Of a stretch of 64,000 nt of DNA, positions 1 through 64,000 are shown piece by piece. Position 1 is the stretch's first letter. Every line of letters begins with the position of its first letter. The translations under genes were made by a program, and so were the position numbers. The notes under the pieces were generated by a model. It searched no databases and had not been told where the DNA came from. It saw nothing but the letters and a program-made list of their open reading frames with translations. Source of the DNA: Bacteroidales bacterium (GTDB lineage: Bacteria > Bacteroidota > Bacteroidia > Bacteroidales > UBA932); NCBI GenBank assembly GCA_017938925.1, contig JAGBAO010000008.1, positions 1 through 64,000 of the forward strand, given 5' to 3'.

Positions 1-210
1 GAAGGAAAGTACAAGAAGCAAGTACCGAGAAAAACAATTTATCGAGAAGCGTTAATTCTTTTGAAAGGATTAAAAGAGACAGGATCAAACTCTTCATTGT
101 ATAATTTCTTATATTTCTTAGCTTGTCCCTGACACTTATAATCCTTTCAAAAGAATTAACGCTTCTCGATAAATTGTTTTTCTCGGTACTTGCTTCTTGT
201 ACTTTCCTTC
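1..210. repeat. 72-bp perfect inverted repeat around a 16S rRNA 5' fragment
   Basis: Bases 1-72 are the exact reverse complement of 139-210, separated by 66 nt. The right arm and the spacer read on the minus strand as an rRNA leader running into the start of 16S rRNA. The left arm is a second, inverted copy of that leader. It begins 7 nt after the 16S sequence stops, and the left limit may lie outside the window. Bases 74-82 (AAGAGACAG) match the last nine bases of the Tn5/Nextera mosaic end. A fold-back library or assembly chimera at an rRNA contig edge is the simplest explanation. A genuine rRNA processing stem is less likely because the 16S body is missing. Confidence 0.85.
80..100 (-). 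rRNA. 16S rRNA, first ~20 nt only (broken)
   Basis: Read on the minus strand from 100 down to 80, this is ACAATGAAGAGTTTGATCCTG, the conserved 5' end of bacterial 16S rRNA including the 27F primer site. After base 80 the expected continuation (GCTCAG) is absent and the sequence passes into the inverted leader copy. Only the start of the gene is present. It lies about 150 nt downstream of a consensus promoter, as expected for an rrn operon reading out of the window to the left. Confidence 0.8.
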
Positions 211-255
211 AATCTTTTCAATGAACTTTTCAGCCGTTTTCTCTCAAACGGGCTG

Positions 256-286
256 CAAAGGTACGCATAATTTTGAAACCTCCAAA
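256..286 (-). promoter_or_regulatory. Consensus rrn promoter (TTTG-N19-TACCTTTG)
   Basis: On the minus strand TTTG (283-286) is followed by exactly 19 nt and then TACCTTTG (256-263). This is a full match to the Bacteroides primary-sigma consensus TTTG-N19-TAnnTTTG. It reads leftward into the 16S leader, so it is very probably the rrn operon promoter. Confidence 0.85.
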
Positions 287-316
287 TTTTTTCAGGTTTT
301 TTTTGAAATATTTTTC

Positions 317-324
317 TAATTTTG
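317..324 (+). promoter_or_regulatory. -7 box TAATTTTG for the chromate transporter operon
   Basis: TAATTTTG fits TAnnTTTG and lies about 85 nt before the first ORF on the plus strand. No good -33 TTTG is present at the expected spacing, so this is a weak to moderate call. It is divergent from the rrn promoter. Confidence 0.4.
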
Positions 325-409
325 CCCTCGAAATGGGTAAAAACAGTTTAAAACGCCCTTTTTTCACTCCATTTCAGACACGAAAAAGCACAAACTAAGT
401 GAAGAAACC

Positions 410-967
410 ATGATCAGTCTATGGCAGATATTTCTAGTCTTCGGTAAGATAGGCGCCTTCACAATCGGAGGAGGCATACCTATGATCGCTGCCATCAAGA
501 GCGAGCTGGTGGAAAGGAAATGGCTGAATGACGAAGACTTCATAGATATAATAACCCTGGCTCAGACGGCCCCGGGACTGTTCGCTGTCAACATATCCAT
601 ACTCACGGGTCACAGGTTACGCGGAACTAAGGGAAGCGTGGTGGCGACTATAGCCAGCTGCCTCCCTCCTTTCCTGATCATACTTCTTGTGGCGATGTTC
701 TTCACGACATTCAAGGACAATGAATATGTCATAAAGGCATTCAAGGGCATCAGGCCGGTGGTGGTGGCCCTGATCGGCGTCCCTATGACAGACATGCTCA
801 AGTCCACAAAAATGAGATGGTGGTCGTGGATCATAGTCGTGGGATCAATGACACTCGTGTGCTTCCTCAAGGTTTCACCTATATATATATTGGTATGCGT
901 CATAGCGATGGCCTTGTTCATCAGCTGGTGGAATGAGCGAAGAAGAGACAAGGAGGGAACGATATGA
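410..967 (+). CDS. Chromate transporter family protein, N-terminal-type half (ChrA-like)
   Basis: 185-residue integral membrane protein of the short-chain chromate ion transporter family. The family signature is visible near the start: a FGKIGAFTIGGG segment, then a TAPG motif near residue 54, followed by hydrophobic helices. Short-chain ChrA proteins occur as adjacent pairs, each equal to one half of the full-length exporter, and here the second half follows with a 4-bp ATGA overlap. Family members export chromate by anion transport, but the physiological substrate in gut-type anaerobes is not established. The AspT-like transporter gene follows on the same strand and is probably co-transcribed. 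Confidence 0.85.
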   Translation: MISLWQIFLVFGKIGAFTIGGGIPMIAAIKSELVERKWLNDEDFIDIITLAQTAPGLFAVNISILTGHRLRGTKGSVVATIASCLPPFLIILLVAMFFTTFKDNEYVIKAFKGIRPVVVALIGVPMTDMLKSTKMRWWSWIIVVGSMTLVCFLKVSPIYILVCVIAMALFISWWNERRRDKEGTI

Positions 968-1512
968 TATATATAGAACTTTTCCTGACTTTCTTCGTGA
1001 TAGGCATGTTCACCATCGGCGGCGGCTATGCCATGCTTTCGCTCATACAGAACAAGGTGGTCACGGTTCACGGATGGATAACAGACGGAACATTCACGGA
1101 CATCGTGGCAATCTCCCAGATGACGCCCGGACCGATAGGTATCAACTCCGCCACTTACATCGGCTACGAAGTGCTGTCGAATGCGGGAGCCTCGGAATTC
1201 ATGTGCATACTGGGCTCGTTCACAGCGACCTTCGCCGTGGTGCTGCCATCATTCCTGATTGTGCTCATGCTCTGCAAGGTGTATGAGAAATGGAAGAACA
1301 ATTATCTGTTCAAAGGGGTAATGGCAGGTCTGAAGCCAGCCACGCTGGGACTTATCGGAACAGCCGCACTCGGTCTGGCCACACCCGAGAACTTCATCGA
1401 CTGGAAGAGCTACGTAATCTGCATCGTGGCATTCGCAGCTCTATATTTCAAGAAGATCGGGCCGTTCGCCATCATCGGCCTCGGTGCCATTGTGGGACTT
1501 TTGGTGTATTAG
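964..1512 (+). CDS. Chromate transporter family protein, C-terminal-type half (ChrA-like)
   Basis: 182-residue partner of the preceding gene, with start and stop overlapping (ATGA). It carries the same signature (FTIGGGYAM near residue 20, MTPGPIGIN near residue 57) and several hydrophobic helices. Two homologous short proteins encoded side by side with translational coupling are expected to form a heterodimer equivalent to full-length ChrA. The role in oxyanion efflux is inferred from the family. Nothing here identifies the substrate. Confidence 0.85.
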   Translation: MIYIELFLTFFVIGMFTIGGGYAMLSLIQNKVVTVHGWITDGTFTDIVAISQMTPGPIGINSATYIGYEVLSNAGASEFMCILGSFTATFAVVLPSFLIVLMLCKVYEKWKNNYLFKGVMAGLKPATLGLIGTAALGLATPENFIDWKSYVICIVAFAALYFKKIGPFAIIGLGAIVGLLVY

Positions 1513-1515
1513 ACA

Positions 1516-3186
1516 ATGAACTGGTTTACTGAACTATTCACCCAGCAGACATTCATGCAGGCCGTGCTCGTCCTCTCGCTCATCTGTGCGACCGGACTTG
1601 CCTTGGGCAACATAAAGATATTCGGGATATCTCTCGGAGTGACCTTCGTCTTCTTCACAGGAATCATCGCCGGCCATTTCGGAGTGCATATCGACCCGCA
1701 GATGCTGACACTGGCGCAGAACTTCGGACTCATACTGTATATATATACGCTTGGACTGCAGGTGGGCCCGGGATTCTTCTCGTCATTCAAGAAAGACGGT
1801 ATCAAACTCAATCTGATCGCCCTTCTTCTGCTGATCCTCGGCTCTACGATGGCGGTCGTAATCTTCTTGACCACTGACACTTCCCTCTCTGACACAGTCG
1901 GACTTCTCGCCGGCGCAGTGACCAACACCCCTATGCTCGGAGCCGGACAGCAGGCTCTGCTCCAGATGTATCCGGACAACGTCGAACAGGCAAACAGCAT
2001 GGCTATGGCATGTGCAGTGGGCTATCCGTTCGGACTCATCGGAATGATTCTCTGCGTGATGATCCTCAAGAAGACCCTGGCTCCGAAAGGAAGGAAGAAG
2101 GAAGAAAACCACTCAGCCGACAACACGTTCATCGCGGAATACCAGGTGTCAAATCCGGTAATATTCGGAATGACCATACAACAGGTCAGACAGCATGCCG
2201 ACTGCCAGTTCGTGATCTCTAGAGTCTGGAAGGACGGAAGAGTGATGATCCCGACATCAGAAACCGTGCTGGAAGAGGGCGAACACATCATGGTCATATC
2301 CAGCCGCAACGACGTGGAGAGCATAAAGACACTTTTCGGAGCTCAGGAGAATGTGGACTGGAACAAGAAGGGAATAGACTGGAACGCAATCGACAGCCAG
2401 CTGGTGTCCCGCAAGGTCCTTGTGACGAAACCAGCCCACAACGGAGTCAAGCTCGGCGACCTCAAGCTCCGCAACTCTTACGGAATAAACATCACGAGAG
2501 TCAACCGTGCCGGTATTGACCTACTTCCGTCACGCAATCTCAGACTCCAGCTGGGAGACAAGCTCGTCATCGTGGGAGAAGGTCGTTCGGTAGATAATGT
2601 GGCGACACTTCTCGGAAATGAAGAAAAGCAGCTCAACACCCCTAACCTGCTCTCGATCTTCGTGGGCATCATACTCGGTGTCATCGTTGGAAGCATCCCT
2701 CTGTTCATCCCCGGAATGAGCATGCCGATCAAGCTGGGAATAGCAGGAGGTCCGATTATCATCGGCATCCTCATGGGAGCCTTCGGCCCGAGATTCCATA
2801 TGGCCACCTACACGACCCAGAGCGCAAACCTTATGCTCCGCCAGTTGGGACTCACCATCTTCCTTGCAGGTCTCGGACTCAGCGCGGGAGACGGATTCTT
2901 TGCGGCGGTTTTCTCCACCGAAGGTCTTAAATGGGTGATTATCAGCATCTCGCTCGCCATGATACCTGTGCTTCTGGTGGGATTCATCACGGCAAGATTC
3001 TTCAAGACAAGCTACGCCGACAACGTGGGAATGCTCTGCGGCAGCATGGCCAACCCTTTTGCACTGGAATTCGCCGGCGGCAGTCAGGACGGAGAGGATC
3101 CCGCTGTGGCATATGCAACCGTGTACCCCGCAAGTATCTTCCTGCGCGTCATATCTGCGCAGATTCTGATTCTTCTGCTGGCTTAG
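1516..3186 (+). CDS. AspT/YidE-YbjL-type transporter with two RCK_C domains
   Basis: 556-residue protein of the aspartate:alanine exchanger (AAE) superfamily. About five hydrophobic helices (residues ~10-195) precede two TrkA-C/RCK_C regulatory domains (~200-280 and ~290-370), followed by a second membrane block (~380-556). Each RCK_C copy contains the usual segment ending in a small hydrophobic beta strand (EHIMVISS; DKLVIVGEG). Length and order match the Bacteroidales YidE-type putative transporters. It starts 3 bp after the chrA pair and probably belongs to that operon. The transported substrate is unknown; amino-acid or dicarboxylate exchange is known only for AspT itself. Confidence 0.85.
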   Translation: MNWFTELFTQQTFMQAVLVLSLICATGLALGNIKIFGISLGVTFVFFTGIIAGHFGVHIDPQMLTLAQNFGLILYIYTLGLQVGPGFFSSFKKDGIKLNLIALLLLILGSTMAVVIFLTTDTSLSDTVGLLAGAVTNTPMLGAGQQALLQMYPDNVEQANSMAMACAVGYPFGLIGMILCVMILKKTLAPKGRKKEENHSADNTFIAEYQVSNPVIFGMTIQQVRQHADCQFVISRVWKDGRVMIPTSETVLEEGEHIMVISSRNDVESIKTLFGAQENVDWNKKGIDWNAIDSQLVSRKVLVTKPAHNGVKLGDLKLRNSYGINITRVNRAGIDLLPSRNLRLQLGDKLVIVGEGRSVDNVATLLGNEEKQLNTPNLLSIFVGIILGVIVGSIPLFIPGMSMPIKLGIAGGPIIIGILMGAFGPRFHMATYTTQSANLMLRQLGLTIFLAGLGLSAGDGFFAAVFSTEGLKWVIISISLAMIPVLLVGFITARFFKTSYADNVGMLCGSMANPFALEFAGGSQDGEDPAVAYATVYPASIFLRVISAQILILLLA

Positions 3187-3271
3187 GCTACTTGGTTTTT
3201 CAATACTATTTGCCTATATTCGCCATCCGGTCAGCGTGACCCTACAAGACAATAACTAACCATATAATAAA

Positions 3272-5602
3272 ATGAAGAAGTTTATCTCCATTCTTGTGCT
3301 TGGTGCAATCATGACCTCATGTGTATGCAACAAGCCTTCAACCATCAATGTAGTTCCTTATCCTAACGACGTGCAGATGAAATGCGGCACCTTTGAGGCA
3401 GCCGGAGCACCTTTCCACTATCAGGCAGATCTTGACGACAGAAGCGAAGCCGTCATAAAGGGCTTCGCCGCCCAGCTTTCCCTTGCAACCGGAAAGGAAA
3501 GTGCGGTGCAGGAAGGAAAGTCGTGCAAGGGTTTTGTCTTCATCCTCGACGAGGACATGCAGCCTGAGGCATATGCAATAAACGTATGCCCGAGAAGGGT
3601 GAAGGTGACGGCATCCGGACTTAACGGATTCAACTATGCCATCCAGACCCTCAAACAGATGCTTCCTGCCGAGGTCTTCGGCAAGACCGGAGCCGCAGAC
3701 AAGGACTGGAGAATCCCATGCGTGAAGATAAATGACGCCCCTCGCTTCTCATACAGGGGAATGCACATGGATGTGTCGCGTCACTTCTTCGACATGGATG
3801 CTGTCAAGAGATATCTCGACATCATGGAGGTACACAAGCTCAACACTCTCCACTGGCACCTGACAGACGACCAGGGATGGAGAATCGAGATCAAGAAATA
3901 TCCACGCCTGACAGAGGTGGGATCCATCAGGAAAGAGACACTCATCGGTCATGCATTCGACCATGGCAAATTCGACGGCATCCCTTACGGAGAAGGTTGC
4001 TGGTTCTCTCAGGAGCAGATCCGCGAAATCATAGAATATGCGGCTGCCAAAGGAATCACCATCATACCTGAAATCGACCTTCCGGGTCATATGCTTGCTG
4101 CACTTGCCGCTTACCCTCAGTACGGATGCACGGGCGGTCCATATGACGTATGGGGACAGTGGGGAATCGCAGACGACGTGCTTTGTGCCGGAAAAGAGGA
4201 GACCATGCTGTTTCTGCAGGACATCCTTTCCGAGGTGGCAGATCTCTTCCCTTCCGAGTATTTTCACATAGGCGGAGATGAATGCCCTAAGGTGCGTTGG
4301 GAGAAATGTCCTCACTGCCAGGCAAAGATCAAGGAGCTCGGAATCAAGGGAGATGATGAGTTCCAGGCCGAGCACTACCTCCAGAGCTATGTCATGAAGA
4401 GGATGACGGACTTCCTTGCCACAAAGGGCAAGAAGGTGATCGGCTGGGACGAGATTCTCGAAGGAGAAGTGGCTCAGGACGCCACTGTCATGTCATGGAG
4501 AGGCACAGGCGGAGGATACAAGGCCATCCAGCTGGGACACGATGTCATCATGACTCCGAACACATACTATTACCTTGACTACTATCAGTCACTTGACAAG
4601 GAGAACGAGCCGCTGGCCATCGGGGGATACCTTCCTGTCGAGAAATGCTATTCGTTTGAGCCTTGCACTGCCGAGATGACTCCGGAAGACAGGGCACGCA
4701 TTCTCGGAGTGCAGGCCAACCTCTGGACTGAGTATATTGCAACAGAAGACCATCTGCACTACATGCTCCTTCCTCGTATGACCGCCCTCTCCGAGGTGCA
4801 GTGGTGCCAGCCTGAGACAAAGGACTGGGAGAGGTTCCTCGACAGTGCTGACGAGTTCTGCAACATATATAAGACAATGGGATACAACTATGCGACCCAT
4901 GTGTTCGACGCCCGCGGGGAGGTGAGCGTCAACAACGGATGCGTGGAGGTTCAGCTTGAGGCTTCCGGAAACTATCCCGTGAGGTACACTCTGGACGGCA
5001 GCGACCCGGATTCCAGTTCACCTGTCTATACTGCACCGATCCAGATCAGAGAGAGCTGCACATTGAAGGCCAAGAGCGACTTCGAAGGAAGGGTTCCGAG
5101 AATCTACGAAAAACGTTTCGAGCATCACAAGGCAATGGGACGCCCTGTCACGATTCTGACAGACCTTCACCCACGATACACCTTCAATATTCCTGACATG
5201 CTTACCGACGGTCTGAAAGGAGCGGGTCCGTATAACAGCGGAGATTTCGCCGGATGGTACAACAAGCCTATGGAGGCCGTGATAGAGATGGACGACACTA
5301 CATACAGCGAGGTGACTCTCAGCACATTCGTATTCAAGTACGACTATATTTTCGGCCCGACATACTTGTCGGTTCTCACGTCAGAGGACGGAAACGAATA
5401 CACAGAAATCGCCCGTCAGGACTATCCTGTGGACAGCAATTATGATGACGGCAACGGCTGCCGTGACTATACAATGAACTTCCCCGAGACCTCCGCGAAG
5501 TTCCTCAAGGTGCAGGCCGGCTGCCTCGAAACCCTTCCTGAATGGCACAGCGGCAAAGGCCGTCCGGGATTTGTGTTTGTGGGGGAAATTATCGTGAAGT
5601 GA
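3272..5602 (+). CDS. Beta-N-acetylhexosaminidase, GH20 lipoprotein
   Basis: 776-residue secreted lipoprotein with lipobox Cys at residue 17. An N-terminal GH20b-type alpha/beta domain (~25-150) is followed by the GH20 TIM barrel (~155-525). The barrel has the substrate-pocket strand HWHLTDDQGWR (~195) and the catalytic Asp-Glu pair in HIGGDECPK (~332-340), typical of substrate-assisted hexosaminidases. A chitobiase/hexosaminidase C-terminal beta domain (~555-620) and a discoidin-like beta sandwich to the C-terminus complete it. It should remove terminal GlcNAc or GalNAc from glycans at the cell surface or in the periplasm. It appears monocistronic. Its last 14 bp overlap the convergent flippase gene. 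Confidence 0.93.
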   Translation: MKKFISILVLGAIMTSCVCNKPSTINVVPYPNDVQMKCGTFEAAGAPFHYQADLDDRSEAVIKGFAAQLSLATGKESAVQEGKSCKGFVFILDEDMQPEAYAINVCPRRVKVTASGLNGFNYAIQTLKQMLPAEVFGKTGAADKDWRIPCVKINDAPRFSYRGMHMDVSRHFFDMDAVKRYLDIMEVHKLNTLHWHLTDDQGWRIEIKKYPRLTEVGSIRKETLIGHAFDHGKFDGIPYGEGCWFSQEQIREIIEYAAAKGITIIPEIDLPGHMLAALAAYPQYGCTGGPYDVWGQWGIADDVLCAGKEETMLFLQDILSEVADLFPSEYFHIGGDECPKVRWEKCPHCQAKIKELGIKGDDEFQAEHYLQSYVMKRMTDFLATKGKKVIGWDEILEGEVAQDATVMSWRGTGGGYKAIQLGHDVIMTPNTYYYLDYYQSLDKENEPLAIGGYLPVEKCYSFEPCTAEMTPEDRARILGVQANLWTEYIATEDHLHYMLLPRMTALSEVQWCQPETKDWERFLDSADEFCNIYKTMGYNYATHVFDARGEVSVNNGCVEVQLEASGNYPVRYTLDGSDPDSSSPVYTAPIQIRESCTLKAKSDFEGRVPRIYEKRFEHHKAMGRPVTILTDLHPRYTFNIPDMLTDGLKGAGPYNSGDFAGWYNKPMEAVIEMDDTTYSEVTLSTFVFKYDYIFGPTYLSVLTSEDGNEYTEIARQDYPVDSNYDDGNGCRDYTMNFPETSAKFLKVQAGCLETLPEWHSGKGRPGFVFVGEIIVK

Positions 5603-7130
5603 TTTCACTTCTGATCAAAGTCCATGCACTTATGGCATAAACAGCCAGCAGAAGTGTGTGAACTCCGAGTTTAGCAAGAACAGCAAGAGTTGTGGAGGTT
5701 CCAATGGCAGTATCCGGGAATACTGCTGCATCCAGAAGGAGGGAACCTCCATATATTATGCCCATCAGGAGGATTATTCCGGCGAGACGACCCCAGCGGT
5801 ATGGGATCGGATAGTATCTGGCACCGAGTACCGAACTGAGGACGAACATGACGATGTAGCTGGCCAGATGACCGTAGGCAGCAGCCCAGTAGGAATACTT
5901 CGGCATGAACAGCACTATCACAATGGCGGTGACTGCGAGGCCGGAGAGGGTAATCCATATAGCCATATTCGTCTTGCCGGAAAGCTTGTACCACATCGAC
6001 ACGTTGAAAAGCATGCCAAGGATCATGTAGGAGAGCAGCATTACAGGCACGACTCCCACCGCGCTGCGGAACTGAGGTCCGAGGATGAGGGCGATGATGT
6101 CTATATATAATATGACTCCCAGGAACACCAGACCGCAGAAGGCTGTAAAATATTCCTGAACGCTCGCATACAGCTCTCTGGAGTCCTTCTCACGTGCCCG
6201 CTTGAAGAAGAACGGCTCTGCCGCATATCGGAACATCTGGATGAACAGATTCATTATCACGGCCAGCTTCACTGCCGCCTGATACAGTCCCAGGCTTGAG
6301 CGCCAGGCCTCTGCGTTCGTGTCGAAATACCTGAAAAGAATCCTGTCCAGGAAGTCGTTCACCACTCCCGGAAGGGCGGCTACCATCAGCGGAAGCGAAT
6401 AGGCAAGCATCTGCCTTGTCAGTTTCGTGTCCAGCCTGAAGCTGAGCTTGAGGAAGTCGGGGATGAACAGGAGGGTGCAGACCACGCAGCTGATGAAGAT
6501 GGCGAATATCACATAGCTGAAGTCCGGGGTCGCAGGAATGAAGTTCAGCAGCCAGACGTCTGATCCTGTGAGTTCAGCCACCCCTGCCTTCTGTGCTGCT
6601 GCGGCGCAATATTTCGGAAACCACAGGAAAAGGACAAGGTTTGCTGCTGTCTCCGTGATTATCTTTATCGTCTTGAATATGGCAAACTTAAGGGCCTTGC
6701 TTTCCTGTCTTAGCTTCGCAAACAGGATGGCTGTCACAGCATCCATGGCAAGGATTCCGCCCATATACATTATGCAGGATTCATATCCCTTGTATCCAAG
6801 AGCCGAGGATATCGGGCCGGCGAAGGCAATCATCAGCGCAAGGAAGGTCACGCTGACGCAGAACACCGTCACGAAGGCGCTGGAATACACCTTTCTCGGA
6901 TCCACCCCCTCCTTGTTTGCGAAACGGAAGCAGCCCGTCTCAAGTCCGAGCACCAGAACCACCTGGAGCACAGCGATATAGGCCATGAACTCGGTGACCA
7001 CTCCGTAGCTTTCAGGAGTGAGGAGCCTCGTGTAGATCGGAACAAAAAGGAAGTTTATGATGCGGGCCAGGATGGTGCTAAGTCCATATATCATGGTCTG
7101 TCCGGCCAGTTGTTTCAAGGGATTTGCCAT
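5589..7130 (-). CDS. Polysaccharide/lipid-linked oligosaccharide flippase (Wzx-like, MATE/MOP superfamily)
   Basis: 513-residue polytopic membrane protein with about 12-14 hydrophobic helices. It starts with the typical QLAGQTMIYGLSTI segment of Bacteroidales polysaccharide biosynthesis (RfbX/Wzx) proteins. An Arg-rich loop lies between helices near the middle. Members flip undecaprenyl-linked glycans across the inner membrane. No glycosyltransferase cluster is adjacent, so the particular glycan is unknown. The gene is divergent from the cyclophilin gene and the two promoters overlap. Confidence 0.88.
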   Translation of the reverse strand: MANPLKQLAGQTMIYGLSTILARIINFLFVPIYTRLLTPESYGVVTEFMAYIAVLQVVLVLGLETGCFRFANKEGVDPRKVYSSAFVTVFCVSVTFLALMIAFAGPISSALGYKGYESCIMYMGGILAMDAVTAILFAKLRQESKALKFAIFKTIKIITETAANLVLFLWFPKYCAAAAQKAGVAELTGSDVWLLNFIPATPDFSYVIFAIFISCVVCTLLFIPDFLKLSFRLDTKLTRQMLAYSLPLMVAALPGVVNDFLDRILFRYFDTNAEAWRSSLGLYQAAVKLAVIMNLFIQMFRYAAEPFFFKRAREKDSRELYASVQEYFTAFCGLVFLGVILYIDIIALILGPQFRSAVGVVPVMLLSYMILGMLFNVSMWYKLSGKTNMAIWITLSGLAVTAIVIVLFMPKYSYWAAAYGHLASYIVMFVLSSVLGARYYPIPYRWGRLAGIILLMGIIYGGSLLLDAAVFPDTAIGTSTTLAVLAKLGVHTLLLAVYAISAWTLIRSEITSR

Positions 7131-7151
7131 GGGTACTCTTTACAATCACCG

Positions 7152-7169
7152 CAAAAATAGTTATTTTTG
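7152..7169. promoter_or_regulatory. Back-to-back -7 boxes of divergent flippase and cyclophilin genes
   Basis: The plus strand has TATTTTTG at 7162-7169, 22 bp before the cyclophilin ATG. The minus strand has TATTTTTG at 7152-7159, 21 bp before the flippase ATG. Both fit TAnnTTTG. The boxes are 2 bp apart, so each promoter's -33 region must overlap the other promoter, and mutual exclusion of RNA polymerase is likely. Confidence 0.6.
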
Positions 7170-7191
7170 TCGGGATATAAAGTAAGATATT

Positions 7192-7944
7192 ATGAAGAAG
7201 ATAATCATCGGAATCGCAGTGCTGGCAATGGCCGCTACCCTGCTTGACTCATGCTCATCCTGCTCAAGCAGAAGACAAGCCGCAGAGACAGAACTGAACG
7301 ACTCCACAAAAGCAGCAATGGAAATGGAAAGAAAAAAAATGGAAGAACCTGAATTCGAGATGGTTACAAGCCACGGAACAATGAAGTTGAAACTCTATGC
7401 AAAGACTCCGAAGCATCGTGAGAACTTCTCGAAGCTCGTGGCGGAGAAATACTACGACGGAATGCGGTTCCACAGAGTGATCGAAGGATTCATGATTCAG
7501 GGGGGAGACCCGTATTCAAGAGACACTGCACAGATCGACCTCTGGGGCCAGGGAGGACCGGGATATACCGTTCCTGCCGAGTTCGTGAATGAGTACTGGC
7601 ACAAGAAGGGAGCCATTGCAGCAGCACGTAAGGGCGATATGGCAAATCCTAAGAAGGCGTCTTCAGGCTCACAGTTCTATATCGTGCATGACGAGAACGC
7701 CTGCCTACATCTTGACGGACAGTACACCATCTTCGGAGAGGTGACCGAGGGTCTTGAAGTGATCGACAGGATCGCTACCGTGGCAACAGACCGCTACGAC
7801 AGGCCTTATGAGGATGTGATGATCATCAGCGTGACTGCTCTGAACACCGAGCCTGAGAAAGTTGAAGAGGCAGCGGACAGCACAGCGGTCCAGCCGGCCG
7901 ATTCTGCTTCAGTGGCAGGCGGCCAGACTTCTAATGCGGAATAG
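7192..7944 (+). CDS. Peptidyl-prolyl cis-trans isomerase, cyclophilin-type lipoprotein
   Basis: 250-residue exported protein with a lipobox (LLDSC, Cys 21) and a Cys/Ser-rich tether. A charged linker is followed by a cyclophilin domain (~residues 55-210) showing FHRVIEGFMIQGGDP and GSQFYIVHDE, the active-site Arg and Gln/Phe segments of bacterial cyclophilins. The C-terminal ~35 residues are acidic and Ala/Ser-rich, probably disordered. It should assist folding of exported proteins. The HAD gene begins 3 bp after its stop, so the two are likely co-transcribed. Confidence 0.93.
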   Translation: MKKIIIGIAVLAMAATLLDSCSSCSSRRQAAETELNDSTKAAMEMERKKMEEPEFEMVTSHGTMKLKLYAKTPKHRENFSKLVAEKYYDGMRFHRVIEGFMIQGGDPYSRDTAQIDLWGQGGPGYTVPAEFVNEYWHKKGAIAAARKGDMANPKKASSGSQFYIVHDENACLHLDGQYTIFGEVTEGLEVIDRIATVATDRYDRPYEDVMIISVTALNTEPEKVEEAADSTAVQPADSASVAGGQTSNAE

Positions 7945-7947
7945 TCA

Positions 7948-8643
7948 ATGGATCTCAGAGGGAAATATACCCATATATTCTTCGACGCCGACGACACCCT
8001 GTGGGAGAACGAGCAGTACTTCCGGGATGCCGAGGCCAGGTTCACGGAGCTTCTTGCCGACTACACCTCCCCTGAGGGAGTCCAGCAGATGCTCTGGGAG
8101 AAGCAGGAGGACAACATTCCCCTCTTCGGCTACGGTTCGAAGACATATATGATAGGAATGGCGGATGCGGCACTGGACCTGTGCGAAGGGCATCTGCCTG
8201 AGCACATATATTACGGCGTCAAGAAGATTATCACCGATCTGGCCTTCCATGAGCTGGAACTGATCGACGGTGTCGTGGATACACTGGAGGCTCTTCAGGG
8301 ACGTTATAAGCTCATCGTGGCGACCAAGGGAGACCTCACGGAGCAGATGGCAAAATACCGCAAGTCGGGACTGGCACAGTACTTCCACCACTGCGAGGTG
8401 ATGGAGAACAAGGACCAGAGGAACTATCTGGAGCTATGCGCGAAGAACGACCTGAATCCGTCACAGCTGCTTATGATTGGAAACTCCGTGAAATCCGACA
8501 TCGCTCCGGTCGTGGAGATCGGCGGAACAGCCATCCACATCCCGCACGAAGTGGTCTGGGTTCACGAAATGATGGACATGCCGGAGAGCGACCGCATCAT
8601 CGAAGTCAATGAAATTCGTGATATTCTGAAATTTCTGCAATAA
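7948..8643 (+). CDS. HAD-superfamily phosphatase, YjjG-like
   Basis: 231-residue cytoplasmic hydrolase. HAD motif I is FFDADDTLW (residues 10-18, nucleophile and acid/base Asp pair), motif II is the ATKGD segment (~129), and motif IV appears in MIGNSVKSDI (~175-184). The cap domain lies between motifs I and II. Closest in layout to the YjjG/YfnB nucleotidase-type HADs, so a nucleoside monophosphate phosphatase or housecleaning role is plausible. The exact substrate cannot be read from sequence. It is the last core gene before the accessory island. Confidence 0.85.
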   Translation: MDLRGKYTHIFFDADDTLWENEQYFRDAEARFTELLADYTSPEGVQQMLWEKQEDNIPLFGYGSKTYMIGMADAALDLCEGHLPEHIYYGVKKIITDLAFHELELIDGVVDTLEALQGRYKLIVATKGDLTEQMAKYRKSGLAQYFHHCEVMENKDQRNYLELCAKNDLNPSQLLMIGNSVKSDIAPVVEIGGTAIHIPHEVVWVHEMMDMPESDRIIEVNEIRDILKFLQ

Positions 8644-8728
8644 ATTTCACTTATTTCGCCCGCCGCGCCTCCTTTGGCACGGTATTAGCAAATACTCTTA
8701 ACCGAATAGTTTTTTCATAGGTTAAGTT

Positions 8729-8782
8729 TTAGGTTAGAATTGCGGTGGCCTTCCGATGTGAATCGGGAGGCCACTATCTTTT
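8729..8782. repeat. 54-bp hairpin repeat, copy 1 (left edge of island)
   Basis: First of four copies of an interspersed repeat (others at 12342-12395, 15300-15353 and 16419-16443). It contains an 11-bp stem, GTGGCCTTCCG pairing with CGGGAGGCCAC around an 8-nt loop, followed on the plus strand by ACTATCTTTT. The arrangement resembles a terminator or a REP-type element. This copy lies between the HAD gene and the island and is not attached to a toxin-antitoxin cassette. The rest of the 295-nt gap (8644-8938) holds only a doubtful 39-codon frame. Confidence 0.85.
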
Positions 8783-8938
8783 ATGCCACGCCTACGGAGG
8801 CACCTGACACACCTTGCTTTTCGCATACCGTTAACAATCAATGATTTACATAATCGTCTTGTTCCAGATGATGCTTTGTATAAATGGGCAAAACTCGCAT
8901 AAGCGGTGCATCAAAACCGAATTTTGAAGGGTTTCTGC

Positions 8939-9592
8939 TCAGAAACAATTCAGGTGGAAGAGAGCGTATGCAAGGTTGTAGTTGCTGTCATATACCTCCT
9001 TGATATCGCGTTTAAGATAAGTTATATTGCCTGAGTTGTTGTTGGTATAATCTTTAACAATCTTTTTCCAGTCGATTTCAATTCGTTTGGTTTCATTTTT
9101 TCTCTTATTTCTATAGTTCCACACATCAGCCAATAGAATACAGTAGAAATTATAGTTCTGTTTATTGGCCTTATCCGGAAGACGATTCATGAATTGCTCT
9201 TTTGCTGCCCCGTCCTTACCGAAGTCAATAATTGCAGACAAATCATTGCCGAGTTCATCAATTTTTTTGTTTTTCCGCGAGAATCTCTTAGCCTCGATAA
9301 AGAATACATTATATCCGTCAATGATGAATCCGTCTAAATGATTGGTCTTCTTATGCTCGACACCATTATTGTCAATAGTTACGTATGGGACTGACAACTC
9401 CGCCCATGTTATACACCCATCATCAGCACTGGACTTATATGACTTCATGAAATTCATCACTTGATTGGTTTCATGAATAGAATATCTCTCGTCGTTTGCC
9501 CAAGGCTCAAATCCTGTGTTGAAGATTCTATCGTACTCCTTACATGTGGTGTTAAATGCGGATTGTACTTTATCCGTGATGTTGGTTTCCAT
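8939..9592 (-). CDS. Unknown protein with PD-(D/E)XK nuclease-like motif
   Basis: 217-residue soluble protein I cannot place in a named family. Residues 65-102 resemble a PD-(D/E)XK core: Glu65 in WAELS, then Asp87 in HLDGFIID, then Glu100 and Lys102 in FFIEAKR, giving the D-x12-E-x-K spacing of restriction-endonuclease-fold enzymes. The rest is charged and rich in Lys/Asn. It is the last gene of a four-gene minus-strand operon. The upstream neighbour contains a matching but degraded motif. Low GC relative to surrounding core genes suggests transfer. A role in DNA cleavage or defence is inference. Confidence 0.6.
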   Translation of the reverse strand: METNITDKVQSAFNTTCKEYDRIFNTGFEPWANDERYSIHETNQVMNFMKSYKSSADDGCITWAELSVPYVTIDNNGVEHKKTNHLDGFIIDGYNVFFIEAKRFSRKNKKIDELGNDLSAIIDFGKDGAAKEQFMNRLPDKANKQNYNFYCILLADVWNYRNKRKNETKRIEIDWKKIVKDYTNNNSGNITYLKRDIKEVYDSNYNLAYALFHLNCF

Positions 9593-9625
9593 ATTTATAA
9601 AGTTTTTTCAAAGTTATGTAAAAAA

Positions 9626-10585
9626 TCAAATTACAGAATTTGCCAAGGCTAATGCTGCTTCAAATCCGATATCATCGGCATACGCAAGATATGCTTGAGG
9701 CCATAATTTGTCATGCTTATTCAATTGTACGCTGGAGAGGTGGCTCTTATACTCAAAGCTATTGAACAGTCTTTGAATCACATACATCTCATCCGTCAGG
9801 TAAACAATATATGAATCGTATTCATATAGGTTCAGACCATAAAAATCACCGGAACCAGAATAGATGATATCTCTGACATCTTCGATCATACTATTGAAGT
9901 CCATATAGGACTTGGGATGTTCGCATTCTTTTCTTGTTTCTATGAAGTATAACGTTTTTCTAGCTTTATCAATAATCAGCCCCTCAACGTACTCTTTCCT
10001 TTCTCTAATCCGGATAGGAATCTGCGTCCACCAGTTTACCATTTTTGAATTATATGAGGCATAACATTTATAGTTCATGACAAAGCGTGCAATCAGGTTG
10101 GAAGAACTTGCTCGTGTGTCGTCTCGTATTGGCGGGCAGAAGTCCTTCAAATCACCTTCCAAGTCAGAACGAAGACGATTAAATGTGTAGTCAATGCTTC
10201 CTTTGTTTTCTCTGTCCAGATAATCGGAGCATTCGCGCATGAATACATTGATGGCGCTCATGTATTCGGCTTTATTAAAATGGTATGAGACTAATTTGCG
10301 GTCCTGTTCATCATCAGTTCTTATCACACATCCCTCCCAAGTGACTTCGTCCTCCTTTATTTTGATGTCGATCGTATAGTCATCGCACCCCTCACATCCG
10401 CAACTGCATATCCCTAATACAGACTCCCCAGCATGCATGAGATTGGTTGTGTGAAAGAAATCACATACGCTTAAGCCAATATTCCAATCTTTGTGTAGAA
10501 GATCAACCCCATCAACAAGAGTAACGACTGTCGAGCCCTCATTTGTTTGAATAATAGAAAAAGACAGTTTATTCATATCTATCAT
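9626..10585 (-). CDS. Unknown protein with Cys cluster and degenerate nuclease-like motif
   Basis: 319-residue protein with no family I recognise. Residues 60-67 form a CSCGCEGC cluster, a possible metal knuckle. Residues 201-219 (EGLIIDKARKTLYFIETRK) align with the nuclease-like motif of the next gene (DGFIID...FFIEAKR), but the key Lys is replaced by Arg (E-T-R). It may be an inactive or altered paralogous domain, perhaps partner or inhibitor of that protein. There is a 33-bp gap to the downstream gene and 48 bp to the upstream one. The initiator may be Met1 or Met4. Confidence 0.55.
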   Translation of the reverse strand: MIDMNKLSFSIIQTNEGSTVVTLVDGVDLLHKDWNIGLSVCDFFHTTNLMHAGESVLGICSCGCEGCDDYTIDIKIKEDEVTWEGCVIRTDDEQDRKLVSYHFNKAEYMSAINVFMRECSDYLDRENKGSIDYTFNRLRSDLEGDLKDFCPPIRDDTRASSSNLIARFVMNYKCYASYNSKMVNWWTQIPIRIRERKEYVEGLIIDKARKTLYFIETRKECEHPKSYMDFNSMIEDVRDIIYSGSGDFYGLNLYEYDSYIVYLTDEMYVIQRLFNSFEYKSHLSSVQLNKHDKLWPQAYLAYADDIGFEAALALANSVI

Positions 10586-10633
10586 TTTATTATAATTACT
10601 CCAATACGGACAAAGTATTCTTTTGGGGATGTT

Positions 10634-10939
10634 TTAATAATTGTACATCATTGCAGTCGCTGCTGCTGACACGGGATATTTCTCTTCCAAGAACACTTCC
10701 AACAAGTCGCCGTACTCATTCATTCGGTTCTTTGCTACCGTCGTGGAAACTTTTAACTTCGTCGTCAGATAGTAGTAAACTTGCTGCTTGTAGTCTTCTA
10801 AAGTCATTTGATGCTGATTCATATTTAAGCGGAGGGGTCTCCATTTGCAGTACATTTCTGTAAGATATATGGTAGCCAAAGGACGGGCTCGCTGTTTAAG
10901 TAATGTCTCTTTCATCACCCTTTCGGTAATTTCAGTCAT
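10634..10939 (-). CDS. Small helical protein of unknown function
   Basis: 101 residues, predicted mostly helical, with an Arg/Lys-rich N-terminal half and a C-terminal SAAATAMMYNY segment. Its ATG follows directly after the TGA of the upstream gene, so the two are translationally coupled. No family assigned. The size and the pairing with another small gene recall toxin/antitoxin or immunity modules, but no diagnostic motif is present. Second gene of the unknown four-gene operon. Confidence 0.5.
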   Translation of the reverse strand: MTEITERVMKETLLKQRARPLATIYLTEMYCKWRPLRLNMNQHQMTLEDYKQQVYYYLTTKLKVSTTVAKNRMNEYGDLLEVFLEEKYPVSAAATAMMYNY

Positions 10940-11218
10940 TCAAATCAAAGTTATCGCTTTTTCTTTAATCCTCATCTGCGTATGTAGGTACAGCCTCATG
11001 GCAAGAACACATTCATCATTATCTGCAAGCCGGCATTTCCCTTCCGTTACCACCAGAAATTGCGGCCCACCAACGCACAGGACAATCTCACCATCAGTAC
11101 AGTCATCAGTAAACATATACTCGACAAAATGCTTTCCTTGTTCCAATTCACCGAGGTACTTATAATCCCCCGCAGGATCACCAACAAACTGTCTCACTAT
11201 GTTCAAAATGTTTTCCAT
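10940..11218 (-). CDS. Small protein of unknown function, first gene of the four-gene operon
   Basis: 92 residues from the ATG at 11218; an upstream TTG at 11227 is possible but less likely. The protein is probably alpha/beta, with a central EIVLCVGGPQFLVV segment and Cys residues near the middle. No family assigned. A -7 box TATTTTTG (minus strand, 11241-11248) lies about 23 bp upstream. Its stop abuts the ATG of the next gene. Confidence 0.5.
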   Translation of the reverse strand: MENILNIVRQFVGDPAGDYKYLGELEQGKHFVEYMFTDDCTDGEIVLCVGGPQFLVVTEGKCRLADNDECVLAMRLYLHTQMRIKEKAITLI

Positions 11219-11240
11219 GAACTCCAATCTTTCAACACTG

Positions 11241-11248
11241 CAAAAATA
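11241..11248 (-). promoter_or_regulatory. -7 box TATTTTTG of the unknown four-gene operon
   Basis: The minus strand reads TATTTTTG, fitting TAnnTTTG, 22 bp before the ATG at 11218. No clear -33 TTTG at 19-20 bp. Confidence 0.4.
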
Positions 11249-11306
11249 AAACGCCCTTGTGCCAAGTCATGACACAAGAGCTGAATTTCTAATCCAACAC
11301 TTGGAT

Positions 11307-11693
11307 CTATTTATTCTTACCATACGGAGCCTGCTCCGGCTCGCTGAGATAGGTACGAGAAGATTGAGGGGCATTCTGAGCATACCCATCAACCGGAATG
11401 AGAGCTTCGCCTATGATGTTGAAGTCAAGAGCTCCCTCAAGTTTGGCAATGGTCTCAAGTGTCAGATTGTTTTTACCTTTCAGGAGCATTGAGATATGCT
11501 GCTGCGTACATCCAAGTTTTTCAGCCAGAACAACCTGAGTCATCCCGATCTGAGACATTCTGTCCCTCACCTGAAGAGCTATCATAGCAGAATATCTGAG
11601 CCACCTGGCGTTTCTTCTGCGATATTCCGCCTCCTCACGCCACTTGCTGGCTGTGTCGCTTTTGTATTTATTCAAGATATCTATTGTCTTCAT
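11307..11693 (-). CDS. XRE-family antitoxin, cassette A
   Basis: 128 residues. A basic N-terminal segment rich in Arg is followed by a Cro/C1-type helix-turn-helix (~residues 44-95: MTQVVLAEKLGCTQQHISMLL region). The C-terminus ends in YLSEPEQAPYGKNK. It should neutralise the toxin encoded just upstream and repress the operon. Start overlaps the toxin stop by 4 bp. Residues 12-104 are almost identical to the antitoxin of cassette C (three or so differences), although the cognate toxins are much more divergent. The same C-terminal tail also ends an unrelated antitoxin in cassette B. Confidence 0.85.
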   Translation of the reverse strand: MKTIDILNKYKSDTASKWREEAEYRRRNARWLRYSAMIALQVRDRMSQIGMTQVVLAEKLGCTQQHISMLLKGKNNLTLETIAKLEGALDFNIIGEALIPVDGYAQNAPQSSRTYLSEPEQAPYGKNK

Positions 11694-12241
11694 CTCTTAT
11701 TTTGAATTAAATCGTAAAATCCATCCATATCGCATGCTCCTTCGGACAGAAGAAAATTCCTTACCTTCTCCAGCTTGCGTAATTCTTCAAGAGTATGTTC
11801 ACGCTCCTGCATTGTATGTGTCAGCTTAATTGCTCCGCCAGTTACCAAATATGAATTACGTTGAAACCTTATTGCATATAACCTTAGCCACGAATCGTGC
11901 CTGAAATTCCTTGCCCCTTTGGCTTTCTCTTTACCAAGCAACACTTCCGAGGCTCTCAAATTCTCTAGCGGTTTAAATAACGAATCTAATTTATCCGATG
12001 ATATAGAGTCCAATATAACACATTCCAATTCCTGAGCATCTGAAATCGTATCATATATTGCTTGATTCAGATTCGTTATCTTGAAATAGCTTGACAGATC
12101 ACAGGAATTTGCCACAAAGAAATCCTTTAGCCAGTCCTGGTCATTCCACTTTTCAAATGTCATGGCTAGTATATTGTCCGGATCTCCTGCATACCGCACA
12201 GTCCATAAACATCCATCACCTGTAATGTCTTCAAAATTCAT
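11690..12241 (-). CDS. Putative toxin, cassette A (RelE-like C-terminal part, family not named)
   Basis: About 183 residues from the ATG at 12241. The open frame continues to 12274, but the -7 box at 12260-12267 lies inside that extension. The paralogue in cassette C shares Met at this position and not at upstream positions, which supports the shorter start. The C-terminal third contains SWLRLYAIRF, then YLVTGGAIKLTHTMQER and a Leu/Glu-rich helix. This resembles the terminal strands of RelE/HigB-type toxins, but the ~100-residue N-terminal part is unlike them. Pairing with an XRE antitoxin by a 4-bp overlap supports a type II toxin role. The biochemical target is unknown. Confidence 0.65.
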   Translation of the reverse strand: MNFEDITGDGCLWTVRYAGDPDNILAMTFEKWNDQDWLKDFFVANSCDLSSYFKITNLNQAIYDTISDAQELECVILDSISSDKLDSLFKPLENLRASEVLLGKEKAKGARNFRHDSWLRLYAIRFQRNSYLVTGGAIKLTHTMQEREHTLEELRKLEKVRNFLLSEGACDMDGFYDLIQNKR

Positions 12242-12259
12242 AACCTCCAGCATTTTCGA

Positions 12260-12291
12260 CAAAGATAAATACAATATCTATATTGTACAAG
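12260..12291 (-). promoter_or_regulatory. Promoter of cassette A (CTTG-N20-TATCTTTG)
   Basis: The minus strand reads CTTG (12288-12291), 20 nt, then TATCTTTG (12260-12267). The start codon at 12241 would give a leader of only about 15 nt. Cassette C has the same arrangement at 16339-16370. Confidence 0.6.
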
Positions 12292-12341
12292 TTTTATGTG
12301 GTAATATGTGCGCACTTTTAACCTTTTCAGGATTCTAAGCT

Positions 12342-12395
12342 TTAGGTTAGAATTGCGGTGGCCTTCCGATGTGAATCGGGAGGCCACTATCTTTT
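12342..12395. repeat. 54-bp hairpin repeat, copy 2
   Basis: Identical in the 54-bp core to copies 1 and 3. Similarity with copies 3 and 4 extends about 30 bp leftward (ACTTTTAACCTTTT block), so the shared unit is about 85 bp. It lies immediately upstream of the cassette A promoter. The remaining bases to 12567 hold the hairpin at 12514-12546 and no gene. Confidence 0.85.
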
Positions 12396-12513
12396 GCGCC
12401 GGGGTATGGAGTTCCATCCCTGAAACCTTCCAATCTATAGATGGGATCATTAATCCGATGAGTCTGTCCGTAATTTGGCCGTTTTTACGTACAAAGGTTG
12501 CTTTTCAATTGGT

Positions 12514-12546
12514 CCTGTCCGTAAAATCCCCTTTTTTACGGACAGG
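12514..12546. repeat. 13-bp perfect hairpin
   Basis: CCTGTCCGTAAAA (12514-12526) pairs perfectly with 12534-12546 around a 7-nt loop. A related half-site (GTCCGTAA, then TTTTTACG) occurs just before it at about 12467-12489. It lies 21 bp beyond the stop of the minus-strand tail-anchored protein gene and may end its transcript, but no U-run follows. An operator is an alternative. Confidence 0.6.
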
Positions 12547-12567
12547 CCAGCTATTATAATATTGCTG

Positions 12568-13125
12568 TCAGGCAGAAAGGCTGAACATCAATATCAGCAT
12601 ACCGATGATAAGTATTGCCCTGAATGCAATCCCGATGTTCTCCATCAGGTTATCCGCTCTTTCTTCAGCCTCCTTATCATCATGATACTGCTTCAGCTCT
12701 TCCGGGGTCATCAGATCTACACTCAAGACTGTACATATCTCTTCCGGTTTCAATTCTGCCAGTTCGATCGGCATATCCCGCTCAATCTTTTCAAAAAACG
12801 GCCGGTACTTTTTGCGACGCTGCTCGATGAGGTCAGACAGATGGGTCTTGAACTCCTTCTGATTCCTTGCGTCATGGATAATTTCCTTTAGCAGCGACTT
12901 CCAGAGGAACTCGTACGTCTCATCGACACCATACACCATAAGGCTATATCCGGTCTTGTCTGCAAGTTCACTCTCTGCCATATAGTGCGAGTTGAACAGC
13001 CTGGCCTCAGCCAGCTTTGCAGCCTGCTCCCTATTGATTTTCGACAATTCTGCCGCCGATGCCCCGAGAATAGCATTGGCAGTCATATGTCTCCCAAACG
13101 AATTATAAAGTTCACGATCACTCAT
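12568..13125 (-). CDS. Unknown tail-anchored membrane protein
   Basis: 185 residues. The first ~160 are soluble, charged and largely helical with probable coiled-coil stretches (AELSKINREQAAKLAEA; EERADNLMENIG). The last ~22 form a single hydrophobic segment ending FSLSA. There is no N-terminal signal peptide, so a C-terminally anchored topology facing the cytoplasm is likely. I do not recognise the family. It is a single-gene unit with its own promoter in the accessory island. Confidence 0.55.
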   Translation of the reverse strand: MSDRELYNSFGRHMTANAILGASAAELSKINREQAAKLAEARLFNSHYMAESELADKTGYSLMVYGVDETYEFLWKSLLKEIIHDARNQKEFKTHLSDLIEQRRKKYRPFFEKIERDMPIELAELKPEEICTVLSVDLMTPEELKQYHDDKEAEERADNLMENIGIAFRAILIIGMLILMFSLSA

Positions 13126-13175
13126 ACTGTGAGGATTAGTTGGTAATAATTACGTGAAATCCAAGTATTACATTG

Positions 13176-13206
13176 CAAAGATAGGCCCACCTTTTGCCAA
13201 ACCAAG
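13176..13206 (-). promoter_or_regulatory. Promoter of the tail-anchored protein gene (CTTG-N19-TATCTTTG)
   Basis: Minus strand CTTG (13203-13206), 19 nt, TATCTTTG (13176-13183), one mismatch from TTTG-N19-TAnnTTTG. The leader to the ATG at 13125 would be about 45 nt. Confidence 0.6.
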
Positions 13207-13277
13207 GCACAAGCGCGCAAACTTACAATCCACCTACCACATCCTCCCTGTCATTTAATTTCACGAGCCAGCATCGA

Positions 13278-13805
13278 CTAATCCATCATGCATTTCCACT
13301 CACTTATGAGATTACTTAAAACACCCCAACCATAATTGGTGTTAGCACCGCTCGTCTCTGGCAATCTCAAAACCCGTATTCCTATCAACTGGGCTTCCTG
13401 AAGAAGACGCTCGAGAGTCCGCCCAAATTTTTTATACTTTCCGAATCCATTGATGGCAATCGTAGTAATGGAAGAGTTTTCACGAATAAAAGAGACTATA
13501 TCGTTAGGCCTTTCATCTCTGATATTCTTATCATCGCTGCCATCTCTGACTGCCGATTCATAATAATCCCACAAGACTATACGATACTTGGCAAGAAACG
13601 CTTTTTTCTGGTCATATGATTCTGGTAGAATTTCGCCAGTTATCCCACAAATCACCTTCCATATCCTATTGGAGTTAGAATAATAATATTCCTTGTGATC
13701 CAGTGATTCATGACCAGGTAATGAACCAAGTATTAAAACTTTAGGATCCTTGCACATTAATGGCGGGAATCCATAAATTCTGTTCGATATCTTATCTTGC
13801 TGCAT
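13278..13805 (-). CDS. DNA-deoxyinosine glycosylase-like protein (UDG superfamily)
   Basis: 175 residues. Motif 1 of the family is visible as VLILGSLPGHESL (~residues 23-35) followed by YYYSNSNRIWKVI. The second active-site loop appears as RLPETSGANTNYG (~148-160), in place of the more usual LPSTSPAN. This fits the hypoxanthine-DNA glycosylase (family 6) branch of the uracil-DNA glycosylase superfamily, which removes deaminated bases. It stands alone, divergent from the next plus-strand gene. Its presence in the island could be ordinary repair-gene cargo. Confidence 0.75.
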   Translation of the reverse strand: MQQDKISNRIYGFPPLMCKDPKVLILGSLPGHESLDHKEYYYSNSNRIWKVICGITGEILPESYDQKKAFLAKYRIVLWDYYESAVRDGSDDKNIRDERPNDIVSFIRENSSITTIAINGFGKYKKFGRTLERLLQEAQLIGIRVLRLPETSGANTNYGWGVLSNLISEWKCMMD

Positions 13806-13985
13806 TGCTTGTAAGTAAATTTTTCTCGCAAATGTCGCAAAAATCCTTCAAAAGGAGAACGCTCACAGGGGTATTGCAATAGCATGATAAAAACTGATTG
13901 GATTATTGGTATTTATACCTACCTTAGAGGGACTAAAAATATTGACATGAATATACCTCAGGGAAACAGTAGAGAGGAAGTCAAG

Positions 13986-14333
13986 ATGAGAGATCAGATC
14001 ATCAAGGACTTTTACGCAGGGTGGATAGCTGAGCACCCTGAAAAGAAGATGTGGAACGATGACTTGCAGGATTATATCCTCGTGAAGTATCTTTCAATAA
14101 CAGAGACGGCGGAAAAGGCTGCCCGCCAGTATGAATCCACATTGGCCGTCATGAGACTGTCTGAACTTTTAGCAAAGTCTAAGAAAGTTGCCGAAGTTCC
14201 CATCAAGAAAGGGACAAAGAATCAGAAGCCATTTCTGAAGATGTATATAATGCAATTGGACAACATCAAGATGACCGTCGGATTGCAGAAGTCAACCGGT
14301 GACAAGGTCCAATACTGCATTACATCCATATAA
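13986..14333 (+). CDS. Conserved-looking protein of unknown function
   Basis: 115 residues from the ATG at 13986, which is preceded by a GAGGAAG Shine-Dalgarno-like run. The frame stays open to 13884, but the extra 34 residues look less protein-like. The protein is mainly helical (DFYAGWIAEHPEKKMW; YILVKYLSITETAEKAAR) and ends with a short beta-rich segment and CITSI. I do not recognise a named family. It is the only plus-strand gene between 8.9 and 16.4 kb and is followed at once by a small hairpin terminator. Confidence 0.6.
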   Translation: MRDQIIKDFYAGWIAEHPEKKMWNDDLQDYILVKYLSITETAEKAARQYESTLAVMRLSELLAKSKKVAEVPIKKGTKNQKPFLKMYIMQLDNIKMTVGLQKSTGDKVQYCITSI

Positions 14334-14339
14334 GCAAAA

Positions 14340-14359
14340 AGCCACTCCGAAGAGTGGCT
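14340..14359 (+). terminator. Hairpin after the 13986 gene
   Basis: AGCCACTC (14340-14347) pairs with GAGTGGCT (14352-14359) around a 4-nt loop, preceded by AAAAA. It begins 7 bp after the stop codon. The A-rich left flank would also give a U-run to transcripts coming from the right, so it may work both ways. Confidence 0.6.
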
Positions 14360-14523
14360 GATATACTTTGGGGCTCGAAACTGAAGAGATGTTGAATTCT
14401 CATTCAGAAAGGGTTGTCATCCCTTACGCGAAATCCCCATGACACCGCAAAAGTATGTATTTTTTGTCAATTTGCAAAATCTTATCCAAATCTCAACTAT
14501 TGCACTTTTTGCAACAGTTGAAT

Positions 14524-14901
14524 CTATTTCCTTTTACCATACGGAGCCTGCTCCGGCTCGCTGAGGTATTTTGTCTGTGGTGCGCAGCCATATCCGAACA
14601 CTGCCGGCTTGACGATTTCCACTGTCATTCCAAGAGCAGCGATCATTCTGTAGAAGACGGCGACACTTGGGATTATCACACCGTTTTCTATACGGGAAAT
14701 ATATGACTTGGTGGTCTGAGTGCGTCTTGCCAATTCCGCCTGCGAGACTTTCGCATCCTTTCTGGCATCACGGAGGATAAGTCCGGTGTAATATGCATAC
14801 GCATCCTCTTCGAACTTGATACGCTCGGGAGTCCCCTCCTTTCCATATCGTGCATCAAGCACCACGTCATAATCCTGAATCATTGTTTCGCTTGTATTCA
14901 T
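14524..14901 (-). CDS. higA: HigA-type XRE antitoxin, cassette B
   Basis: 125 residues. The N-terminal helix region is followed by an XRE helix-turn-helix (~residues 50-95: SQAELARRTQTTKSYISRIENG) and ends in YLSEPEQAPYGKRK. The HTH is of the common HigA/RelB-cluster kind and is not closely related to the antitoxins of cassettes A and C. Nevertheless it carries the same C-terminal tail. It overlaps the toxin gene by 35 bp. It should bind the HigB toxin and autorepress. Confidence 0.85.
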   Translation of the reverse strand: MNTSETMIQDYDVVLDARYGKEGTPERIKFEEDAYAYYTGLILRDARKDAKVSQAELARRTQTTKSYISRIENGVIIPSVAVFYRMIAALGMTVEIVKPAVFGYGCAPQTKYLSEPEQAPYGKRK

Positions 14902-15214
14902 AGTATTCCTCCTTGATCTTTAATGCCTTGGTTATCTCGTTGGCAGGTGTTTTCTGTGTCTTCTTCTGAAATCCATTAAACAACACTACAATCTTCCCTT
15001 CATCAAAAATGAAAAACACTCTGTATATGTTTCCATTAAACTCTGTTCGCAATTCATAAAGCCCATCACGTATATGCTTGACAAACTTTGTCGGCAAACG
15101 GTCCTGAGTCTTCAGCAACACCAGACCATAGTCCACTTTCTCCCTCTCCTTGGCAGTCAGCCCCTCCATGAACTCGCCAAAATATCTGCCAAATGTTATA
15201 ATCCGCCGTTTCAT
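14867..15214 (-). CDS. higB: HigB/RelE-type toxin (Gp49-like), cassette B
   Basis: About 115 residues from ATG 15214; a TTG at 15229 in the same frame overlaps the -7 box and is unlikely to be used. Family hallmarks are GLYELRTEFNGNIYRVFF, then IVVLFNGFQKKTQKTPANEI near the C-terminus, the phage-derived Gp49-like HigB signature. Such toxins cleave mRNA, usually on the ribosome. The toxin precedes the antitoxin, as in higBA operons. The -7 box TATATTTG ends 4 nt before the ATG, so the transcript would be leaderless or nearly so. Confidence 0.88.
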   Translation of the reverse strand: MKRRIITFGRYFGEFMEGLTAKEREKVDYGLVLLKTQDRLPTKFVKHIRDGLYELRTEFNGNIYRVFFIFDEGKIVVLFNGFQKKTQKTPANEITKALKIKEEYYEYKRNNDSGL

Positions 15215-15218
15215 GTTG

Positions 15219-15226
15219 CAAATATA
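15219..15226 (-). promoter_or_regulatory. -7 box TATATTTG of cassette B
   Basis: TATATTTG on the minus strand lies 4 nt upstream of the HigB ATG (15214). No clear -33 TTTG at 19-20 nt. The expected transcription start falls at or next to the A of the ATG. Confidence 0.55.
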
Positions 15227-15299
15227 CAAAAGGTTTCAACATATTGTAACCACATAGGCAAAACATTTTACACTTTTAACCTTTTGGAGATTCTATGTT

Positions 15300-15353
15300 T
15301 TAGGTTAGAATTGCGGTGGCCTTCCGATGTGAATCGGGAGGCCACTATCTTTT
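15300..15353. repeat. 54-bp hairpin repeat, copy 3
   Basis: Core identical to copies 1 and 2. It lies upstream of the cassette B promoter, and the 3' end of cassette C begins within about 20 bp to the right. Cassettes B and C are therefore tandem units joined at this repeat. Confidence 0.85.
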
Positions 15354-15385
15354 ATGAACTACTGCGTTTTTTGCAACAGTTGGAT

Positions 15386-15772
15386 CTATTTATTCTTGCC
15401 ATACGGAGCCGGCTCCGGCTCGCTGAGGTATGCGCAAGGTGATTCGGAGATATTCCGGACATATCCATCCACTGGTATGAGCGCTTCACCTATGATGTTG
15501 AAGTCAAGAGCTTCCTCCAGTTTAGCAATGGTCTCAAGAGTCAAGTTGTTCTTGCCTTTCAGGAGCATGGAGATATGCTGCTGCGTACATCCAAGTTTTT
15601 CAGCCAGAACAACCTGAGTCATCCCGATCTGAGACATTCTGTTCCTCACCTGAAGAGCTATCATAGCAGAATACCTGAGCCACCTGGCATTTCTCCTGCG
15701 ATACTCTGCCTCTTCACGCCATTTGCTGGCGGTATCAGACTGATTTTTCATCAAAAATTCTATTGCCTTCAT
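15386..15772 (-). CDS. XRE-family antitoxin, cassette C
   Basis: 128 residues, almost identical to the cassette A antitoxin over residues 12-104, with the same Arg-rich N-terminal segment and HTH. The C-terminus is YLSEPEPAPYGKNK. Its DNA is also closely similar, including an unbroken identical run of about 70 bp through the HTH. It starts 2 bp after the toxin stop. Because the partner toxins are only about half identical, either antitoxin may neutralise both toxins, or the antitoxin genes have been homogenised by recombination. Confidence 0.85.
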   Translation of the reverse strand: MKAIEFLMKNQSDTASKWREEAEYRRRNARWLRYSAMIALQVRNRMSQIGMTQVVLAEKLGCTQQHISMLLKGKNNLTLETIAKLEEALDFNIIGEALIPVDGYVRNISESPCAYLSEPEPAPYGKNK

Positions 15773-15774
15773 AT

Positions 15775-16320
15775 TTAATTATGCTTTACAAAATCTACAA
15801 ACCCGTCCAGATCGGTTACTCCATTATCAATAAGATGATTACGCACTTCTTCCATTCTTTCTAATTCCTTTAGAGTATGAGAACGTTCCTGCATTGTATA
15901 TGTCAGCTTAATGGCACCGCCTGTAATCAGATAAACTCCCTTTTCCAACCTCAATGCATACAATCTTAACCACGACGGATGAGTTTCCCTACGACCTTTT
16001 GCCTTCTCCTTTCCTAACAATAACTCAGAAGTTATCATATTGTTCAACGGCCTGAACATCTTATCCAGATCCGAATCCACTGCAAGATCAAGAATCATAC
16101 ATTCTAATTCCTCTGCGTCCAACAAGGTATCATATATAGCTTTATCCACACTTCTTATATGAAAATTCCTCTCCAGATCTGCTTTATTGGATGAAAAGAA
16201 ATCTGCCAGCCAGTCAACATCGCTCCATTGACAGAAAAGCATACTTAGCACATTTACAGTATTCTCGTCATACTTCACTGCCCACAATTTTCTGTTTCCA
16301 TCAATATTATCAAACTTCAT
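15775..16320 (-). CDS. Putative toxin, cassette C, paralogue of the cassette A toxin
   Basis: About 181 residues from ATG 16320; the frame is open to 16353 but that part overlaps the -7 box. By eye it is about half identical to the cassette A toxin. Conserved blocks are LLGKEKAKG, SWLRLYA, YLITGGAIKLT and TMQER-HTL-EL, and these probably mark the functional core. The N-terminal part has Trp- and Asp-rich stretches (WSDVDWLADFF). Type II toxin role is inferred from the XRE partner and operon form; the target is unknown. Confidence 0.65.
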   Translation of the reverse strand: MKFDNIDGNRKLWAVKYDENTVNVLSMLFCQWSDVDWLADFFSSNKADLERNFHIRSVDKAIYDTLLDAEELECMILDLAVDSDLDKMFRPLNNMITSELLLGKEKAKGRRETHPSWLRLYALRLEKGVYLITGGAIKLTYTMQERSHTLKELERMEEVRNHLIDNGVTDLDGFVDFVKHN

Positions 16321-16338
16321 AGCCCGCAACGTTTTCGA

Positions 16339-16370
16339 CAAAGATACATACAAGTTTTATATTGTACAAG
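16339..16370 (-). promoter_or_regulatory. Promoter of cassette C (CTTG-N20-TATCTTTG)
   Basis: CTTG (16367-16370), 20 nt, TATCTTTG (16339-16346) on the minus strand, the same arrangement as cassette A. The leader to the ATG at 16320 would be about 15 nt. Confidence 0.6.
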
Positions 16371-16418
16371 TTTTATGTGATAATACCTACACTTTTAACC
16401 TTTTCGAGATTCTATGCT

Positions 16419-16443
16419 TCAGGTTAGAATTGCGGTGGCCTTC
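16419..16443. repeat. Truncated hairpin repeat, copy 4 (right edge of island)
   Basis: Matches the first 25 bp of the 54-bp repeat with one substitution and breaks off inside the left arm of the hairpin. The shared ~30-bp left extension is intact. The break marks where island-type sequence stops and the sigma-factor region begins. Confidence 0.75.
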
Positions 16444-16490
16444 ATCCGGGAATCAGTGAACTTTTACGAATGACGAGATCCTGTTCAAAT

Positions 16491-16549
16491 CCGCTGAGCG
16501 GAGACTTTGGACGTACGTACACTCTACGAGGTGTCGCTCCGCTCAGTGG
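16491..16549. repeat. 13-bp stem with long loop in the 16.4-16.7 kb gene-free stretch
   Basis: CCGCTGAGCGGAG (16491-16503) pairs with 16537-16549 with one G-T wobble, around a 33-nt loop. It is the only structure I see in the 411-nt gap 16321-16731 besides the cassette C promoter and the truncated repeat. A 63-codon frame at 16507-16698 has no protein-like features. The role is unknown; a leader structure or attenuator for the sigma gene is possible. Confidence 0.5.
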
Positions 16550-16731
16550 CCGGAATTTCTTTCCACCGAGCGGGGCAAAGCGCTTTTGAACCCGTTCCAG
16601 GCGATGGTCAGTCGCTCAATGGAAAGGCAGGTGGCGGGTGCATGCGGGAGATATCCACAGATGGGGGATGGACGGGGGAAATTGTTGATATATTCTGAAA
16701 AAAGTCGGAAGTTTGTGTAGTAAAGAGGGAG

Positions 16732-17250
16732 ATGGTGCGTCTAATGTTCAAAAACTTAATGAAAATGGAATCGTTGGAAATTGATTTTGCGCGGATTGTA
16801 AGGGAACATAAGGGGACCATATATACGGTCTGCTATATGTTTTCGAAGGATGAGGACGAGGTAGCCGACCTCTTTCAGGACATCCTTATGAACCTGTGGA
16901 AGGGATTCGAGAGATTCCGGGGAGAGAGCAGCATCAGGACATGGCTGTACCGCGTCAGCCTCAACACATGCATTTCAGCCGACAGAAAGAAGAGACGCAA
17001 TGGAGAAAGTGTTCCGCTTGACATGAACATCGACCTGTTTGACGATTCGGCAGAAGAGATGAAGCAGATCCGCATGTTGCAGGACAGGATCAGCAGACTC
17101 AGACCGTTCGACAGGGCCATCGTGCTTCTGTGGCTGGAGAATCTCAGTTATGATGAGATCGGAGCCATTGTGGGAATCAGTTCCAAGAACGTCTCCGTGC
17201 GTCTTTTCAGAATAAAGGAACAACTCAGGAAGATGTCAGAAGAAAAATAA
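16732..17250 (+). CDS. ECF-type RNA polymerase sigma factor
   Basis: 172 residues (or about 161 from the ATG at 16765). Sigma region 2 is visible around EDEVADLFQDILMNLWKGFERFRGESSIRTWLYRVSLN (given here by its ends, ~residues 42-82). Region 4 is SYDEIGAIVGISSKNVSVRLFRIKEQL-like, ~residues 135-165. Length and lack of other regions match the sigma-70 ECF group. It is followed after 8 bp by a small membrane protein gene, which is the likely partner. No FecR-type anti-sigma is adjacent. Confidence 0.92.
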   Translation: MVRLMFKNLMKMESLEIDFARIVREHKGTIYTVCYMFSKDEDEVADLFQDILMNLWKGFERFRGESSIRTWLYRVSLNTCISADRKKRRNGESVPLDMNIDLFDDSAEEMKQIRMLQDRISRLRPFDRAIVLLWLENLSYDEIGAIVGISSKNVSVRLFRIKEQLRKMSEEK

Positions 17251-17258
17251 CACGCAAT

Positions 17259-17858
17259 ATGGAAAACAATACAATCATATCAAACGAACTCGAGCAGATG
17301 CGCTCGCAGATCAGTCTTCTCAAGGACAAGCTTGAAAAGCAGAACATCATAAACGAGAAGCATATACGCAAATCCATAACATCAAAGATGTCTGACATAA
17401 GCAGAACCATACTCATCTCGATAGTGGCGGGAGTATTCGCTCTCGTTTACTGCACATGGTTCTTCTGGCATCAGGGACTTTCTACCTTGTTTGTAGCGGG
17501 GACAGCCGTGATGCTGATCATATGCATCGGACTCACCATATATCAGCAGATAAGGCTCAGGAGCATTGACTTCTCGAAAGACAATCTTGTAAGGACTGCC
17601 GAACTGCTGAACAGAATAAAGAAGCATTATCGCCAGTGGCAGTGGGTTGCTATCCCTGTAGTTGTTCTTTGGATCATGTGGCTGATATATGAGATGGTGA
17701 GCACGCTCGGCACCGAGACTTATGTCATTGGATTCTGCTGCGGGGCTCTTGTCGGTGGCATAATCGGAGGAATCATCGGCCTTAGAGTCAACCGGAAGGT
17801 CATCCGCAAGACATCCGAAATTCTGGAACAGATCGAGGAACTTCAGAATGGAGAATAG
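17259..17858 (+). CDS. Membrane protein of unknown function, sigma-factor partner
   Basis: 199 residues. An N-terminal charged coiled-coil stretch (~1-45, ELEQMRSQISLLKDKLEKQ) precedes two hydrophobic helices (~50-90), a charged loop, two more helices (~128-175, the last Gly-rich: GALVGGIIGGIIGL), and a charged helical tail. Co-transcription with the ECF sigma gene suggests it controls that sigma factor, as an unconventional anti-sigma or sensor. The sequence has no zinc-binding or FecR domain to prove it. Confidence 0.65.
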   Translation: MENNTIISNELEQMRSQISLLKDKLEKQNIINEKHIRKSITSKMSDISRTILISIVAGVFALVYCTWFFWHQGLSTLFVAGTAVMLIICIGLTIYQQIRLRSIDFSKDNLVRTAELLNRIKKHYRQWQWVAIPVVVLWIMWLIYEMVSTLGTETYVIGFCCGALVGGIIGGIIGLRVNRKVIRKTSEILEQIEELQNGE

Positions 17859-17870
17859 CCTGACGGAAAC

Positions 17871-17909
17871 CCATCCCGTGCAATTTCATAATAGAACTGC
17901 ACGGGATGG
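17871..17909 (+). terminator. Terminator after the sigma operon
   Basis: CCATCCCGTGCA (17871-17882) pairs exactly with TGCACGGGATGG (17898-17909), followed by TGGTTTTTTGG. It begins 13 bp after the stop. A further copy of TGCACGGGATA appears at about 17951-17961, making an odd direct repeat of the right arm. Confidence 0.75.
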
Positions 17910-17974
17910 TGGTTTTTTGGTGGGTATCGCGAGCAGTTTCACGGGAGAAGTGCACGGGATAGCGGCAAAAAAAT

Positions 17975-17982
17975 TATCTTTG
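17975..17982 (+). promoter_or_regulatory. -7 box TATCTTTG for the prenyltransferase gene
   Basis: TATCTTTG fits TAnnTTTG and lies 31 bp before the ATG at 18014. The -33 region is poor. Confidence 0.5.
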
Positions 17983-18013
17983 CGGATGAAATTTACTAAA
18001 CTGGCATATAAAT

Positions 18014-18904
18014 ATGAGCAGACATCAAATCAAAGACTGGATAATTGCGGTGAGACCGTGGTCATTCCCGGCATCTGCAATGCCTATCATCGTTACGCTG
18101 GCATACCTCTATTGGACTGATGCAGAAATTCACTGGGGACTGGGAGCATGGACTCTTGTCAACATGGTGGTGTTCCACATTGCCGGCAATCTCTGGAGCG
18201 ACTACCACGACTTTGTCAAGAAGGTGGACAGAGAGGCGGCACCTGGTGGAAGCAGCATCCCGGCAGGACTCTTTACGGCCAAGGAAATCAGGAATTTTGC
18301 GATTGCCGTACTTGCTGTCGGCGTGGCAGGAGGACTCGGACTCGTGGCCCTCACAGGACTTGAACTCCTGTGGATCGGCATGGCGGGAGCAGCATTGACT
18401 CTCCTCTACCCGCTCATGAAGTATAATGCTCTCGGAGACCTGGACATCCTTCTTACATTCGCAGTGCTTCCTACTCTCGGAACATCATTTGCCGTGACAG
18501 GAGCCATTGACTGGAACGTTCTCTGGATTGCTGTTCCCGTGGGACTCATCACAGACGGAATCCTTCACTCGAACAACACACGCGACATCGCATCCGACCG
18601 CGTGGCTCAGATAAAGACTATGGCCATGGGACTTGGCACAAAGGTTTCCGCATGGGTCTATTCATTCGAGGTTCTGTTCCCGTTCGCATGGATTGCAGTG
18701 TGCTCGATCATGGGACTTATGCCGCTCAGCACCATAGCTATCTTCCTGACTCTCCCTGTTGCCATGGGTTGCAGCCGCACCATGATGAAGTCCATCAAGG
18801 GTGGCGCAGGAATCATAGCAGACCTTGACGTCAGAACAGCCAATCTCCAGCTGATATTCTCTGCGCTGCTGTCGCTTGCGCTCGTTCTTGACAAAGTCCT
18901 CTAA
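18014..18904 (+). CDS. menA: UbiA-type prenyltransferase, probably 1,4-dihydroxy-2-naphthoate octaprenyltransferase
   Basis: 296-residue polytopic membrane protein of the UbiA family. The first Asp-rich motif is NLWSDYHDF (~residues 59-67) and the second is NTRDIASD (~188-196), where Mg-prenyl diphosphate binds. The N-terminal WIIAVRPWSFPAS segment is typical of MenA. It would attach a polyprenyl chain to DHNA in menaquinone synthesis, as expected for Bacteroidales respiration. No other men genes are adjacent, so the call rests on sequence alone. The CPBP protease gene follows after 5 bp. Confidence 0.82.
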   Translation: MSRHQIKDWIIAVRPWSFPASAMPIIVTLAYLYWTDAEIHWGLGAWTLVNMVVFHIAGNLWSDYHDFVKKVDREAAPGGSSIPAGLFTAKEIRNFAIAVLAVGVAGGLGLVALTGLELLWIGMAGAALTLLYPLMKYNALGDLDILLTFAVLPTLGTSFAVTGAIDWNVLWIAVPVGLITDGILHSNNTRDIASDRVAQIKTMAMGLGTKVSAWVYSFEVLFPFAWIAVCSIMGLMPLSTIAIFLTLPVAMGCSRTMMKSIKGGAGIIADLDVRTANLQLIFSALLSLALVLDKVL

Positions 18905-18909
18905 GTCTT

Positions 18910-19545
18910 ATGACACAAAAGGAATCATTGAAGAAACCGGCTGCAGGAGTGCTTCTTGCAGCCGTTCTTTGGACCATAATGTTCTCACCCTGGACCGCTC
19001 CGCATGTCAATTTCTGGGTGATGATGACATGCTCGGGAGCAGCCCTTACCATCTTCACGACATGGGCCCGTCCTGGCTGGTGGAAGGAAGTCCGCCTGAA
19101 GTTCAGTGACGTGGCGCTTGGTGTCGCACTTGCGGCGGCGCTGTGGGGCGTGTTCTGGCTGGGAGAATTTTTCTCCACCCTGCTCTTTGACTTTGCCCGT
19201 GGGCAGGTGGATTCGATATATGGAATGAAGGAGGGGGAGAATCCCTTCGTGCTCACCCTGCTGATGCTGCTGATCATCGGCCCGGCTGAGGAGATATTCT
19301 GGCGAGGGTTCATTCAGAACCGCTTTTCCGCCCGATGGAATCCGAACACAGGCTTCATAGTGACTACCCTCGTGTACAGCCTTGTCCACCTGTCCAAGTT
19401 CAACTTCATGCTCATCATGGCTGCCATGGTGGCCGGACTCGTCTGGGGACTTGCATACAGGTTCTTCCCTGAAAGGCTTGGAGCTATCATCATCTCACAC
19501 GCCCTCTGGGACTGCGCCGTCTTCATCTGGTTCCCTATAATGTGA
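18910..19545 (+). CDS. CPBP (CAAX-like) intramembrane metalloprotease
   Basis: 211 residues with about 6 hydrophobic helices. The CPBP/Abi signature is complete: PAEEIFWRGF (~residues 123-132, EExxxR), a His in SLVHLSKFNF (~158), and ISHALWDC (~197). These residues bind zinc and form the active site in Rce1-like proteases. The substrate is unknown. Bacterial members act in peptide maturation or self-protection, and no bacteriocin-like gene is adjacent. Co-transcribed with the prenyltransferase. The 3' end overlaps the convergent antitoxin gene by 11 bp. Confidence 0.87.
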   Translation: MTQKESLKKPAAGVLLAAVLWTIMFSPWTAPHVNFWVMMTCSGAALTIFTTWARPGWWKEVRLKFSDVALGVALAAALWGVFWLGEFFSTLLFDFARGQVDSIYGMKEGENPFVLTLLMLLIIGPAEEIFWRGFIQNRFSARWNPNTGFIVTTLVYSLVHLSKFNFMLIMAAMVAGLVWGLAYRFFPERLGAIIISHALWDCAVFIWFPIM

Positions 19546-19837
19546 TCTCAATCCTGAGTTTCCCTCCGAGACCTGTCTCAACTATGTCACGGAGGGACTT
19601 CAATGTTATGTTGGCGCAGTTGTTCTCAACTCGAGATATATACTCCCTTTTTTTATTGACCTTCCTTGCCAATTCCTCTTGCGTCATATTAAGACTCTTG
19701 CGAGATTCCTGAATCCTGAGGCCAATGACAAGATTCTCCACTTCCTTGTCAAAAGTTTCCCTTTTCTCCGTTCCTGGCCTTCCTACCCGCTTGTCAATGA
19801 TTTCTGACAATGGAGTGATATTATTTTTTGCTTTCAT
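19535..19837 (-). CDS. higA: HigA-type XRE antitoxin, cassette D
   Basis: 100 residues. A charged N-terminal region is followed by an HTH (~residues 50-80: MTQEELARKVNKKREYISRVENN) and a short beta-like end. Unlike the antitoxins of cassettes A-C it lacks the YLSEPE tail, and no 54-bp repeat is nearby. It should neutralise the HigB toxin encoded upstream with a 17-bp overlap. Confidence 0.86.
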   Translation of the reverse strand: MKAKNNITPLSEIIDKRVGRPGTEKRETFDKEVENLVIGLRIQESRKSLNMTQEELARKVNKKREYISRVENNCANITLKSLRDIVETGLGGKLRIEITL

Positions 19838-20162
19838 AATACTCCTTCATTAGTTTCAATGCACGATCAATTTCCTTTCTGGGCGTCTTCTGAGTCTTCT
19901 TTCTAAAACCGTTAATCAAGACAATAATCCTGCCCATATCAAAAAAGCAGAACACACGTACTGCATCTGTTCCCAATTCAACCCGCAACTCATATAATCC
20001 TTTTGTCCCGGTTATATGCTTCAGAATGCTGGACGGTATCATATCCAAGTACTCCAAAGCAGCAATGCTCTGCAAGACCTTGTCATGAATCTTTGCCGGC
20101 AATGTATCCAGAAAATCCTCCAGATAACTTCCGAAGAGTGCCACCGTTCTAAATTTCTCCAT
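19821..20162 (-). CDS. higB: HigB/RelE-type toxin (Gp49-like), cassette D
   Basis: 113 residues with the Gp49-like signature: GLYELRVELGTDAVRVFCFF and IIVLINGFRKKTQKTPRKEI. It is a homologue of the cassette B toxin, but clearly divergent. It is expected to be a ribosome-dependent mRNA endonuclease. The -7 box TACATTTG ends 2 nt before the ATG, with TTTG 20 nt further upstream, so the mRNA should be leaderless. Confidence 0.88.
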   Translation of the reverse strand: MEKFRTVALFGSYLEDFLDTLPAKIHDKVLQSIAALEYLDMIPSSILKHITGTKGLYELRVELGTDAVRVFCFFDMGRIIVLINGFRKKTQKTPRKEIDRALKLMKEYYESKK

Positions 20163-20164
20163 CG

Positions 20165-20196
20165 CAAATGTAACTTATAAATTCCACCAAAACAAA
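20165..20196 (-). promoter_or_regulatory. Promoter of cassette D (TTTG-N20-TACATTTG), abutting the ATG
   Basis: Minus strand TTTG (20193-20196), 20 nt, TACATTTG (20165-20172), then CG and the ATG (20162-20160). The predicted start of transcription coincides with the start codon. Confidence 0.65.
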
Positions 20197-20323
20197 TTTT
20201 TCGGTAAAGTATCATCTGCTAATTTCCAAACCCCACCTCACACTTACAAGAGTCCCAGGCAGGATTTTTCTTTTTTTTAGTCAAGAAATTTCTCTTTTTT
20301 AGTCTTTTGCAACTTTTTTTAAG

Positions 20324-20370
20324 ATTCGAGGTCATTCGTCACTGGAATTTTGTGACGAATGACCTCGAAT
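20324..20370. repeat. 19-bp perfect hairpin at the end of the DUF5107 operon
   Basis: Bases 20324-20342 are exactly complementary to 20352-20370, with a 9-nt loop. It lies 32 bp beyond the stop of the minus-strand DUF5107 gene. The flank on its exit side is CTTAAAAAAAG rather than a U-run, so it is not a textbook intrinsic terminator for that operon. An mRNA 3'-end stabilising hairpin is an alternative. The rest of 20163-20401 is T-rich and holds no gene. Confidence 0.75.
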
Positions 20371-20401
20371 TTCGATTATATGGTTTCCGGATACCGGTTG
20401 C

Positions 20402-23400
20402 CTATTTCAGCGTTTCAAGCATGAACTTAGACCAGAGGTTGTCGTTCTTCAGATCCAGGGAAGTCTGGAAACACTTCTGAGCCTCTGCCTTGTCACCGAG
20501 TCCCAGATGACCCAGTCCCATCATGCGGTAGGCCATGGTGTTGATTCCCTCGACGGTGAGGCTGGAGGTTCCTTCCGCTCCGTAGAAGCTGACGATATCC
20601 TCGACGATGGCAGCCTTACCTTCAGAAAGGAGGGCCTCATAGATGGCCTTTGCCTCTGCCTTCCTGCCGAGCTTCTCAAGGGCAAGACCCTTCCAGTAAC
20701 GGCAGAATGAGAGTTTAGTGTCCACTCCGACAGCCTTCTTGTAATATGAAGACGCCTTTGACTTCTGTCCCATCTTCTCATATGCCTGGCCTATGAAATA
20801 ATATGTCTGGGCATCACGAGGGCTTCTCTCGTCCACCAGGAAGACCTGATGGTTCATAGGGTACTCGAAAGACTTCTCGTAAAGAGCCACGGCGCCCTTG
20901 CAATCTCCTGCCGCAGCATTCTGATATCCGGCGCAGAGAAGGGCATCCACATATACCTCATGGAACGATGCCACTCCCTCACGGGTAGGGAAATAGCAGT
21001 TCTCAAGAAGGTCAAGCACATAGTCGTATTCTCCGACGAACGTTCCGGTCACGACCTCCTGGGCAAGCGGATAATAACGCTTCACAGCTGTCTTGTGATG
21101 AGATTTCAGAACCTCGTATCTCTTCTCCACAGCCTCTCCCTTTGCTTCAAGGACATGTTCCTGCTCCTCAAGGTAGAGGGCCTTTTCAGGTGCGAGCTCC
21201 ACAGCCTTTGCATAGCACTCTGCAGCCTCGTCATAGTTCTTGGTGTAGAGCCAGTTGTACCAGCCGAGGTTTCTCCATGCGAGATCCATCCGAGGATTCA
21301 GTTCCACACACCTTCTCCACTGCTGCGCCGCAGCATCCTGCTGCTTGTTGTAGAGGAGGCAGCCGAGGTAGTAATATGGCTTGTCGCTTTCCGGGAAGAG
21401 TTCCTTTGCCTTTTCAAGCACCGGAATGGTCTCCAGACGGAACGGGTTGCAGTAGTCCACCGGCATTGCAAGGGCTGCCTCATACATCGCCTTGTCGCCG
21501 GTGAGATAGCCAAGCCACATCTTCACGGTAGGATATGCCTTCAGGACATCTGCCTCCTTGAGGATCTTGACAGCTTCATCTGCGAATCCGTTGTGGAGAT
21601 AGAGGATGGCGAGCTCCATATAGTCCTCGATTTCGCCTCCCATGAGGGTCACATACTCTGAGGTTCCATTGAGCTTATCAAGTTCATATGTGGTGTAGAT
21701 GTTGAGCGGGTCCACAGCGAGGATGCCCTCAAGAAGAGCCTTCGCTTCGTCGGCACGGCCTTCTGCACGGAGTATGGAAGCCTTGAGATTGACCGCATTC
21801 CAGTTGTTGCCGTTGTTCTGGATGGCCTCGTCAAGACGGATCAGGGCATTCTGATAGTCCTTCACCTGAGAGTACATCTGGGCAAGCTGGTAGTTTGCCG
21901 GAGAGTTATATGCAAAGTTCCATGTCGCACGATAAAGAGTGTCCATAGCCTCTGCATACTTGCCCTGGGTCTTGAGGATAAGACCGAGATTGTACATGGC
22001 CTCGCAGTCCGCAGGACGGGTGTAGTCATGGGTCTGACGACGGATTGCACGGCGGAAATGGTTCGCAGCCTTCTCGTATTCTCCGTTCTTGCGCAGGATC
22101 ACACCCATCTGAGTGTTCGAACGTGTGTCGCCCGGATCACGGCGAAGCACTTCAAGGAAGTAGTCTGCAGGATTCACGAAAGGATTATGGAACTGAAGGT
22201 TACGGAGTCCCACGAAGTAGCACTCCTCGTTGTTCTCGATTTCATGAGGACGTTTCGGACGGTCCACTATCTCAGGAAGCGGCTTGTCGTAGCTTGTGTA
22301 CTTGCGAGGAGTGTAGCTGAGGACAGGCTTGCCGTCGGCATCATAAAGGTTCATGGTCACCTCATATGGCTTCCAAGCCTCATCCAGCTTCACTGTCTCG
22401 ACGAACGGCTTGTCCGGAGCGATATCGAGGATATTCTCATAAACCTTCTCACCGTCCCTCACGAGCTCCACCTTCATCCCCTTCTTTGCCTCAGTCGTGT
22501 TCACTCCAAGGAGATACTTACCCTTGCCCTGAGGTTCGAAGTTCATGGCTGCCAGAGTGTTGCCGGCCTTCACGCCCTTGATGTTGCGGATACCGTAGTA
22601 GTACTGGGTGAACTTCTTCACCTCGTAAGGCTTGTTCCAGTTGTAGTCCGGCTGGTTGTCGGAATATGCACCCATCATAAGCTCGATGTAGTGACCTGAA
22701 TCGTCTGTGAGGATCTTGGTGTCCCACATCGAGTTAGGGCCCCACAGCCAGAACTTGCCGCCCTTGTTGATATGGTGGTTGGCCGTGAGCATGGTTCCGG
22801 CATCGGCACCGTGGTCATATCCTGCCACGAAGTCCTCCTTGAGGTCATGCACGAACATGGAATTCGACATATAGTGGTTCTTCCACCATGACACATCCAC
22901 ATCGTCGTTGTAGAACTGCATGTCGTTGAAGGTCTCGTGGGTGATCGGCCAGTGCGCGAACCAGTTCTTGCAGTGGAAGGTCACGAAATCCACGCTCTGA
23001 GGGAAGATGATCTGGTAGTTCTCATCCACCTTTGTCGCAACGTTCGACCAATAGAGAAGCGAGTTGTCGTCTGCAGTAGAGTTGATCAGACGGCCGTTGA
23101 TCTCCATATAGGACTTGCCAGGACGGAGAGTGATGCCTATCGCCCACTGCATCCTGTGGCGGAACTCGACCTCACCGACCCAGATGGTCCTGCTGCCGTC
23201 CTCATTCTCCACGATCTTGCAGTCCACAGGCATGTTGGTGGTGTTGCGGTGATGGTGGAACACGTTCCACTCGACACCTCCGGATATCCATGAGCCGAGC
23301 ATGCCGACATTGGCAGGCTTGACGACCTCGTTATGATAGAAGATATCATAGCCGTTGGTCTTGTCCACGGCATAGAACAGGCGTCCTCCGATCTCAGGAA

Positions 23401-23704
23401 GCACGCACAGCTGCACATATTCGTTTTCAAGGAAGAGCGCCCTGTAGGTACGGTTTTCCTTCTGACGCTCCATATTCTCGTTCACGACATACATATTGTC
23501 GTCGAGAACGTAAGGATACACGCTTCTGCGTGCACGCTGATATGACCAGTCACGCTCGAAGATCGGAGCTGATTCAGGAGCTGAACCTATGTAGGTCGGC
23601 ATTTCGATCGTGCCCTCCCAGGCCTTGACGCCTGCCTCCTGTGCCCGGGCACTGATCAGGCCCAGACATGCGACACAAATGAATATAAGTGTTCTTTTCA
23701 TCAT
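20402..23704 (-). CDS. Secreted DUF5107-TPR protein (copy 1)
   Basis: 1100 residues with a signal peptide (cleavage after SARAQ, ~22). The N-terminal part (~25-360) is DUF5107: the conserved ISGGVEWNVFHHHR block and the CVLPEIGGRLFYAVDKTNGYD block are visible. These resemble galactose-mutarotase-like beta-sandwich carbohydrate-active domains. Tandem TPR repeats occupy ~505-1100. Last gene of the minus-strand set small peptide, fimbrillin-type protein, sialidase-like protein, DUF5107, 10 bp after its neighbour. A second copy is at 51562-54906. Carbohydrate binding or processing in the periplasm is inferred; the activity is unknown. Confidence 0.82.
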   Translation of the reverse strand: MMKRTLIFICVACLGLISARAQEAGVKAWEGTIEMPTYIGSAPESAPIFERDWSYQRARRSVYPYVLDDNMYVVNENMERQKENRTYRALFLENEYVQLCVLPEIGGRLFYAVDKTNGYDIFYHNEVVKPANVGMLGSWISGGVEWNVFHHHRNTTNMPVDCKIVENEDGSRTIWVGEVEFRHRMQWAIGITLRPGKSYMEINGRLINSTADDNSLLYWSNVATKVDENYQIIFPQSVDFVTFHCKNWFAHWPITHETFNDMQFYNDDVDVSWWKNHYMSNSMFVHDLKEDFVAGYDHGADAGTMLTANHHINKGGKFWLWGPNSMWDTKILTDDSGHYIELMMGAYSDNQPDYNWNKPYEVKKFTQYYYGIRNIKGVKAGNTLAAMNFEPQGKGKYLLGVNTTEAKKGMKVELVRDGEKVYENILDIAPDKPFVETVKLDEAWKPYEVTMNLYDADGKPVLSYTPRKYTSYDKPLPEIVDRPKRPHEIENNEECYFVGLRNLQFHNPFVNPADYFLEVLRRDPGDTRSNTQMGVILRKNGEYEKAANHFRRAIRRQTHDYTRPADCEAMYNLGLILKTQGKYAEAMDTLYRATWNFAYNSPANYQLAQMYSQVKDYQNALIRLDEAIQNNGNNWNAVNLKASILRAEGRADEAKALLEGILAVDPLNIYTTYELDKLNGTSEYVTLMGGEIEDYMELAILYLHNGFADEAVKILKEADVLKAYPTVKMWLGYLTGDKAMYEAALAMPVDYCNPFRLETIPVLEKAKELFPESDKPYYYLGCLLYNKQQDAAAQQWRRCVELNPRMDLAWRNLGWYNWLYTKNYDEAAECYAKAVELAPEKALYLEEQEHVLEAKGEAVEKRYEVLKSHHKTAVKRYYPLAQEVVTGTFVGEYDYVLDLLENCYFPTREGVASFHEVYVDALLCAGYQNAAAGDCKGAVALYEKSFEYPMNHQVFLVDERSPRDAQTYYFIGQAYEKMGQKSKASSYYKKAVGVDTKLSFCRYWKGLALEKLGRKAEAKAIYEALLSEGKAAIVEDIVSFYGAEGTSSLTVEGINTMAYRMMGLGHLGLGDKAEAQKCFQTSLDLKNDNLWSKFMLETLK

Positions 23705-23714
23705 TATTCTTTCA

Positions 23715-25502
23715 CTACAAACCCATAACTAGCTTCCAATTGGCGGTCGAGCCGTCTTCGAGAGGCTCGGAGAGGAAGTCCTCACGGCCTGCCGCCGCAT
23801 CATAAAGAACGGCATTGAGAGCAATCTGTGATTCCGCGATCTGCAGAAGCTCGCGGGGCACGGAAATCTCCGCCACCCAGCCCTTGTCATCGCCACCATC
23901 CGAATCCAAAGTACCTTCGGAACTCATCGAAGACCTTACTCCTGTCACCTCGATTCCGGACCTCTCGGCAATAAGGAGTCCGTCGGCACTTATATTGACC
24001 GTCAGAGCTTCCGCACTTGACGCCCCGGTTCCGGCAAGCATGAGTGACACATTGTCGGACGAGGTCATGCAGGTGTCGGATACCTCAACAAGGAAATAAA
24101 GATTGTCCTTGTCCTGAGAAGCGCGTATCGTCGCCCAGGCATCCGAGAATTCTCCAAGGAAGAGAGCATCGTCTGTCTTCTTCCACTCACGGTTCCTTCC
24201 GTCCATCATCACTTTGCGAGGAGTTGCGCAGATGTCGTGATTGAGAGCCAGCTTCACAAGGCCTATGGTCTTTTGCCAGCCCTTCGGTCTCTGGACCGTA
24301 GTAGCCAGCATGGTGTGTGAAGACTCGATCTCGGCACCAGGCCATCCCGCCCAATCAGGAAAGATCGGTCTGAGACTGGTTTCCGACCAGTTATGAGCCT
24401 TCTCGTCTCCGAGCTTCGTGTAGATCTTTCCTCTGGTTGTGAGCAGGAGAGCTGTCTCTCCGGAAGGGAACTGCACCAGATATGGCCCTGAGGCATTTCC
24501 GTTGCCGTCCACATTGTCCAGCCTGTATGTAGGGCTGTCGCTTTCCTCCTCATCTTCCACAGGAATCCACTTGCCGTCTTCAGGAGAGAAGACTATAGAG
24601 GTGGAGAAGGTCTGCTTGTTCTTCACACGACCTGTGACTGTCTCCATTGCAAAAGCCAGCTGGTCAGTCCCGTTCAGCCTTATGCCCACCGGCATCTGAT
24701 CTGTGAGTAGATAGCGTCCAAGGTCCTCGCACCACCATTTCTTGCGCATCACGCGCCATGGTTTCTGTCCTGGTTCAGGAGTCCAGGTCTTTCCTCCGTC
24801 ATCCGACACCACCAGAGACGTTCCCGAATGGCTCCAGCTTGTCCACGGACGGCTTTCCGAGAAATATACCTGGATCTGTCCGTCGCGGGACTCCATCAGA
24901 TGAGCCTCCCAGTTAGGTCCATGGTAGATGGTCTGTTCGCCATACCATGTCAGTCCGCCGTCCTTCGAGAACTTGATCTTGATTCCCTGGTCGGACTTGT
25001 GGTCTATCTTGTTATATGTGTGGATGGTGCGGTATGAACTGCATACCATGAGTTCGCCCGTGCTGAGCACAAGGGCGTTAGCATTGGTATATACCCTGAG
25101 GTCTTCGTTGCCGAGAGCATTCACCACGGTCTCGCACTCCCAGAGATAGCCCATGTGCTTCCAGTTCACCATATCTTCGCTCTTTGCATACAGGGTGTGG
25201 CGGCCGTTGCCGTCACCTGCACTGAGTCCCTCCTGCCAGAAGAGGATATATGAACCGTCCGGGAGCACCCTCACCCTCGGATATGAAGGCCACTTGAGGC
25301 TTGTCGTATCCGGCGGGAGCAGGGTCAGGGTATGCTTCATCGGCTTTATGCTCGAACGCACTGAGGCTCCGGCATGGGAGTTCAGCTGCGAGGCACCCTG
25401 ATTGAGCTGCCCGAAGGGAGTTATGTTCACCTTAGGCCCGCCACAGGCCGCGCACAGAAGCACGGCCAGGGCAGAAAGAATGAATATATTATTTCTCAAC
25501 AT
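23715..25502 (-). CDS. Sialidase-like beta-propeller lipoprotein with CBM9-like domain (copy 1)
   Basis: 595 residues with a lipobox (CAACGG, Cys ~20). The N-terminal motif LNSHAG (~40) is shared with two paralogues in the window. A six-bladed-type propeller (~60-420) contains Asp-box repeats (SKDGGLTWYGEQ; VSDDGGKTWTPE) and a YPRVRVLPDGSY strand like the Arg-containing first strand of sialidases. A C-terminal CBM9/DOMON-like domain starts with a DGRNREWKKTDDALFLG segment (~450-595). GH33 activity is possible, but the substrate may be another acidic or neutral sugar; I cannot map the catalytic Tyr/Glu pair with confidence. Lies 11 bp after the fimbrillin-type gene. Confidence 0.75.
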   Translation of the reverse strand: MLRNNIFILSALAVLLCAACGGPKVNITPFGQLNQGASQLNSHAGASVRSSIKPMKHTLTLLPPDTTSLKWPSYPRVRVLPDGSYILFWQEGLSAGDGNGRHTLYAKSEDMVNWKHMGYLWECETVVNALGNEDLRVYTNANALVLSTGELMVCSSYRTIHTYNKIDHKSDQGIKIKFSKDGGLTWYGEQTIYHGPNWEAHLMESRDGQIQVYFSESRPWTSWSHSGTSLVVSDDGGKTWTPEPGQKPWRVMRKKWWCEDLGRYLLTDQMPVGIRLNGTDQLAFAMETVTGRVKNKQTFSTSIVFSPEDGKWIPVEDEEESDSPTYRLDNVDGNGNASGPYLVQFPSGETALLLTTRGKIYTKLGDEKAHNWSETSLRPIFPDWAGWPGAEIESSHTMLATTVQRPKGWQKTIGLVKLALNHDICATPRKVMMDGRNREWKKTDDALFLGEFSDAWATIRASQDKDNLYFLVEVSDTCMTSSDNVSLMLAGTGASSAEALTVNISADGLLIAERSGIEVTGVRSSMSSEGTLDSDGGDDKGWVAEISVPRELLQIAESQIALNAVLYDAAAGREDFLSEPLEDGSTANWKLVMGL

Positions 25503-25513
25503 CTATCTGTTTT

Positions 25514-27922
25514 TTATTTTATCCAGGTATTACCCTCTTTTACAAGCATCGATGTCGCTGATCCAAAGGTACTGTTTATATGCGAAGTAAAGTTCTCTGA
25601 TGTGAGGGTTGGGTTTGTCAGCTGATTGCCACTTGTCTTGTTCGTAATCACGTACGACTTCGGAGCGATGCTGACATTCTTGATCGAGCTGGCTGTCACC
25701 TTGTACATTGCTATTCCAAGGCAGATTCCGGCCCTTGGAGTAACCTTCATTTTTGAATTCTCAAAAAGGAGCGAGAGAGCTCCTGTCACTTCTCCGCCAG
25801 AGATGTTCACACCATTAACAGCCACTCCGACCACTCCGCCACCGGCGCCAAGAATACTGCCCTCAGCAGATTTTACAGTACCTGACACTATATTTCCGGA
25901 AAGATCGGTATAAGAAGCGATTCCGGCAATTCCACCAAGGACGATTACATACTGATCCAAAGACCATGATGCACCGCTTGCAATGCCCGTATTCTTGCAG
26001 TTTGTCACCTGTGCCATATGCTCGGTGCTGTTTCCAATGATAGCACCTACAATACCTCCGACTGCGAGATTACGGTTTGCATTATTATCGGCATTGACGC
26101 CATTATTAGCTGATGCCACTCTTGCCTTCAGTATGACCTCACCGGCATTTTCACAACCTGTTATCTTGGTATTGAATCCCTTGCCTGACGCTGTTGCCTT
26201 TGCCTCACGTGCATCTGGCGATCCCACATACCAGCTGGCACCCTGACCGAGGATACCTCCAAGAGACATTGAGTTGTTGATAGCAGCTGTTGATGCTATA
26301 TAACGGTATCTCTCCAGTTTGCCCGAGTTCTTGCAAGTCGTGAATTCTACGCCATCAAGGTAGGAAAGTCCGCAGATTCCGCCCATAGCGTCACGGCCTG
26401 CCCTGTTTGTGTTTGTCTGTACCTTGATATTGGCCTTGTTTTCACAATTGATGAATTTTCCAGGTTTGCAAGTGCCATCTGTATTGATCGTTCCTGCACC
26501 TGTGTAAGAAGTCACAGTATGTCCCAATGCTGCAAATCCGCCACCATAGCAAGCATCCAATGAACTTGCTGGCTTATATGCAATATTTATAGTACCATTC
26601 ATAGTACTGTTCTGGATGGTACCGCCGTTAGCCCATACGAAACCACCGAATGCAAGACCGGCAGAAGAGTGATCGAATTCCTTATCAGTTGCAAAATCCG
26701 CATCCTCAAGGCTCACAGTGTGTGAACAGCCGTCGATAAGGCCGAGATTGACCTTTGCAAAACCGCAGAACGCGCCCTCGCCGAACTGAGTCAGCGCCCG
26801 GAATGTATTCACAAGATTGAGATTCTTCACTGCACCGTCTGCTCCGATGGTGTGGAACATAGGAAGGCTTCTGTCTGTGGAAGTCATAGTATGGCCGTTA
26901 CCATCAAACGTACCGTTGAATTCCTTGGAATCCACATATACGTAATCAGTATCAGCTGTAATATCCGCATAGAGGTTTACCTCACCGTCCTGTGGATTCA
27001 CCCAAGCAGAATAATCACCTGCCTCCACAGCTTTTGCAAAGGCATTATAACCAGCTACATTATAGATACCAGGAGCTGCCACTCGCAGGGTTGCGGTATA
27101 TACGTATCCGGCCTTGAGTTCAAGCTCCGTTGCTGCAGTCTGAGTCTTTGTGTGTCCGTTCACGTCAGTTATTGTGATGACAAGACCTGAAGGATATGTT
27201 CCCGCAGGAAGAGCGACAACTACAGGAGTGCCCTTTGCAACGCCCGCCTGACCACAGTCAAGAGTCACTTCAGTCGAAGCATTGCCTTCTGCAGGAGCAA
27301 GAGTGCAGGACTCTGCGCCAAAGGTGGCCTTGAAGGCACCGCTCATAGGCTCAGTGCCGAGGGACTTCACGGTAACTGTCTTGATGTTGTCGTTGTCATA
27401 GCCATCTACAGTATTGATAGTCAGATAGAGGTATGTCATCGCATGCGAGAAGGCAAGCGTACCCTCTTCATCCTCAGCATATCCGAGCATTACAGATGCC
27501 GCAGGATCGAATGATCCGGCTACGTACTTCTGCTCTGCAGGAAGTGCGACCACAGCCGTCTCCTGCGCAAAACCGGATGCCACAGCTGCAGGATACACAG
27601 CACAGAATGGAGCCGATACTCCAGAAACAGTGAATGTCGCTGCCTTTGCATTGTCTGCCTCCACATTGATTGCTACGGAAGCCGTACCGTTAACGGAAAT
27701 GACATCATCTTCTGACCAATTCACGGCATAGGCATTTCCTTCCGGTACCATCACGGTCTTGGTGCCGAGAGGATCCACGGTAACATCATCAGGTGCTGCG
27801 ACCTGAAGTTCAAATTCTCCTGCCGGATTGAGGGAGTCATCTGCCTGAGGCGCATTCTCCTTCAAACAGGAAACAGTCATTACAGCCAGAGCTGCAAGGA
27901 ATAAATTGAAATTCTTTTTCAT
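25514..27922 (-). CDS. Fimbrillin-type surface lipoprotein with GLUG-like beta-helix region
   Basis: 802 residues with lipobox Cys at 19 (MTVSC). The N-terminal part (~30-270) follows the fimbrillin/Mfa-like plan: TKTVM, VNWSEDDVISVNG, a FSHAMTYLYLTI strand, and a final LKAGYVYTATLRV. The C-terminal part (~300-800) is Gly-rich with repeated GGxxG and internal repeats (FNGTFDGNGHTM; GGIVGAIIGNSTEH; GGIAGIASY) like GLUG/right-handed beta-helix adhesins. It probably sits on the cell surface and binds glycans or host molecules. It follows a 46-residue peptide gene by 19 bp. Confidence 0.75.
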   Translation of the reverse strand: MKKNFNLFLAALAVMTVSCLKENAPQADDSLNPAGEFELQVAAPDDVTVDPLGTKTVMVPEGNAYAVNWSEDDVISVNGTASVAINVEADNAKAATFTVSGVSAPFCAVYPAAVASGFAQETAVVALPAEQKYVAGSFDPAASVMLGYAEDEEGTLAFSHAMTYLYLTINTVDGYDNDNIKTVTVKSLGTEPMSGAFKATFGAESCTLAPAEGNASTEVTLDCGQAGVAKGTPVVVALPAGTYPSGLVITITDVNGHTKTQTAATELELKAGYVYTATLRVAAPGIYNVAGYNAFAKAVEAGDYSAWVNPQDGEVNLYADITADTDYVYVDSKEFNGTFDGNGHTMTSTDRSLPMFHTIGADGAVKNLNLVNTFRALTQFGEGAFCGFAKVNLGLIDGCSHTVSLEDADFATDKEFDHSSAGLAFGGFVWANGGTIQNSTMNGTINIAYKPASSLDACYGGGFAALGHTVTSYTGAGTINTDGTCKPGKFINCENKANIKVQTNTNRAGRDAMGGICGLSYLDGVEFTTCKNSGKLERYRYIASTAAINNSMSLGGILGQGASWYVGSPDAREAKATASGKGFNTKITGCENAGEVILKARVASANNGVNADNNANRNLAVGGIVGAIIGNSTEHMAQVTNCKNTGIASGASWSLDQYVIVLGGIAGIASYTDLSGNIVSGTVKSAEGSILGAGGGVVGVAVNGVNISGGEVTGALSLLFENSKMKVTPRAGICLGIAMYKVTASSIKNVSIAPKSYVITNKTSGNQLTNPTLTSENFTSHINSTFGSATSMLVKEGNTWIK

Positions 27923-27941
27923 ACTTTTCTCTTTTAAAGGA

Positions 27942-28082
27942 TTAACACCAGATGTCCCCCAAGTCTTCCATTCCTAAGCCAGGAGCGAGGCCATCCAATT
28001 GCGAATTGCACAGAGCGCCCTCCGTGCACACCTCAAGCTCACTTATGCGAGGAGCCTGATAGTCAAGTTTGTTCTCTTTCAT
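27942..28082 (-). CDS. Small peptide upstream of a fimbrillin-type gene (copy 1)
   Basis: 46 residues, M-K-E-N-K-L-D-Y-Q-A-P at the start and -GDIWC at the end. It shares a spaced pattern with the 48-residue peptide at 55114-55260: YQxP, then LE plus a hydrophobic residue, then a Gly followed by [AI]LCxS, and later a G-[ML]-E-D near the C-terminus. There is no signal peptide or membrane helix. Both copies sit 12-19 bp before a fimbrillin-type lipoprotein gene in the same operon. The function is unknown; leader peptide, small regulator or modified peptide precursor are all possible. Confidence 0.65.
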   Translation of the reverse strand: MKENKLDYQAPRISELEVCTEGALCNSQLDGLAPGLGMEDLGDIWC

Positions 28083-28163
28083 CTGTTATCAGTTTAATTG
28101 GTTATAATATCAGCGGCAGAGTCTGCATATGCGCAAGCAGCCATAAAGTTCAGACTCTCAATA

Positions 28164-28171
28164 CAAATATA
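28164..28171 (-). promoter_or_regulatory. -7 box TATATTTG for the small-peptide operon (copy 1)
   Basis: TATATTTG on the minus strand, about 80 nt before the small-peptide ATG at 28082. The -33 region is unclear. The 233-nt gap to the upstream operon otherwise holds only that operon's terminator. Confidence 0.5.
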
Positions 28172-28269
28172 TATTAATGGAGACGCCAATATCCACGTTG
28201 GTTATATTGCATCATCTTTTGAACGAATTTTACGATTCTTCAGGGGTTGATGAATTCTGACCACAAAAA

Positions 28270-28294
28270 AAGGAGCCTGAATGTCAGGCTCCTT
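28270..28294 (-). terminator. Intrinsic terminator of the SusCD operon
   Basis: On the minus strand an 11-bp perfect stem (AAGGAGCCTGA with TCAGGCTCCTT, 3-nt loop) is followed by TTTTTTT. It lies 21 bp after the stop of the last operon gene. A textbook rho-independent terminator. Confidence 0.92.
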
Positions 28295-28315
28295 GAGAGT
28301 AATGAATATCGGTGA

Positions 28316-29932
28316 TTACTTGTTTCTAACGTGAGCGTAAACTCGAAGTTCAGCAAGTCCCCACTGGCTCTCAGGCATTTCCTTAGCGAGGTTCATGAAC
28401 TGTACTCCATCGATAGCGTCCTTTGGCATGAGTTCACCGTCAATGTTGTCACGGGTTCTGGTGCAAGAGAGGATGAGAGCAGTAAAGTCCTTAGCACCAA
28501 GTCCACTAACTTCGTACGGCTTCACATATGTCTTTGAAACATAGTAGTTATTGTACTCCCATGTCCATGGAAGAGCAGACTCCTCTACAGTAAGACTTTC
28601 AAGGGTACCATATTTGAGGCTACCATCTGGCAACTTGTGTGCGCTATATTCACGCACATCAAGAGTCCAAGGCATCCAGTCATGACCGCCAGTCAGGTCA
28701 AGATTATCAGGAGCATAGATACCCTCATACTCAAAGATGACCTGATCTACACGATTTACACAAGTCTCCTTGCTTGGGCCCTGTGAAGACAGGTTGAAAT
28801 CAAGTCTCAGATATGCACCTCTGACTGTTTCGTTGCCATTGATGTCATATGCCACGCTCTTTCCCCAGTTGTTTTCAGGGAATGACGGAATTCTCCAATA
28901 TGTCGAGAGGTCACCGTCACCTGCATGCCAGAGATTGTGAGGGTTCACATCTATATTAGGCTGAGAACCGAACTCGCGGTAGCATCCGTCGAAACCTGAC
29001 GCATCACTGGTGATGATAAACTCTGTGAACTTGGTGAATGAACCGCTTGCAGAAAGAGTTCCAAGGTCAGCTACACCCGCACGGTCAAGAGTCACAGCAG
29101 GCATGTCCTGAACATACATCAAGTCAACTGGCTTGCCTGAGCTGCTGAGGCCGCCTCCAGTCTTGAAGCGTACAGAAACACCTTCAGCCATTGCTGCAGG
29201 AACTGCAGGGATGTAGTACACACCCGGAGCGATGGTCTCCTGACCTTCTGCTGGTGAGAGGATCACGTGAGGAACACCGTCCATAACTGTAACTTCAGGA
29301 GCAGCATTTTCATTGATTGCAACTGTTGCCTTACCTGCAAGAGAGTTCTTTGCATTGAGGCTTCTGATGACAACTTCCTTCACATCTGAGTCAGCCACGT
29401 TCACCTTCATGTAACCGAGAACGTTGTAGAAGTTGAGGGTCTTGTCTGTCGAAGCAGCGACACGGAGGTTGGTAGCTGTAGAAGGAGCACCCACCTTGTC
29501 GGCAACATGCCTGTATGGGAGGATGAGCTCGAGCTCGTTACCTACGAGGATCACATCCTCTGCATAAGGATATACTGCATATACCTTTTCTGCCTCGAAT
29601 TCCTCACCGTCGAACTGAGCCTTCTTTCCATCCTCTATGATGGCTTCAGCTGTTGTGAGATATGGAAGAGCAGCACCTTCGTCAGGATAGATACCGATGG
29701 TATCAAGCTCATGCCATACTACAGGAAGATTATCGACTGCCTCGAAGTTGATTGCAGTGTAACCTGCGAGAGGAGTCACCGGAACATCCGGAGTTTCAGT
29801 AGAATCGGTCGGTTCTCCAGGCTGCTCCTGAGGATCCTTGTTCGGGTCATCCTGAGGTTCGTCCACAGGATCGCAGGCCAGCAACATCACCGATGTCATG
29901 GCCATGAGTGCAAAAAGTCGATTGAATTTCAT
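28316..29932 (-). CDS. Surface lipoprotein with fimbrillin-like N-terminus and discoidin-like C-terminus
   Basis: 538 residues with lipobox Cys at 20 (MLLAC), then an acidic Pro/Asp/Glu-rich tether (~22-55). The region ~60-300 resembles fimbrillin/BACON-type beta domains. The C-terminal ~300-538 looks like an F5/8-type sandwich (SGFDGCYREF, then a metal-site-like ...HNLWHAGDGDLSTYWRIP segment, and RGAYLRLDFNLS). It occupies the SusE/SusF position after SusC, SusD and the sialidase-like gene, so a surface glycan-binding protein is the likely role. Followed by the operon terminator. Confidence 0.75.
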   Translation of the reverse strand: MKFNRLFALMAMTSVMLLACDPVDEPQDDPNKDPQEQPGEPTDSTETPDVPVTPLAGYTAINFEAVDNLPVVWHELDTIGIYPDEGAALPYLTTAEAIIEDGKKAQFDGEEFEAEKVYAVYPYAEDVILVGNELELILPYRHVADKVGAPSTATNLRVAASTDKTLNFYNVLGYMKVNVADSDVKEVVIRSLNAKNSLAGKATVAINENAAPEVTVMDGVPHVILSPAEGQETIAPGVYYIPAVPAAMAEGVSVRFKTGGGLSSSGKPVDLMYVQDMPAVTLDRAGVADLGTLSASGSFTKFTEFIITSDASGFDGCYREFGSQPNIDVNPHNLWHAGDGDLSTYWRIPSFPENNWGKSVAYDINGNETVRGAYLRLDFNLSSQGPSKETCVNRVDQVIFEYEGIYAPDNLDLTGGHDWMPWTLDVREYSAHKLPDGSLKYGTLESLTVEESALPWTWEYNNYYVSKTYVKPYEVSGLGAKDFTALILSCTRTRDNIDGELMPKDAIDGVQFMNLAKEMPESQWGLAELRVYAHVRNK

Positions 29933-29967
29933 GTCAACAGTTTTTAATGAATTAATATGGGTTGGTA

Positions 29968-31857
29968 TTAAAGATTCTTCACGTACACCACTTTTTCAAG
30001 TTCGCCGGTCATGTTTGCAGCTGCGTCATAGAGCGAAGCACTGAATGCTGCCACTCCGTCGGACAGTTTGAGTTCGTCCTTAGGGATGCTTACCTCAAGG
30101 ATATATCCCTCATCTTCGTCGCTGTTGTCATCGATTGTTCCGCCAAGGGCAACCTTCACAGCGGCAGTTGATTCGATGACAGACCATTTGCCGGAGTTGT
30201 AACGGCTTATCGACGATCTTCCGTCTGGCACGATGGTCAATCTCAGGGCACCGTCAGCCACGACATCACCAGGAGCTACAGGAGAAAGGATGAGAGTGAC
30301 CTTGTCTCTCTTGGATATGGTCTTGTCATGTGTCTCCATAAGGAAATAGACGTTGTCTGAATCGCTTGAAGAGCGCAAATTGGCAAAGGTGGTCTCTCCC
30401 GCATCAAGGTACAGAGCCTCGTCCGTGTCAGCCCAGTCCGAATTGGAAGCATCCACCACAGGGGTTCTCTTAGTGGCACTTATATCGTGATTGAGAGCGA
30501 ACTTGGCAAGGGCAACGCCTAATCCGCCATTCTGAGAATATTTATTGGTCATCACAAGAATGTGAGGGGCAGTTACGGTCTCAGATGCCCATCCTCCATA
30601 TTTAGGGAACGGAGAAGAAGAACAAACCTTCTGCCAGTTCTTTGCCTTATGGTCTCCTATCCTGTACATAAGTTTGGAGTTGGTGTTCTGAGTATAGGTG
30701 AGCACTGTCTCGCCCGAAGGGAACTGAGCAAGAGCAGGGCCTATGCCGTCCTTTCCTCCGTCAAGGTCATCGATCCTCTTGCAATCAGCTGCTACCGTGT
30801 GGTCTTCAGGAAGCTTCACCCAGTTGCCGTCTTCCGGAGAGAACACAACTGAAATACTGTGCATCTGCTTGCTGTCGGTCCAGTAATCCACAACTTCCAC
30901 TGCAAATGCAAACTGATTGGAATCATTCAGCAGGACTCCGACCGGCATCTGGTCGCTTGCCAGATTCTGCTGTTTCTTCTCAGACCAATATACAGACCTC
31001 ATGACAAAGTAAGGATATTCTCCGTGCTCCGGCTCCCACGTCTTGCCTCCATCCTTAGAGATGACAAGGGCTGTGCCTGAGTTTGCATCTGAAATCCACG
31101 GACGCGGATAGGCGAAATAGCAGTGGATGTCTCCATTTGGCAGCTGAATCAGATGAGGCTCCCAGTTAGGGCCCTTGAAAAGGTGGAACTCCTCACCCCA
31201 GGTCTGGCCGTTGTCCTTGGATATCTTGCCGATGATGCCGTGGTCAAGCCATCCTTCCAGTTTGTAATAAGAGCCCACGCTCCGGTAGGAACTTATCACG
31301 AGCAGGTCACCATTTGCAAGGACTATATGATTGGCATTGGTGAAATCATGAGCATCCTCCTTGCCGAGACTGTTGGTCACAAACCTCTGCTTCCAGAGAA
31401 CACCCTTGCATTCCCAGTTGACGAAGTCTTTGCTTGTCGCATAGTAGGTACTGTGACCGTTTCCGTTATTCGACGCAACTGCTGCCTGGTATGTAAGGAA
31501 ATATGTTCCATCCCTGAGGATAGACACTCGAGGATAGGCAGGATAGTTGACCCTGAGATTCTTGGCTGGAATCTCTACATAGGTCGAGGTCATCTTCACG
31601 ATGGAAGACCTTGACGTGAGTCCTGCATGAGAATTGACTGCAGCCTCTCCCTGATTCAGTTCCTCAAAGAGGGAGAGATTCAGAGACTGCGGCTCCTGAA
31701 TGGAATCCTGAGGATTCTCTGGAAGTGTGTCATTCGGCTGCTCCTGTGGCTCATCCTGAGGCTCATCCGGTATCGGATCCGGCTCACAGGAGACGACTCC
31801 GGCCAGCAGGGCGAAAGCCATACTGAAAGTTGCAAAATTGATAAGAGTTTTCTTCAT
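29968..31857 (-). CDS. Sialidase-like beta-propeller lipoprotein with CBM9-like domain (copy 2)
   Basis: About 629 residues from the MKKTL start at 31857; the open frame to 31884 runs back into the SusD gene. Lipobox (GVVSC) is followed by a Pro/Glu-rich tether. The conserved NSHAG motif comes next, then a propeller with Asp-boxes (SKDNGQTWGEE; SKDGGKTWEPE) and a C-terminal CBM9-like domain starting VDASNSDWADTDEALYL. Clear paralogue of 23715-25502. Located third in the SusCD operon, which ties this family to glycan import rather than to an independent sialidase unit. Confidence 0.76.
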   Translation of the reverse strand: MKKTLINFATFSMAFALLAGVVSCEPDPIPDEPQDEPQEQPNDTLPENPQDSIQEPQSLNLSLFEELNQGEAAVNSHAGLTSRSSIVKMTSTYVEIPAKNLRVNYPAYPRVSILRDGTYFLTYQAAVASNNGNGHSTYYATSKDFVNWECKGVLWKQRFVTNSLGKEDAHDFTNANHIVLANGDLLVISSYRSVGSYYKLEGWLDHGIIGKISKDNGQTWGEEFHLFKGPNWEPHLIQLPNGDIHCYFAYPRPWISDANSGTALVISKDGGKTWEPEHGEYPYFVMRSVYWSEKKQQNLASDQMPVGVLLNDSNQFAFAVEVVDYWTDSKQMHSISVVFSPEDGNWVKLPEDHTVAADCKRIDDLDGGKDGIGPALAQFPSGETVLTYTQNTNSKLMYRIGDHKAKNWQKVCSSSPFPKYGGWASETVTAPHILVMTNKYSQNGGLGVALAKFALNHDISATKRTPVVDASNSDWADTDEALYLDAGETTFANLRSSSDSDNVYFLMETHDKTISKRDKVTLILSPVAPGDVVADGALRLTIVPDGRSSISRYNSGKWSVIESTAAVKVALGGTIDDNSDEDEGYILEVSIPKDELKLSDGVAAFSASLYDAAANMTGELEKVVYVKNL

Positions 31858-31871
31858 TGATCCGTTAAACT

Positions 31872-33644
31872 TTAGTTTATCCATCCTTCATTCTGTACGA
31901 GAGCATCGTTCTTCTCTACTTCCGAACGCGGTACAGGCCAAAGCTGATAATAATCCCCTCCAAGATTATATTTCTGAATCATGCCACCCCAGGCATGCAT
32001 GAGGCCGTTGTCATTGCCGAACTTGTCCTCCTTCCAGGTTCCCCATCTGAGCTCGTCGAAGTAGAGCACCTGCTCGCCGGCAAGTTCCCACTTCCTCTCC
32101 TTGCGGATACGCTCGCGAAGCTCCTCCTGCGATGTGACTGCCTCACCCATGTAGTCAGCAGAATTCAGTTCCGCCACTCCGGCACGGGCTCTGACCTGAT
32201 TGACACAGGCAAGGGCATCGTCAAACTCGTTCTGCTCATTATGAGCCTCTGCAAGGCCGAGAAGGACATCTGCATAGCGGATGAGAGGGATATCCAGAGG
32301 GTTGTAAGTGACACTGGTGAATTCAACTCCCACTGCGACAAACTTTCTCAGAGGATAAGAGAGGTTTGTAGGGGCAGCTGTCTCAAGATCCAGAACCGGC
32401 TCATTCTTGGAATCGAACGGGAAACGATACACATAAGTGAGTTCGGCACCTGTAACGCCACCCACATACTCTGAATAAGGAGTAATCGCAAGAGCGGCAA
32501 GACGAGGGTCACGGTTTTCGTAAGCCGCCTTGATACGGGCTTCATTGCCGGTTTCGAGATAAAGGCTCATATCAGCTCCGAGGTCAGCCTGATTGGTTCT
32601 TTCGGCTAACGAAAGACTGTCACGAAGGAAATATACACGTCTCTTTGCAGGCTCAACCGAACTGTAACCGGGGATTATATCATCCCAATTGAACGGGCTT
32701 CCATCCACGTTCTCATATGAGTCGGCAAACCTTGCATTCAGATTATAGGCATTCTGACCGGTTCCTGCCGTACAGTGGTTACCATAATTGTAGCTGTACG
32801 CCTGACCATAGCCGCTTTCCTCTGCCATCTGAACAGAGAAGATCATCTCATTGCACTTCTCATTGGCCTCGGTGAAGAGCTCTGCATAGGTTCCATTGGT
32901 ATAGAGGCCATAACCACATTCCGCCACCTTCTTGAAATCAGCCTCTGCATTCTCCCACTCCTTCAGCCACAGATAAACCTTTCCTCTGAGAGCATAGGCC
33001 GCACCCTTGGTCACACGACCCCAGTCGTTTCCGCCCTGCTCATACTTATCAGGCAGAGACTCGCAGGCGATGCAGTCGTTCAGGTCACTCAGAATGACCT
33101 GCCATACACCGGCCTTGTCTGTACGACCGACAGTGAAGTAATATTCAGGAGCATGATTCTCAAGAAAAACAGGGACTCCACCGTAGAGACAGTTGAGCCT
33201 GTAGTACCACCATGCCCTGAGGAACTTGGCCTCGGCAATTCTCTTTGCCTTATCTTCCTCTGTCATATCCGGAACCTGATGAAAGTTGTTTATCACATCA
33301 TTGGCACGATATATTCCTTCATAGTAGTTCTGCCATATGGAATTATAAATTCCGTCACCTGTTGTAGCCGCTCCGGTCAGATGCATATAAGAAGTTCCCA
33401 CACGGCTGGCATTCGGATCAAAGATCTCAGTGAAACAGTCAAGGTTGGTCGCCCACTGGGCTACATGACCGTAACGCAGAGAGTTATAGGCTCCAACCAC
33501 TACTGACTCCGCAGTTTCTGCTGCAGTATACATTGTTCCTGAGCTAAGGGATCCTGTAGGTACTTTTGTCAGAAAGTCTTCACACGAAACAAGTGTGAGC
33601 AACATTGAGACTCCTGCAGCTATATGTTTAAAATATCTTTTCAT
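31872..33644 (-). CDS. susD: SusD/RagB-family outer-membrane lipoprotein
   Basis: 590 residues with lipobox Cys at 21 (LVSC), followed by EDFLTKVPTGSLS, the standard SusD start. TPR-like helices in the N-terminal half include the AEAKFLRAWWYYRLNCLYGGVPV block (named by its ends). The C-terminal half has RKERKWELAGEQVLYFDELRWG and a final PVPRSEVEKN. It binds the glycan at the cell surface as lid of the SusC barrel. It begins 12 bp after SusC. Confidence 0.96.
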   Translation of the reverse strand: MKRYFKHIAAGVSMLLTLVSCEDFLTKVPTGSLSSGTMYTAAETAESVVVGAYNSLRYGHVAQWATNLDCFTEIFDPNASRVGTSYMHLTGAATTGDGIYNSIWQNYYEGIYRANDVINNFHQVPDMTEEDKAKRIAEAKFLRAWWYYRLNCLYGGVPVFLENHAPEYYFTVGRTDKAGVWQVILSDLNDCIACESLPDKYEQGGNDWGRVTKGAAYALRGKVYLWLKEWENAEADFKKVAECGYGLYTNGTYAELFTEANEKCNEMIFSVQMAEESGYGQAYSYNYGNHCTAGTGQNAYNLNARFADSYENVDGSPFNWDDIIPGYSSVEPAKRRVYFLRDSLSLAERTNQADLGADMSLYLETGNEARIKAAYENRDPRLAALAITPYSEYVGGVTGAELTYVYRFPFDSKNEPVLDLETAAPTNLSYPLRKFVAVGVEFTSVTYNPLDIPLIRYADVLLGLAEAHNEQNEFDDALACVNQVRARAGVAELNSADYMGEAVTSQEELRERIRKERKWELAGEQVLYFDELRWGTWKEDKFGNDNGLMHAWGGMIQKYNLGGDYYQLWPVPRSEVEKNDALVQNEGWIN

Positions 33645-33656
33645 AAACTACTGTTG

Positions 33657-36600
33657 TTAAAAAGTAAGGTTCAGACCAAGAGAATACTGGCGAAGTGAAG
33701 AATAGAGATTATTATAGTTCGTGTATTCCGGATCGACACCAGGATATGTGGTGAGACAGAAGAGGTTGTCACCAGAAACATATATTCTTAGATTCTTTAT
33801 CTTGACCTTGTTCATCCACTTTGACGGCAATGTATAACCGAGGGTCACTGCCTTCAGTTTCATATAGTCCGTGTCATACAGCCAGAAGGCACTTGCACCA
33901 CCGTTCTGCTCCGCACCATAGTTCAATGTCAGACGTCCGTACTTGGAAGTGAGGTTCGTACGTGGGTCATCTGGATTCTCCGGATCATAGAAATAGTGGT
34001 CATACGCCACTCTGGCAGGGAAAGTGACTGACGGGCTGGACATGGCATTACAGTTATATGCTTCTGCCTTCCAGAACCTCACTCCACCGAGAGCTCCGAT
34101 GAAGTTGACAGACAGGTCTATACCTTTCCATCCGAAGTTGAAATCAAGTCCGAAGAAAGCCAGAGGGTTGAAAGAGCCCATGAATACCCTGTCATTATCA
34201 TTTCCATAGAAACGGTCACCGTTGGTATCCGACAGGAGATAGTCTCCGTACCATATTCCATTCTTTCCAATGTCCATATTCTTTGGTCCGAAACGGTTTC
34301 CGGCTGCAAACATCGCCTTGAGCCATTCCATATCCTCAGGAGTACGGATCATACCGTCCTTAGGTCCACCGTCAGGATTGACGGAACCGTCTGGGAAGAA
34401 GTATTCTCCGGTTCCCTGATATACAGGTACGAGATAGACCTCTCCAAGTGTCCTGCCTTCAACAACGCGGCTTGTTGTATTCTGGTGATAGCTTGTAGTT
34501 GAGTATCCGGTCGCGGTGGTCGCCTCACCGTAGTTGGTCTTGTATTCCCTGACGCCGTTCTCATCTGTAACCCAACCGGCCTCGTATGCTCCACGATATT
34601 TGACAACCTTGTTCCAGTTGCGTGTGATGTTTCCGGAAATGCCATATGTGAAGTCTCCCTTGGAATCCTTCCATCCCAAAGTGAACTCTATACCCCTGTT
34701 GAGGATACTGTACATATTGGTCTTAGGGGCAGTCTTTGTTCCGAGCGACGAGCTGAGGATAGCTGAAGCAAGGATTCCGTCCGTGTATTTGTTATAGAAG
34801 TCTGTTTCAAAGGTCAGCCTGTTGCCGAATGCCGCAAAGTCGAGACCTATGTCGGTGGTGGTAGTCGTCTCCCACTCGAGAGCATTGTTGGACAGGGATG
34901 CAACATAACCCGACGTCAGGACATTGTCACCATAGACATAGTTGTAGCCTGAGCTGTAACGGGAGATATAGTCGTAGTTGCCGATGGAATGGTTTCCGAG
35001 CTTACCCCACGATGCACGGAGCTTGAGGTTGTCGATGAAGGTGACATCCTCCATCCAAGGTTCCTTGTTGATTCTCCATCCTGCAGACACTGAAGGGAAG
35101 AAACCCCAACGCGATTCGCTTGCAAAACGTGAAGAACCGTCGTATCTGAAGTTGACCTCAGCCATGTAGCGGCCATCGTAAGCATAGGATGCCCTTCCAA
35201 ATACCGCCGCTGTGGAATATGAACTGTAACTTCCGGTGATGGAACTCATATCCACGATATTGTTGAATTCGGAAAGGATGGAATTGGAGAAATGATTCTT
35301 GGACATTGATGATGTCCTGTAATGATAGTCGTAGGCTTCGAAACCCACAATAGCACTCACATCATGCTTTCCGAATGTCCTGGCCCAGCTGAGATTGGTG
35401 GACAGGGTCCAGTCATAGGCGTTGGTATTGGTCTCTGAGGCACCTGTCCTTGAAAGGTCACGCTGGTCATATATGATCTCTCCCTTGCTGAAAGAGAATG
35501 CATAGGACGGCTGACGCTTGAAGGAAGAGCGCAGGTCGTTCCACTTATAGTTGGCGGATGCATTGTACTTGAAGCCGAAAGGCAGAGTGATGTTCACATA
35601 AGCTGTGGCATTGACGTCATGACTGGTGTCCATACCATTCGCCTGATGGATGAAGTACCATGAGTTTCTGACCATCGAATCATCCTCCGGATTCTCATAC
35701 CAACCGAACTTACCGTCGTAATATGGATAAACAGACGGCAGAGACCTGGCTATCATTCCCACCTGAGAACCCCAGTCAGTGGTTTCCCTTTCATTTCTAT
35801 AACCAAAGAATCTCGCCCCGATCTCAAGCCAGTCAGTAATCTGAGAGCTTATATTCGTGCGGAACTGGAATCTCTTTACACCCATCGATGCGAAGACTCC
35901 AGGGTTGTCCATATAGTCGAGGCTGACACGATACCTTGTCTTTGCACTTGATCCGGTCGCAGACAACGAATGTTTCTGATAGACCCCCGGGGTGAACATC
36001 TGCTCCATCCACGCCACATTCGGATAGGCCACGTAATTAGGATAGCCGGAAGCGGATATTCCATATGGATCTTTCTCAGCAGCACGCCACAGATCGATCT
36101 TGGCCTGAGAATATACCGGTTCCTTATCTATGTTGTATGCAGCCTCATTGGTGAACTCCATATAATCTGCATAGTTGCTCACCTGCTCGAGAGTATTTGC
36201 CGGTTCCTGATAAGCGAAAATGGCATTATACTCGATTGTGGATGAACCCTCCTTTGCACTCTTGGTGGTAACGAGTACGACACCGTTCGCACCTCTGTTA
36301 CCATAGATGGCACATGAAGCTGCGTCCTTGAGGATGGAGATGGTCTCGATGTCAGTCGGGTTCACCTTTGAAAGCGATGACTCGAAGCCATCGACGATCA
36401 CCAGTGGCGAAGAGTCATTGAGAGTACCTATACCTCTGACTCTGATGTCGATGGTTTCCGCACCTGGCATACTTGAAGTCTGGGAAACCTGCACACCTGC
36501 ACTTGCACCACGAAGCATGGCTGCAGTTGTGGTCACAGGTCTGGACTCCGCGATGTCAGAGTAGTTCACAGTTGCCACAGCACCGGTCACATTGACCTTC

Positions 36601-36938
36601 TTCTGGACACCGTAACCCACGACCACCGTCTCTTCCAGAAATTCCGAAGAGACCTTCATGACCACGTCTATCACAGCCTTGTCACCGACAGTGATACGCT
36701 GAGGTTCAAAACCGATGAAGTCGAAAAGAAGGACGGCGCCCTTTGCTGCATTGATGGTGTATTTTCCATCAACATCAGTGATGGTGCCATTGGAAGAACC
36801 CTCCACCAGAACCGAGGTCCCCGTCAGAGGATAACCGCTGTCATCCAGAACGGTTCCGCTGATCCTGTTCTGGGCATATGCCGCCACTCCTGTGAAGAGG
36901 ACGAGCAGCATGGTAAAGCATCTGTATATCTTGTTCAT
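33657..36938 (-). CDS. susC: SusC/RagA-family TonB-linked outer-membrane transporter
   Basis: 1093 residues with signal peptide (…AAYAQ, ~23). A carboxypeptidase D-regulatory-like domain (~24-100, ISGTVLDDSGYPL) precedes the TonB-box-like EETVVVGYG (~108). A plug domain (~110-225) includes the RGASAGVQV and VRGIGTLNDSSPLVIVDG blocks, and a large beta barrel ends in LNLTF. It imports oligosaccharides with SusD using TonB energy. No anti-sigma-interacting N-terminal extension (STN) is present. Second gene of the operon, after a fimbrillin-like lipoprotein gene. Confidence 0.96.
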   Translation of the reverse strand: MNKIYRCFTMLLVLFTGVAAYAQNRISGTVLDDSGYPLTGTSVLVEGSSNGTITDVDGKYTINAAKGAVLLFDFIGFEPQRITVGDKAVIDVVMKVSSEFLEETVVVGYGVQKKVNVTGAVATVNYSDIAESRPVTTTAAMLRGASAGVQVSQTSSMPGAETIDIRVRGIGTLNDSSPLVIVDGFESSLSKVNPTDIETISILKDAASCAIYGNRGANGVVLVTTKSAKEGSSTIEYNAIFAYQEPANTLEQVSNYADYMEFTNEAAYNIDKEPVYSQAKIDLWRAAEKDPYGISASGYPNYVAYPNVAWMEQMFTPGVYQKHSLSATGSSAKTRYRVSLDYMDNPGVFASMGVKRFQFRTNISSQITDWLEIGARFFGYRNERETTDWGSQVGMIARSLPSVYPYYDGKFGWYENPEDDSMVRNSWYFIHQANGMDTSHDVNATAYVNITLPFGFKYNASANYKWNDLRSSFKRQPSYAFSFSKGEIIYDQRDLSRTGASETNTNAYDWTLSTNLSWARTFGKHDVSAIVGFEAYDYHYRTSSMSKNHFSNSILSEFNNIVDMSSITGSYSSYSTAAVFGRASYAYDGRYMAEVNFRYDGSSRFASESRWGFFPSVSAGWRINKEPWMEDVTFIDNLKLRASWGKLGNHSIGNYDYISRYSSGYNYVYGDNVLTSGYVASLSNNALEWETTTTTDIGLDFAAFGNRLTFETDFYNKYTDGILASAILSSSLGTKTAPKTNMYSILNRGIEFTLGWKDSKGDFTYGISGNITRNWNKVVKYRGAYEAGWVTDENGVREYKTNYGEATTATGYSTTSYHQNTTSRVVEGRTLGEVYLVPVYQGTGEYFFPDGSVNPDGGPKDGMIRTPEDMEWLKAMFAAGNRFGPKNMDIGKNGIWYGDYLLSDTNGDRFYGNDNDRVFMGSFNPLAFFGLDFNFGWKGIDLSVNFIGALGGVRFWKAEAYNCNAMSSPSVTFPARVAYDHYFYDPENPDDPRTNLTSKYGRLTLNYGAEQNGGASAFWLYDTDYMKLKAVTLGYTLPSKWMNKVKIKNLRIYVSGDNLFCLTTYPGVDPEYTNYNNLYSSLRQYSLGLNLTF

Positions 36939-36957
36939 ATCCGAATCCTTTTATTTT

Positions 36958-37845
36958 CTACTTCATTGTATAGGTGTATGAAGAACCTGCGTCAAAGGTC
37001 TGACGGGCATTATACATCTCCTTGACAGTGGTGACGCCGTCGATGTCAGTAACCGCCAGCTTTACACCTCCTGTGACGTACTTTGCCTCTCCCATAAGGA
37101 ACGACACGTCAAGATATCCCGGCTGCAGTTCATAACCGGCTGGTCCGAAGTCCACGGTTATGCTCGTGCTGACCGTTGCCGGATCCTCCGTTATTTTCCC
37201 TGTGAAAGCGTCATAGGTGCCGGAAAACGCAAATCGTCCTTTCTTCTCCCCCCATGCCGACTCGTTACCCGGATACATCCTGATGGACTTGATGACCTTG
37301 CATGCCGTGTCAGGAATCCTTATCGTCATCTGGCAGGATGCAGGAGCCGTGAATGTCATAGGCACAGGAGCAATGATTGAAGTTACGGTTGCACTGGCAA
37401 CGATGAGCGGAGAAAGAGCTGGAGCATTCTCGTCATATGTGATCACTGACGGAATGTTCACAGGAACCGCCGCCATGTCGGTGCATGACGGATCGTGAGG
37501 ATAATAAGCATAGAATCTGTAGTTATGGTCGCCCTTCAGGCCCACGATAGCGTCTTCGTCCGTCTTCGAGAAGAAATAATATGGAGCCGACATTGTATGC
37601 GCCATCTTCGAGACGGGAACAGCCGACATGTTCACATCGGTCTTGCCGTCCCTGGTGCATAATCCGCAAGCACCGAAAGACATTTCTTCGTTCAGGCTGT
37701 ACTGAAGAGGCAGGGTTGCCTTGAAAGACACATCCAGACTTTCGTAATCGAGAGATGTGTTGCCACAATCGTCATAATTCATGCAGCTGCAGAAAAGGGG
37801 CAAAGCCACCAGACACAGCCACAGTCTATTCAAAACGCGTCTCAT
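36958..37845 (-). CDS. Fimbrillin-like lipoprotein, first gene of the SusCD operon
   Basis: 295 residues with lipobox Cys at 21 (FCSC). Two beta domains follow the fimbrillin/FimA-type plan: early strands after the lipobox, AYYPHDP in the first half, and a terminal KLAVTDIDG...SYTYTMK strand. It is shorter than typical SusE/F proteins and stands before SusC, which is unusual. A good promoter lies directly upstream. It is likely surface-exposed, but whether it binds glycan or forms part of a stalk is unknown. Confidence 0.7.
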   Translation of the reverse strand: MRRVLNRLWLCLVALPLFCSCMNYDDCGNTSLDYESLDVSFKATLPLQYSLNEEMSFGACGLCTRDGKTDVNMSAVPVSKMAHTMSAPYYFFSKTDEDAIVGLKGDHNYRFYAYYPHDPSCTDMAAVPVNIPSVITYDENAPALSPLIVASATVTSIIAPVPMTFTAPASCQMTIRIPDTACKVIKSIRMYPGNESAWGEKKGRFAFSGTYDAFTGKITEDPATVSTSITVDFGPAGYELQPGYLDVSFLMGEAKYVTGGVKLAVTDIDGVTTVKEMYNARQTFDAGSSYTYTMK

Positions 37846-37874
37846 AATAATAGGATATTAGTTTTTGTTTTTGG

Positions 37875-37904
37875 CAAATTTATTATAATCAGTCTTCGCT
37901 CAAA
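37875..37904 (-). promoter_or_regulatory. SusCD operon promoter (TTTG-N18-TAAATTTG)
   Basis: Minus strand TTTG (37901-37904), 18 nt, TAAATTTG (37875-37882). The ATG at 37845 lies about 25 nt past the expected start of transcription. The -33 element lies inside the last codons of the regulator gene upstream. Confidence 0.7.
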
Positions 37905-40900
37905 CCGGCCTTGGGCGAGTTGGGCATTTTCTTGTATTTTTTGAGCTTTTTTCTATACTCTGCAGGAAGAAGCCCATACACTTCCTTGAAACATTTGGTA
38001 AAGTAGGACGGATACTTGAAGCCCACGGCATAACAGATTTCGTTCACCCTAACATTGTCTTCTTCAAGCATTTTCGCAGCTATCACCAGACGTTTCTGCT
38101 TGACATACTCGTTAGGTGTCGTGTCCAGGAGCGCCTTCATCCTTCTCACAAGGGAACTCCTGCTCATTGCCATGGAAGTTTCAAGATCAGAAGATGAAAA
38201 ATCCGGATTGCTCAGGTTATCAATGACAGTTTTCTCCAGAAGATTGAGGAAATCCTCGTCCTTGCTGTCGAGCTTGAGACGATGGATCTTCATCGACACG
38301 ATCGACTGGGAGATGGCGGACTCGATCGACATCTCCTTGTTGAAGATGTTCCTGATCGCCGACTGAAGATACTCATCCGACAAAGGCTTCTCCATGAAGA
38401 GTGTCGCGCCCGTATCCATATAGGCGATCTTCTTCTTGGTGGAAGCGTCGGAAGACAGGATGACAATTGGTATTCTTGAATATGCCTTGTCTTCACGAAC
38501 CTGCCTGCAGAATTCCTCTCCTTCGAAATGGCGGGTGTCGATATCCGCTATGATAAGGTTGGTCTTGACAGTCTCCAGGATGACAAAGCTCCTCTTCCGG
38601 GTCATGGCAGCCATGACATTGCATTCCTGCTCAAGACAGGTCTTGACCTGCTGCCTCACGGATACCTCATCAGCGATAAGAAGGACATTGAGAAGCTTAT
38701 CCGAACGTATACCTATTTCCATTTCGTTCTCAAAAGCCTCAAGTCTCTCCCTTTCCTTCTTTTCAAGGCGGCGGGAATAGAGTTCGGCAAGGATGGAGAA
38801 CACTGCGAGAAGGAGAACGACATAGACGGTTATCGCTCCCGGGGTTGCCAGAAGAGGTCTTTCCACTATGATGGTTATCGGCTTATGAGAGACATTCCAT
38901 CTGCTGTTTATATTGGATCCGCGGACCAGCAGCCTGTATGTTCCGGCTGGAACATTATACCAGAATGCCGACTTCTCTCCAGAAAGGACTCGCGGATGCT
39001 TGTCATATCCTTCAAGATAGCACAGGACCTTATTGCTGGCCTGAGTGGAAAGGCTCAGCACAGATGCACTTATTCCGAAGGAGTTCTGTCCGGGCCTGAG
39101 TCTGATCTCCTCTACCATATCCACATTGCACTCCAGCGGAGAATCCGGACCTGGCTTGATCACCTCATCCCCGACCCTGAAATCGGTCAGGACCAGATTC
39201 GGAGTCACCGTACCCGGATAGAAATGATCGGGGTTGAAACGTATGAACCCGTTCTGGGAGCCGAAAAACATGTTGCCTTTGGAATCCTTTGCGACCCCCT
39301 TCTTCATTACATCATCCAGAAGACCGGAAGAAGTAGTGTATGATGCAACCTCATGCTTTTCCGGGCTGAACTTGACAATACCCACATCAGAGGACAGCCA
39401 CAGGTTTCCCTCTCTGTCATCCATCGCACTGAAGAACACATCGGACGGAAGATCCGGGACAGTGCGTCTGCAGAACTGCTCAAAGCCGTCTGTTTCCCTG
39501 TCATATCTATAAAATCCGAAGCTGAATCCGAGAGTCCAGACCCGGTCACGGCCGTCAACATAGATTCCTGACAGCTTGTTGGTCGGGAGTTTGTCCGGGT
39601 ACTGATATCTGCTCAGCGTATCCACGCCGGATGGATCAAAGTGATATGCCCCGTCCGCATAGGTCGATACCCACATACGGCCTTTGCTGTCCTCATCGAT
39701 TCCCGTTATGAACTTGCCCTCAAACGCCTTCTGAGAGACAAAGCTGTCCGCAGCCTTATCATATTTCATCAGACCCAGAGTCGTGCCTACATACAGGTCG
39801 CCCGAATCTGTCCTGTACACCACAAAGCATTTGTTATCCTCGACGGAGGCTGTTGCAAACGAAGCATATCTCTTCACCGCTCCCGTATGCGGCTCCAGCC
39901 TCAGGAGTCCCCTCAGTGAGCCCATCCACAGATAGCCGTCATGAAAACAAGGGGAACAGATTGTCTCTCTGAAGTTATACCGTTCATATCTGGTCAGACA
40001 CGCGCTGGCGACGTCATACCGGAACAGTCCCTCCTTTTCGGTGGTCACCCAGATGCTTCCCTTTCCGTCATCAGCGAATCCGCTCACGATGCTGTTTTCC
40101 AACGAACGGCCCTCACAGGAATAGTATTTGGAGAAATTCTGATGTTCCGGACCGGAATAATTGAGTCCCCCGTCCTTGGTCCCGGCCCATATTCCTCCGA
40201 CATTGTCAACAGCTACGGTAAAGACATAATTGTCAGACAATGAAAAACGGTTCTTCTCATCCTCCTTCAGCACGATGTGGCTCCCGTCCAGCAGGTCATA
40301 TCTGTAAAGCCCCTTGGTCGTAGGAATCCAGATACACTTGCCCGAATCCAGGCACAGCTCCAGAGGCACGGCATCTTCCGGAAGTTTCAGCAGCTGACGC
40401 ACGGTCCCCTGCTTGACATCCAGTTCGCACAGTCCTTTCCTTACCGTGACCATGTAGATTATATGACCGGTCTCACCACTGAGCGCGAGCCCCTCCACAT
40501 TGTCATCTAAGAAGCTGCCCCCCCCTAATTCAAGTCTTGAAAGGCTGTCGAGCGTGGACGGCGCCTTATAAAAATCAGTATAGTACAGACCTATCCAGAA
40601 ATCTCCGCTGTTATCGACGATGAACCGGCGTATTCCCTGTGACAGGGTCTGTTTCCCGTCCTCAACGAAATAATTGACAAGACTGCCGGTCTTCAGATCA
40701 TATGAAAACAACCCCTGATGGTTCACGGTAAGCCAGACCTTGTCCCCAACCAGACGGATATTGTTCACCTTGTTGTCGATCACGGTTCCCTTGTCGCTCA
40801 CTGCCCTGAACGGGATGAACGAATCGTTGTGATAGTCATAGACAACCGCACCCCTGTCGGTCCCGACCCAGATATTTCCGGCAGAATCCTCCTCTATGCT

Positions 40901-41161
40901 GTGAACAAAATCAGAGGCCACTCCAAGATCTTCCCTGTCATATACGGTGAAACGGTCTCCGTCATATCTGTTGAGACCCTTGAAGGTTCCGATCCAGAGC
41001 AGACCTCTGGAGTCCTGGAACACCTTGCTTATTCCGTCATAGGAGATACCGCTGTTGGAACGGTTGATATGTACGAAAGGAAAGTTGTCCTGTGAGACTC
41101 CTGCAGACGAAAGGGCCGGCACAAGAAGGAGATGGAGAAGAATACAGAAAATCCTTTTCAT
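37889..41161 (-). CDS. HTCS-like transmembrane regulator lacking a histidine kinase module
   Basis: About 1090 residues from the MKRIF start at 41161, which begins a signal peptide; an upstream Met gives no sensible leader. Periplasmic two-component-regulator propeller repeats (~25-660) are followed by a Y_Y_Y domain (~690-755), a transmembrane helix (~762-785) and a short coiled coil. A receiver domain (~824-940) and an AraC-type HTH (~987-1075) complete it. No HisKA or HATPase lies between helix and receiver, unlike normal HTCS (~1300+ residues). The receiver keeps the phosphoacceptor Asp (ADIDTR) and Lys (MEKP). It sits directly upstream of the SusCD operon promoter and probably controls it. 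Confidence 0.88.
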   Translation of the reverse strand: MKRIFCILLHLLLVPALSSAGVSQDNFPFVHINRSNSGISYDGISKVFQDSRGLLWIGTFKGLNRYDGDRFTVYDREDLGVASDFVHSIEEDSAGNIWVGTDRGAVVYDYHNDSFIPFRAVSDKGTVIDNKVNNIRLVGDKVWLTVNHQGLFSYDLKTGSLVNYFVEDGKQTLSQGIRRFIVDNSGDFWIGLYYTDFYKAPSTLDSLSRLELGGGSFLDDNVEGLALSGETGHIIYMVTVRKGLCELDVKQGTVRQLLKLPEDAVPLELCLDSGKCIWIPTTKGLYRYDLLDGSHIVLKEDEKNRFSLSDNYVFTVAVDNVGGIWAGTKDGGLNYSGPEHQNFSKYYSCEGRSLENSIVSGFADDGKGSIWVTTEKEGLFRYDVASACLTRYERYNFRETICSPCFHDGYLWMGSLRGLLRLEPHTGAVKRYASFATASVEDNKCFVVYRTDSGDLYVGTTLGLMKYDKAADSFVSQKAFEGKFITGIDEDSKGRMWVSTYADGAYHFDPSGVDTLSRYQYPDKLPTNKLSGIYVDGRDRVWTLGFSFGFYRYDRETDGFEQFCRRTVPDLPSDVFFSAMDDREGNLWLSSDVGIVKFSPEKHEVASYTTSSGLLDDVMKKGVAKDSKGNMFFGSQNGFIRFNPDHFYPGTVTPNLVLTDFRVGDEVIKPGPDSPLECNVDMVEEIRLRPGQNSFGISASVLSLSTQASNKVLCYLEGYDKHPRVLSGEKSAFWYNVPAGTYRLLVRGSNINSRWNVSHKPITIIVERPLLATPGAITVYVVLLLAVFSILAELYSRRLEKKERERLEAFENEMEIGIRSDKLLNVLLIADEVSVRQQVKTCLEQECNVMAAMTRKRSFVILETVKTNLIIADIDTRHFEGEEFCRQVREDKAYSRIPIVILSSDASTKKKIAYMDTGATLFMEKPLSDEYLQSAIRNIFNKEMSIESAISQSIVSMKIHRLKLDSKDEDFLNLLEKTVIDNLSNPDFSSSDLETSMAMSRSSLVRRMKALLDTTPNEYVKQKRLVIAAKMLEEDNVRVNEICYAVGFKYPSYFTKCFKEVYGLLPAEYRKKLKKYKKMPNSPKAGLSED

Positions 41162-41293
41162 GGCTTTAGTGTTATCGTTAGTAAATTTCGCCCATAAAAT
41201 CTCCGGTACATCCGGTTTGAACATATTTTATAATGATTTGACCGTTTTTTAGTATTTCCGGCCACATCACACCGCACAAAATAGCAAAATAAT

Positions 41294-41328
41294 GCCGTAC
41301 TGCTGTCTCATGGAGACAAAAGCACGGC
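41294..41328 (-). terminator. Hairpin after the outer-membrane barrel gene
   Basis: Interrupted stem GCCG + TGCT + GTCTC (41294-41309) pairing with 41313-41328, 3-nt loop, internal 3-nt bulges. On the minus strand it is followed by ATTATTTTG. It lies 35 bp beyond the stop of the last gene of the GH operon and probably ends that transcript. Confidence 0.55.
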
Positions 41329-41363
41329 AGAAAATATAATTATGAACGGATATTTACAAGATA

Positions 41364-47783
<6,420 letters not shown>

Positions 47784-47790
47784 AATATCT

Positions 47791-50043
47791 TTATTCTAAA
47801 ACATTTAACATCAAGGTCTGAAGTGTCGAGCTGTCCGGTCCGACCATTATCTCGAAGTCTCCCGGCTCAAGAGCCAGCTGCGGCGCCCCTGTCTCGAAAG
47901 GGTCCACATAGTACCACGACAGCAGGTCCGGAGTTATTTCAAAGCTGACCTCAACGGTCTCTCCTGCCTTCACACGGACCTTCCTGAAGGCCTTAAGCTC
48001 CTTCACCGGACGGGTCATCGACGAATACACATCGTGGATATACAGCTGAACGGTCTCGTCTGCATCACGGGAACCGGTGTTGGTCACCTTCACCGAAGCC
48101 GTCACAGAACCATCCGACGGCATCGCATCCGCACTGAGGGCAAAGTCCGTATATTCAAAAGTCGTATAGCTGAGTCCGTATCCGAAAGGATAAAGAGGAC
48201 TGTTAGGGCTGTCCATATAGCAGCTGCTGAACCTCTTGTATGAATCCGTCTTTGCCGGACGGCCTCCGTTCTTCATATTATAATATAGAGGTATCTGACC
48301 CACGTTGCGAGGGAAGGTCATGGTCAGCTTTCCGGAAGGATTGACCCTGCCATATACTACATCAAGGATGGCATCAGCCGCCTCACTTCCTCCGTACCAC
48401 ACATCAAGGATAGCCGCCATGTTGCTGTCCTCCCATTCGAGCGTCATCGGACGGCCAGAGAAAAGCAGCAGCACCACAGGCCTGCCGGTATTCACGAGAG
48501 CCTCCAGCAGACGCTTCTGAGGCTGAGGGATATCCAGACTCGTGCGGCTGGAAGCCTCTCCGGTCATCCATGCCGGCTCACCGACAGCAGCAAGCACGAC
48601 ATCCGACTGCCTTGCCGCAGCGACAGCCTCGCGGATCATCTGAGACTCGCTGCGAGGATCACGGACGTATTTCCTGTTGCGGCATGCGGCCTGTTCCAGC
48701 TCCGCGTCCTCAAGCATATTGCTTCCCTTGGCAAACACGAAATCGCATCCGGCCTCCTTCATGGCTGCAAGAAGTGAACGGCAGTCATCATATGCCGCTC
48801 CCTGCCATGATCCGGTGTATTGTGCTCCCGCATCGGCCAGCGGACCCACCAGAGCCACCTTCTTCCCTTTCGAAAGAGGAAGTGTGCCGTCGTTCTTCAG
48901 AAGGACGAACGACTCGGCTGCAATCTCACGGGCCGCCTTGCGGTGCTCGTCCGTATATATCCTGTTCTGCTCACATCTGAGGAACTTGTATGGATCATCC
49001 AGCAATCCCAATTTCTCTTTCGCCTCCAGCACCCTGCGGCAGGCCTGGTCGACCGCCTTCATGGAGACCCTGCCTTCCTTGACCGAGGCGGCAAGCTCTC
49101 CTACAAAGCCTTCCGTCATCATGTCGGAATCCACGCCGGCATTCAGAGCCAGTTCGCTGACAGTCTTCCTGTCACCGATTCCGTGACGGACCATCTCGCC
49201 CACTGCATTATAGTCCGAGACCACGAATCCGTCGAAGCCCCACTGATTGCGGAGGACCTCGGTCATGAGCCACCTGTTTCCGGTTGCAGGAATTCCGTTC
49301 ACATCATTGAACGAAGACATGATGCTCGCCACTCCGGCATCAACGGCCGCCTTGTATGGAGGGAAATATTCGTTATACATCCTTGCTGGTGACATATCGG
49401 TCTCGCGATAGTCTCTTCCTGCCTCAGAAGCACCGTAAAGGGCGAAATGCTTCACACAGGCCAGAATCTCATCGTCAGCCTTCAGGTCTCCCTGGATTCC
49501 TCGAACCATGGTCTCCGAATAGACCGAAGCCAGATAAGGGTCCTCTCCGGCACCTTCCACACAGCGTCCCCAACGGGGGTCACGGCAGATGTCCACCATG
49601 GGATTATACAGCCAGGTGAGTCCGTCAGAAGACGCCTCCACCGTACTTATGCGGGCAGCACGTTCCATCGACTCAGGATTCCAGGTTGCCGCCAGTGCAA
49701 GAGGAACCGGGAAAGTCGTGCGGTATCCATGGATAATGTCGGCTCCGAACAGGAGAGGGATTCCCAGACGGGACTCCTCCACCGCCATCTTCTGCCATGC
49801 CATGAGTTCATCCCTGTCATGACGTCCGAACAGGCTTCCTACAGCTCCGGAGCGGACCTTCTCCGCCACTCCGGTGCTCTGCTGCTCGCCTGTCACCGCT
49901 CCGCGGGGAGCCACAAGGCAGTTCAGCTGTCCGAGCTTCTCCTCCAGGGTCATCTGCGACATCAGTTCATCGACCTTCGTCTTCTCGGGAACACAGGCCG
50001 ACAGGAGGAATACTGCCGAAAGGAATATGGATATGCCTCTCAT
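47791..50043 (-). CDS. bglX: Beta-glucosidase-type GH3 lipoprotein
   Basis: 750 residues with lipobox (LLSAC, Cys 17). GH3 N-terminal barrel (~25-345) contains KHFALYGASEAGRDY and the nucleophile Asp in GFVVSDYNAVG (~275). GH3 C-terminal alpha/beta sandwich (~375-600) and a fibronectin III-like domain (~645-735) follow. Architecture is that of periplasmic BglX. Beta-glucosidase or beta-xylosidase activity is expected, but the subsite residues do not allow a firm choice. Third-to-second gene order in the operon: 3 bp after the GH39-like gene. Confidence 0.92.
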   Translation of the reverse strand: MRGISIFLSAVFLLSACVPEKTKVDELMSQMTLEEKLGQLNCLVAPRGAVTGEQQSTGVAEKVRSGAVGSLFGRHDRDELMAWQKMAVEESRLGIPLLFGADIIHGYRTTFPVPLALAATWNPESMERAARISTVEASSDGLTWLYNPMVDICRDPRWGRCVEGAGEDPYLASVYSETMVRGIQGDLKADDEILACVKHFALYGASEAGRDYRETDMSPARMYNEYFPPYKAAVDAGVASIMSSFNDVNGIPATGNRWLMTEVLRNQWGFDGFVVSDYNAVGEMVRHGIGDRKTVSELALNAGVDSDMMTEGFVGELAASVKEGRVSMKAVDQACRRVLEAKEKLGLLDDPYKFLRCEQNRIYTDEHRKAAREIAAESFVLLKNDGTLPLSKGKKVALVGPLADAGAQYTGSWQGAAYDDCRSLLAAMKEAGCDFVFAKGSNMLEDAELEQAACRNRKYVRDPRSESQMIREAVAAARQSDVVLAAVGEPAWMTGEASSRTSLDIPQPQKRLLEALVNTGRPVVLLLFSGRPMTLEWEDSNMAAILDVWYGGSEAADAILDVVYGRVNPSGKLTMTFPRNVGQIPLYYNMKNGGRPAKTDSYKRFSSCYMDSPNSPLYPFGYGLSYTTFEYTDFALSADAMPSDGSVTASVKVTNTGSRDADETVQLYIHDVYSSMTRPVKELKAFRKVRVKAGETVEVSFEITPDLLSWYYVDPFETGAPQLALEPGDFEIMVGPDSSTLQTLMLNVLE

Positions 50044-50046
50044 ATA

Positions 50047-51441
50047 TTATCGGATGTCAATGTAAACGACAGAGCCCGGAGCAATCCACATCGAAGCCTT
50101 GCCCTCATTGAATTCTACCGGAACCTGCGTATAGACATGGAACTCGTCAGTAACATAGCTCACCGCCTCCTTTATCTCCTTGCCGGCAATCTCGATCTCC
50201 ACCTTCCTGTTGGCAACCACATTCTTGTCGTTTGTGAAGAAGGACATCAGCACTCCGCATCTTCCGTCCTCTCCTACGGCTGATGTTACATACACATCCG
50301 GACAGTCGGTCACCACAGACTTCACCTGAGTGCCGAGATTAACGAGATTCTTCCATGCATAGAGAGAATAATACTGAGGAAGCGGAGCTCCCTTATAGAA
50401 TTCGAAAAGACCGTTGTATGACACTCTCGGGCGGGCATCGTAGTACATTAGCATATCCACCGGTCCGTCCTGGCATGCAGACATCACGGATGCAAGGAAA
50501 GCTGCACCCTTATGGGAAGTCACCACCTCCATGGTCTCCTTCCACTCGGTCGTCCAGTTGGAAAGATAGTTCCACTCATCCAGAATCATCTCCACATCGG
50601 AATATCCGTACTTATCGAGCATAGCCTTGATGCGGTCGTTCTTTGCGATGAACTTGTCCGGTCCCGATGCATAAAGGTGATATGAGAAGAAATCAAGATC
50701 CACCTTGTGCTCAGACATATACTTGAGGAAATTGTCTGCCCAGGCATCATTCTCGCAAAGCGCAGGTCCGCCTATCTTCAGGTGAGGGAAGCACTTGTTC
50801 AGATGATTCGCCGCGGTCTCATAGAACTTGAAGAAATCAGTGTCCGAACCGTTCCATGTAGGAGACATGTTCTTCTTCCAGCGTCCGTCCTTGAAGCCCA
50901 GGTCAGGCTCATTCCAGATCTCCCAGTACTCTATGTCATAATGGAAGCCGTCTGCCCATCCCTCAGTGTAGTGACGGATGATATGCTCGCATATCCTGGC
51001 CCATTTCTTATAGTCCTTCGGCGGAATCACGCCATATTTCTTGCTCCATTTCTCGATGGACTGTCCCAGACGGTAGAACACCTTGGTTCCGGCTGCCTGG
51101 ATATCGGACAGAAGCACGTCGGTCAATTCAAAGTCATATGACTCAGGGTCGTTCACATCCGCCTCGAAATCAGGAAAAACGCATGTGATGTCCACGGTGT
51201 GAGCCCAGCCCCAGTTGATGGGAGCATCATGCAGACGTGCATACGGAAACTGAGCAGCCTTGTATGCAGGGAAATTGGTCGTGCTTGAATTAGGATTCGG
51301 ACTCATCGGTCCGTTGTTCACGGAGTTCATCAGCTTGATATTGCCCACCGGCTCATCAGCCTTCACAACGATCTGCGCCACTGCAGAGGCTGCAGAAACA
51401 GCCACACAGAGGGCCATCAGAAACAGTCTTTTGGTATTCAT
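50047..51441 (-). CDS. GH39-like glycoside hydrolase
   Basis: About 464 residues from MNTKR at 51441, the start of the signal peptide; the frame upstream adds an implausible 19 residues. A TIM-barrel enzyme of clan GH-A: acid/base Glu in EIWNEPD (~174) and nucleophile Glu in MILDEWNY (~285), followed by a small beta domain. Best fit is family GH39 (beta-xylosidase, iduronidase and related activities). The exact substrate is unknown. First gene of the five-gene minus-strand GH operon. Confidence 0.82.
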   Translation of the reverse strand: MNTKRLFLMALCVAVSAASAVAQIVVKADEPVGNIKLMNSVNNGPMSPNPNSSTTNFPAYKAAQFPYARLHDAPINWGWAHTVDITCVFPDFEADVNDPESYDFELTDVLLSDIQAAGTKVFYRLGQSIEKWSKKYGVIPPKDYKKWARICEHIIRHYTEGWADGFHYDIEYWEIWNEPDLGFKDGRWKKNMSPTWNGSDTDFFKFYETAANHLNKCFPHLKIGGPALCENDAWADNFLKYMSEHKVDLDFFSYHLYASGPDKFIAKNDRIKAMLDKYGYSDVEMILDEWNYLSNWTTEWKETMEVVTSHKGAAFLASVMSACQDGPVDMLMYYDARPRVSYNGLFEFYKGAPLPQYYSLYAWKNLVNLGTQVKSVVTDCPDVYVTSAVGEDGRCGVLMSFFTNDKNVVANRKVEIEIAGKEIKEAVSYVTDEFHVYTQVPVEFNEGKASMWIAPGSVVYIDIR

Positions 51442-51482
51442 CGTGTCATCAATTATGTTTATGAGTGCTAAATTAGTAAAAT

Positions 51483-51512
51483 GCGGGCGCCTGCACAAGC
51501 CAAGGCGCCCGC
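51483..51512 (-). terminator. GC-rich hairpin between DUF5107 and GH39-like genes
   Basis: GCGGGCGCCT (51483-51492) pairs perfectly with AGGCGCCCGC (51503-51512), 10-nt loop, followed on the minus strand by ATTTTACTAATTT. It separates the DUF5107 transcript from the GH operon. The weak U-run leaves open some read-through. Confidence 0.7.
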
Positions 51513-51561
51513 CAATCAGACTTTTGGTTGAAATATATCGGTTTTTGGCCGGAAATTATAA

Positions 51562-54500
51562 TCACTCGGCAAGTTTTCCGAGATGATGCAAAGACCAGAG
51601 ATGGTCGTTCCTTTCCCTGAGCGCCTTACGGAATGCCCTTCTTGCCAGCCAATCCCTTCCAAGCGCCTTATATCCGACTCCCTGCATATAATATGCTGCC
51701 GCATTGACATCCTGTTCGTACGGTCCCCTGTCAAAACTCTCCCAGAATCTCTGAACATAGGTGGTGATTCCAGCCTTTCCTGTCTTGACAATATCCTTGT
51801 ACATGGACTTTACCTGCGCCTTCGGATCAAGCTTTCTCATAGCAAGGCCCTTTTCGTAATCATATATTCCGTCAGCAGGCTTGACAACGACCTCAGACGC
51901 CATCTGATAGTATCTTGAAGCATTTTCAGCATCTCCGACCTTCTCATATGCAAGGCCTATGTTGTAATAGACCTGCGCATCGCGGGCATAGTACTCAAGA
52001 TGGGCGTAACCGTGGTTGTCCGGATAGTCATTCGCCATCATCATATATTTGAGAGCCCCCTCGTTGTCGCCTTTCTCCCATGCCTTGAAACCGGAAAGAA
52101 GACAGGCGTCCACATAGATGTCATGCAGGTCCTCTATATGCTCCCTTCTGCTGTAGAACCTTGTCAGCAACTTCTCCAGAACCTCCTCATACTCTCCCTT
52201 GAGAATTCTCTGCTTGAGGGCCTTCGTCTCGGAATCATAACGCTTTTCATACAGCTTTTCCCTTCCATGGAACAGATCATATCTGTCCTGAAGAGGAGCA
52301 TTCATGACCTCCATGATCTCGTCGCACTCTGCAAGGAAGATCGCGTTGCCGTCCTTGTCCGCCTCAATGGCTCTGAGATAGTAATCCAAGGCTATGTCAT
52401 AATCGGAAGGATTCTTTGTCTGGAACTCATCCTTGAACCTCCAGTACCATCCGATATTACGCAGTGCCATTGCAAAATCCGGCTTTGATTCAACCGCCTT
52501 TTCCCAGCAGGCTAGAGCCTTGAGCGGCTGCTTGTGATAGTAGAGATTGCCGAGGTAATACCAGGCATTGTAGCCTGAAGGATTGTATTCCAGGGACTTT
52601 TCAAGAGGCTTGACAGTTTCCAGACGGAACGGGAACACATAGTCGATTCTACCGCTCTCAGCCTTGTCGAACCACTTGGCAGCCTGACGGGCGTCACCTT
52701 CTGCATCAGCCATATATCCCAGCCAATACTCCACCGTAGGATATGGCTTCGCTGCTTCTGAAGCCTTGAGGATATCCTGCGCCTCCTTCGTAAAGCCATT
52801 ATTATAGTAGTACAGCGCAAGTTCGAGGTGGGACTCAGGAACGCCTCTCAGCAGAGCCTTGAGTTCTGATGCCGGAGCGGCACCCAGAAGCACAAGTTCG
52901 TTGGTCGCATAGTAGTTGAGCGGATCGAACCTCACCACCTCTCTTGCCAGAGCAACTGCCTCTGACTTCCTGCCTGCATGGCGAAGAAGAGTGGTCTTGA
53001 GATTTCTGGCATCTATATTCATACCGTTGTAGTTCACCGCCATCTCCGCCTCCTCAAGGGCACGTCCTGCATTTCCCAGCTTTGCTGAGATCTGGGCAAG
53101 CTGATAATAGGCTGCGGAAGCATATTCATAGTCCCATGCCGCCCTATAAAGCGTATCTATAGCCGGTTCCCATTTTTCCTGAGCCTTGAGGATAAGTCCG
53201 AGATTGTACATCGCCTCGCCGTCAGAAGGACGGGTGTAGTTGGCGGTCTGGCGGCGTATCGCCCTGCGCAAGTGCTCTGCAGCCTTGTCATAGTCTCCAG
53301 CCTTACGGAAGATTATACCCACCTGGGTGTTAGTCCTCACATCACCCGGATCACGACGCAGAACCTCGTTGAAATAGTCCATCGGATCGACATGTGCCTG
53401 GTGGAACTGAAGGTTACGCATTCCTACATAGAACAGCTCCTCGGTATTCCCGATGCTCTTCGGATCCGGATTCACAGGAAGAAGGTCCTCCGGATGAGGC
53501 TTGCTCAGGTCATGCTTATACGGATGGTAGTCGATAAGAAGCTCTCCCTCGGCAGAATACAGGCTCATGAGCACCTCAGTCGGTTCCGCGACCTCTGCCG
53601 CATCCACCTTGAAATCATCTGCAAAAGGTCTGTCAGGCGCAATGGTAGCCATCTTTGAGTACAGCACCTTTCCGTTATGCGTCACCTCAACCCTCGCATT
53701 GCGGCGGATCTGAGTGACATTCGCAGCGACATGAACCGCTCCCTTAGGATCTATATCCATATTGACAGTGGCCTTCTCGTTGCCTCTGTTGACGTTGTTG
53801 AGATTCCTGATGCCATACCAGTACGCAGTGAACTCCTTGGTCTCCTGAGGATTGATCCAGCAATAGTCAGGCTGATTGTCCGAATACGCGGCAGTCATAA
53901 GCTCCACATACGGGCCGTCTGAATCAGTGAGCGTCACGCAGTCCCAGGCATGGCCATAGGCATGAGGACCCCAGGTCCAGAATTTTCCTCCTTTATTTAT
54001 ATTGTGGTTTCCGGCAAGCATCGTTCCAGCATCGACACCATGGTCATATCCTCCGACAAAGTCGTCCTGAAGATCATGGATGAACACAGAATCACCGGTA
54101 AGCGAAGGCAGGTTCTTCCACCAGCTGATGTCCTTGCCGATATAAGCCGGATTGTTCTTATATGGAGACTGAGGGACAGGCCAGTGCATATGACTGAGCT
54201 TATGGTGGAACATTCCGAACTCAGTGCATTCAGGGAAGATGATCTGATAGTTTTCATTCGCATGGGTGGCGACATTGTTCCAGTGAAGCATCGAATTGCG
54301 GTCAATCGAATTGTTGAAGAAACGTCCGGTCACCTCTATATATGATTTGTCCGGGTAGAGGGTCAGTCCCACTGCCCAGCTCATCCTGTGACGGTTCTCG
54401 ACCTCTCCGACCCAGATGGTCTTGGAGCCATCGCCATTGTCGACGAGTTTATAATCAATCGGATACTGGGAAGTCGCGCGGTGATGATGGAAGACATTCC

Positions 54501-54906
54501 ATTCGACACCTCCGGAGATCCATGCTCCAAGCATTCCCACATTCGCAGGCTTGATCACGCTCTGACGATAGAATATCTCGTATCCGTTCGTCTTGTCAGT
54601 CGCATAGAAAAGACGGCCGCCGATGTCAGGAAGCACACAGACCTTTATATAGTCATTCTCAAGATACAGGGCCCTGTGAGAGGAATCAACCTTTTCGATC
54701 GTAGGATTGTCGTTCATGGCATACGGATACACACCACGTTTTGCTCTCTGATAGGCAAAGTCGCGCTCGAAAAGAGGTGCTTTCTCAGGTGCGTTCACCC
54801 TGTAGGTCGGAAGATTTTCAACTCCTTCCCACATCTTCACCTGGCCGTTCTGCGCCGAAGCTGTCAGAGCGGCAAACAGCAGAATAATAGCATATGTCTT
54901 TTTCAT
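51562..54906 (-). CDS. Secreted DUF5107-TPR protein (copy 2)
   Basis: About 1114 residues from MKKTY at 54906, the signal-peptide start (…LTASAQ). Paralogue of 20402-23704: ISGGVEWNVFHHHR and CVLPDIGGRLFYATDKTNGYE are conserved, then tandem TPR repeats from ~500. It is divergent from the small-peptide/fimbrillin/sialidase-like operon starting at 55114, whereas copy 1 is the last gene of the matching operon. Carbohydrate-related periplasmic function is inferred. TPRs suggest protein partners, perhaps the adjacent enzymes. Confidence 0.82.
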   Translation of the reverse strand: MKKTYAIILLFAALTASAQNGQVKMWEGVENLPTYRVNAPEKAPLFERDFAYQRAKRGVYPYAMNDNPTIEKVDSSHRALYLENDYIKVCVLPDIGGRLFYATDKTNGYEIFYRQSVIKPANVGMLGAWISGGVEWNVFHHHRATSQYPIDYKLVDNGDGSKTIWVGEVENRHRMSWAVGLTLYPDKSYIEVTGRFFNNSIDRNSMLHWNNVATHANENYQIIFPECTEFGMFHHKLSHMHWPVPQSPYKNNPAYIGKDISWWKNLPSLTGDSVFIHDLQDDFVGGYDHGVDAGTMLAGNHNINKGGKFWTWGPHAYGHAWDCVTLTDSDGPYVELMTAAYSDNQPDYCWINPQETKEFTAYWYGIRNLNNVNRGNEKATVNMDIDPKGAVHVAANVTQIRRNARVEVTHNGKVLYSKMATIAPDRPFADDFKVDAAEVAEPTEVLMSLYSAEGELLIDYHPYKHDLSKPHPEDLLPVNPDPKSIGNTEELFYVGMRNLQFHQAHVDPMDYFNEVLRRDPGDVRTNTQVGIIFRKAGDYDKAAEHLRRAIRRQTANYTRPSDGEAMYNLGLILKAQEKWEPAIDTLYRAAWDYEYASAAYYQLAQISAKLGNAGRALEEAEMAVNYNGMNIDARNLKTTLLRHAGRKSEAVALAREVVRFDPLNYYATNELVLLGAAPASELKALLRGVPESHLELALYYYNNGFTKEAQDILKASEAAKPYPTVEYWLGYMADAEGDARQAAKWFDKAESGRIDYVFPFRLETVKPLEKSLEYNPSGYNAWYYLGNLYYHKQPLKALACWEKAVESKPDFAMALRNIGWYWRFKDEFQTKNPSDYDIALDYYLRAIEADKDGNAIFLAECDEIMEVMNAPLQDRYDLFHGREKLYEKRYDSETKALKQRILKGEYEEVLEKLLTRFYSRREHIEDLHDIYVDACLLSGFKAWEKGDNEGALKYMMMANDYPDNHGYAHLEYYARDAQVYYNIGLAYEKVGDAENASRYYQMASEVVVKPADGIYDYEKGLAMRKLDPKAQVKSMYKDIVKTGKAGITTYVQRFWESFDRGPYEQDVNAAAYYMQGVGYKALGRDWLARRAFRKALRERNDHLWSLHHLGKLAE

Positions 54907-55113
54907 TTGGCTGATGATATTAGATTTCTGCTGCAAAGGAAACACTTTAACAGACACGATTTTTCACAAAAATCCCGACTTATGCAAGAATACTCCCAAA
55001 TGCAAGAAAAATCTCAAAACACGCAAAGGAAATCCCATCCACTGCGATCACTATATAGTTATAAGGTAAAATATTCCATTTTTGCCGATAAAATAACACT
55101 AAAAACATCAGAG

Positions 55114-55260
55114 ATGAAAACTGAAATGTATCAGACTCCAGCAGTACAGACTCTGGAGATGCAACTGGGAGGGATCTTATGCGCCTCCGACATCGCCAAC
55201 ACCGAAACCGGGGCATCATGGGGCCTTGAAGACGGTTCTGACATCAACTTTATCTTATAG
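55114..55260 (+). CDS. Small peptide upstream of a fimbrillin-type gene (copy 2)
   Basis: 48 residues beginning MKTEMYQTPAVQTLEM. It shares the spaced pattern YQxP / LE-hydrophobic / G-[AI]-LCxS / G-[ML]-ED with the 46-residue peptide at 27942-28082. A longer frame in the same phase runs back to 54388 but is the antisense of DUF5107. It stops 12 bp before the fimbrillin-type gene and is surely co-transcribed. There is no signal peptide. Two independent copies in the same operon position argue for a real, selected product. The 207-nt divergent spacer before it shows no consensus promoter. Confidence 0.68.
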   Translation: MKTEMYQTPAVQTLEMQLGGILCASDIANTETGASWGLEDGSDINFIL

Positions 55261-55272
55261 GGAGGAACAGCT

Positions 55273-57291
55273 ATGAAAAGATACTACATTGCAATTCTTG
55301 CCCTCGCCGTGGCATCAGTTTCCTGCAACAAGATGGAAGAACTGGAAGATCAGGCTGGAAATCAGCAGGAAGACATCGCGCTCAATGAAGATCAGCTCCT
55401 GTGCGCCATTCCTCAGACAAAGACTGCTCTTGACGGACTGAACGTCATCTGGAGCGAAGAGGACGAAATCATGGTGTTCGGAGAAGAGAACAGGACTGCC
55501 ACATACAGGTTCAGTTCATTCGCTTCCCAGGACAACAAGACGACAGCTATCTTTGAAAATGTCGATCCAAGTGTGAAAGGCAGCCGCAGCGCGGTCTATC
55601 CTGCCTCTGCATACATCGAGGATTCATACAACGGGACAACCGCTCAGATCGCCCTCGGCGGTGTGGACGATGTGACCCTTTCGTCCGGCACTCCTGACGA
55701 AGTCCTTGCAAAGACAGTGGTGTCATCGCTTCCACTTGTTTCGACCCCATCCGAGGGAACCCTCTCGTTCGCAAATCTCTTCGGAGGAGTGATGTTCCGT
55801 CCATATGACTATATGGGCAGCGGCATCCAGATCAAGAAGATAAGAATATCCTCAACAGACGGAAAGGCTCTTGCCGGAGTGGCTACAATCAACCTTTCTG
55901 ACGGAAAGATCACCGCATTCAAGGGAACGGAGACCGAACTCACCTTCAACTATAATGCGACTTCCATCACCTCCGACAAGGGATTCATCGCCTATATTCC
56001 TGCAGGAACATATGAAGGACTGACAATCACTGCGATAGATGCTTACGAGCGCAAGTTCCCTGTGACTACAGGGGCTGTGACAGTGAACGCAGGTATGGTG
56101 AAGAAGCTCGCCCAGCTTCCGCTGACCATATATTATGGAAAGTCAAACTGCTACAGGGTCGCTCCGGGGACCACATCCCTGACCATCGATGCAACTCCAC
56201 TCTACACATACAGAAGCGACTACGATGTCACCAAGGGACAGGTCATCAGATGTGAAAACGGCAACATGTCCGGACTTGGTGCTGACGTATCCGTGCTCTG
56301 GCAGCAGGAGGAAGGCAGTACTGCCACCGATCTCACCGGAACAGCCAGCGCTACAAAGGAGGCCGATGGTGCGGTGGTGAAGGGAACTCTCAAAATCGAC
56401 CGCAGGTATCAGGAAGGAAAGGCCATCATCACTGTTCCGCTCACAGGTGAAAAAGGAAATGCCGTGATTGCGCTCTGGGCAGTGAATAACGAAAACGAAA
56501 GAACAAAAATCGTCTGGTCTTATCATATCTGGGTGAGTGATGCGGCAGATGTCACTTTGGGATCAGACACATATCTTGACAGGAATATAGGAGCGGTGTC
56601 AACGACTCAGGGTGATAGTGACTCCTATGGAGTAAGCTACCAGTGGGGAAGAAAGGATCCGTTCCCAAGAGCGTTGAATGCCACTGTTACAAGCTATGCA
56701 TCTCAGGGCGATCTGCTGAAGACTGCCAACAAATCAGTTGGAGGAACTATCGGCTATACAATATCAAATCCTGACACACGAATCACTTCCACCAAGTCCA
56801 TCAGCCATGACAACGGCGATTATTGGTTCAAGGATTCTGCCACAAAGAACATAGCTCTTTGGGGATGCAATGCGGCTTACGGCAGTTCAAGCGATGCAAA
56901 AACAAAAGGAAAGAACATCAAGACTGTCTATGATCCGTGCCCTTCCGGATACAAGGTTCCTTCTTATGGACAGTTATCAAACTGCTGCAGCGGTGCAGTT
57001 AAGGCCACCAACGGATGGACAGTCAACGGCAACTACTTCCCTTATGGCGGATTCATAAGGTTAGAAGAGTCCACTGCTCCCGCAACAAGCGGCTACATGC
57101 AGGATGCAAGAGGTTATCTATGGTCAGCTGTCTGCAGATCTTCAACCAAAGAACAAGGCGCATATGCCCTGAAATACAACTCGAAAAACTTCAATGCCGA
57201 GACCTCTGATGACGGATTGAGCAACAATAGAGGAAACCACATATTCAGTTTTATGTGCGACGCACTTCCAGTACGTTGCATCAAGGAATAA
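55273..57291 (+). CDS. Fimbrillin-type lipoprotein with FISUMP-like C-terminal domain
   Basis: 672 residues with lipobox (ASVSC, Cys 18). N-terminal fimbrillin-like part (~30-285): TKTALDG, VIWSEEDEIMVFG, AYIPAGTYEGLTIT. The middle part is a beta-rich linker. The C-terminal ~430-672 reads like a Fibrobacter-succinogenes-major-paralogous (FISUMP) domain: DTYLDRNIGA, YGVSYQWGRKDPFP, YDPCPSGYKVPS, and a final ALPVRCIKE. FISUMP domains are lectin-like folds seen on surface proteins. Probable surface adhesin or glycan binder. The sialidase-like gene follows after 3 bp. Confidence 0.78.
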   Translation: MKRYYIAILALAVASVSCNKMEELEDQAGNQQEDIALNEDQLLCAIPQTKTALDGLNVIWSEEDEIMVFGEENRTATYRFSSFASQDNKTTAIFENVDPSVKGSRSAVYPASAYIEDSYNGTTAQIALGGVDDVTLSSGTPDEVLAKTVVSSLPLVSTPSEGTLSFANLFGGVMFRPYDYMGSGIQIKKIRISSTDGKALAGVATINLSDGKITAFKGTETELTFNYNATSITSDKGFIAYIPAGTYEGLTITAIDAYERKFPVTTGAVTVNAGMVKKLAQLPLTIYYGKSNCYRVAPGTTSLTIDATPLYTYRSDYDVTKGQVIRCENGNMSGLGADVSVLWQQEEGSTATDLTGTASATKEADGAVVKGTLKIDRRYQEGKAIITVPLTGEKGNAVIALWAVNNENERTKIVWSYHIWVSDAADVTLGSDTYLDRNIGAVSTTQGDSDSYGVSYQWGRKDPFPRALNATVTSYASQGDLLKTANKSVGGTIGYTISNPDTRITSTKSISHDNGDYWFKDSATKNIALWGCNAAYGSSSDAKTKGKNIKTVYDPCPSGYKVPSYGQLSNCCSGAVKATNGWTVNGNYFPYGGFIRLEESTAPATSGYMQDARGYLWSAVCRSSTKEQGAYALKYNSKNFNAETSDDGLSNNRGNHIFSFMCDALPVRCIKE

Positions 57292-57294
57292 CCG

Positions 57295-58998
57295 ATGAAA
57301 ACATTAGCAGTAATCACAGCAATGTTATGTCTTACATATCATGCAGGAGCGCAGGAGGTGCTTCTGCATGATATTTTCGACATGAACACCTCACCAGCAC
57401 AGCTCAATTCTCATGCTGGGGAAGAGAAATGGAGCCGCCTCCAGCCGATTCATTCCTATACGAAGCTCATCGGCAACGACTTCCTTCTCGGCAGCCTGCC
57501 GGACTTCAATCCGAAGGAATATCCGTGCAGCTACCCTCGTCTGAAGAAGATGGCAGACGGCCGTTTCATTCTCTTCTACATGCCTCAGTCCCACGGATCA
57601 AGCATCTATTACACCATCAGCGAGGACCTTCTGTCATGGTCGGATCCACTCCTGCTTCTTGAGTCCTACAAGACCGTAATCAAGGACAAGGAAGTGCAGA
57701 TCAGATATGTGAACATGGATGCTGCAGTCCTTCCTGACGGAGATCTGCTCGGAGTGTGCCAGTTCTGGTGCAGGGAACATTACAGGGCCCAGCTCGGAAC
57801 CGGTATAGTCACACTCAGAAGTTCCGACAACGGAAAGACATGGACATCGCCGCAGGTCATTTATGAGGGATCCAACTGGGAGCCGTATCTGCTGGTGCTG
57901 CCGGACGGAAAAATTCACTGCTACTTCACTGATTCCACTCCGGAAACCTGGAATTCAGGCGTTTCCCTGATGGTGTCCGAGGACAACGGACGTTCATGGA
58001 GCCCTAAGATGAGGGTTTGCCGCAGCTATAAATATGAATATGACAAGGAAACCACCCTCGACAAGAGCATTTACACCGACCAGATGCCATCATTCCGCGT
58101 TCTCAACGACGGCAGGACACTGATTGGTTTTCTTGAGGCCCGCCTTGCCAACCCGCCTTCGAACAGCGGTAAGACCTATCACAGGATGTCTGTCGTCTAT
58201 AACGACGGCTTCGAATGGAAGGACCTCGGGGAAGACAGCGAGGGACCGGCAGACAGGCACACATGGATCTTGGGTGGTGCCGCCGGATATGTGGAGACCT
58301 TCCCTTCCGGTGAGGTGGCCATTTCATGCGGTAGAGGCAAAGGCTGGAGCATAAAGCTTCTTGACCACACCGGAGGTCGTGACGGCAAGGTGGATTGGGA
58401 AGAAGGATGGTTCGTTCCTTTCAACAAGAGAGGCGGCTGGGGTGCCATAGAGAGAATAAACGACAATATGCTCGTCTCCACAGCCGGAGAGAGCAGAGGC
58501 GGCATCTGGACCGGACTGTCATACCTCAATAACACGATTTCTGCAAACAAGGAGCGTATAGCCATTGACGGCAATCCGAAGGAATGGCGCAATGACGACG
58601 CGCTGTATCTCGGCAGCAAAGGCGGCAGCGAGACTGTGTTCAGGGCAGCATACGGCAGAAAGCATGTCTATCTGCTTGCAGAAACCCTGTCTCCGGACAA
58701 GACAGACAAAGTTCAGGAAATCATTTTGTGCAATGAAGCCGGCAAGAGCGTCTGCATCCGATATGACGGAGACGGAGCTCTGGAAGGCACCTCAGAAGGC
58801 GTCATCACAAAGACCCGCTGCGGAAGAAGCGCAGAAGGGGAAGAAGGATATTGCGCAGAATTCGCCATTCCATTCTCCGCACTGGAGACTGCCCGAGGAG
58901 AGACACTGAGAATTCACGCCACAACCGGTGATAACGAGACATTCACCGACTCCTGTCGGGAAAATCCGGATTCATGGCTGAGGATCAGTCTGAAGTGA
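57295..58998 (+). CDS. Sialidase-like beta-propeller protein with CBM9-like domain (copy 3)
   Basis: 567 residues with a signal peptide (…YHAGAQ); no clear lipobox, unlike the other two copies, so it may be periplasmic. The LNSHAG motif is present (~residue 37). Propeller strands include SYPRLKKMADGRFILF and an Asp-box (SSDNGKTWTSPQ; SEDNGRSWSPK). The CBM9-like domain starts IDGNPKEWRNDDALYLG (~425-567). Third paralogue in the window. Convergent with the regulator gene at 58985, overlapping by 14 bp. Confidence 0.75.
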   Translation: MKTLAVITAMLCLTYHAGAQEVLLHDIFDMNTSPAQLNSHAGEEKWSRLQPIHSYTKLIGNDFLLGSLPDFNPKEYPCSYPRLKKMADGRFILFYMPQSHGSSIYYTISEDLLSWSDPLLLLESYKTVIKDKEVQIRYVNMDAAVLPDGDLLGVCQFWCREHYRAQLGTGIVTLRSSDNGKTWTSPQVIYEGSNWEPYLLVLPDGKIHCYFTDSTPETWNSGVSLMVSEDNGRSWSPKMRVCRSYKYEYDKETTLDKSIYTDQMPSFRVLNDGRTLIGFLEARLANPPSNSGKTYHRMSVVYNDGFEWKDLGEDSEGPADRHTWILGGAAGYVETFPSGEVAISCGRGKGWSIKLLDHTGGRDGKVDWEEGWFVPFNKRGGWGAIERINDNMLVSTAGESRGGIWTGLSYLNNTISANKERIAIDGNPKEWRNDDALYLGSKGGSETVFRAAYGRKHVYLLAETLSPDKTDKVQEIILCNEAGKSVCIRYDGDGALEGTSEGVITKTRCGRSAEGEEGYCAEFAIPFSALETARGETLRIHATTGDNETFTDSCRENPDSWLRISLK

Positions 58999-61900
58999 TC
59001 GGGGTGTAATCCGCAGGGAGCACCCCGTATTGCTCCTTGAAGCATTTGGCGAAATATGACGGAGAGTTGAATCCCACCCTATAGCATATATCGCTGACCC
59101 GGCTGTTCTTCCTTCCAAGCATCTCGGCTGCCAGAGCAAGTCTCCTCTGCCTGAGATATTCATTAGGAGATATGCCCAGAAGCGAATTCACCTTCCTGTT
59201 GAACGAACTCTTGCTGAATCCCAGCCTGGTCTCCATCTCCTTCACCGTGAAGTCAGGATTTGCAATGTTCTCCATGATCAGGGAATCAAACTTTTCAAGG
59301 AACACCTCGTCCCTGTCCACTATATTGACAGCACGCTCGGCCAGGTTCTGTCTCAACTGCACGGCATGAATCTTTACCCTTGACCTGTTTTCCAGGATAT
59401 TGTCTATACATGCCTTGAGATAATCCATCGAGAACGGCATTTCTATGCATTGGCTTGTTCCTCTCTTCATGCAGGACAGTCTGACGTCAGCAGGCATGGA
59501 TGCAGCTATGACCACAAACGGGATGTGGGACGTGGCACTGTTGGCCTTTATCTTCGAACACAGCTCCATTCCGTTCATTCCTGGCAGTCCGAGATCTGCC
59601 ACTATCAGGTCTATATCCCATGTTATAAGGAACTGCAGGGCCTCTTCAGCCGAAGAGCAGGACAGGATGTTGAAGGATTTCTTCAGGTGCCTCTTCATAT
59701 ATGAAAGCAGCTTGGAGTTGGCCTCCACAATCAGAAGCATAGGAAGCGACGAATTAGTTATGACTTCCTCGCGTCTTACAGTTTCCTGCTCCTTCGGCAT
59801 CTCTATCGGAAGGGTGATGCAGAATGCTGCATTCCTGCTCGATGAATCAAGCGTGAACTGAAGGTCACCTCCATGAATCTGCACCAAGGTTCTTGCATAG
59901 GAGAGGCCTATTCCTATACTTCTGGTCGATGCATATTGTGAAAACGGCTTGAACATGAATTCAGCATGACGCTCTCCCACGGGGTAAGTGTCGTATTTCA
60001 CTTTTATCGACAGTTCCTTGTCGGCCTTCTCCAATGACACATCCACCATGCTCACAGCATAACCGGAGACATAGTTCATGATAGCCGTCAGCACCTTGCC
60101 TATCGCCTTGGAATCCACTGACATGATGAGCTGCTTCTCTTCGGATGCAAACCTCAGCCTCGCGCTCTTTTCCTCAAACACTTCCTTGAAGTTCACACAC
60201 ACGAAGCCCACCTTTTCAACTATATCCACGCTCCTCTTCTGGAGTATGTATCCGTTCTCTTCTGCACGGATGTAGTCCAGAAGGTCCCCTGTCATGCTGT
60301 CAAGCATATCAGTTTCGGAAACGACAGTCTGCAGATCCGGATTCCCGGCCAGCACCTCCATCCCTGACAGGTTGGCCAATGGCGTCTTCATCAAGGTCAG
60401 AGGCGTCTTGATATCATTTGCGATATTGGAAAGGAAATCCATCTTTTCCGACAGGATCTGCTCCTCCCTCTTCTTTTCATATTCCTCTCTCTTGCGTTCA
60501 GCACGTTTCTTTTCCCGCTGTCTGATTACATATAATGTCGTCAGAGCCAGCACAACGAACATGGATATTATCGTCATGACCCCTAGAGCAGACTGAAAGA
60601 ACGGAGGATTTATCACTATCCGGACCGGATAATGGTGACTTTCCTCTTCGTTTGTCGCAGAAGCCGTCTTGACTCTCAGGCGGTATTCTCCCGGAGGGAC
60701 ATTATGATAGCTGACCGACTTGGGAACCGTTACATCCCGCCAGCTGCTGTCATGTCCCTCAAGCATGCAGAAGAGATTATACTTCACGAACAGTCCGGAC
60801 TGCGGGACAGCAAAATCAAAGGAAAACGAACGCTGTTGTGCACTGAATTCAAGTTCAACAAGCTGTCCGGCATTCTTTCTGATGATTCCATCCCCGGCAA
60901 GCACCTTCTTTCCATGAGTATAGATGTCGGTCACGACCGGCCTGTTCACCTTCTCGTGATCAAGAATCCTTTGCGGATCAAAAGTCACCACACCGGAATT
61001 GAATCCGAATGCAAGTTCACCGGAAGACAGGCGCATATGACCTGCCCTCATTCTGTTGTCCAACAGACCGGAAGACTCCTCATATACCTTGACGGACCTT
61101 CTTTCAGGATTGAAAAACACAAGGCCTGCATCGCTGGAAAGCCACAGATTGCCCATGTCATCATGAAGACAGGAGTAGAAAAGATCGGAAGGGAAGGATG
61201 GAATCACCGATTTGTTATATGCCGAAAAGCTGCATGTCTGCATGTCATATTTGAGAAGACCGGACGAAAAGCCTATGATCCATAGATTTCCATCATTATC
61301 CAGACTCAGTGACGAGACCATCTCCGGAACAGGAGAATCGTCATATTTCGAGCAGAAATGCATAAGCTCCGGCTCTCTTGAACTGTTGTATGAATATATT
61401 CCGTTGCTATAGGTAGCCATCCATATAGTTCCTGCATAATCCTCTGCAATATCCTCGATGGCATCGATTCCGGTTCCCTCTATCTTGGTCGCCTGACGGG
61501 AGTCCGGATCATAGATATACGCACCGACTGCAGTACCGACATACAGCATGCCGTCACTGCCTTTCAACAAATCCAGTATTCTTCTGTTACAAAGAGGGTT
61601 ATCGGCAACCGACGAAACCGGTTGCTGCAATCTTCGACTTCTCGGATCCAACTGCCACAATCCTTTGTTTGTTCCTATCCACATCCGGTCGCCATCCGCC
61701 TGCAAGGCCTTTACGGCACCCAGTCCCTCTCCCGGCATATAATTCTTCAGCAGAGCACTTCCTGCCTCAACAAACAGAAGACCCGCATTTTCCGTTCCCA
61801 CCCACAATCTTCCCTGGTGGTCCTCTGCAAAACATCTCACATTACTGCCATCAAGAGATGTTCCGTCTGCCATTCTATAATATTTTCGAAAATCCTCAGA

Positions 61901-62908
61901 GGCGGAACTATGCACATTTATACCTCCGCCGGATGTTCCGACCCACATGGACTTTCCCTCATCCGACCACATGAGACAGGTGGTATAATCATCCGACAGG
62001 GAATATCTGTCACCGGCGTCATTTCTATGGCATATATGCTTTCCTGTCTGGCAATCATACTCATACAAGCCAAGACTGGAAGTGACCCATAACTTACCCG
62101 CATAATACTGGAGGGTGGTCGGGAACACATTTTCCGGCAGTTTCATAAGAATCCGCGCCTTCGAGGTCATCCTGTTGATTTCCACCAGGCCGTTCTCCTG
62201 CCCGAGGACATAGATCAGGTTGGCATTCTTCGGATTCACGGCAAGGCCTTCTATATCCTCCTTTTCGAACATATCCGAGACATCCGGCATCAGCTCCACC
62301 TCCGCCATCACACCGAGATTTCTGAGAGGGATCCGATACAGATTGTCGCAATAGGCGGCCATATACATCCAGTTGTCCTTGCCTATCACTATCCTGTATA
62401 TATCCTTCAGGGCTTCGCCATCAGGGCTCTTGAGATTCAAGCTGCATATTTCCCCCTCAACTGCGTCATATACATAAAGCCCCTCAGACTTGACACCAAG
62501 GAAGATCCGTGACCCACCATCACTGCACATTGTATATACCCTGCATGAAAGCCCGTCAAGAGGATTCATGGAATCTGTTTCATGATCATACAGTACCACT
62601 CCCCTGTCCGTTCCTATCAGGATATTTCCGCTGCAATCCTCACAAAGTGAATTCACATAATCGGAGTCCACACGGAAATCCTTTCTGTCAAACACACGAA
62701 ACCGGGCTCCATCATATCTGCTGAGGCCCTTCTGTGTGCCGATCCACACATAGCCTCTGCTGTCTCTCATCATACAACGGACGCCATCATACGACATTCC
62801 GCTGTTCTGAGTGTTGATATGTGAAAACCAAAGCACTTCTGCAGAAGAGACTCCCGCAAAAGTCAGCAAGCATGTCAAAACCGCAGCTATTCTCAACATC
62901 TTCTTCAT
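58985..62908 (-). CDS. Hybrid two-component system protein with degenerate kinase and receiver
   Basis: 1307 residues with signal peptide, propeller repeats (~25-660), Y_Y_Y domain, transmembrane helix (~780), HisKA-like, HATPase-like, receiver (~1056-1170) and AraC HTH (~1203-1303). The H-box reads NIANDIKTPLTL: the phosphoacceptor His of the usual NISHE is Asn (codon 60416-60418). The ATP lid's first Gly box is lost, while GIGLSYA-type second box remains. The receiver keeps Asp (ADLGLPGMNG) but lacks the conserved Thr and the KP Lys (CIEMPF). Probably phosphorylation-independent. It likely controls the neighbouring operons. Confidence 0.9.
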   Translation of the reverse strand: MKKMLRIAAVLTCLLTFAGVSSAEVLWFSHINTQNSGMSYDGVRCMMRDSRGYVWIGTQKGLSRYDGARFRVFDRKDFRVDSDYVNSLCEDCSGNILIGTDRGVVLYDHETDSMNPLDGLSCRVYTMCSDGGSRIFLGVKSEGLYVYDAVEGEICSLNLKSPDGEALKDIYRIVIGKDNWMYMAAYCDNLYRIPLRNLGVMAEVELMPDVSDMFEKEDIEGLAVNPKNANLIYVLGQENGLVEINRMTSKARILMKLPENVFPTTLQYYAGKLWVTSSLGLYEYDCQTGKHICHRNDAGDRYSLSDDYTTCLMWSDEGKSMWVGTSGGGINVHSSASEDFRKYYRMADGTSLDGSNVRCFAEDHQGRLWVGTENAGLLFVEAGSALLKNYMPGEGLGAVKALQADGDRMWIGTNKGLWQLDPRSRRLQQPVSSVADNPLCNRRILDLLKGSDGMLYVGTAVGAYIYDPDSRQATKIEGTGIDAIEDIAEDYAGTIWMATYSNGIYSYNSSREPELMHFCSKYDDSPVPEMVSSLSLDNDGNLWIIGFSSGLLKYDMQTCSFSAYNKSVIPSFPSDLFYSCLHDDMGNLWLSSDAGLVFFNPERRSVKVYEESSGLLDNRMRAGHMRLSSGELAFGFNSGVVTFDPQRILDHEKVNRPVVTDIYTHGKKVLAGDGIIRKNAGQLVELEFSAQQRSFSFDFAVPQSGLFVKYNLFCMLEGHDSSWRDVTVPKSVSYHNVPPGEYRLRVKTASATNEEESHHYPVRIVINPPFFQSALGVMTIISMFVVLALTTLYVIRQREKKRAERKREEYEKKREEQILSEKMDFLSNIANDIKTPLTLMKTPLANLSGMEVLAGNPDLQTVVSETDMLDSMTGDLLDYIRAEENGYILQKRSVDIVEKVGFVCVNFKEVFEEKSARLRFASEEKQLIMSVDSKAIGKVLTAIMNYVSGYAVSMVDVSLEKADKELSIKVKYDTYPVGERHAEFMFKPFSQYASTRSIGIGLSYARTLVQIHGGDLQFTLDSSSRNAAFCITLPIEMPKEQETVRREEVITNSSLPMLLIVEANSKLLSYMKRHLKKSFNILSCSSAEEALQFLITWDIDLIVADLGLPGMNGMELCSKIKANSATSHIPFVVIAASMPADVRLSCMKRGTSQCIEMPFSMDYLKACIDNILENRSRVKIHAVQLRQNLAERAVNIVDRDEVFLEKFDSLIMENIANPDFTVKEMETRLGFSKSSFNRKVNSLLGISPNEYLRQRRLALAAEMLGRKNSRVSDICYRVGFNSPSYFAKCFKEQYGVLPADYTPITSD

Positions 62909-62963
62909 TCCGATTTTTTCGCCATGAACAATACAAACTCCGCTTTAATGAAAACGCCTGTCA

Positions 62964-64000
62964 TCAATCTGCACACATAGTCCCGAAGCGGAACTCCGTC
63001 GCCGAATAATAGGTCTGGCCAGGGCGGAGGACCGTTGTCGGGCATTCAGGCATATGAGGGGAGTTCGGGAAGTGGAGGGTCTCCATGAGCATTCCTCCGA
63101 ACTTCTCCACCGGACCGTACTTGCCCACTATCCTGTCGCTGAATCCGCGTCCGGTGTATGTCAGAAGACCCGGCTCGGTAGTCCACACCTCCATCACACG
63201 GCCGTTCTTAGGCTGGGACATTGTGGCTGCATGGTGGATGACGCCCGGCTCATAGTCCCTCAGCTGCCAGCATACGGAGAATCCGCGCATGGTCACGATC
63301 TGCTCGCTCGGAGTGTCTATCGCGTAGTCCACCCTGTGAGGCTCCCTCATGTCGAAAGGTGTGCCTTTCACCGGCTGCGGCTCGCCCTTCTGAACGAAAC
63401 GGGAGTCGTTGAGGCTGTAGGTGTCGGCATTCACCTGAAGGTAGTGGTCCATGACATAGCCTCCCTTGCTGCCCTTGAGGTTGAAATATGCATGGTTCAG
63501 CATATTCACTATGGTCGGCTTGTCTGTCGTTGCCCTGTATTCGATCTTCAGGACATTGTCGTCGTTCCACCAATAGGTCACCTCTGCAGCAAGATTGCCG
63601 GGATAGCCTTCCTCTCCGTCCGGACTGAGGCGTGTGAATCTAACGCCCACTCTCGCACCTGAGGTGTCAGCCGCGGTCTGAGTGATGGTCTCCCCCTTCC
63701 ATACAAACCTGTCGAATCCCTTGTTGCCTCCATGGATATGGCCCTGTCCACCACCGAGACGCTCGTTGACGGTCAGCTGGTACTTCTGGCCGTCAATCTC
63801 TACTTCTGCCGGATATATCCTGTTGCCGAATCTTCCGACCACGGCACCGGCAAAGCGCTCGCCTCCTTTTTCCAGGTCATGGATATTGCCATAGCCTACA
63901 ATCACGTCATCAATGAAGCCTGTACTGTCAGGCACATTTACGCTGACCAGCTTGCATCCGTAGTCAGTGACGGTGACAGACGCACCGGATGAATTGGTCA
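62964..64000 (-). CDS. galM: Aldose 1-epimerase (galactose mutarotase), 5' end outside the window
   Basis: The coding frame runs off the right edge: upstream of the internal GTG at 63935 it continues in phase to 64000 (…VTDYGCKLVSVNVPDSTG). Family features: GRFGNRIYPAEVEIDG, then the His in QGHIHGGNKGFDR, the second His in MLNHAYFNLKG, and the catalytic Glu late in the protein (PGLLTYTGRGF region and following). It interconverts alpha and beta anomers of hexoses such as galactose and glucose released by the adjacent GH97/GH3 enzymes. It lies 55 bp upstream of the regulator gene on the same strand. Confidence 0.9.
   Translation of the reverse strand, partial: TNSSGASVTVTDYGCKLVSVNVPDSTGFIDDVIVGYGNIHDLEKGGERFAGAVVGRFGNRIYPAEVEIDGQKYQLTVNERLGGGQGHIHGGNKGFDRFVWKGETITQTAADTSGARVGVRFTRLSPDGEEGYPGNLAAEVTYWWNDDNVLKIEYRATTDKPTIVNMLNHAYFNLKGSKGGYVMDHYLQVNADTYSLNDSRFVQKGEPQPVKGTPFDMREPHRVDYAIDTPSEQIVTMRGFSVCWQLRDYEPGVIHHAATMSQPKNGRVMEVWTTEPGLLTYTGRGFSDRIVGKYGPVEKFGGMLMETLHFPNSPHMPECPTTVLRPGQTYYSATEFRFGTMCAD

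What the first reader, a model, noticed from the sequence alone, without database searches (positions are those of the whole stretch)
20402..58998. Repeated module: small peptide, fimbrillin-type lipoprotein, sialidase-like/CBM9, DUF5107-TPR
The four elements occur together at 20402-28082 (one operon) and again at 51562-58998 (DUF5107 divergent from the other three). The sialidase-like and fimbrillin-type parts occur a third time inside the SusCD operon. The fimbrillin-type proteins differ completely in their C-terminal domains (GLUG-like, FISUMP-like, discoidin-like), as if the binding head is swapped while the rest is kept. This suggests an undescribed cell-surface glycan recognition and processing system.
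Basis: partly seen in the sequence, partly recalled or inferred. Interest (0 to 1): 0.75.

Follow-up and report, generated by a model that had tools for sequence, protein, structure and literature searches.

The report
Gut-bacterium glycan locus with swappable heads
A gut bacterium's sugar-degrading locus carries, in two arms, an uncharacterised pair of proteins that travels together in other gut bacteria, plus surface-type proteins with one shared base, interchangeable heads and a tiny companion peptide; the substrate and the peptide's role are unknown.

Summary
Peptide, fimbrillin-type lipoprotein, BNR/CBM9-like protein and DUF5107-TPR lie at 20402-28082 and again at 51562-58998; BNR plus fimbrillin-type genes recur in the SusCD operon. 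They sit in a polysaccharide utilization locus with SusC/SusD, two GH97, GH3, GH39-like and a hybrid regulator. They are not one four-part machine but two systems. (1) A DUF5107-TPR subtype and a BNR/CBM9-like family form a recurrent pair: 5 of 5 genus genomes with the subtype (this one included) have BNR, against 2 of 96 others; 23 of 44 BNR loci in named records contain DUF5107, and distances correlate. (2) Peptide plus fimbrillin-type lipoprotein is a genome-wide cassette: 27 of 27 peptides precede such a gene, of which there are 55, with a shared N-domain and mostly unrelated C-terminal parts. Best reading: a glycan locus in which the lipoproteins capture glycan, BNR proteins are probable non-GH33 glycosidases and DUF5107-TPR acts in the periplasm. 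Substrate and peptide function remain unknown.

The parts
20402..23704 (-). DUF5107_A: Sec-signal (by eye) DUF5107 domain (about residues 72-369) plus TPR superhelix, 1100 aa
   Evidence: Pfam PF17128 152 bits; dN/dS 0.036 against L082
23715..25502 (-). BNR_A: lipoprotein (by eye), sialidase-like Asp-box propeller plus CBM9-like C-terminus
   Evidence: family profile hits sialidase chains and the XynA CBM9
25514..27922 (-). FIM_A: lipoprotein, fimbrillin-type N-domain plus GLUG-like head
   Evidence: PF13149 34.2 bits, Glug 15.3 bits below cut-off; N-profile
27942..28082 (-). small peptide A (46 aa, YxxP...LCxS type)
   Evidence: dN/dS 0.21 against L083
28316..29932 (-). FIM_B: lipoprotein with fimbrillin-type N-domain and a different head; no peptide upstream
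   Evidence: N-profile hit; no Pfam hit at E<=1
29968..31884 (-). BNR_B: lipoprotein (by eye), BNR/CBM9-like
   Evidence: PF13088 33.4 bits; alignment A6
31872..33644 (-). SusD-like
   Evidence: PF07980 164.7 bits
33657..36938 (-). SusC-like TonB-dependent receptor
   Evidence: Plug, CarboxypepD_reg and barrel domains
36958..37845 (-). FIM_0: short fimbrillin-like lipoprotein
   Evidence: PF13149 33.6 bits
37889..41224 (-). HTCS-like regulator; receiver and AraC domains found, no kinase domain listed at E<=0.001
43589..51498 (-). GH97, GH97, GH3 and GH39-like enzymes
51562..54957 (-). DUF5107_C: second DUF5107-TPR protein, divergent from the other three
   Evidence: PF17128 162 bits
55114..55260 (+). 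small peptide C (48 aa)
   Evidence: dN/dS 0.17 against L120
55273..57291 (+). FIM_C: lipoprotein, fimbrillin-type N-domain plus a different head
   Evidence: N-profile; no Pfam hit over cut-off
57295..58998 (+). BNR_C: BNR/CBM9-like, Sec signal without lipobox (by eye)
   Evidence: PF13088 44.1 bits
58985..62908 (-). hybrid two-component system (sensor propeller, kinase, receiver, AraC)

Best explanation
The region is a polysaccharide utilization locus made of two related arms. Shown: SusC/SusD, GH97, GH97, GH3, a GH39-like enzyme and a hybrid regulator surround two copies of a recurrent DUF5107-TPR plus BNR/CBM9-like pair, and three fimbrillin-type lipoproteins share an N-domain but carry unrelated heads, two of them behind a conserved small peptide. 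Inferred: the lipoproteins sit on the outer surface and capture glycan with their heads, in the role of surface glycan-binding proteins. The BNR proteins are exo-acting glycosidases of the sialidase-fold superfamily that use invariant glutamates instead of the sialidase arginine triad, guided by a CBM9-like domain. SusC/D imports the products. DUF5107-TPR, a Sec-exported protein with conserved polar residues, processes or holds the imported oligosaccharide in the periplasm while GH97, GH3 and GH39 finish it. The peptide is a translated cytosolic helper for making or exporting its lipoprotein.
For: PUL content. Linkage of the DUF5107 subtype to BNR: 5 of 5 genus genomes with the subtype (this genome included) against 2 of 96 without; 0 of 24 neighbourhoods of other DUF5107 proteins show a BNR hit, six frames searched; 23 of 44 BNR loci contain DUF5107; distance correlation r=0.78 over 21 loci and 0.63 over 12 thinned ones, 0 of 5000 permutations each. 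BNR: Y117, R119, E242, Q312, E330 and E392 are identical in 39 of 39 sequences. DUF5107: N94, D114, H152, H244, E341 and Q351 are identical in 43 of 43. Purifying selection on the parts tested, peptides included. 38 of 55 fimbrillin-type domains lie within 10 kb of a SusD, against about 21% of random positions.
Against: The DUF5107 profile does not resemble an aldose-epimerase profile (hhalign probability 0.1%), so an enzymatic role rests on conservation alone. 21 of 44 BNR loci show no DUF5107, though many of these stretches are short. The one Firmicutes locus with both (L104) has a DUF5107 that scores only 409 bits on the window profile, within the range of the other subtypes (124-803), so it is weaker support than the Bacteroidales loci. 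In the order-wide sample only this genome has strong BNR copies; 8 of 198 genomes have weaker ones, so the pair is rare and patchy. In another family (G211) 13 of 14 related peptides are not followed by a recognised fimbrillin-type gene.
Confidence: 0.5

Rival explanations
1. The genes are ordinary PUL passengers: PULs in this lineage collect BNR, DUF5107 and fimbrillin-type genes, and the co-occurrence shows shared context rather than a shared job.
For: Many PUL genes co-occur loosely (general knowledge); BNR loci without DUF5107 exist (21 of 44); 55 fimbrillin-type domains are spread through the genome; the fimbrillin part in particular looks like context.
Against: Linkage is subtype-specific: 0 of 24 other DUF5107 loci have BNR. 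A more distant DUF5107 and a BNR protein also lie one gene apart in a Clostridia MAG locus where no SusC/SusD was found. Distances correlate, although joint inheritance of a whole PUL would also give this.
Confidence: 0.25
2. The fimbrillin-type proteins are tip pilins of type V pili, their heads the ligand-binding domains, and the peptide is a pilus assembly factor.
For: [quoted passage not shown] the N-domain profile has one weak PDB hit, a putative cell adhesion protein (E 0.0023).
Against: P_gingi_FimA matches lie elsewhere: three clustered on C13 and one on C2 (two of the four over cut-off). The 55 N-domain genes are dispersed and enriched near SusD. A shared stalk encoded elsewhere is not excluded.
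Confidence: 0.15
3. The peptide is a regulatory leader ORF: its translation controls the downstream lipoprotein and the product has no function.
For: 27 of 27 lie just upstream of the gene, often 3-25 bases away; short, no signal peptide seen by eye, no family match.
Against: Amino-acid motif conserved over very different sequences (YxxP, LCxS); dN/dS 0.17-0.21 in two comparisons; related peptides stand without such a gene in G211.
Confidence: 0.3

Closest known systems
Polysaccharide utilization loci with SusC/SusD and HTCS regulators
   Same: SusC/SusD pair, GH97/GH3/GH39-like enzymes, hybrid two-component regulator
   Different: Two arms with DUF5107-TPR and BNR/CBM9-like proteins that lack the GH33 triad; fimbrillin-type lipoproteins where surface glycan-binding proteins are usually placed (recalled)
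Sialidase superfamily (GH33; GH93 exo-arabinanase)
   Same: Asp-box propeller; the family profile matches sialidases (E 3.5e-13) and an exo-arabinanase (E 1.6e-6)
   Different: Only one arginine in the propeller is identical in 39 of 39; invariant glutamates instead
DUF5107 / PDB 5cd6 TPR-domain protein
   Same: Same domain, E 4.7e-43
   Different: No function was found; one paper in the library holds the term, on an unrelated subject by its title (search listing)
Type V pilins / Mfa-like fimbrillins
   Same: Lipoprotein with an N-terminal fimbrillin-type domain and a variable C-terminal part
   Different: Dispersed and PUL-associated; the P_gingi_FimA matches in the genome lie elsewhere

Membership tests
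Polysaccharide utilization locus | Adjacent SusC and SusD genes with carbohydrate-active enzymes and a regulator | tested here: met
GH33 sialidase | Asp-box propeller | tested here: met
GH33 sialidase | Conserved arginine triad (recalled) | tested here: not met
   R119 39/39, R370 32/39, R201 32/39, R296 24/39 in alignment A6; by alignment columns, no structure
CBM9 | C-terminal CBM9 domain | tested here: inconclusive
   Profile hits the XynA CBM9 at E 4.9e-5; BNR_A alone 16.3 bits against cut-off 23.4
DUF5107 | PF17128 over cut-off | tested here: met
   152 and 162 bits against 24.4
Aldose-1-epimerase / mutarotase | Sequence-profile similarity of DUF5107 to the epimerase family | tested here: not met
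   hhalign probability 0.1% with profiles of 11 and 6 sequences; fold not testable
Mfa_like_1 (PF13149) | Domain over cut-off | tested here: inconclusive
   FIM_A and FIM_0 yes, FIM_B and FIM_C no; 2 of 27 cassette proteins match at E<=0.01, yet 27 of 27 match the N-profile of the others
Type V pilus tip pilin | Located with stalk and anchor pilins and polymerised | tested here: inconclusive
   P_gingi_FimA hits only on C2 and C13; anchor families not searched; polymerisation not testable
FISUMP / discoidin / GLUG heads | Model match in the C-terminal part | tested here: inconclusive
   Glug 15.3 bits against 20.5 in FIM_A; no such match for FIM_B or FIM_C; I did not check that each library holds those models

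The most novel reading that the evidence does not exclude
This lineage has an unrecognised modular surface-display system: a dedicated small peptide works as partner (helper, propeptide-like factor or export adaptor) for a large family of lipoproteins that keep one fimbrillin-type base and exchange glycan-binding heads, plugged into one PUL after another. Here it is combined with a new two-protein catalytic pair, DUF5107-TPR plus a non-GH33 propeller glycosidase.
Probability: 0.25. Interest if true: 0.72.

Novelty: new variant of a known kind. Interest (0 to 1): 0.5.

Why it matters
It gives two testable units where annotation is silent: a co-inherited DUF5107/BNR pair that probably attacks one class of glycan, and a peptide-plus-lipoprotein cassette present 27 times in one genome, whose peptide is found in 66 of 101 genomes of the genus sample. 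If the cassette is a display platform, it would help explain how these poorly characterised gut and rumen bacteria change glycan recognition by exchanging one domain.

Tried and rejected
Rejected: arm A and C as a local duplication (47.5% and 27.7% identity; nearest relatives lie in other records). DUF5107 as an aldose-epimerase relative by sequence. BNR as GH33. The four elements as one obligatory set. The protein between DUF5107 and BNR in the Clostridia locus looks by eye like a solute-binding lipoprotein, but no search supports that (best E 1.1, to a maltose-binding protein among others; no useful family hit), so I make no claim of it.

Led nowhere: structure prediction (off), hence no fold search; Rfam (no hit at gathering score); literature for DUF5107, for fimbrillin-type proteins in PULs and for the small peptide. 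I saw the listings only, some of them cut (20 of 27, 10 of 14, 10 of 43); no listed title or abstract start was about these pairings. I read passages of PMC12632263 and PMC9409006. The library lacks most subscription journals.

Limits of counts. The FIM N-profile (A8) was built from genes next to peptides, so 27 of 27 is partly circular; the checks are the leave-one-out test (27 of 27) and other genomes (22 of 30 peptides). Of those 8 misses five or six look fimbrillin-like by eye and two (L189, L194) do not. The 55 domains are the 56 matches with two pieces on C17 counted as one. Contigs C5 and C13 share about 9 kb without a mismatch, so one peptide, two FIM domains and probably one SusD are counted twice. 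Of the 23 loci with DUF5107, four hold only a piece of it and L104 a distant one. In one search I took one BNR per locus by choice and left out 5 of the 23 loci (L091, L093, L105, L117 incomplete; L125 with a weak BNR), adding both window arms and L040. The random 21% treats contigs of unknown length as free of SusD; a hand upper bound is about 30%. In one search peptides under 60 aa were left out by mistake; one search replaces it. The first check for BNR beside other DUF5107 proteins used a non-overlapping ORF set; one search repeats it on all frames with the same result.
Full report
What is there. The window is part of a 2.67 Mb assembly (34 contigs). Its BNR relatives in named records are mostly uncultured Bacteroidales MAGs, many from the gut of ruminants and other animals by title, some titled Cryptobacteroides or Alistipes. 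Between 20 and 63 kb lies a polysaccharide utilization locus: SusC, SusD, two GH97, GH3, a GH39-like enzyme, an HTCS and an HTCS-like protein without a listed kinase domain. Arm A is a tight run of peptide, FIM_A, BNR_A and DUF5107_A, separated from the SusC-SusD-BNR_B-FIM_B run by a hairpin followed by a T-run (read by eye). Arm C holds the same four parts, with DUF5107 divergent. FIM_A, B and C have lipoprotein signals; BNR_A and BNR_B are lipoproteins, while BNR_C and the two DUF5107 proteins have Sec signals without a lipobox (all by eye).

DUF5107 and BNR as a pair. DUF5107 occurs in 25 of 101 genomes of the genus sample. I fetched 29 neighbourhoods around these copies besides the window. 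Five of them, in G004, G009 (two), G040 and G099, carry a DUF5107 protein close to the window's copies (1547-1859 bits on the A+C profile, the other 24 at most 803). With the window's genome that makes five genomes. BNR relatives at E<=1e-15 occur in seven of the same 101 genomes: all five of those plus G002 and a weak one in G074. By hand, the chance that 5 drawn genomes all fall among 7 of 101 is about 3e-7. In four of the five neighbourhoods BNR lies within the fetched 20 kb; in G099 it lies about 20 kb further on the same contig, with FIM-type, SusC- and SusD-like genes between (gene names in that gap by eye). None of the 24 neighbourhoods of other DUF5107 proteins has a BNR hit at E<=1e-3. 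In the named collection 44 BNR loci were found, 39 in records titled as Bacteroidales or Bacteroidia members and 5 in Firmicutes; 23 of 44 contain DUF5107 and 31 a fimbrillin-type domain, with peptide directly upstream in 11. The Clostridia MAG locus L104 carries a DUF5107-TPR protein (Pfam 184 bits) and a BNR protein (36 bits) one gene apart, amid genes that look clostridial by eye; its DUF5107 is a distant one (409 bits on the A+C profile), inside the range of the subtypes that have no BNR beside them. DUF5107 and BNR distances correlate (r 0.78 over 21 loci; 0.63 over 12 thinned loci; 0 of 5000 permutations each). DUF5107 changes least (dN/dS 0.04-0.06) and BNR more (0.11-0.18), as if the TPR protein were the constant core and the BNR proteins were tuned to substrates. 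A GH5-like protein of about 370 aa is a frequent third partner (12 of 44 loci, 11 of the 23 with DUF5107), but the window lacks it. Pfam Cellulase matches two of the four members scanned (24.9 and 26.9 bits); one had a GH2 TIM-barrel match and one none.

What BNR and DUF5107 may do. The BNR family profile matches sialidases over the Asp-box blades, an exo-arabinanase more weakly, and the XynA CBM9 over the C-terminus. Y117, R119, E242, Q312, E330 and E392 are identical in 39 of 39 sequences while the other propeller arginines vary, so I expect a glycosidase, but not GH33. In DUF5107, 43 sequences including the distant subtypes keep N94, D114, H152, N208, H244, D270, E341 and Q351, and PDB 5cd6 is a solved relative for which I found no function. 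A profile comparison with aldose epimerases is negative; the mutarotase idea is recall only.

The peptide cassette. The peptide profile finds 27 peptides in the genome at E<=0.01, and each is followed by a fimbrillin-type N-domain within 400 bases (27 of 27); 27 of 55 such domains have one. A broader profile adds a few more that also precede such domains (compared by hand). In 29 loci of other genus genomes 22 of 30 peptides precede such a domain. Across the genus sample 66 of 101 genomes carry the peptide; in the order sample 4 of 198 do with one profile and 3 of 198 with the broader one, both counts including this genome. In G211, of another family, there are 14 related peptides and only one is followed by a recognised fimbrillin-type gene (1.5 kb flanks and a profile tuned to this genus), so the link is not universal. 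The N-domains of the 27 cassette proteins recognise each other (172 of 351 pairs; leave-one-out 27 of 27) while the C-terminal parts rarely do (11 of 351 pairs). Pfam families found at E<=0.01 include BACON, fn3, TIG, Glug, Big_3 and NHL, each in one to three of 27 proteins. Peptides are under protein-level constraint (dN/dS 0.17 and 0.21 against L120 and L083; 0.54 between the close pair L120/L121 with few changes; the pair window/L121 is saturated). No Pfam or NCBIfam model matches the two window peptides.

Position of the cassette. 38 of 55 fimbrillin-type domains and 17 of 27 peptides lie within 10 kb of a SusD, against about 21% of random positions (hand upper bound 30%). P_gingi_FimA matches lie on C2 and in a cluster on C13, away from most of these genes. 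I therefore read the FIM proteins as PUL surface lipoproteins with exchangeable binding heads; surface exposure and glycan binding are inferred.

Verdict. It splits into an uncharacterised PUL partner pair and a genome-wide peptide-lipoprotein cassette. Neither has a demonstrated function. I rate it a new variant of a known kind, with the cassette as the more surprising half.

Noticed in passing
genome-wide, e.g. G000:C16 and C5: 55 fimbrillin-type N-domains and 27 small peptides in one 2.67 Mb genome; Pfam Mfa_like_1 matches only 2 of the 27 cassette proteins at E<=0.01.
   Followed up: yes
L083 5316-9341; L120 11654-15418; L121 11468-15232: Close relatives carry an extra long BNR protein (1254-1341 aa) beside the module that the window lacks.
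   Followed up: no
L098 and L099 (Paenibacillus): BNR/CBM9-like relatives lie next to a large protein of about 1070 aa; in L098 it has DUF4962, heparinase-like and carbohydrate-binding domains; no DUF5107 was found in either locus.
   Followed up: partly
G211 loci L238-L264: A different Bacteroidales family has 14 related peptides, 13 without a recognised fimbrillin-type gene after them, many with a tail of serine, arginine, tryptophan and acidic residues by eye.
   Followed up: partly
G000:C5:285000-294000 and C13:24500-33500: About 9 kb identical between two contigs: a recent duplication or an assembly redundancy.
   Followed up: partly
window 41364-43592: 742 aa protein that looks like an outer-membrane receptor by eye, without any Pfam hit at E<=0.001, beside GH97.
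   Followed up: no
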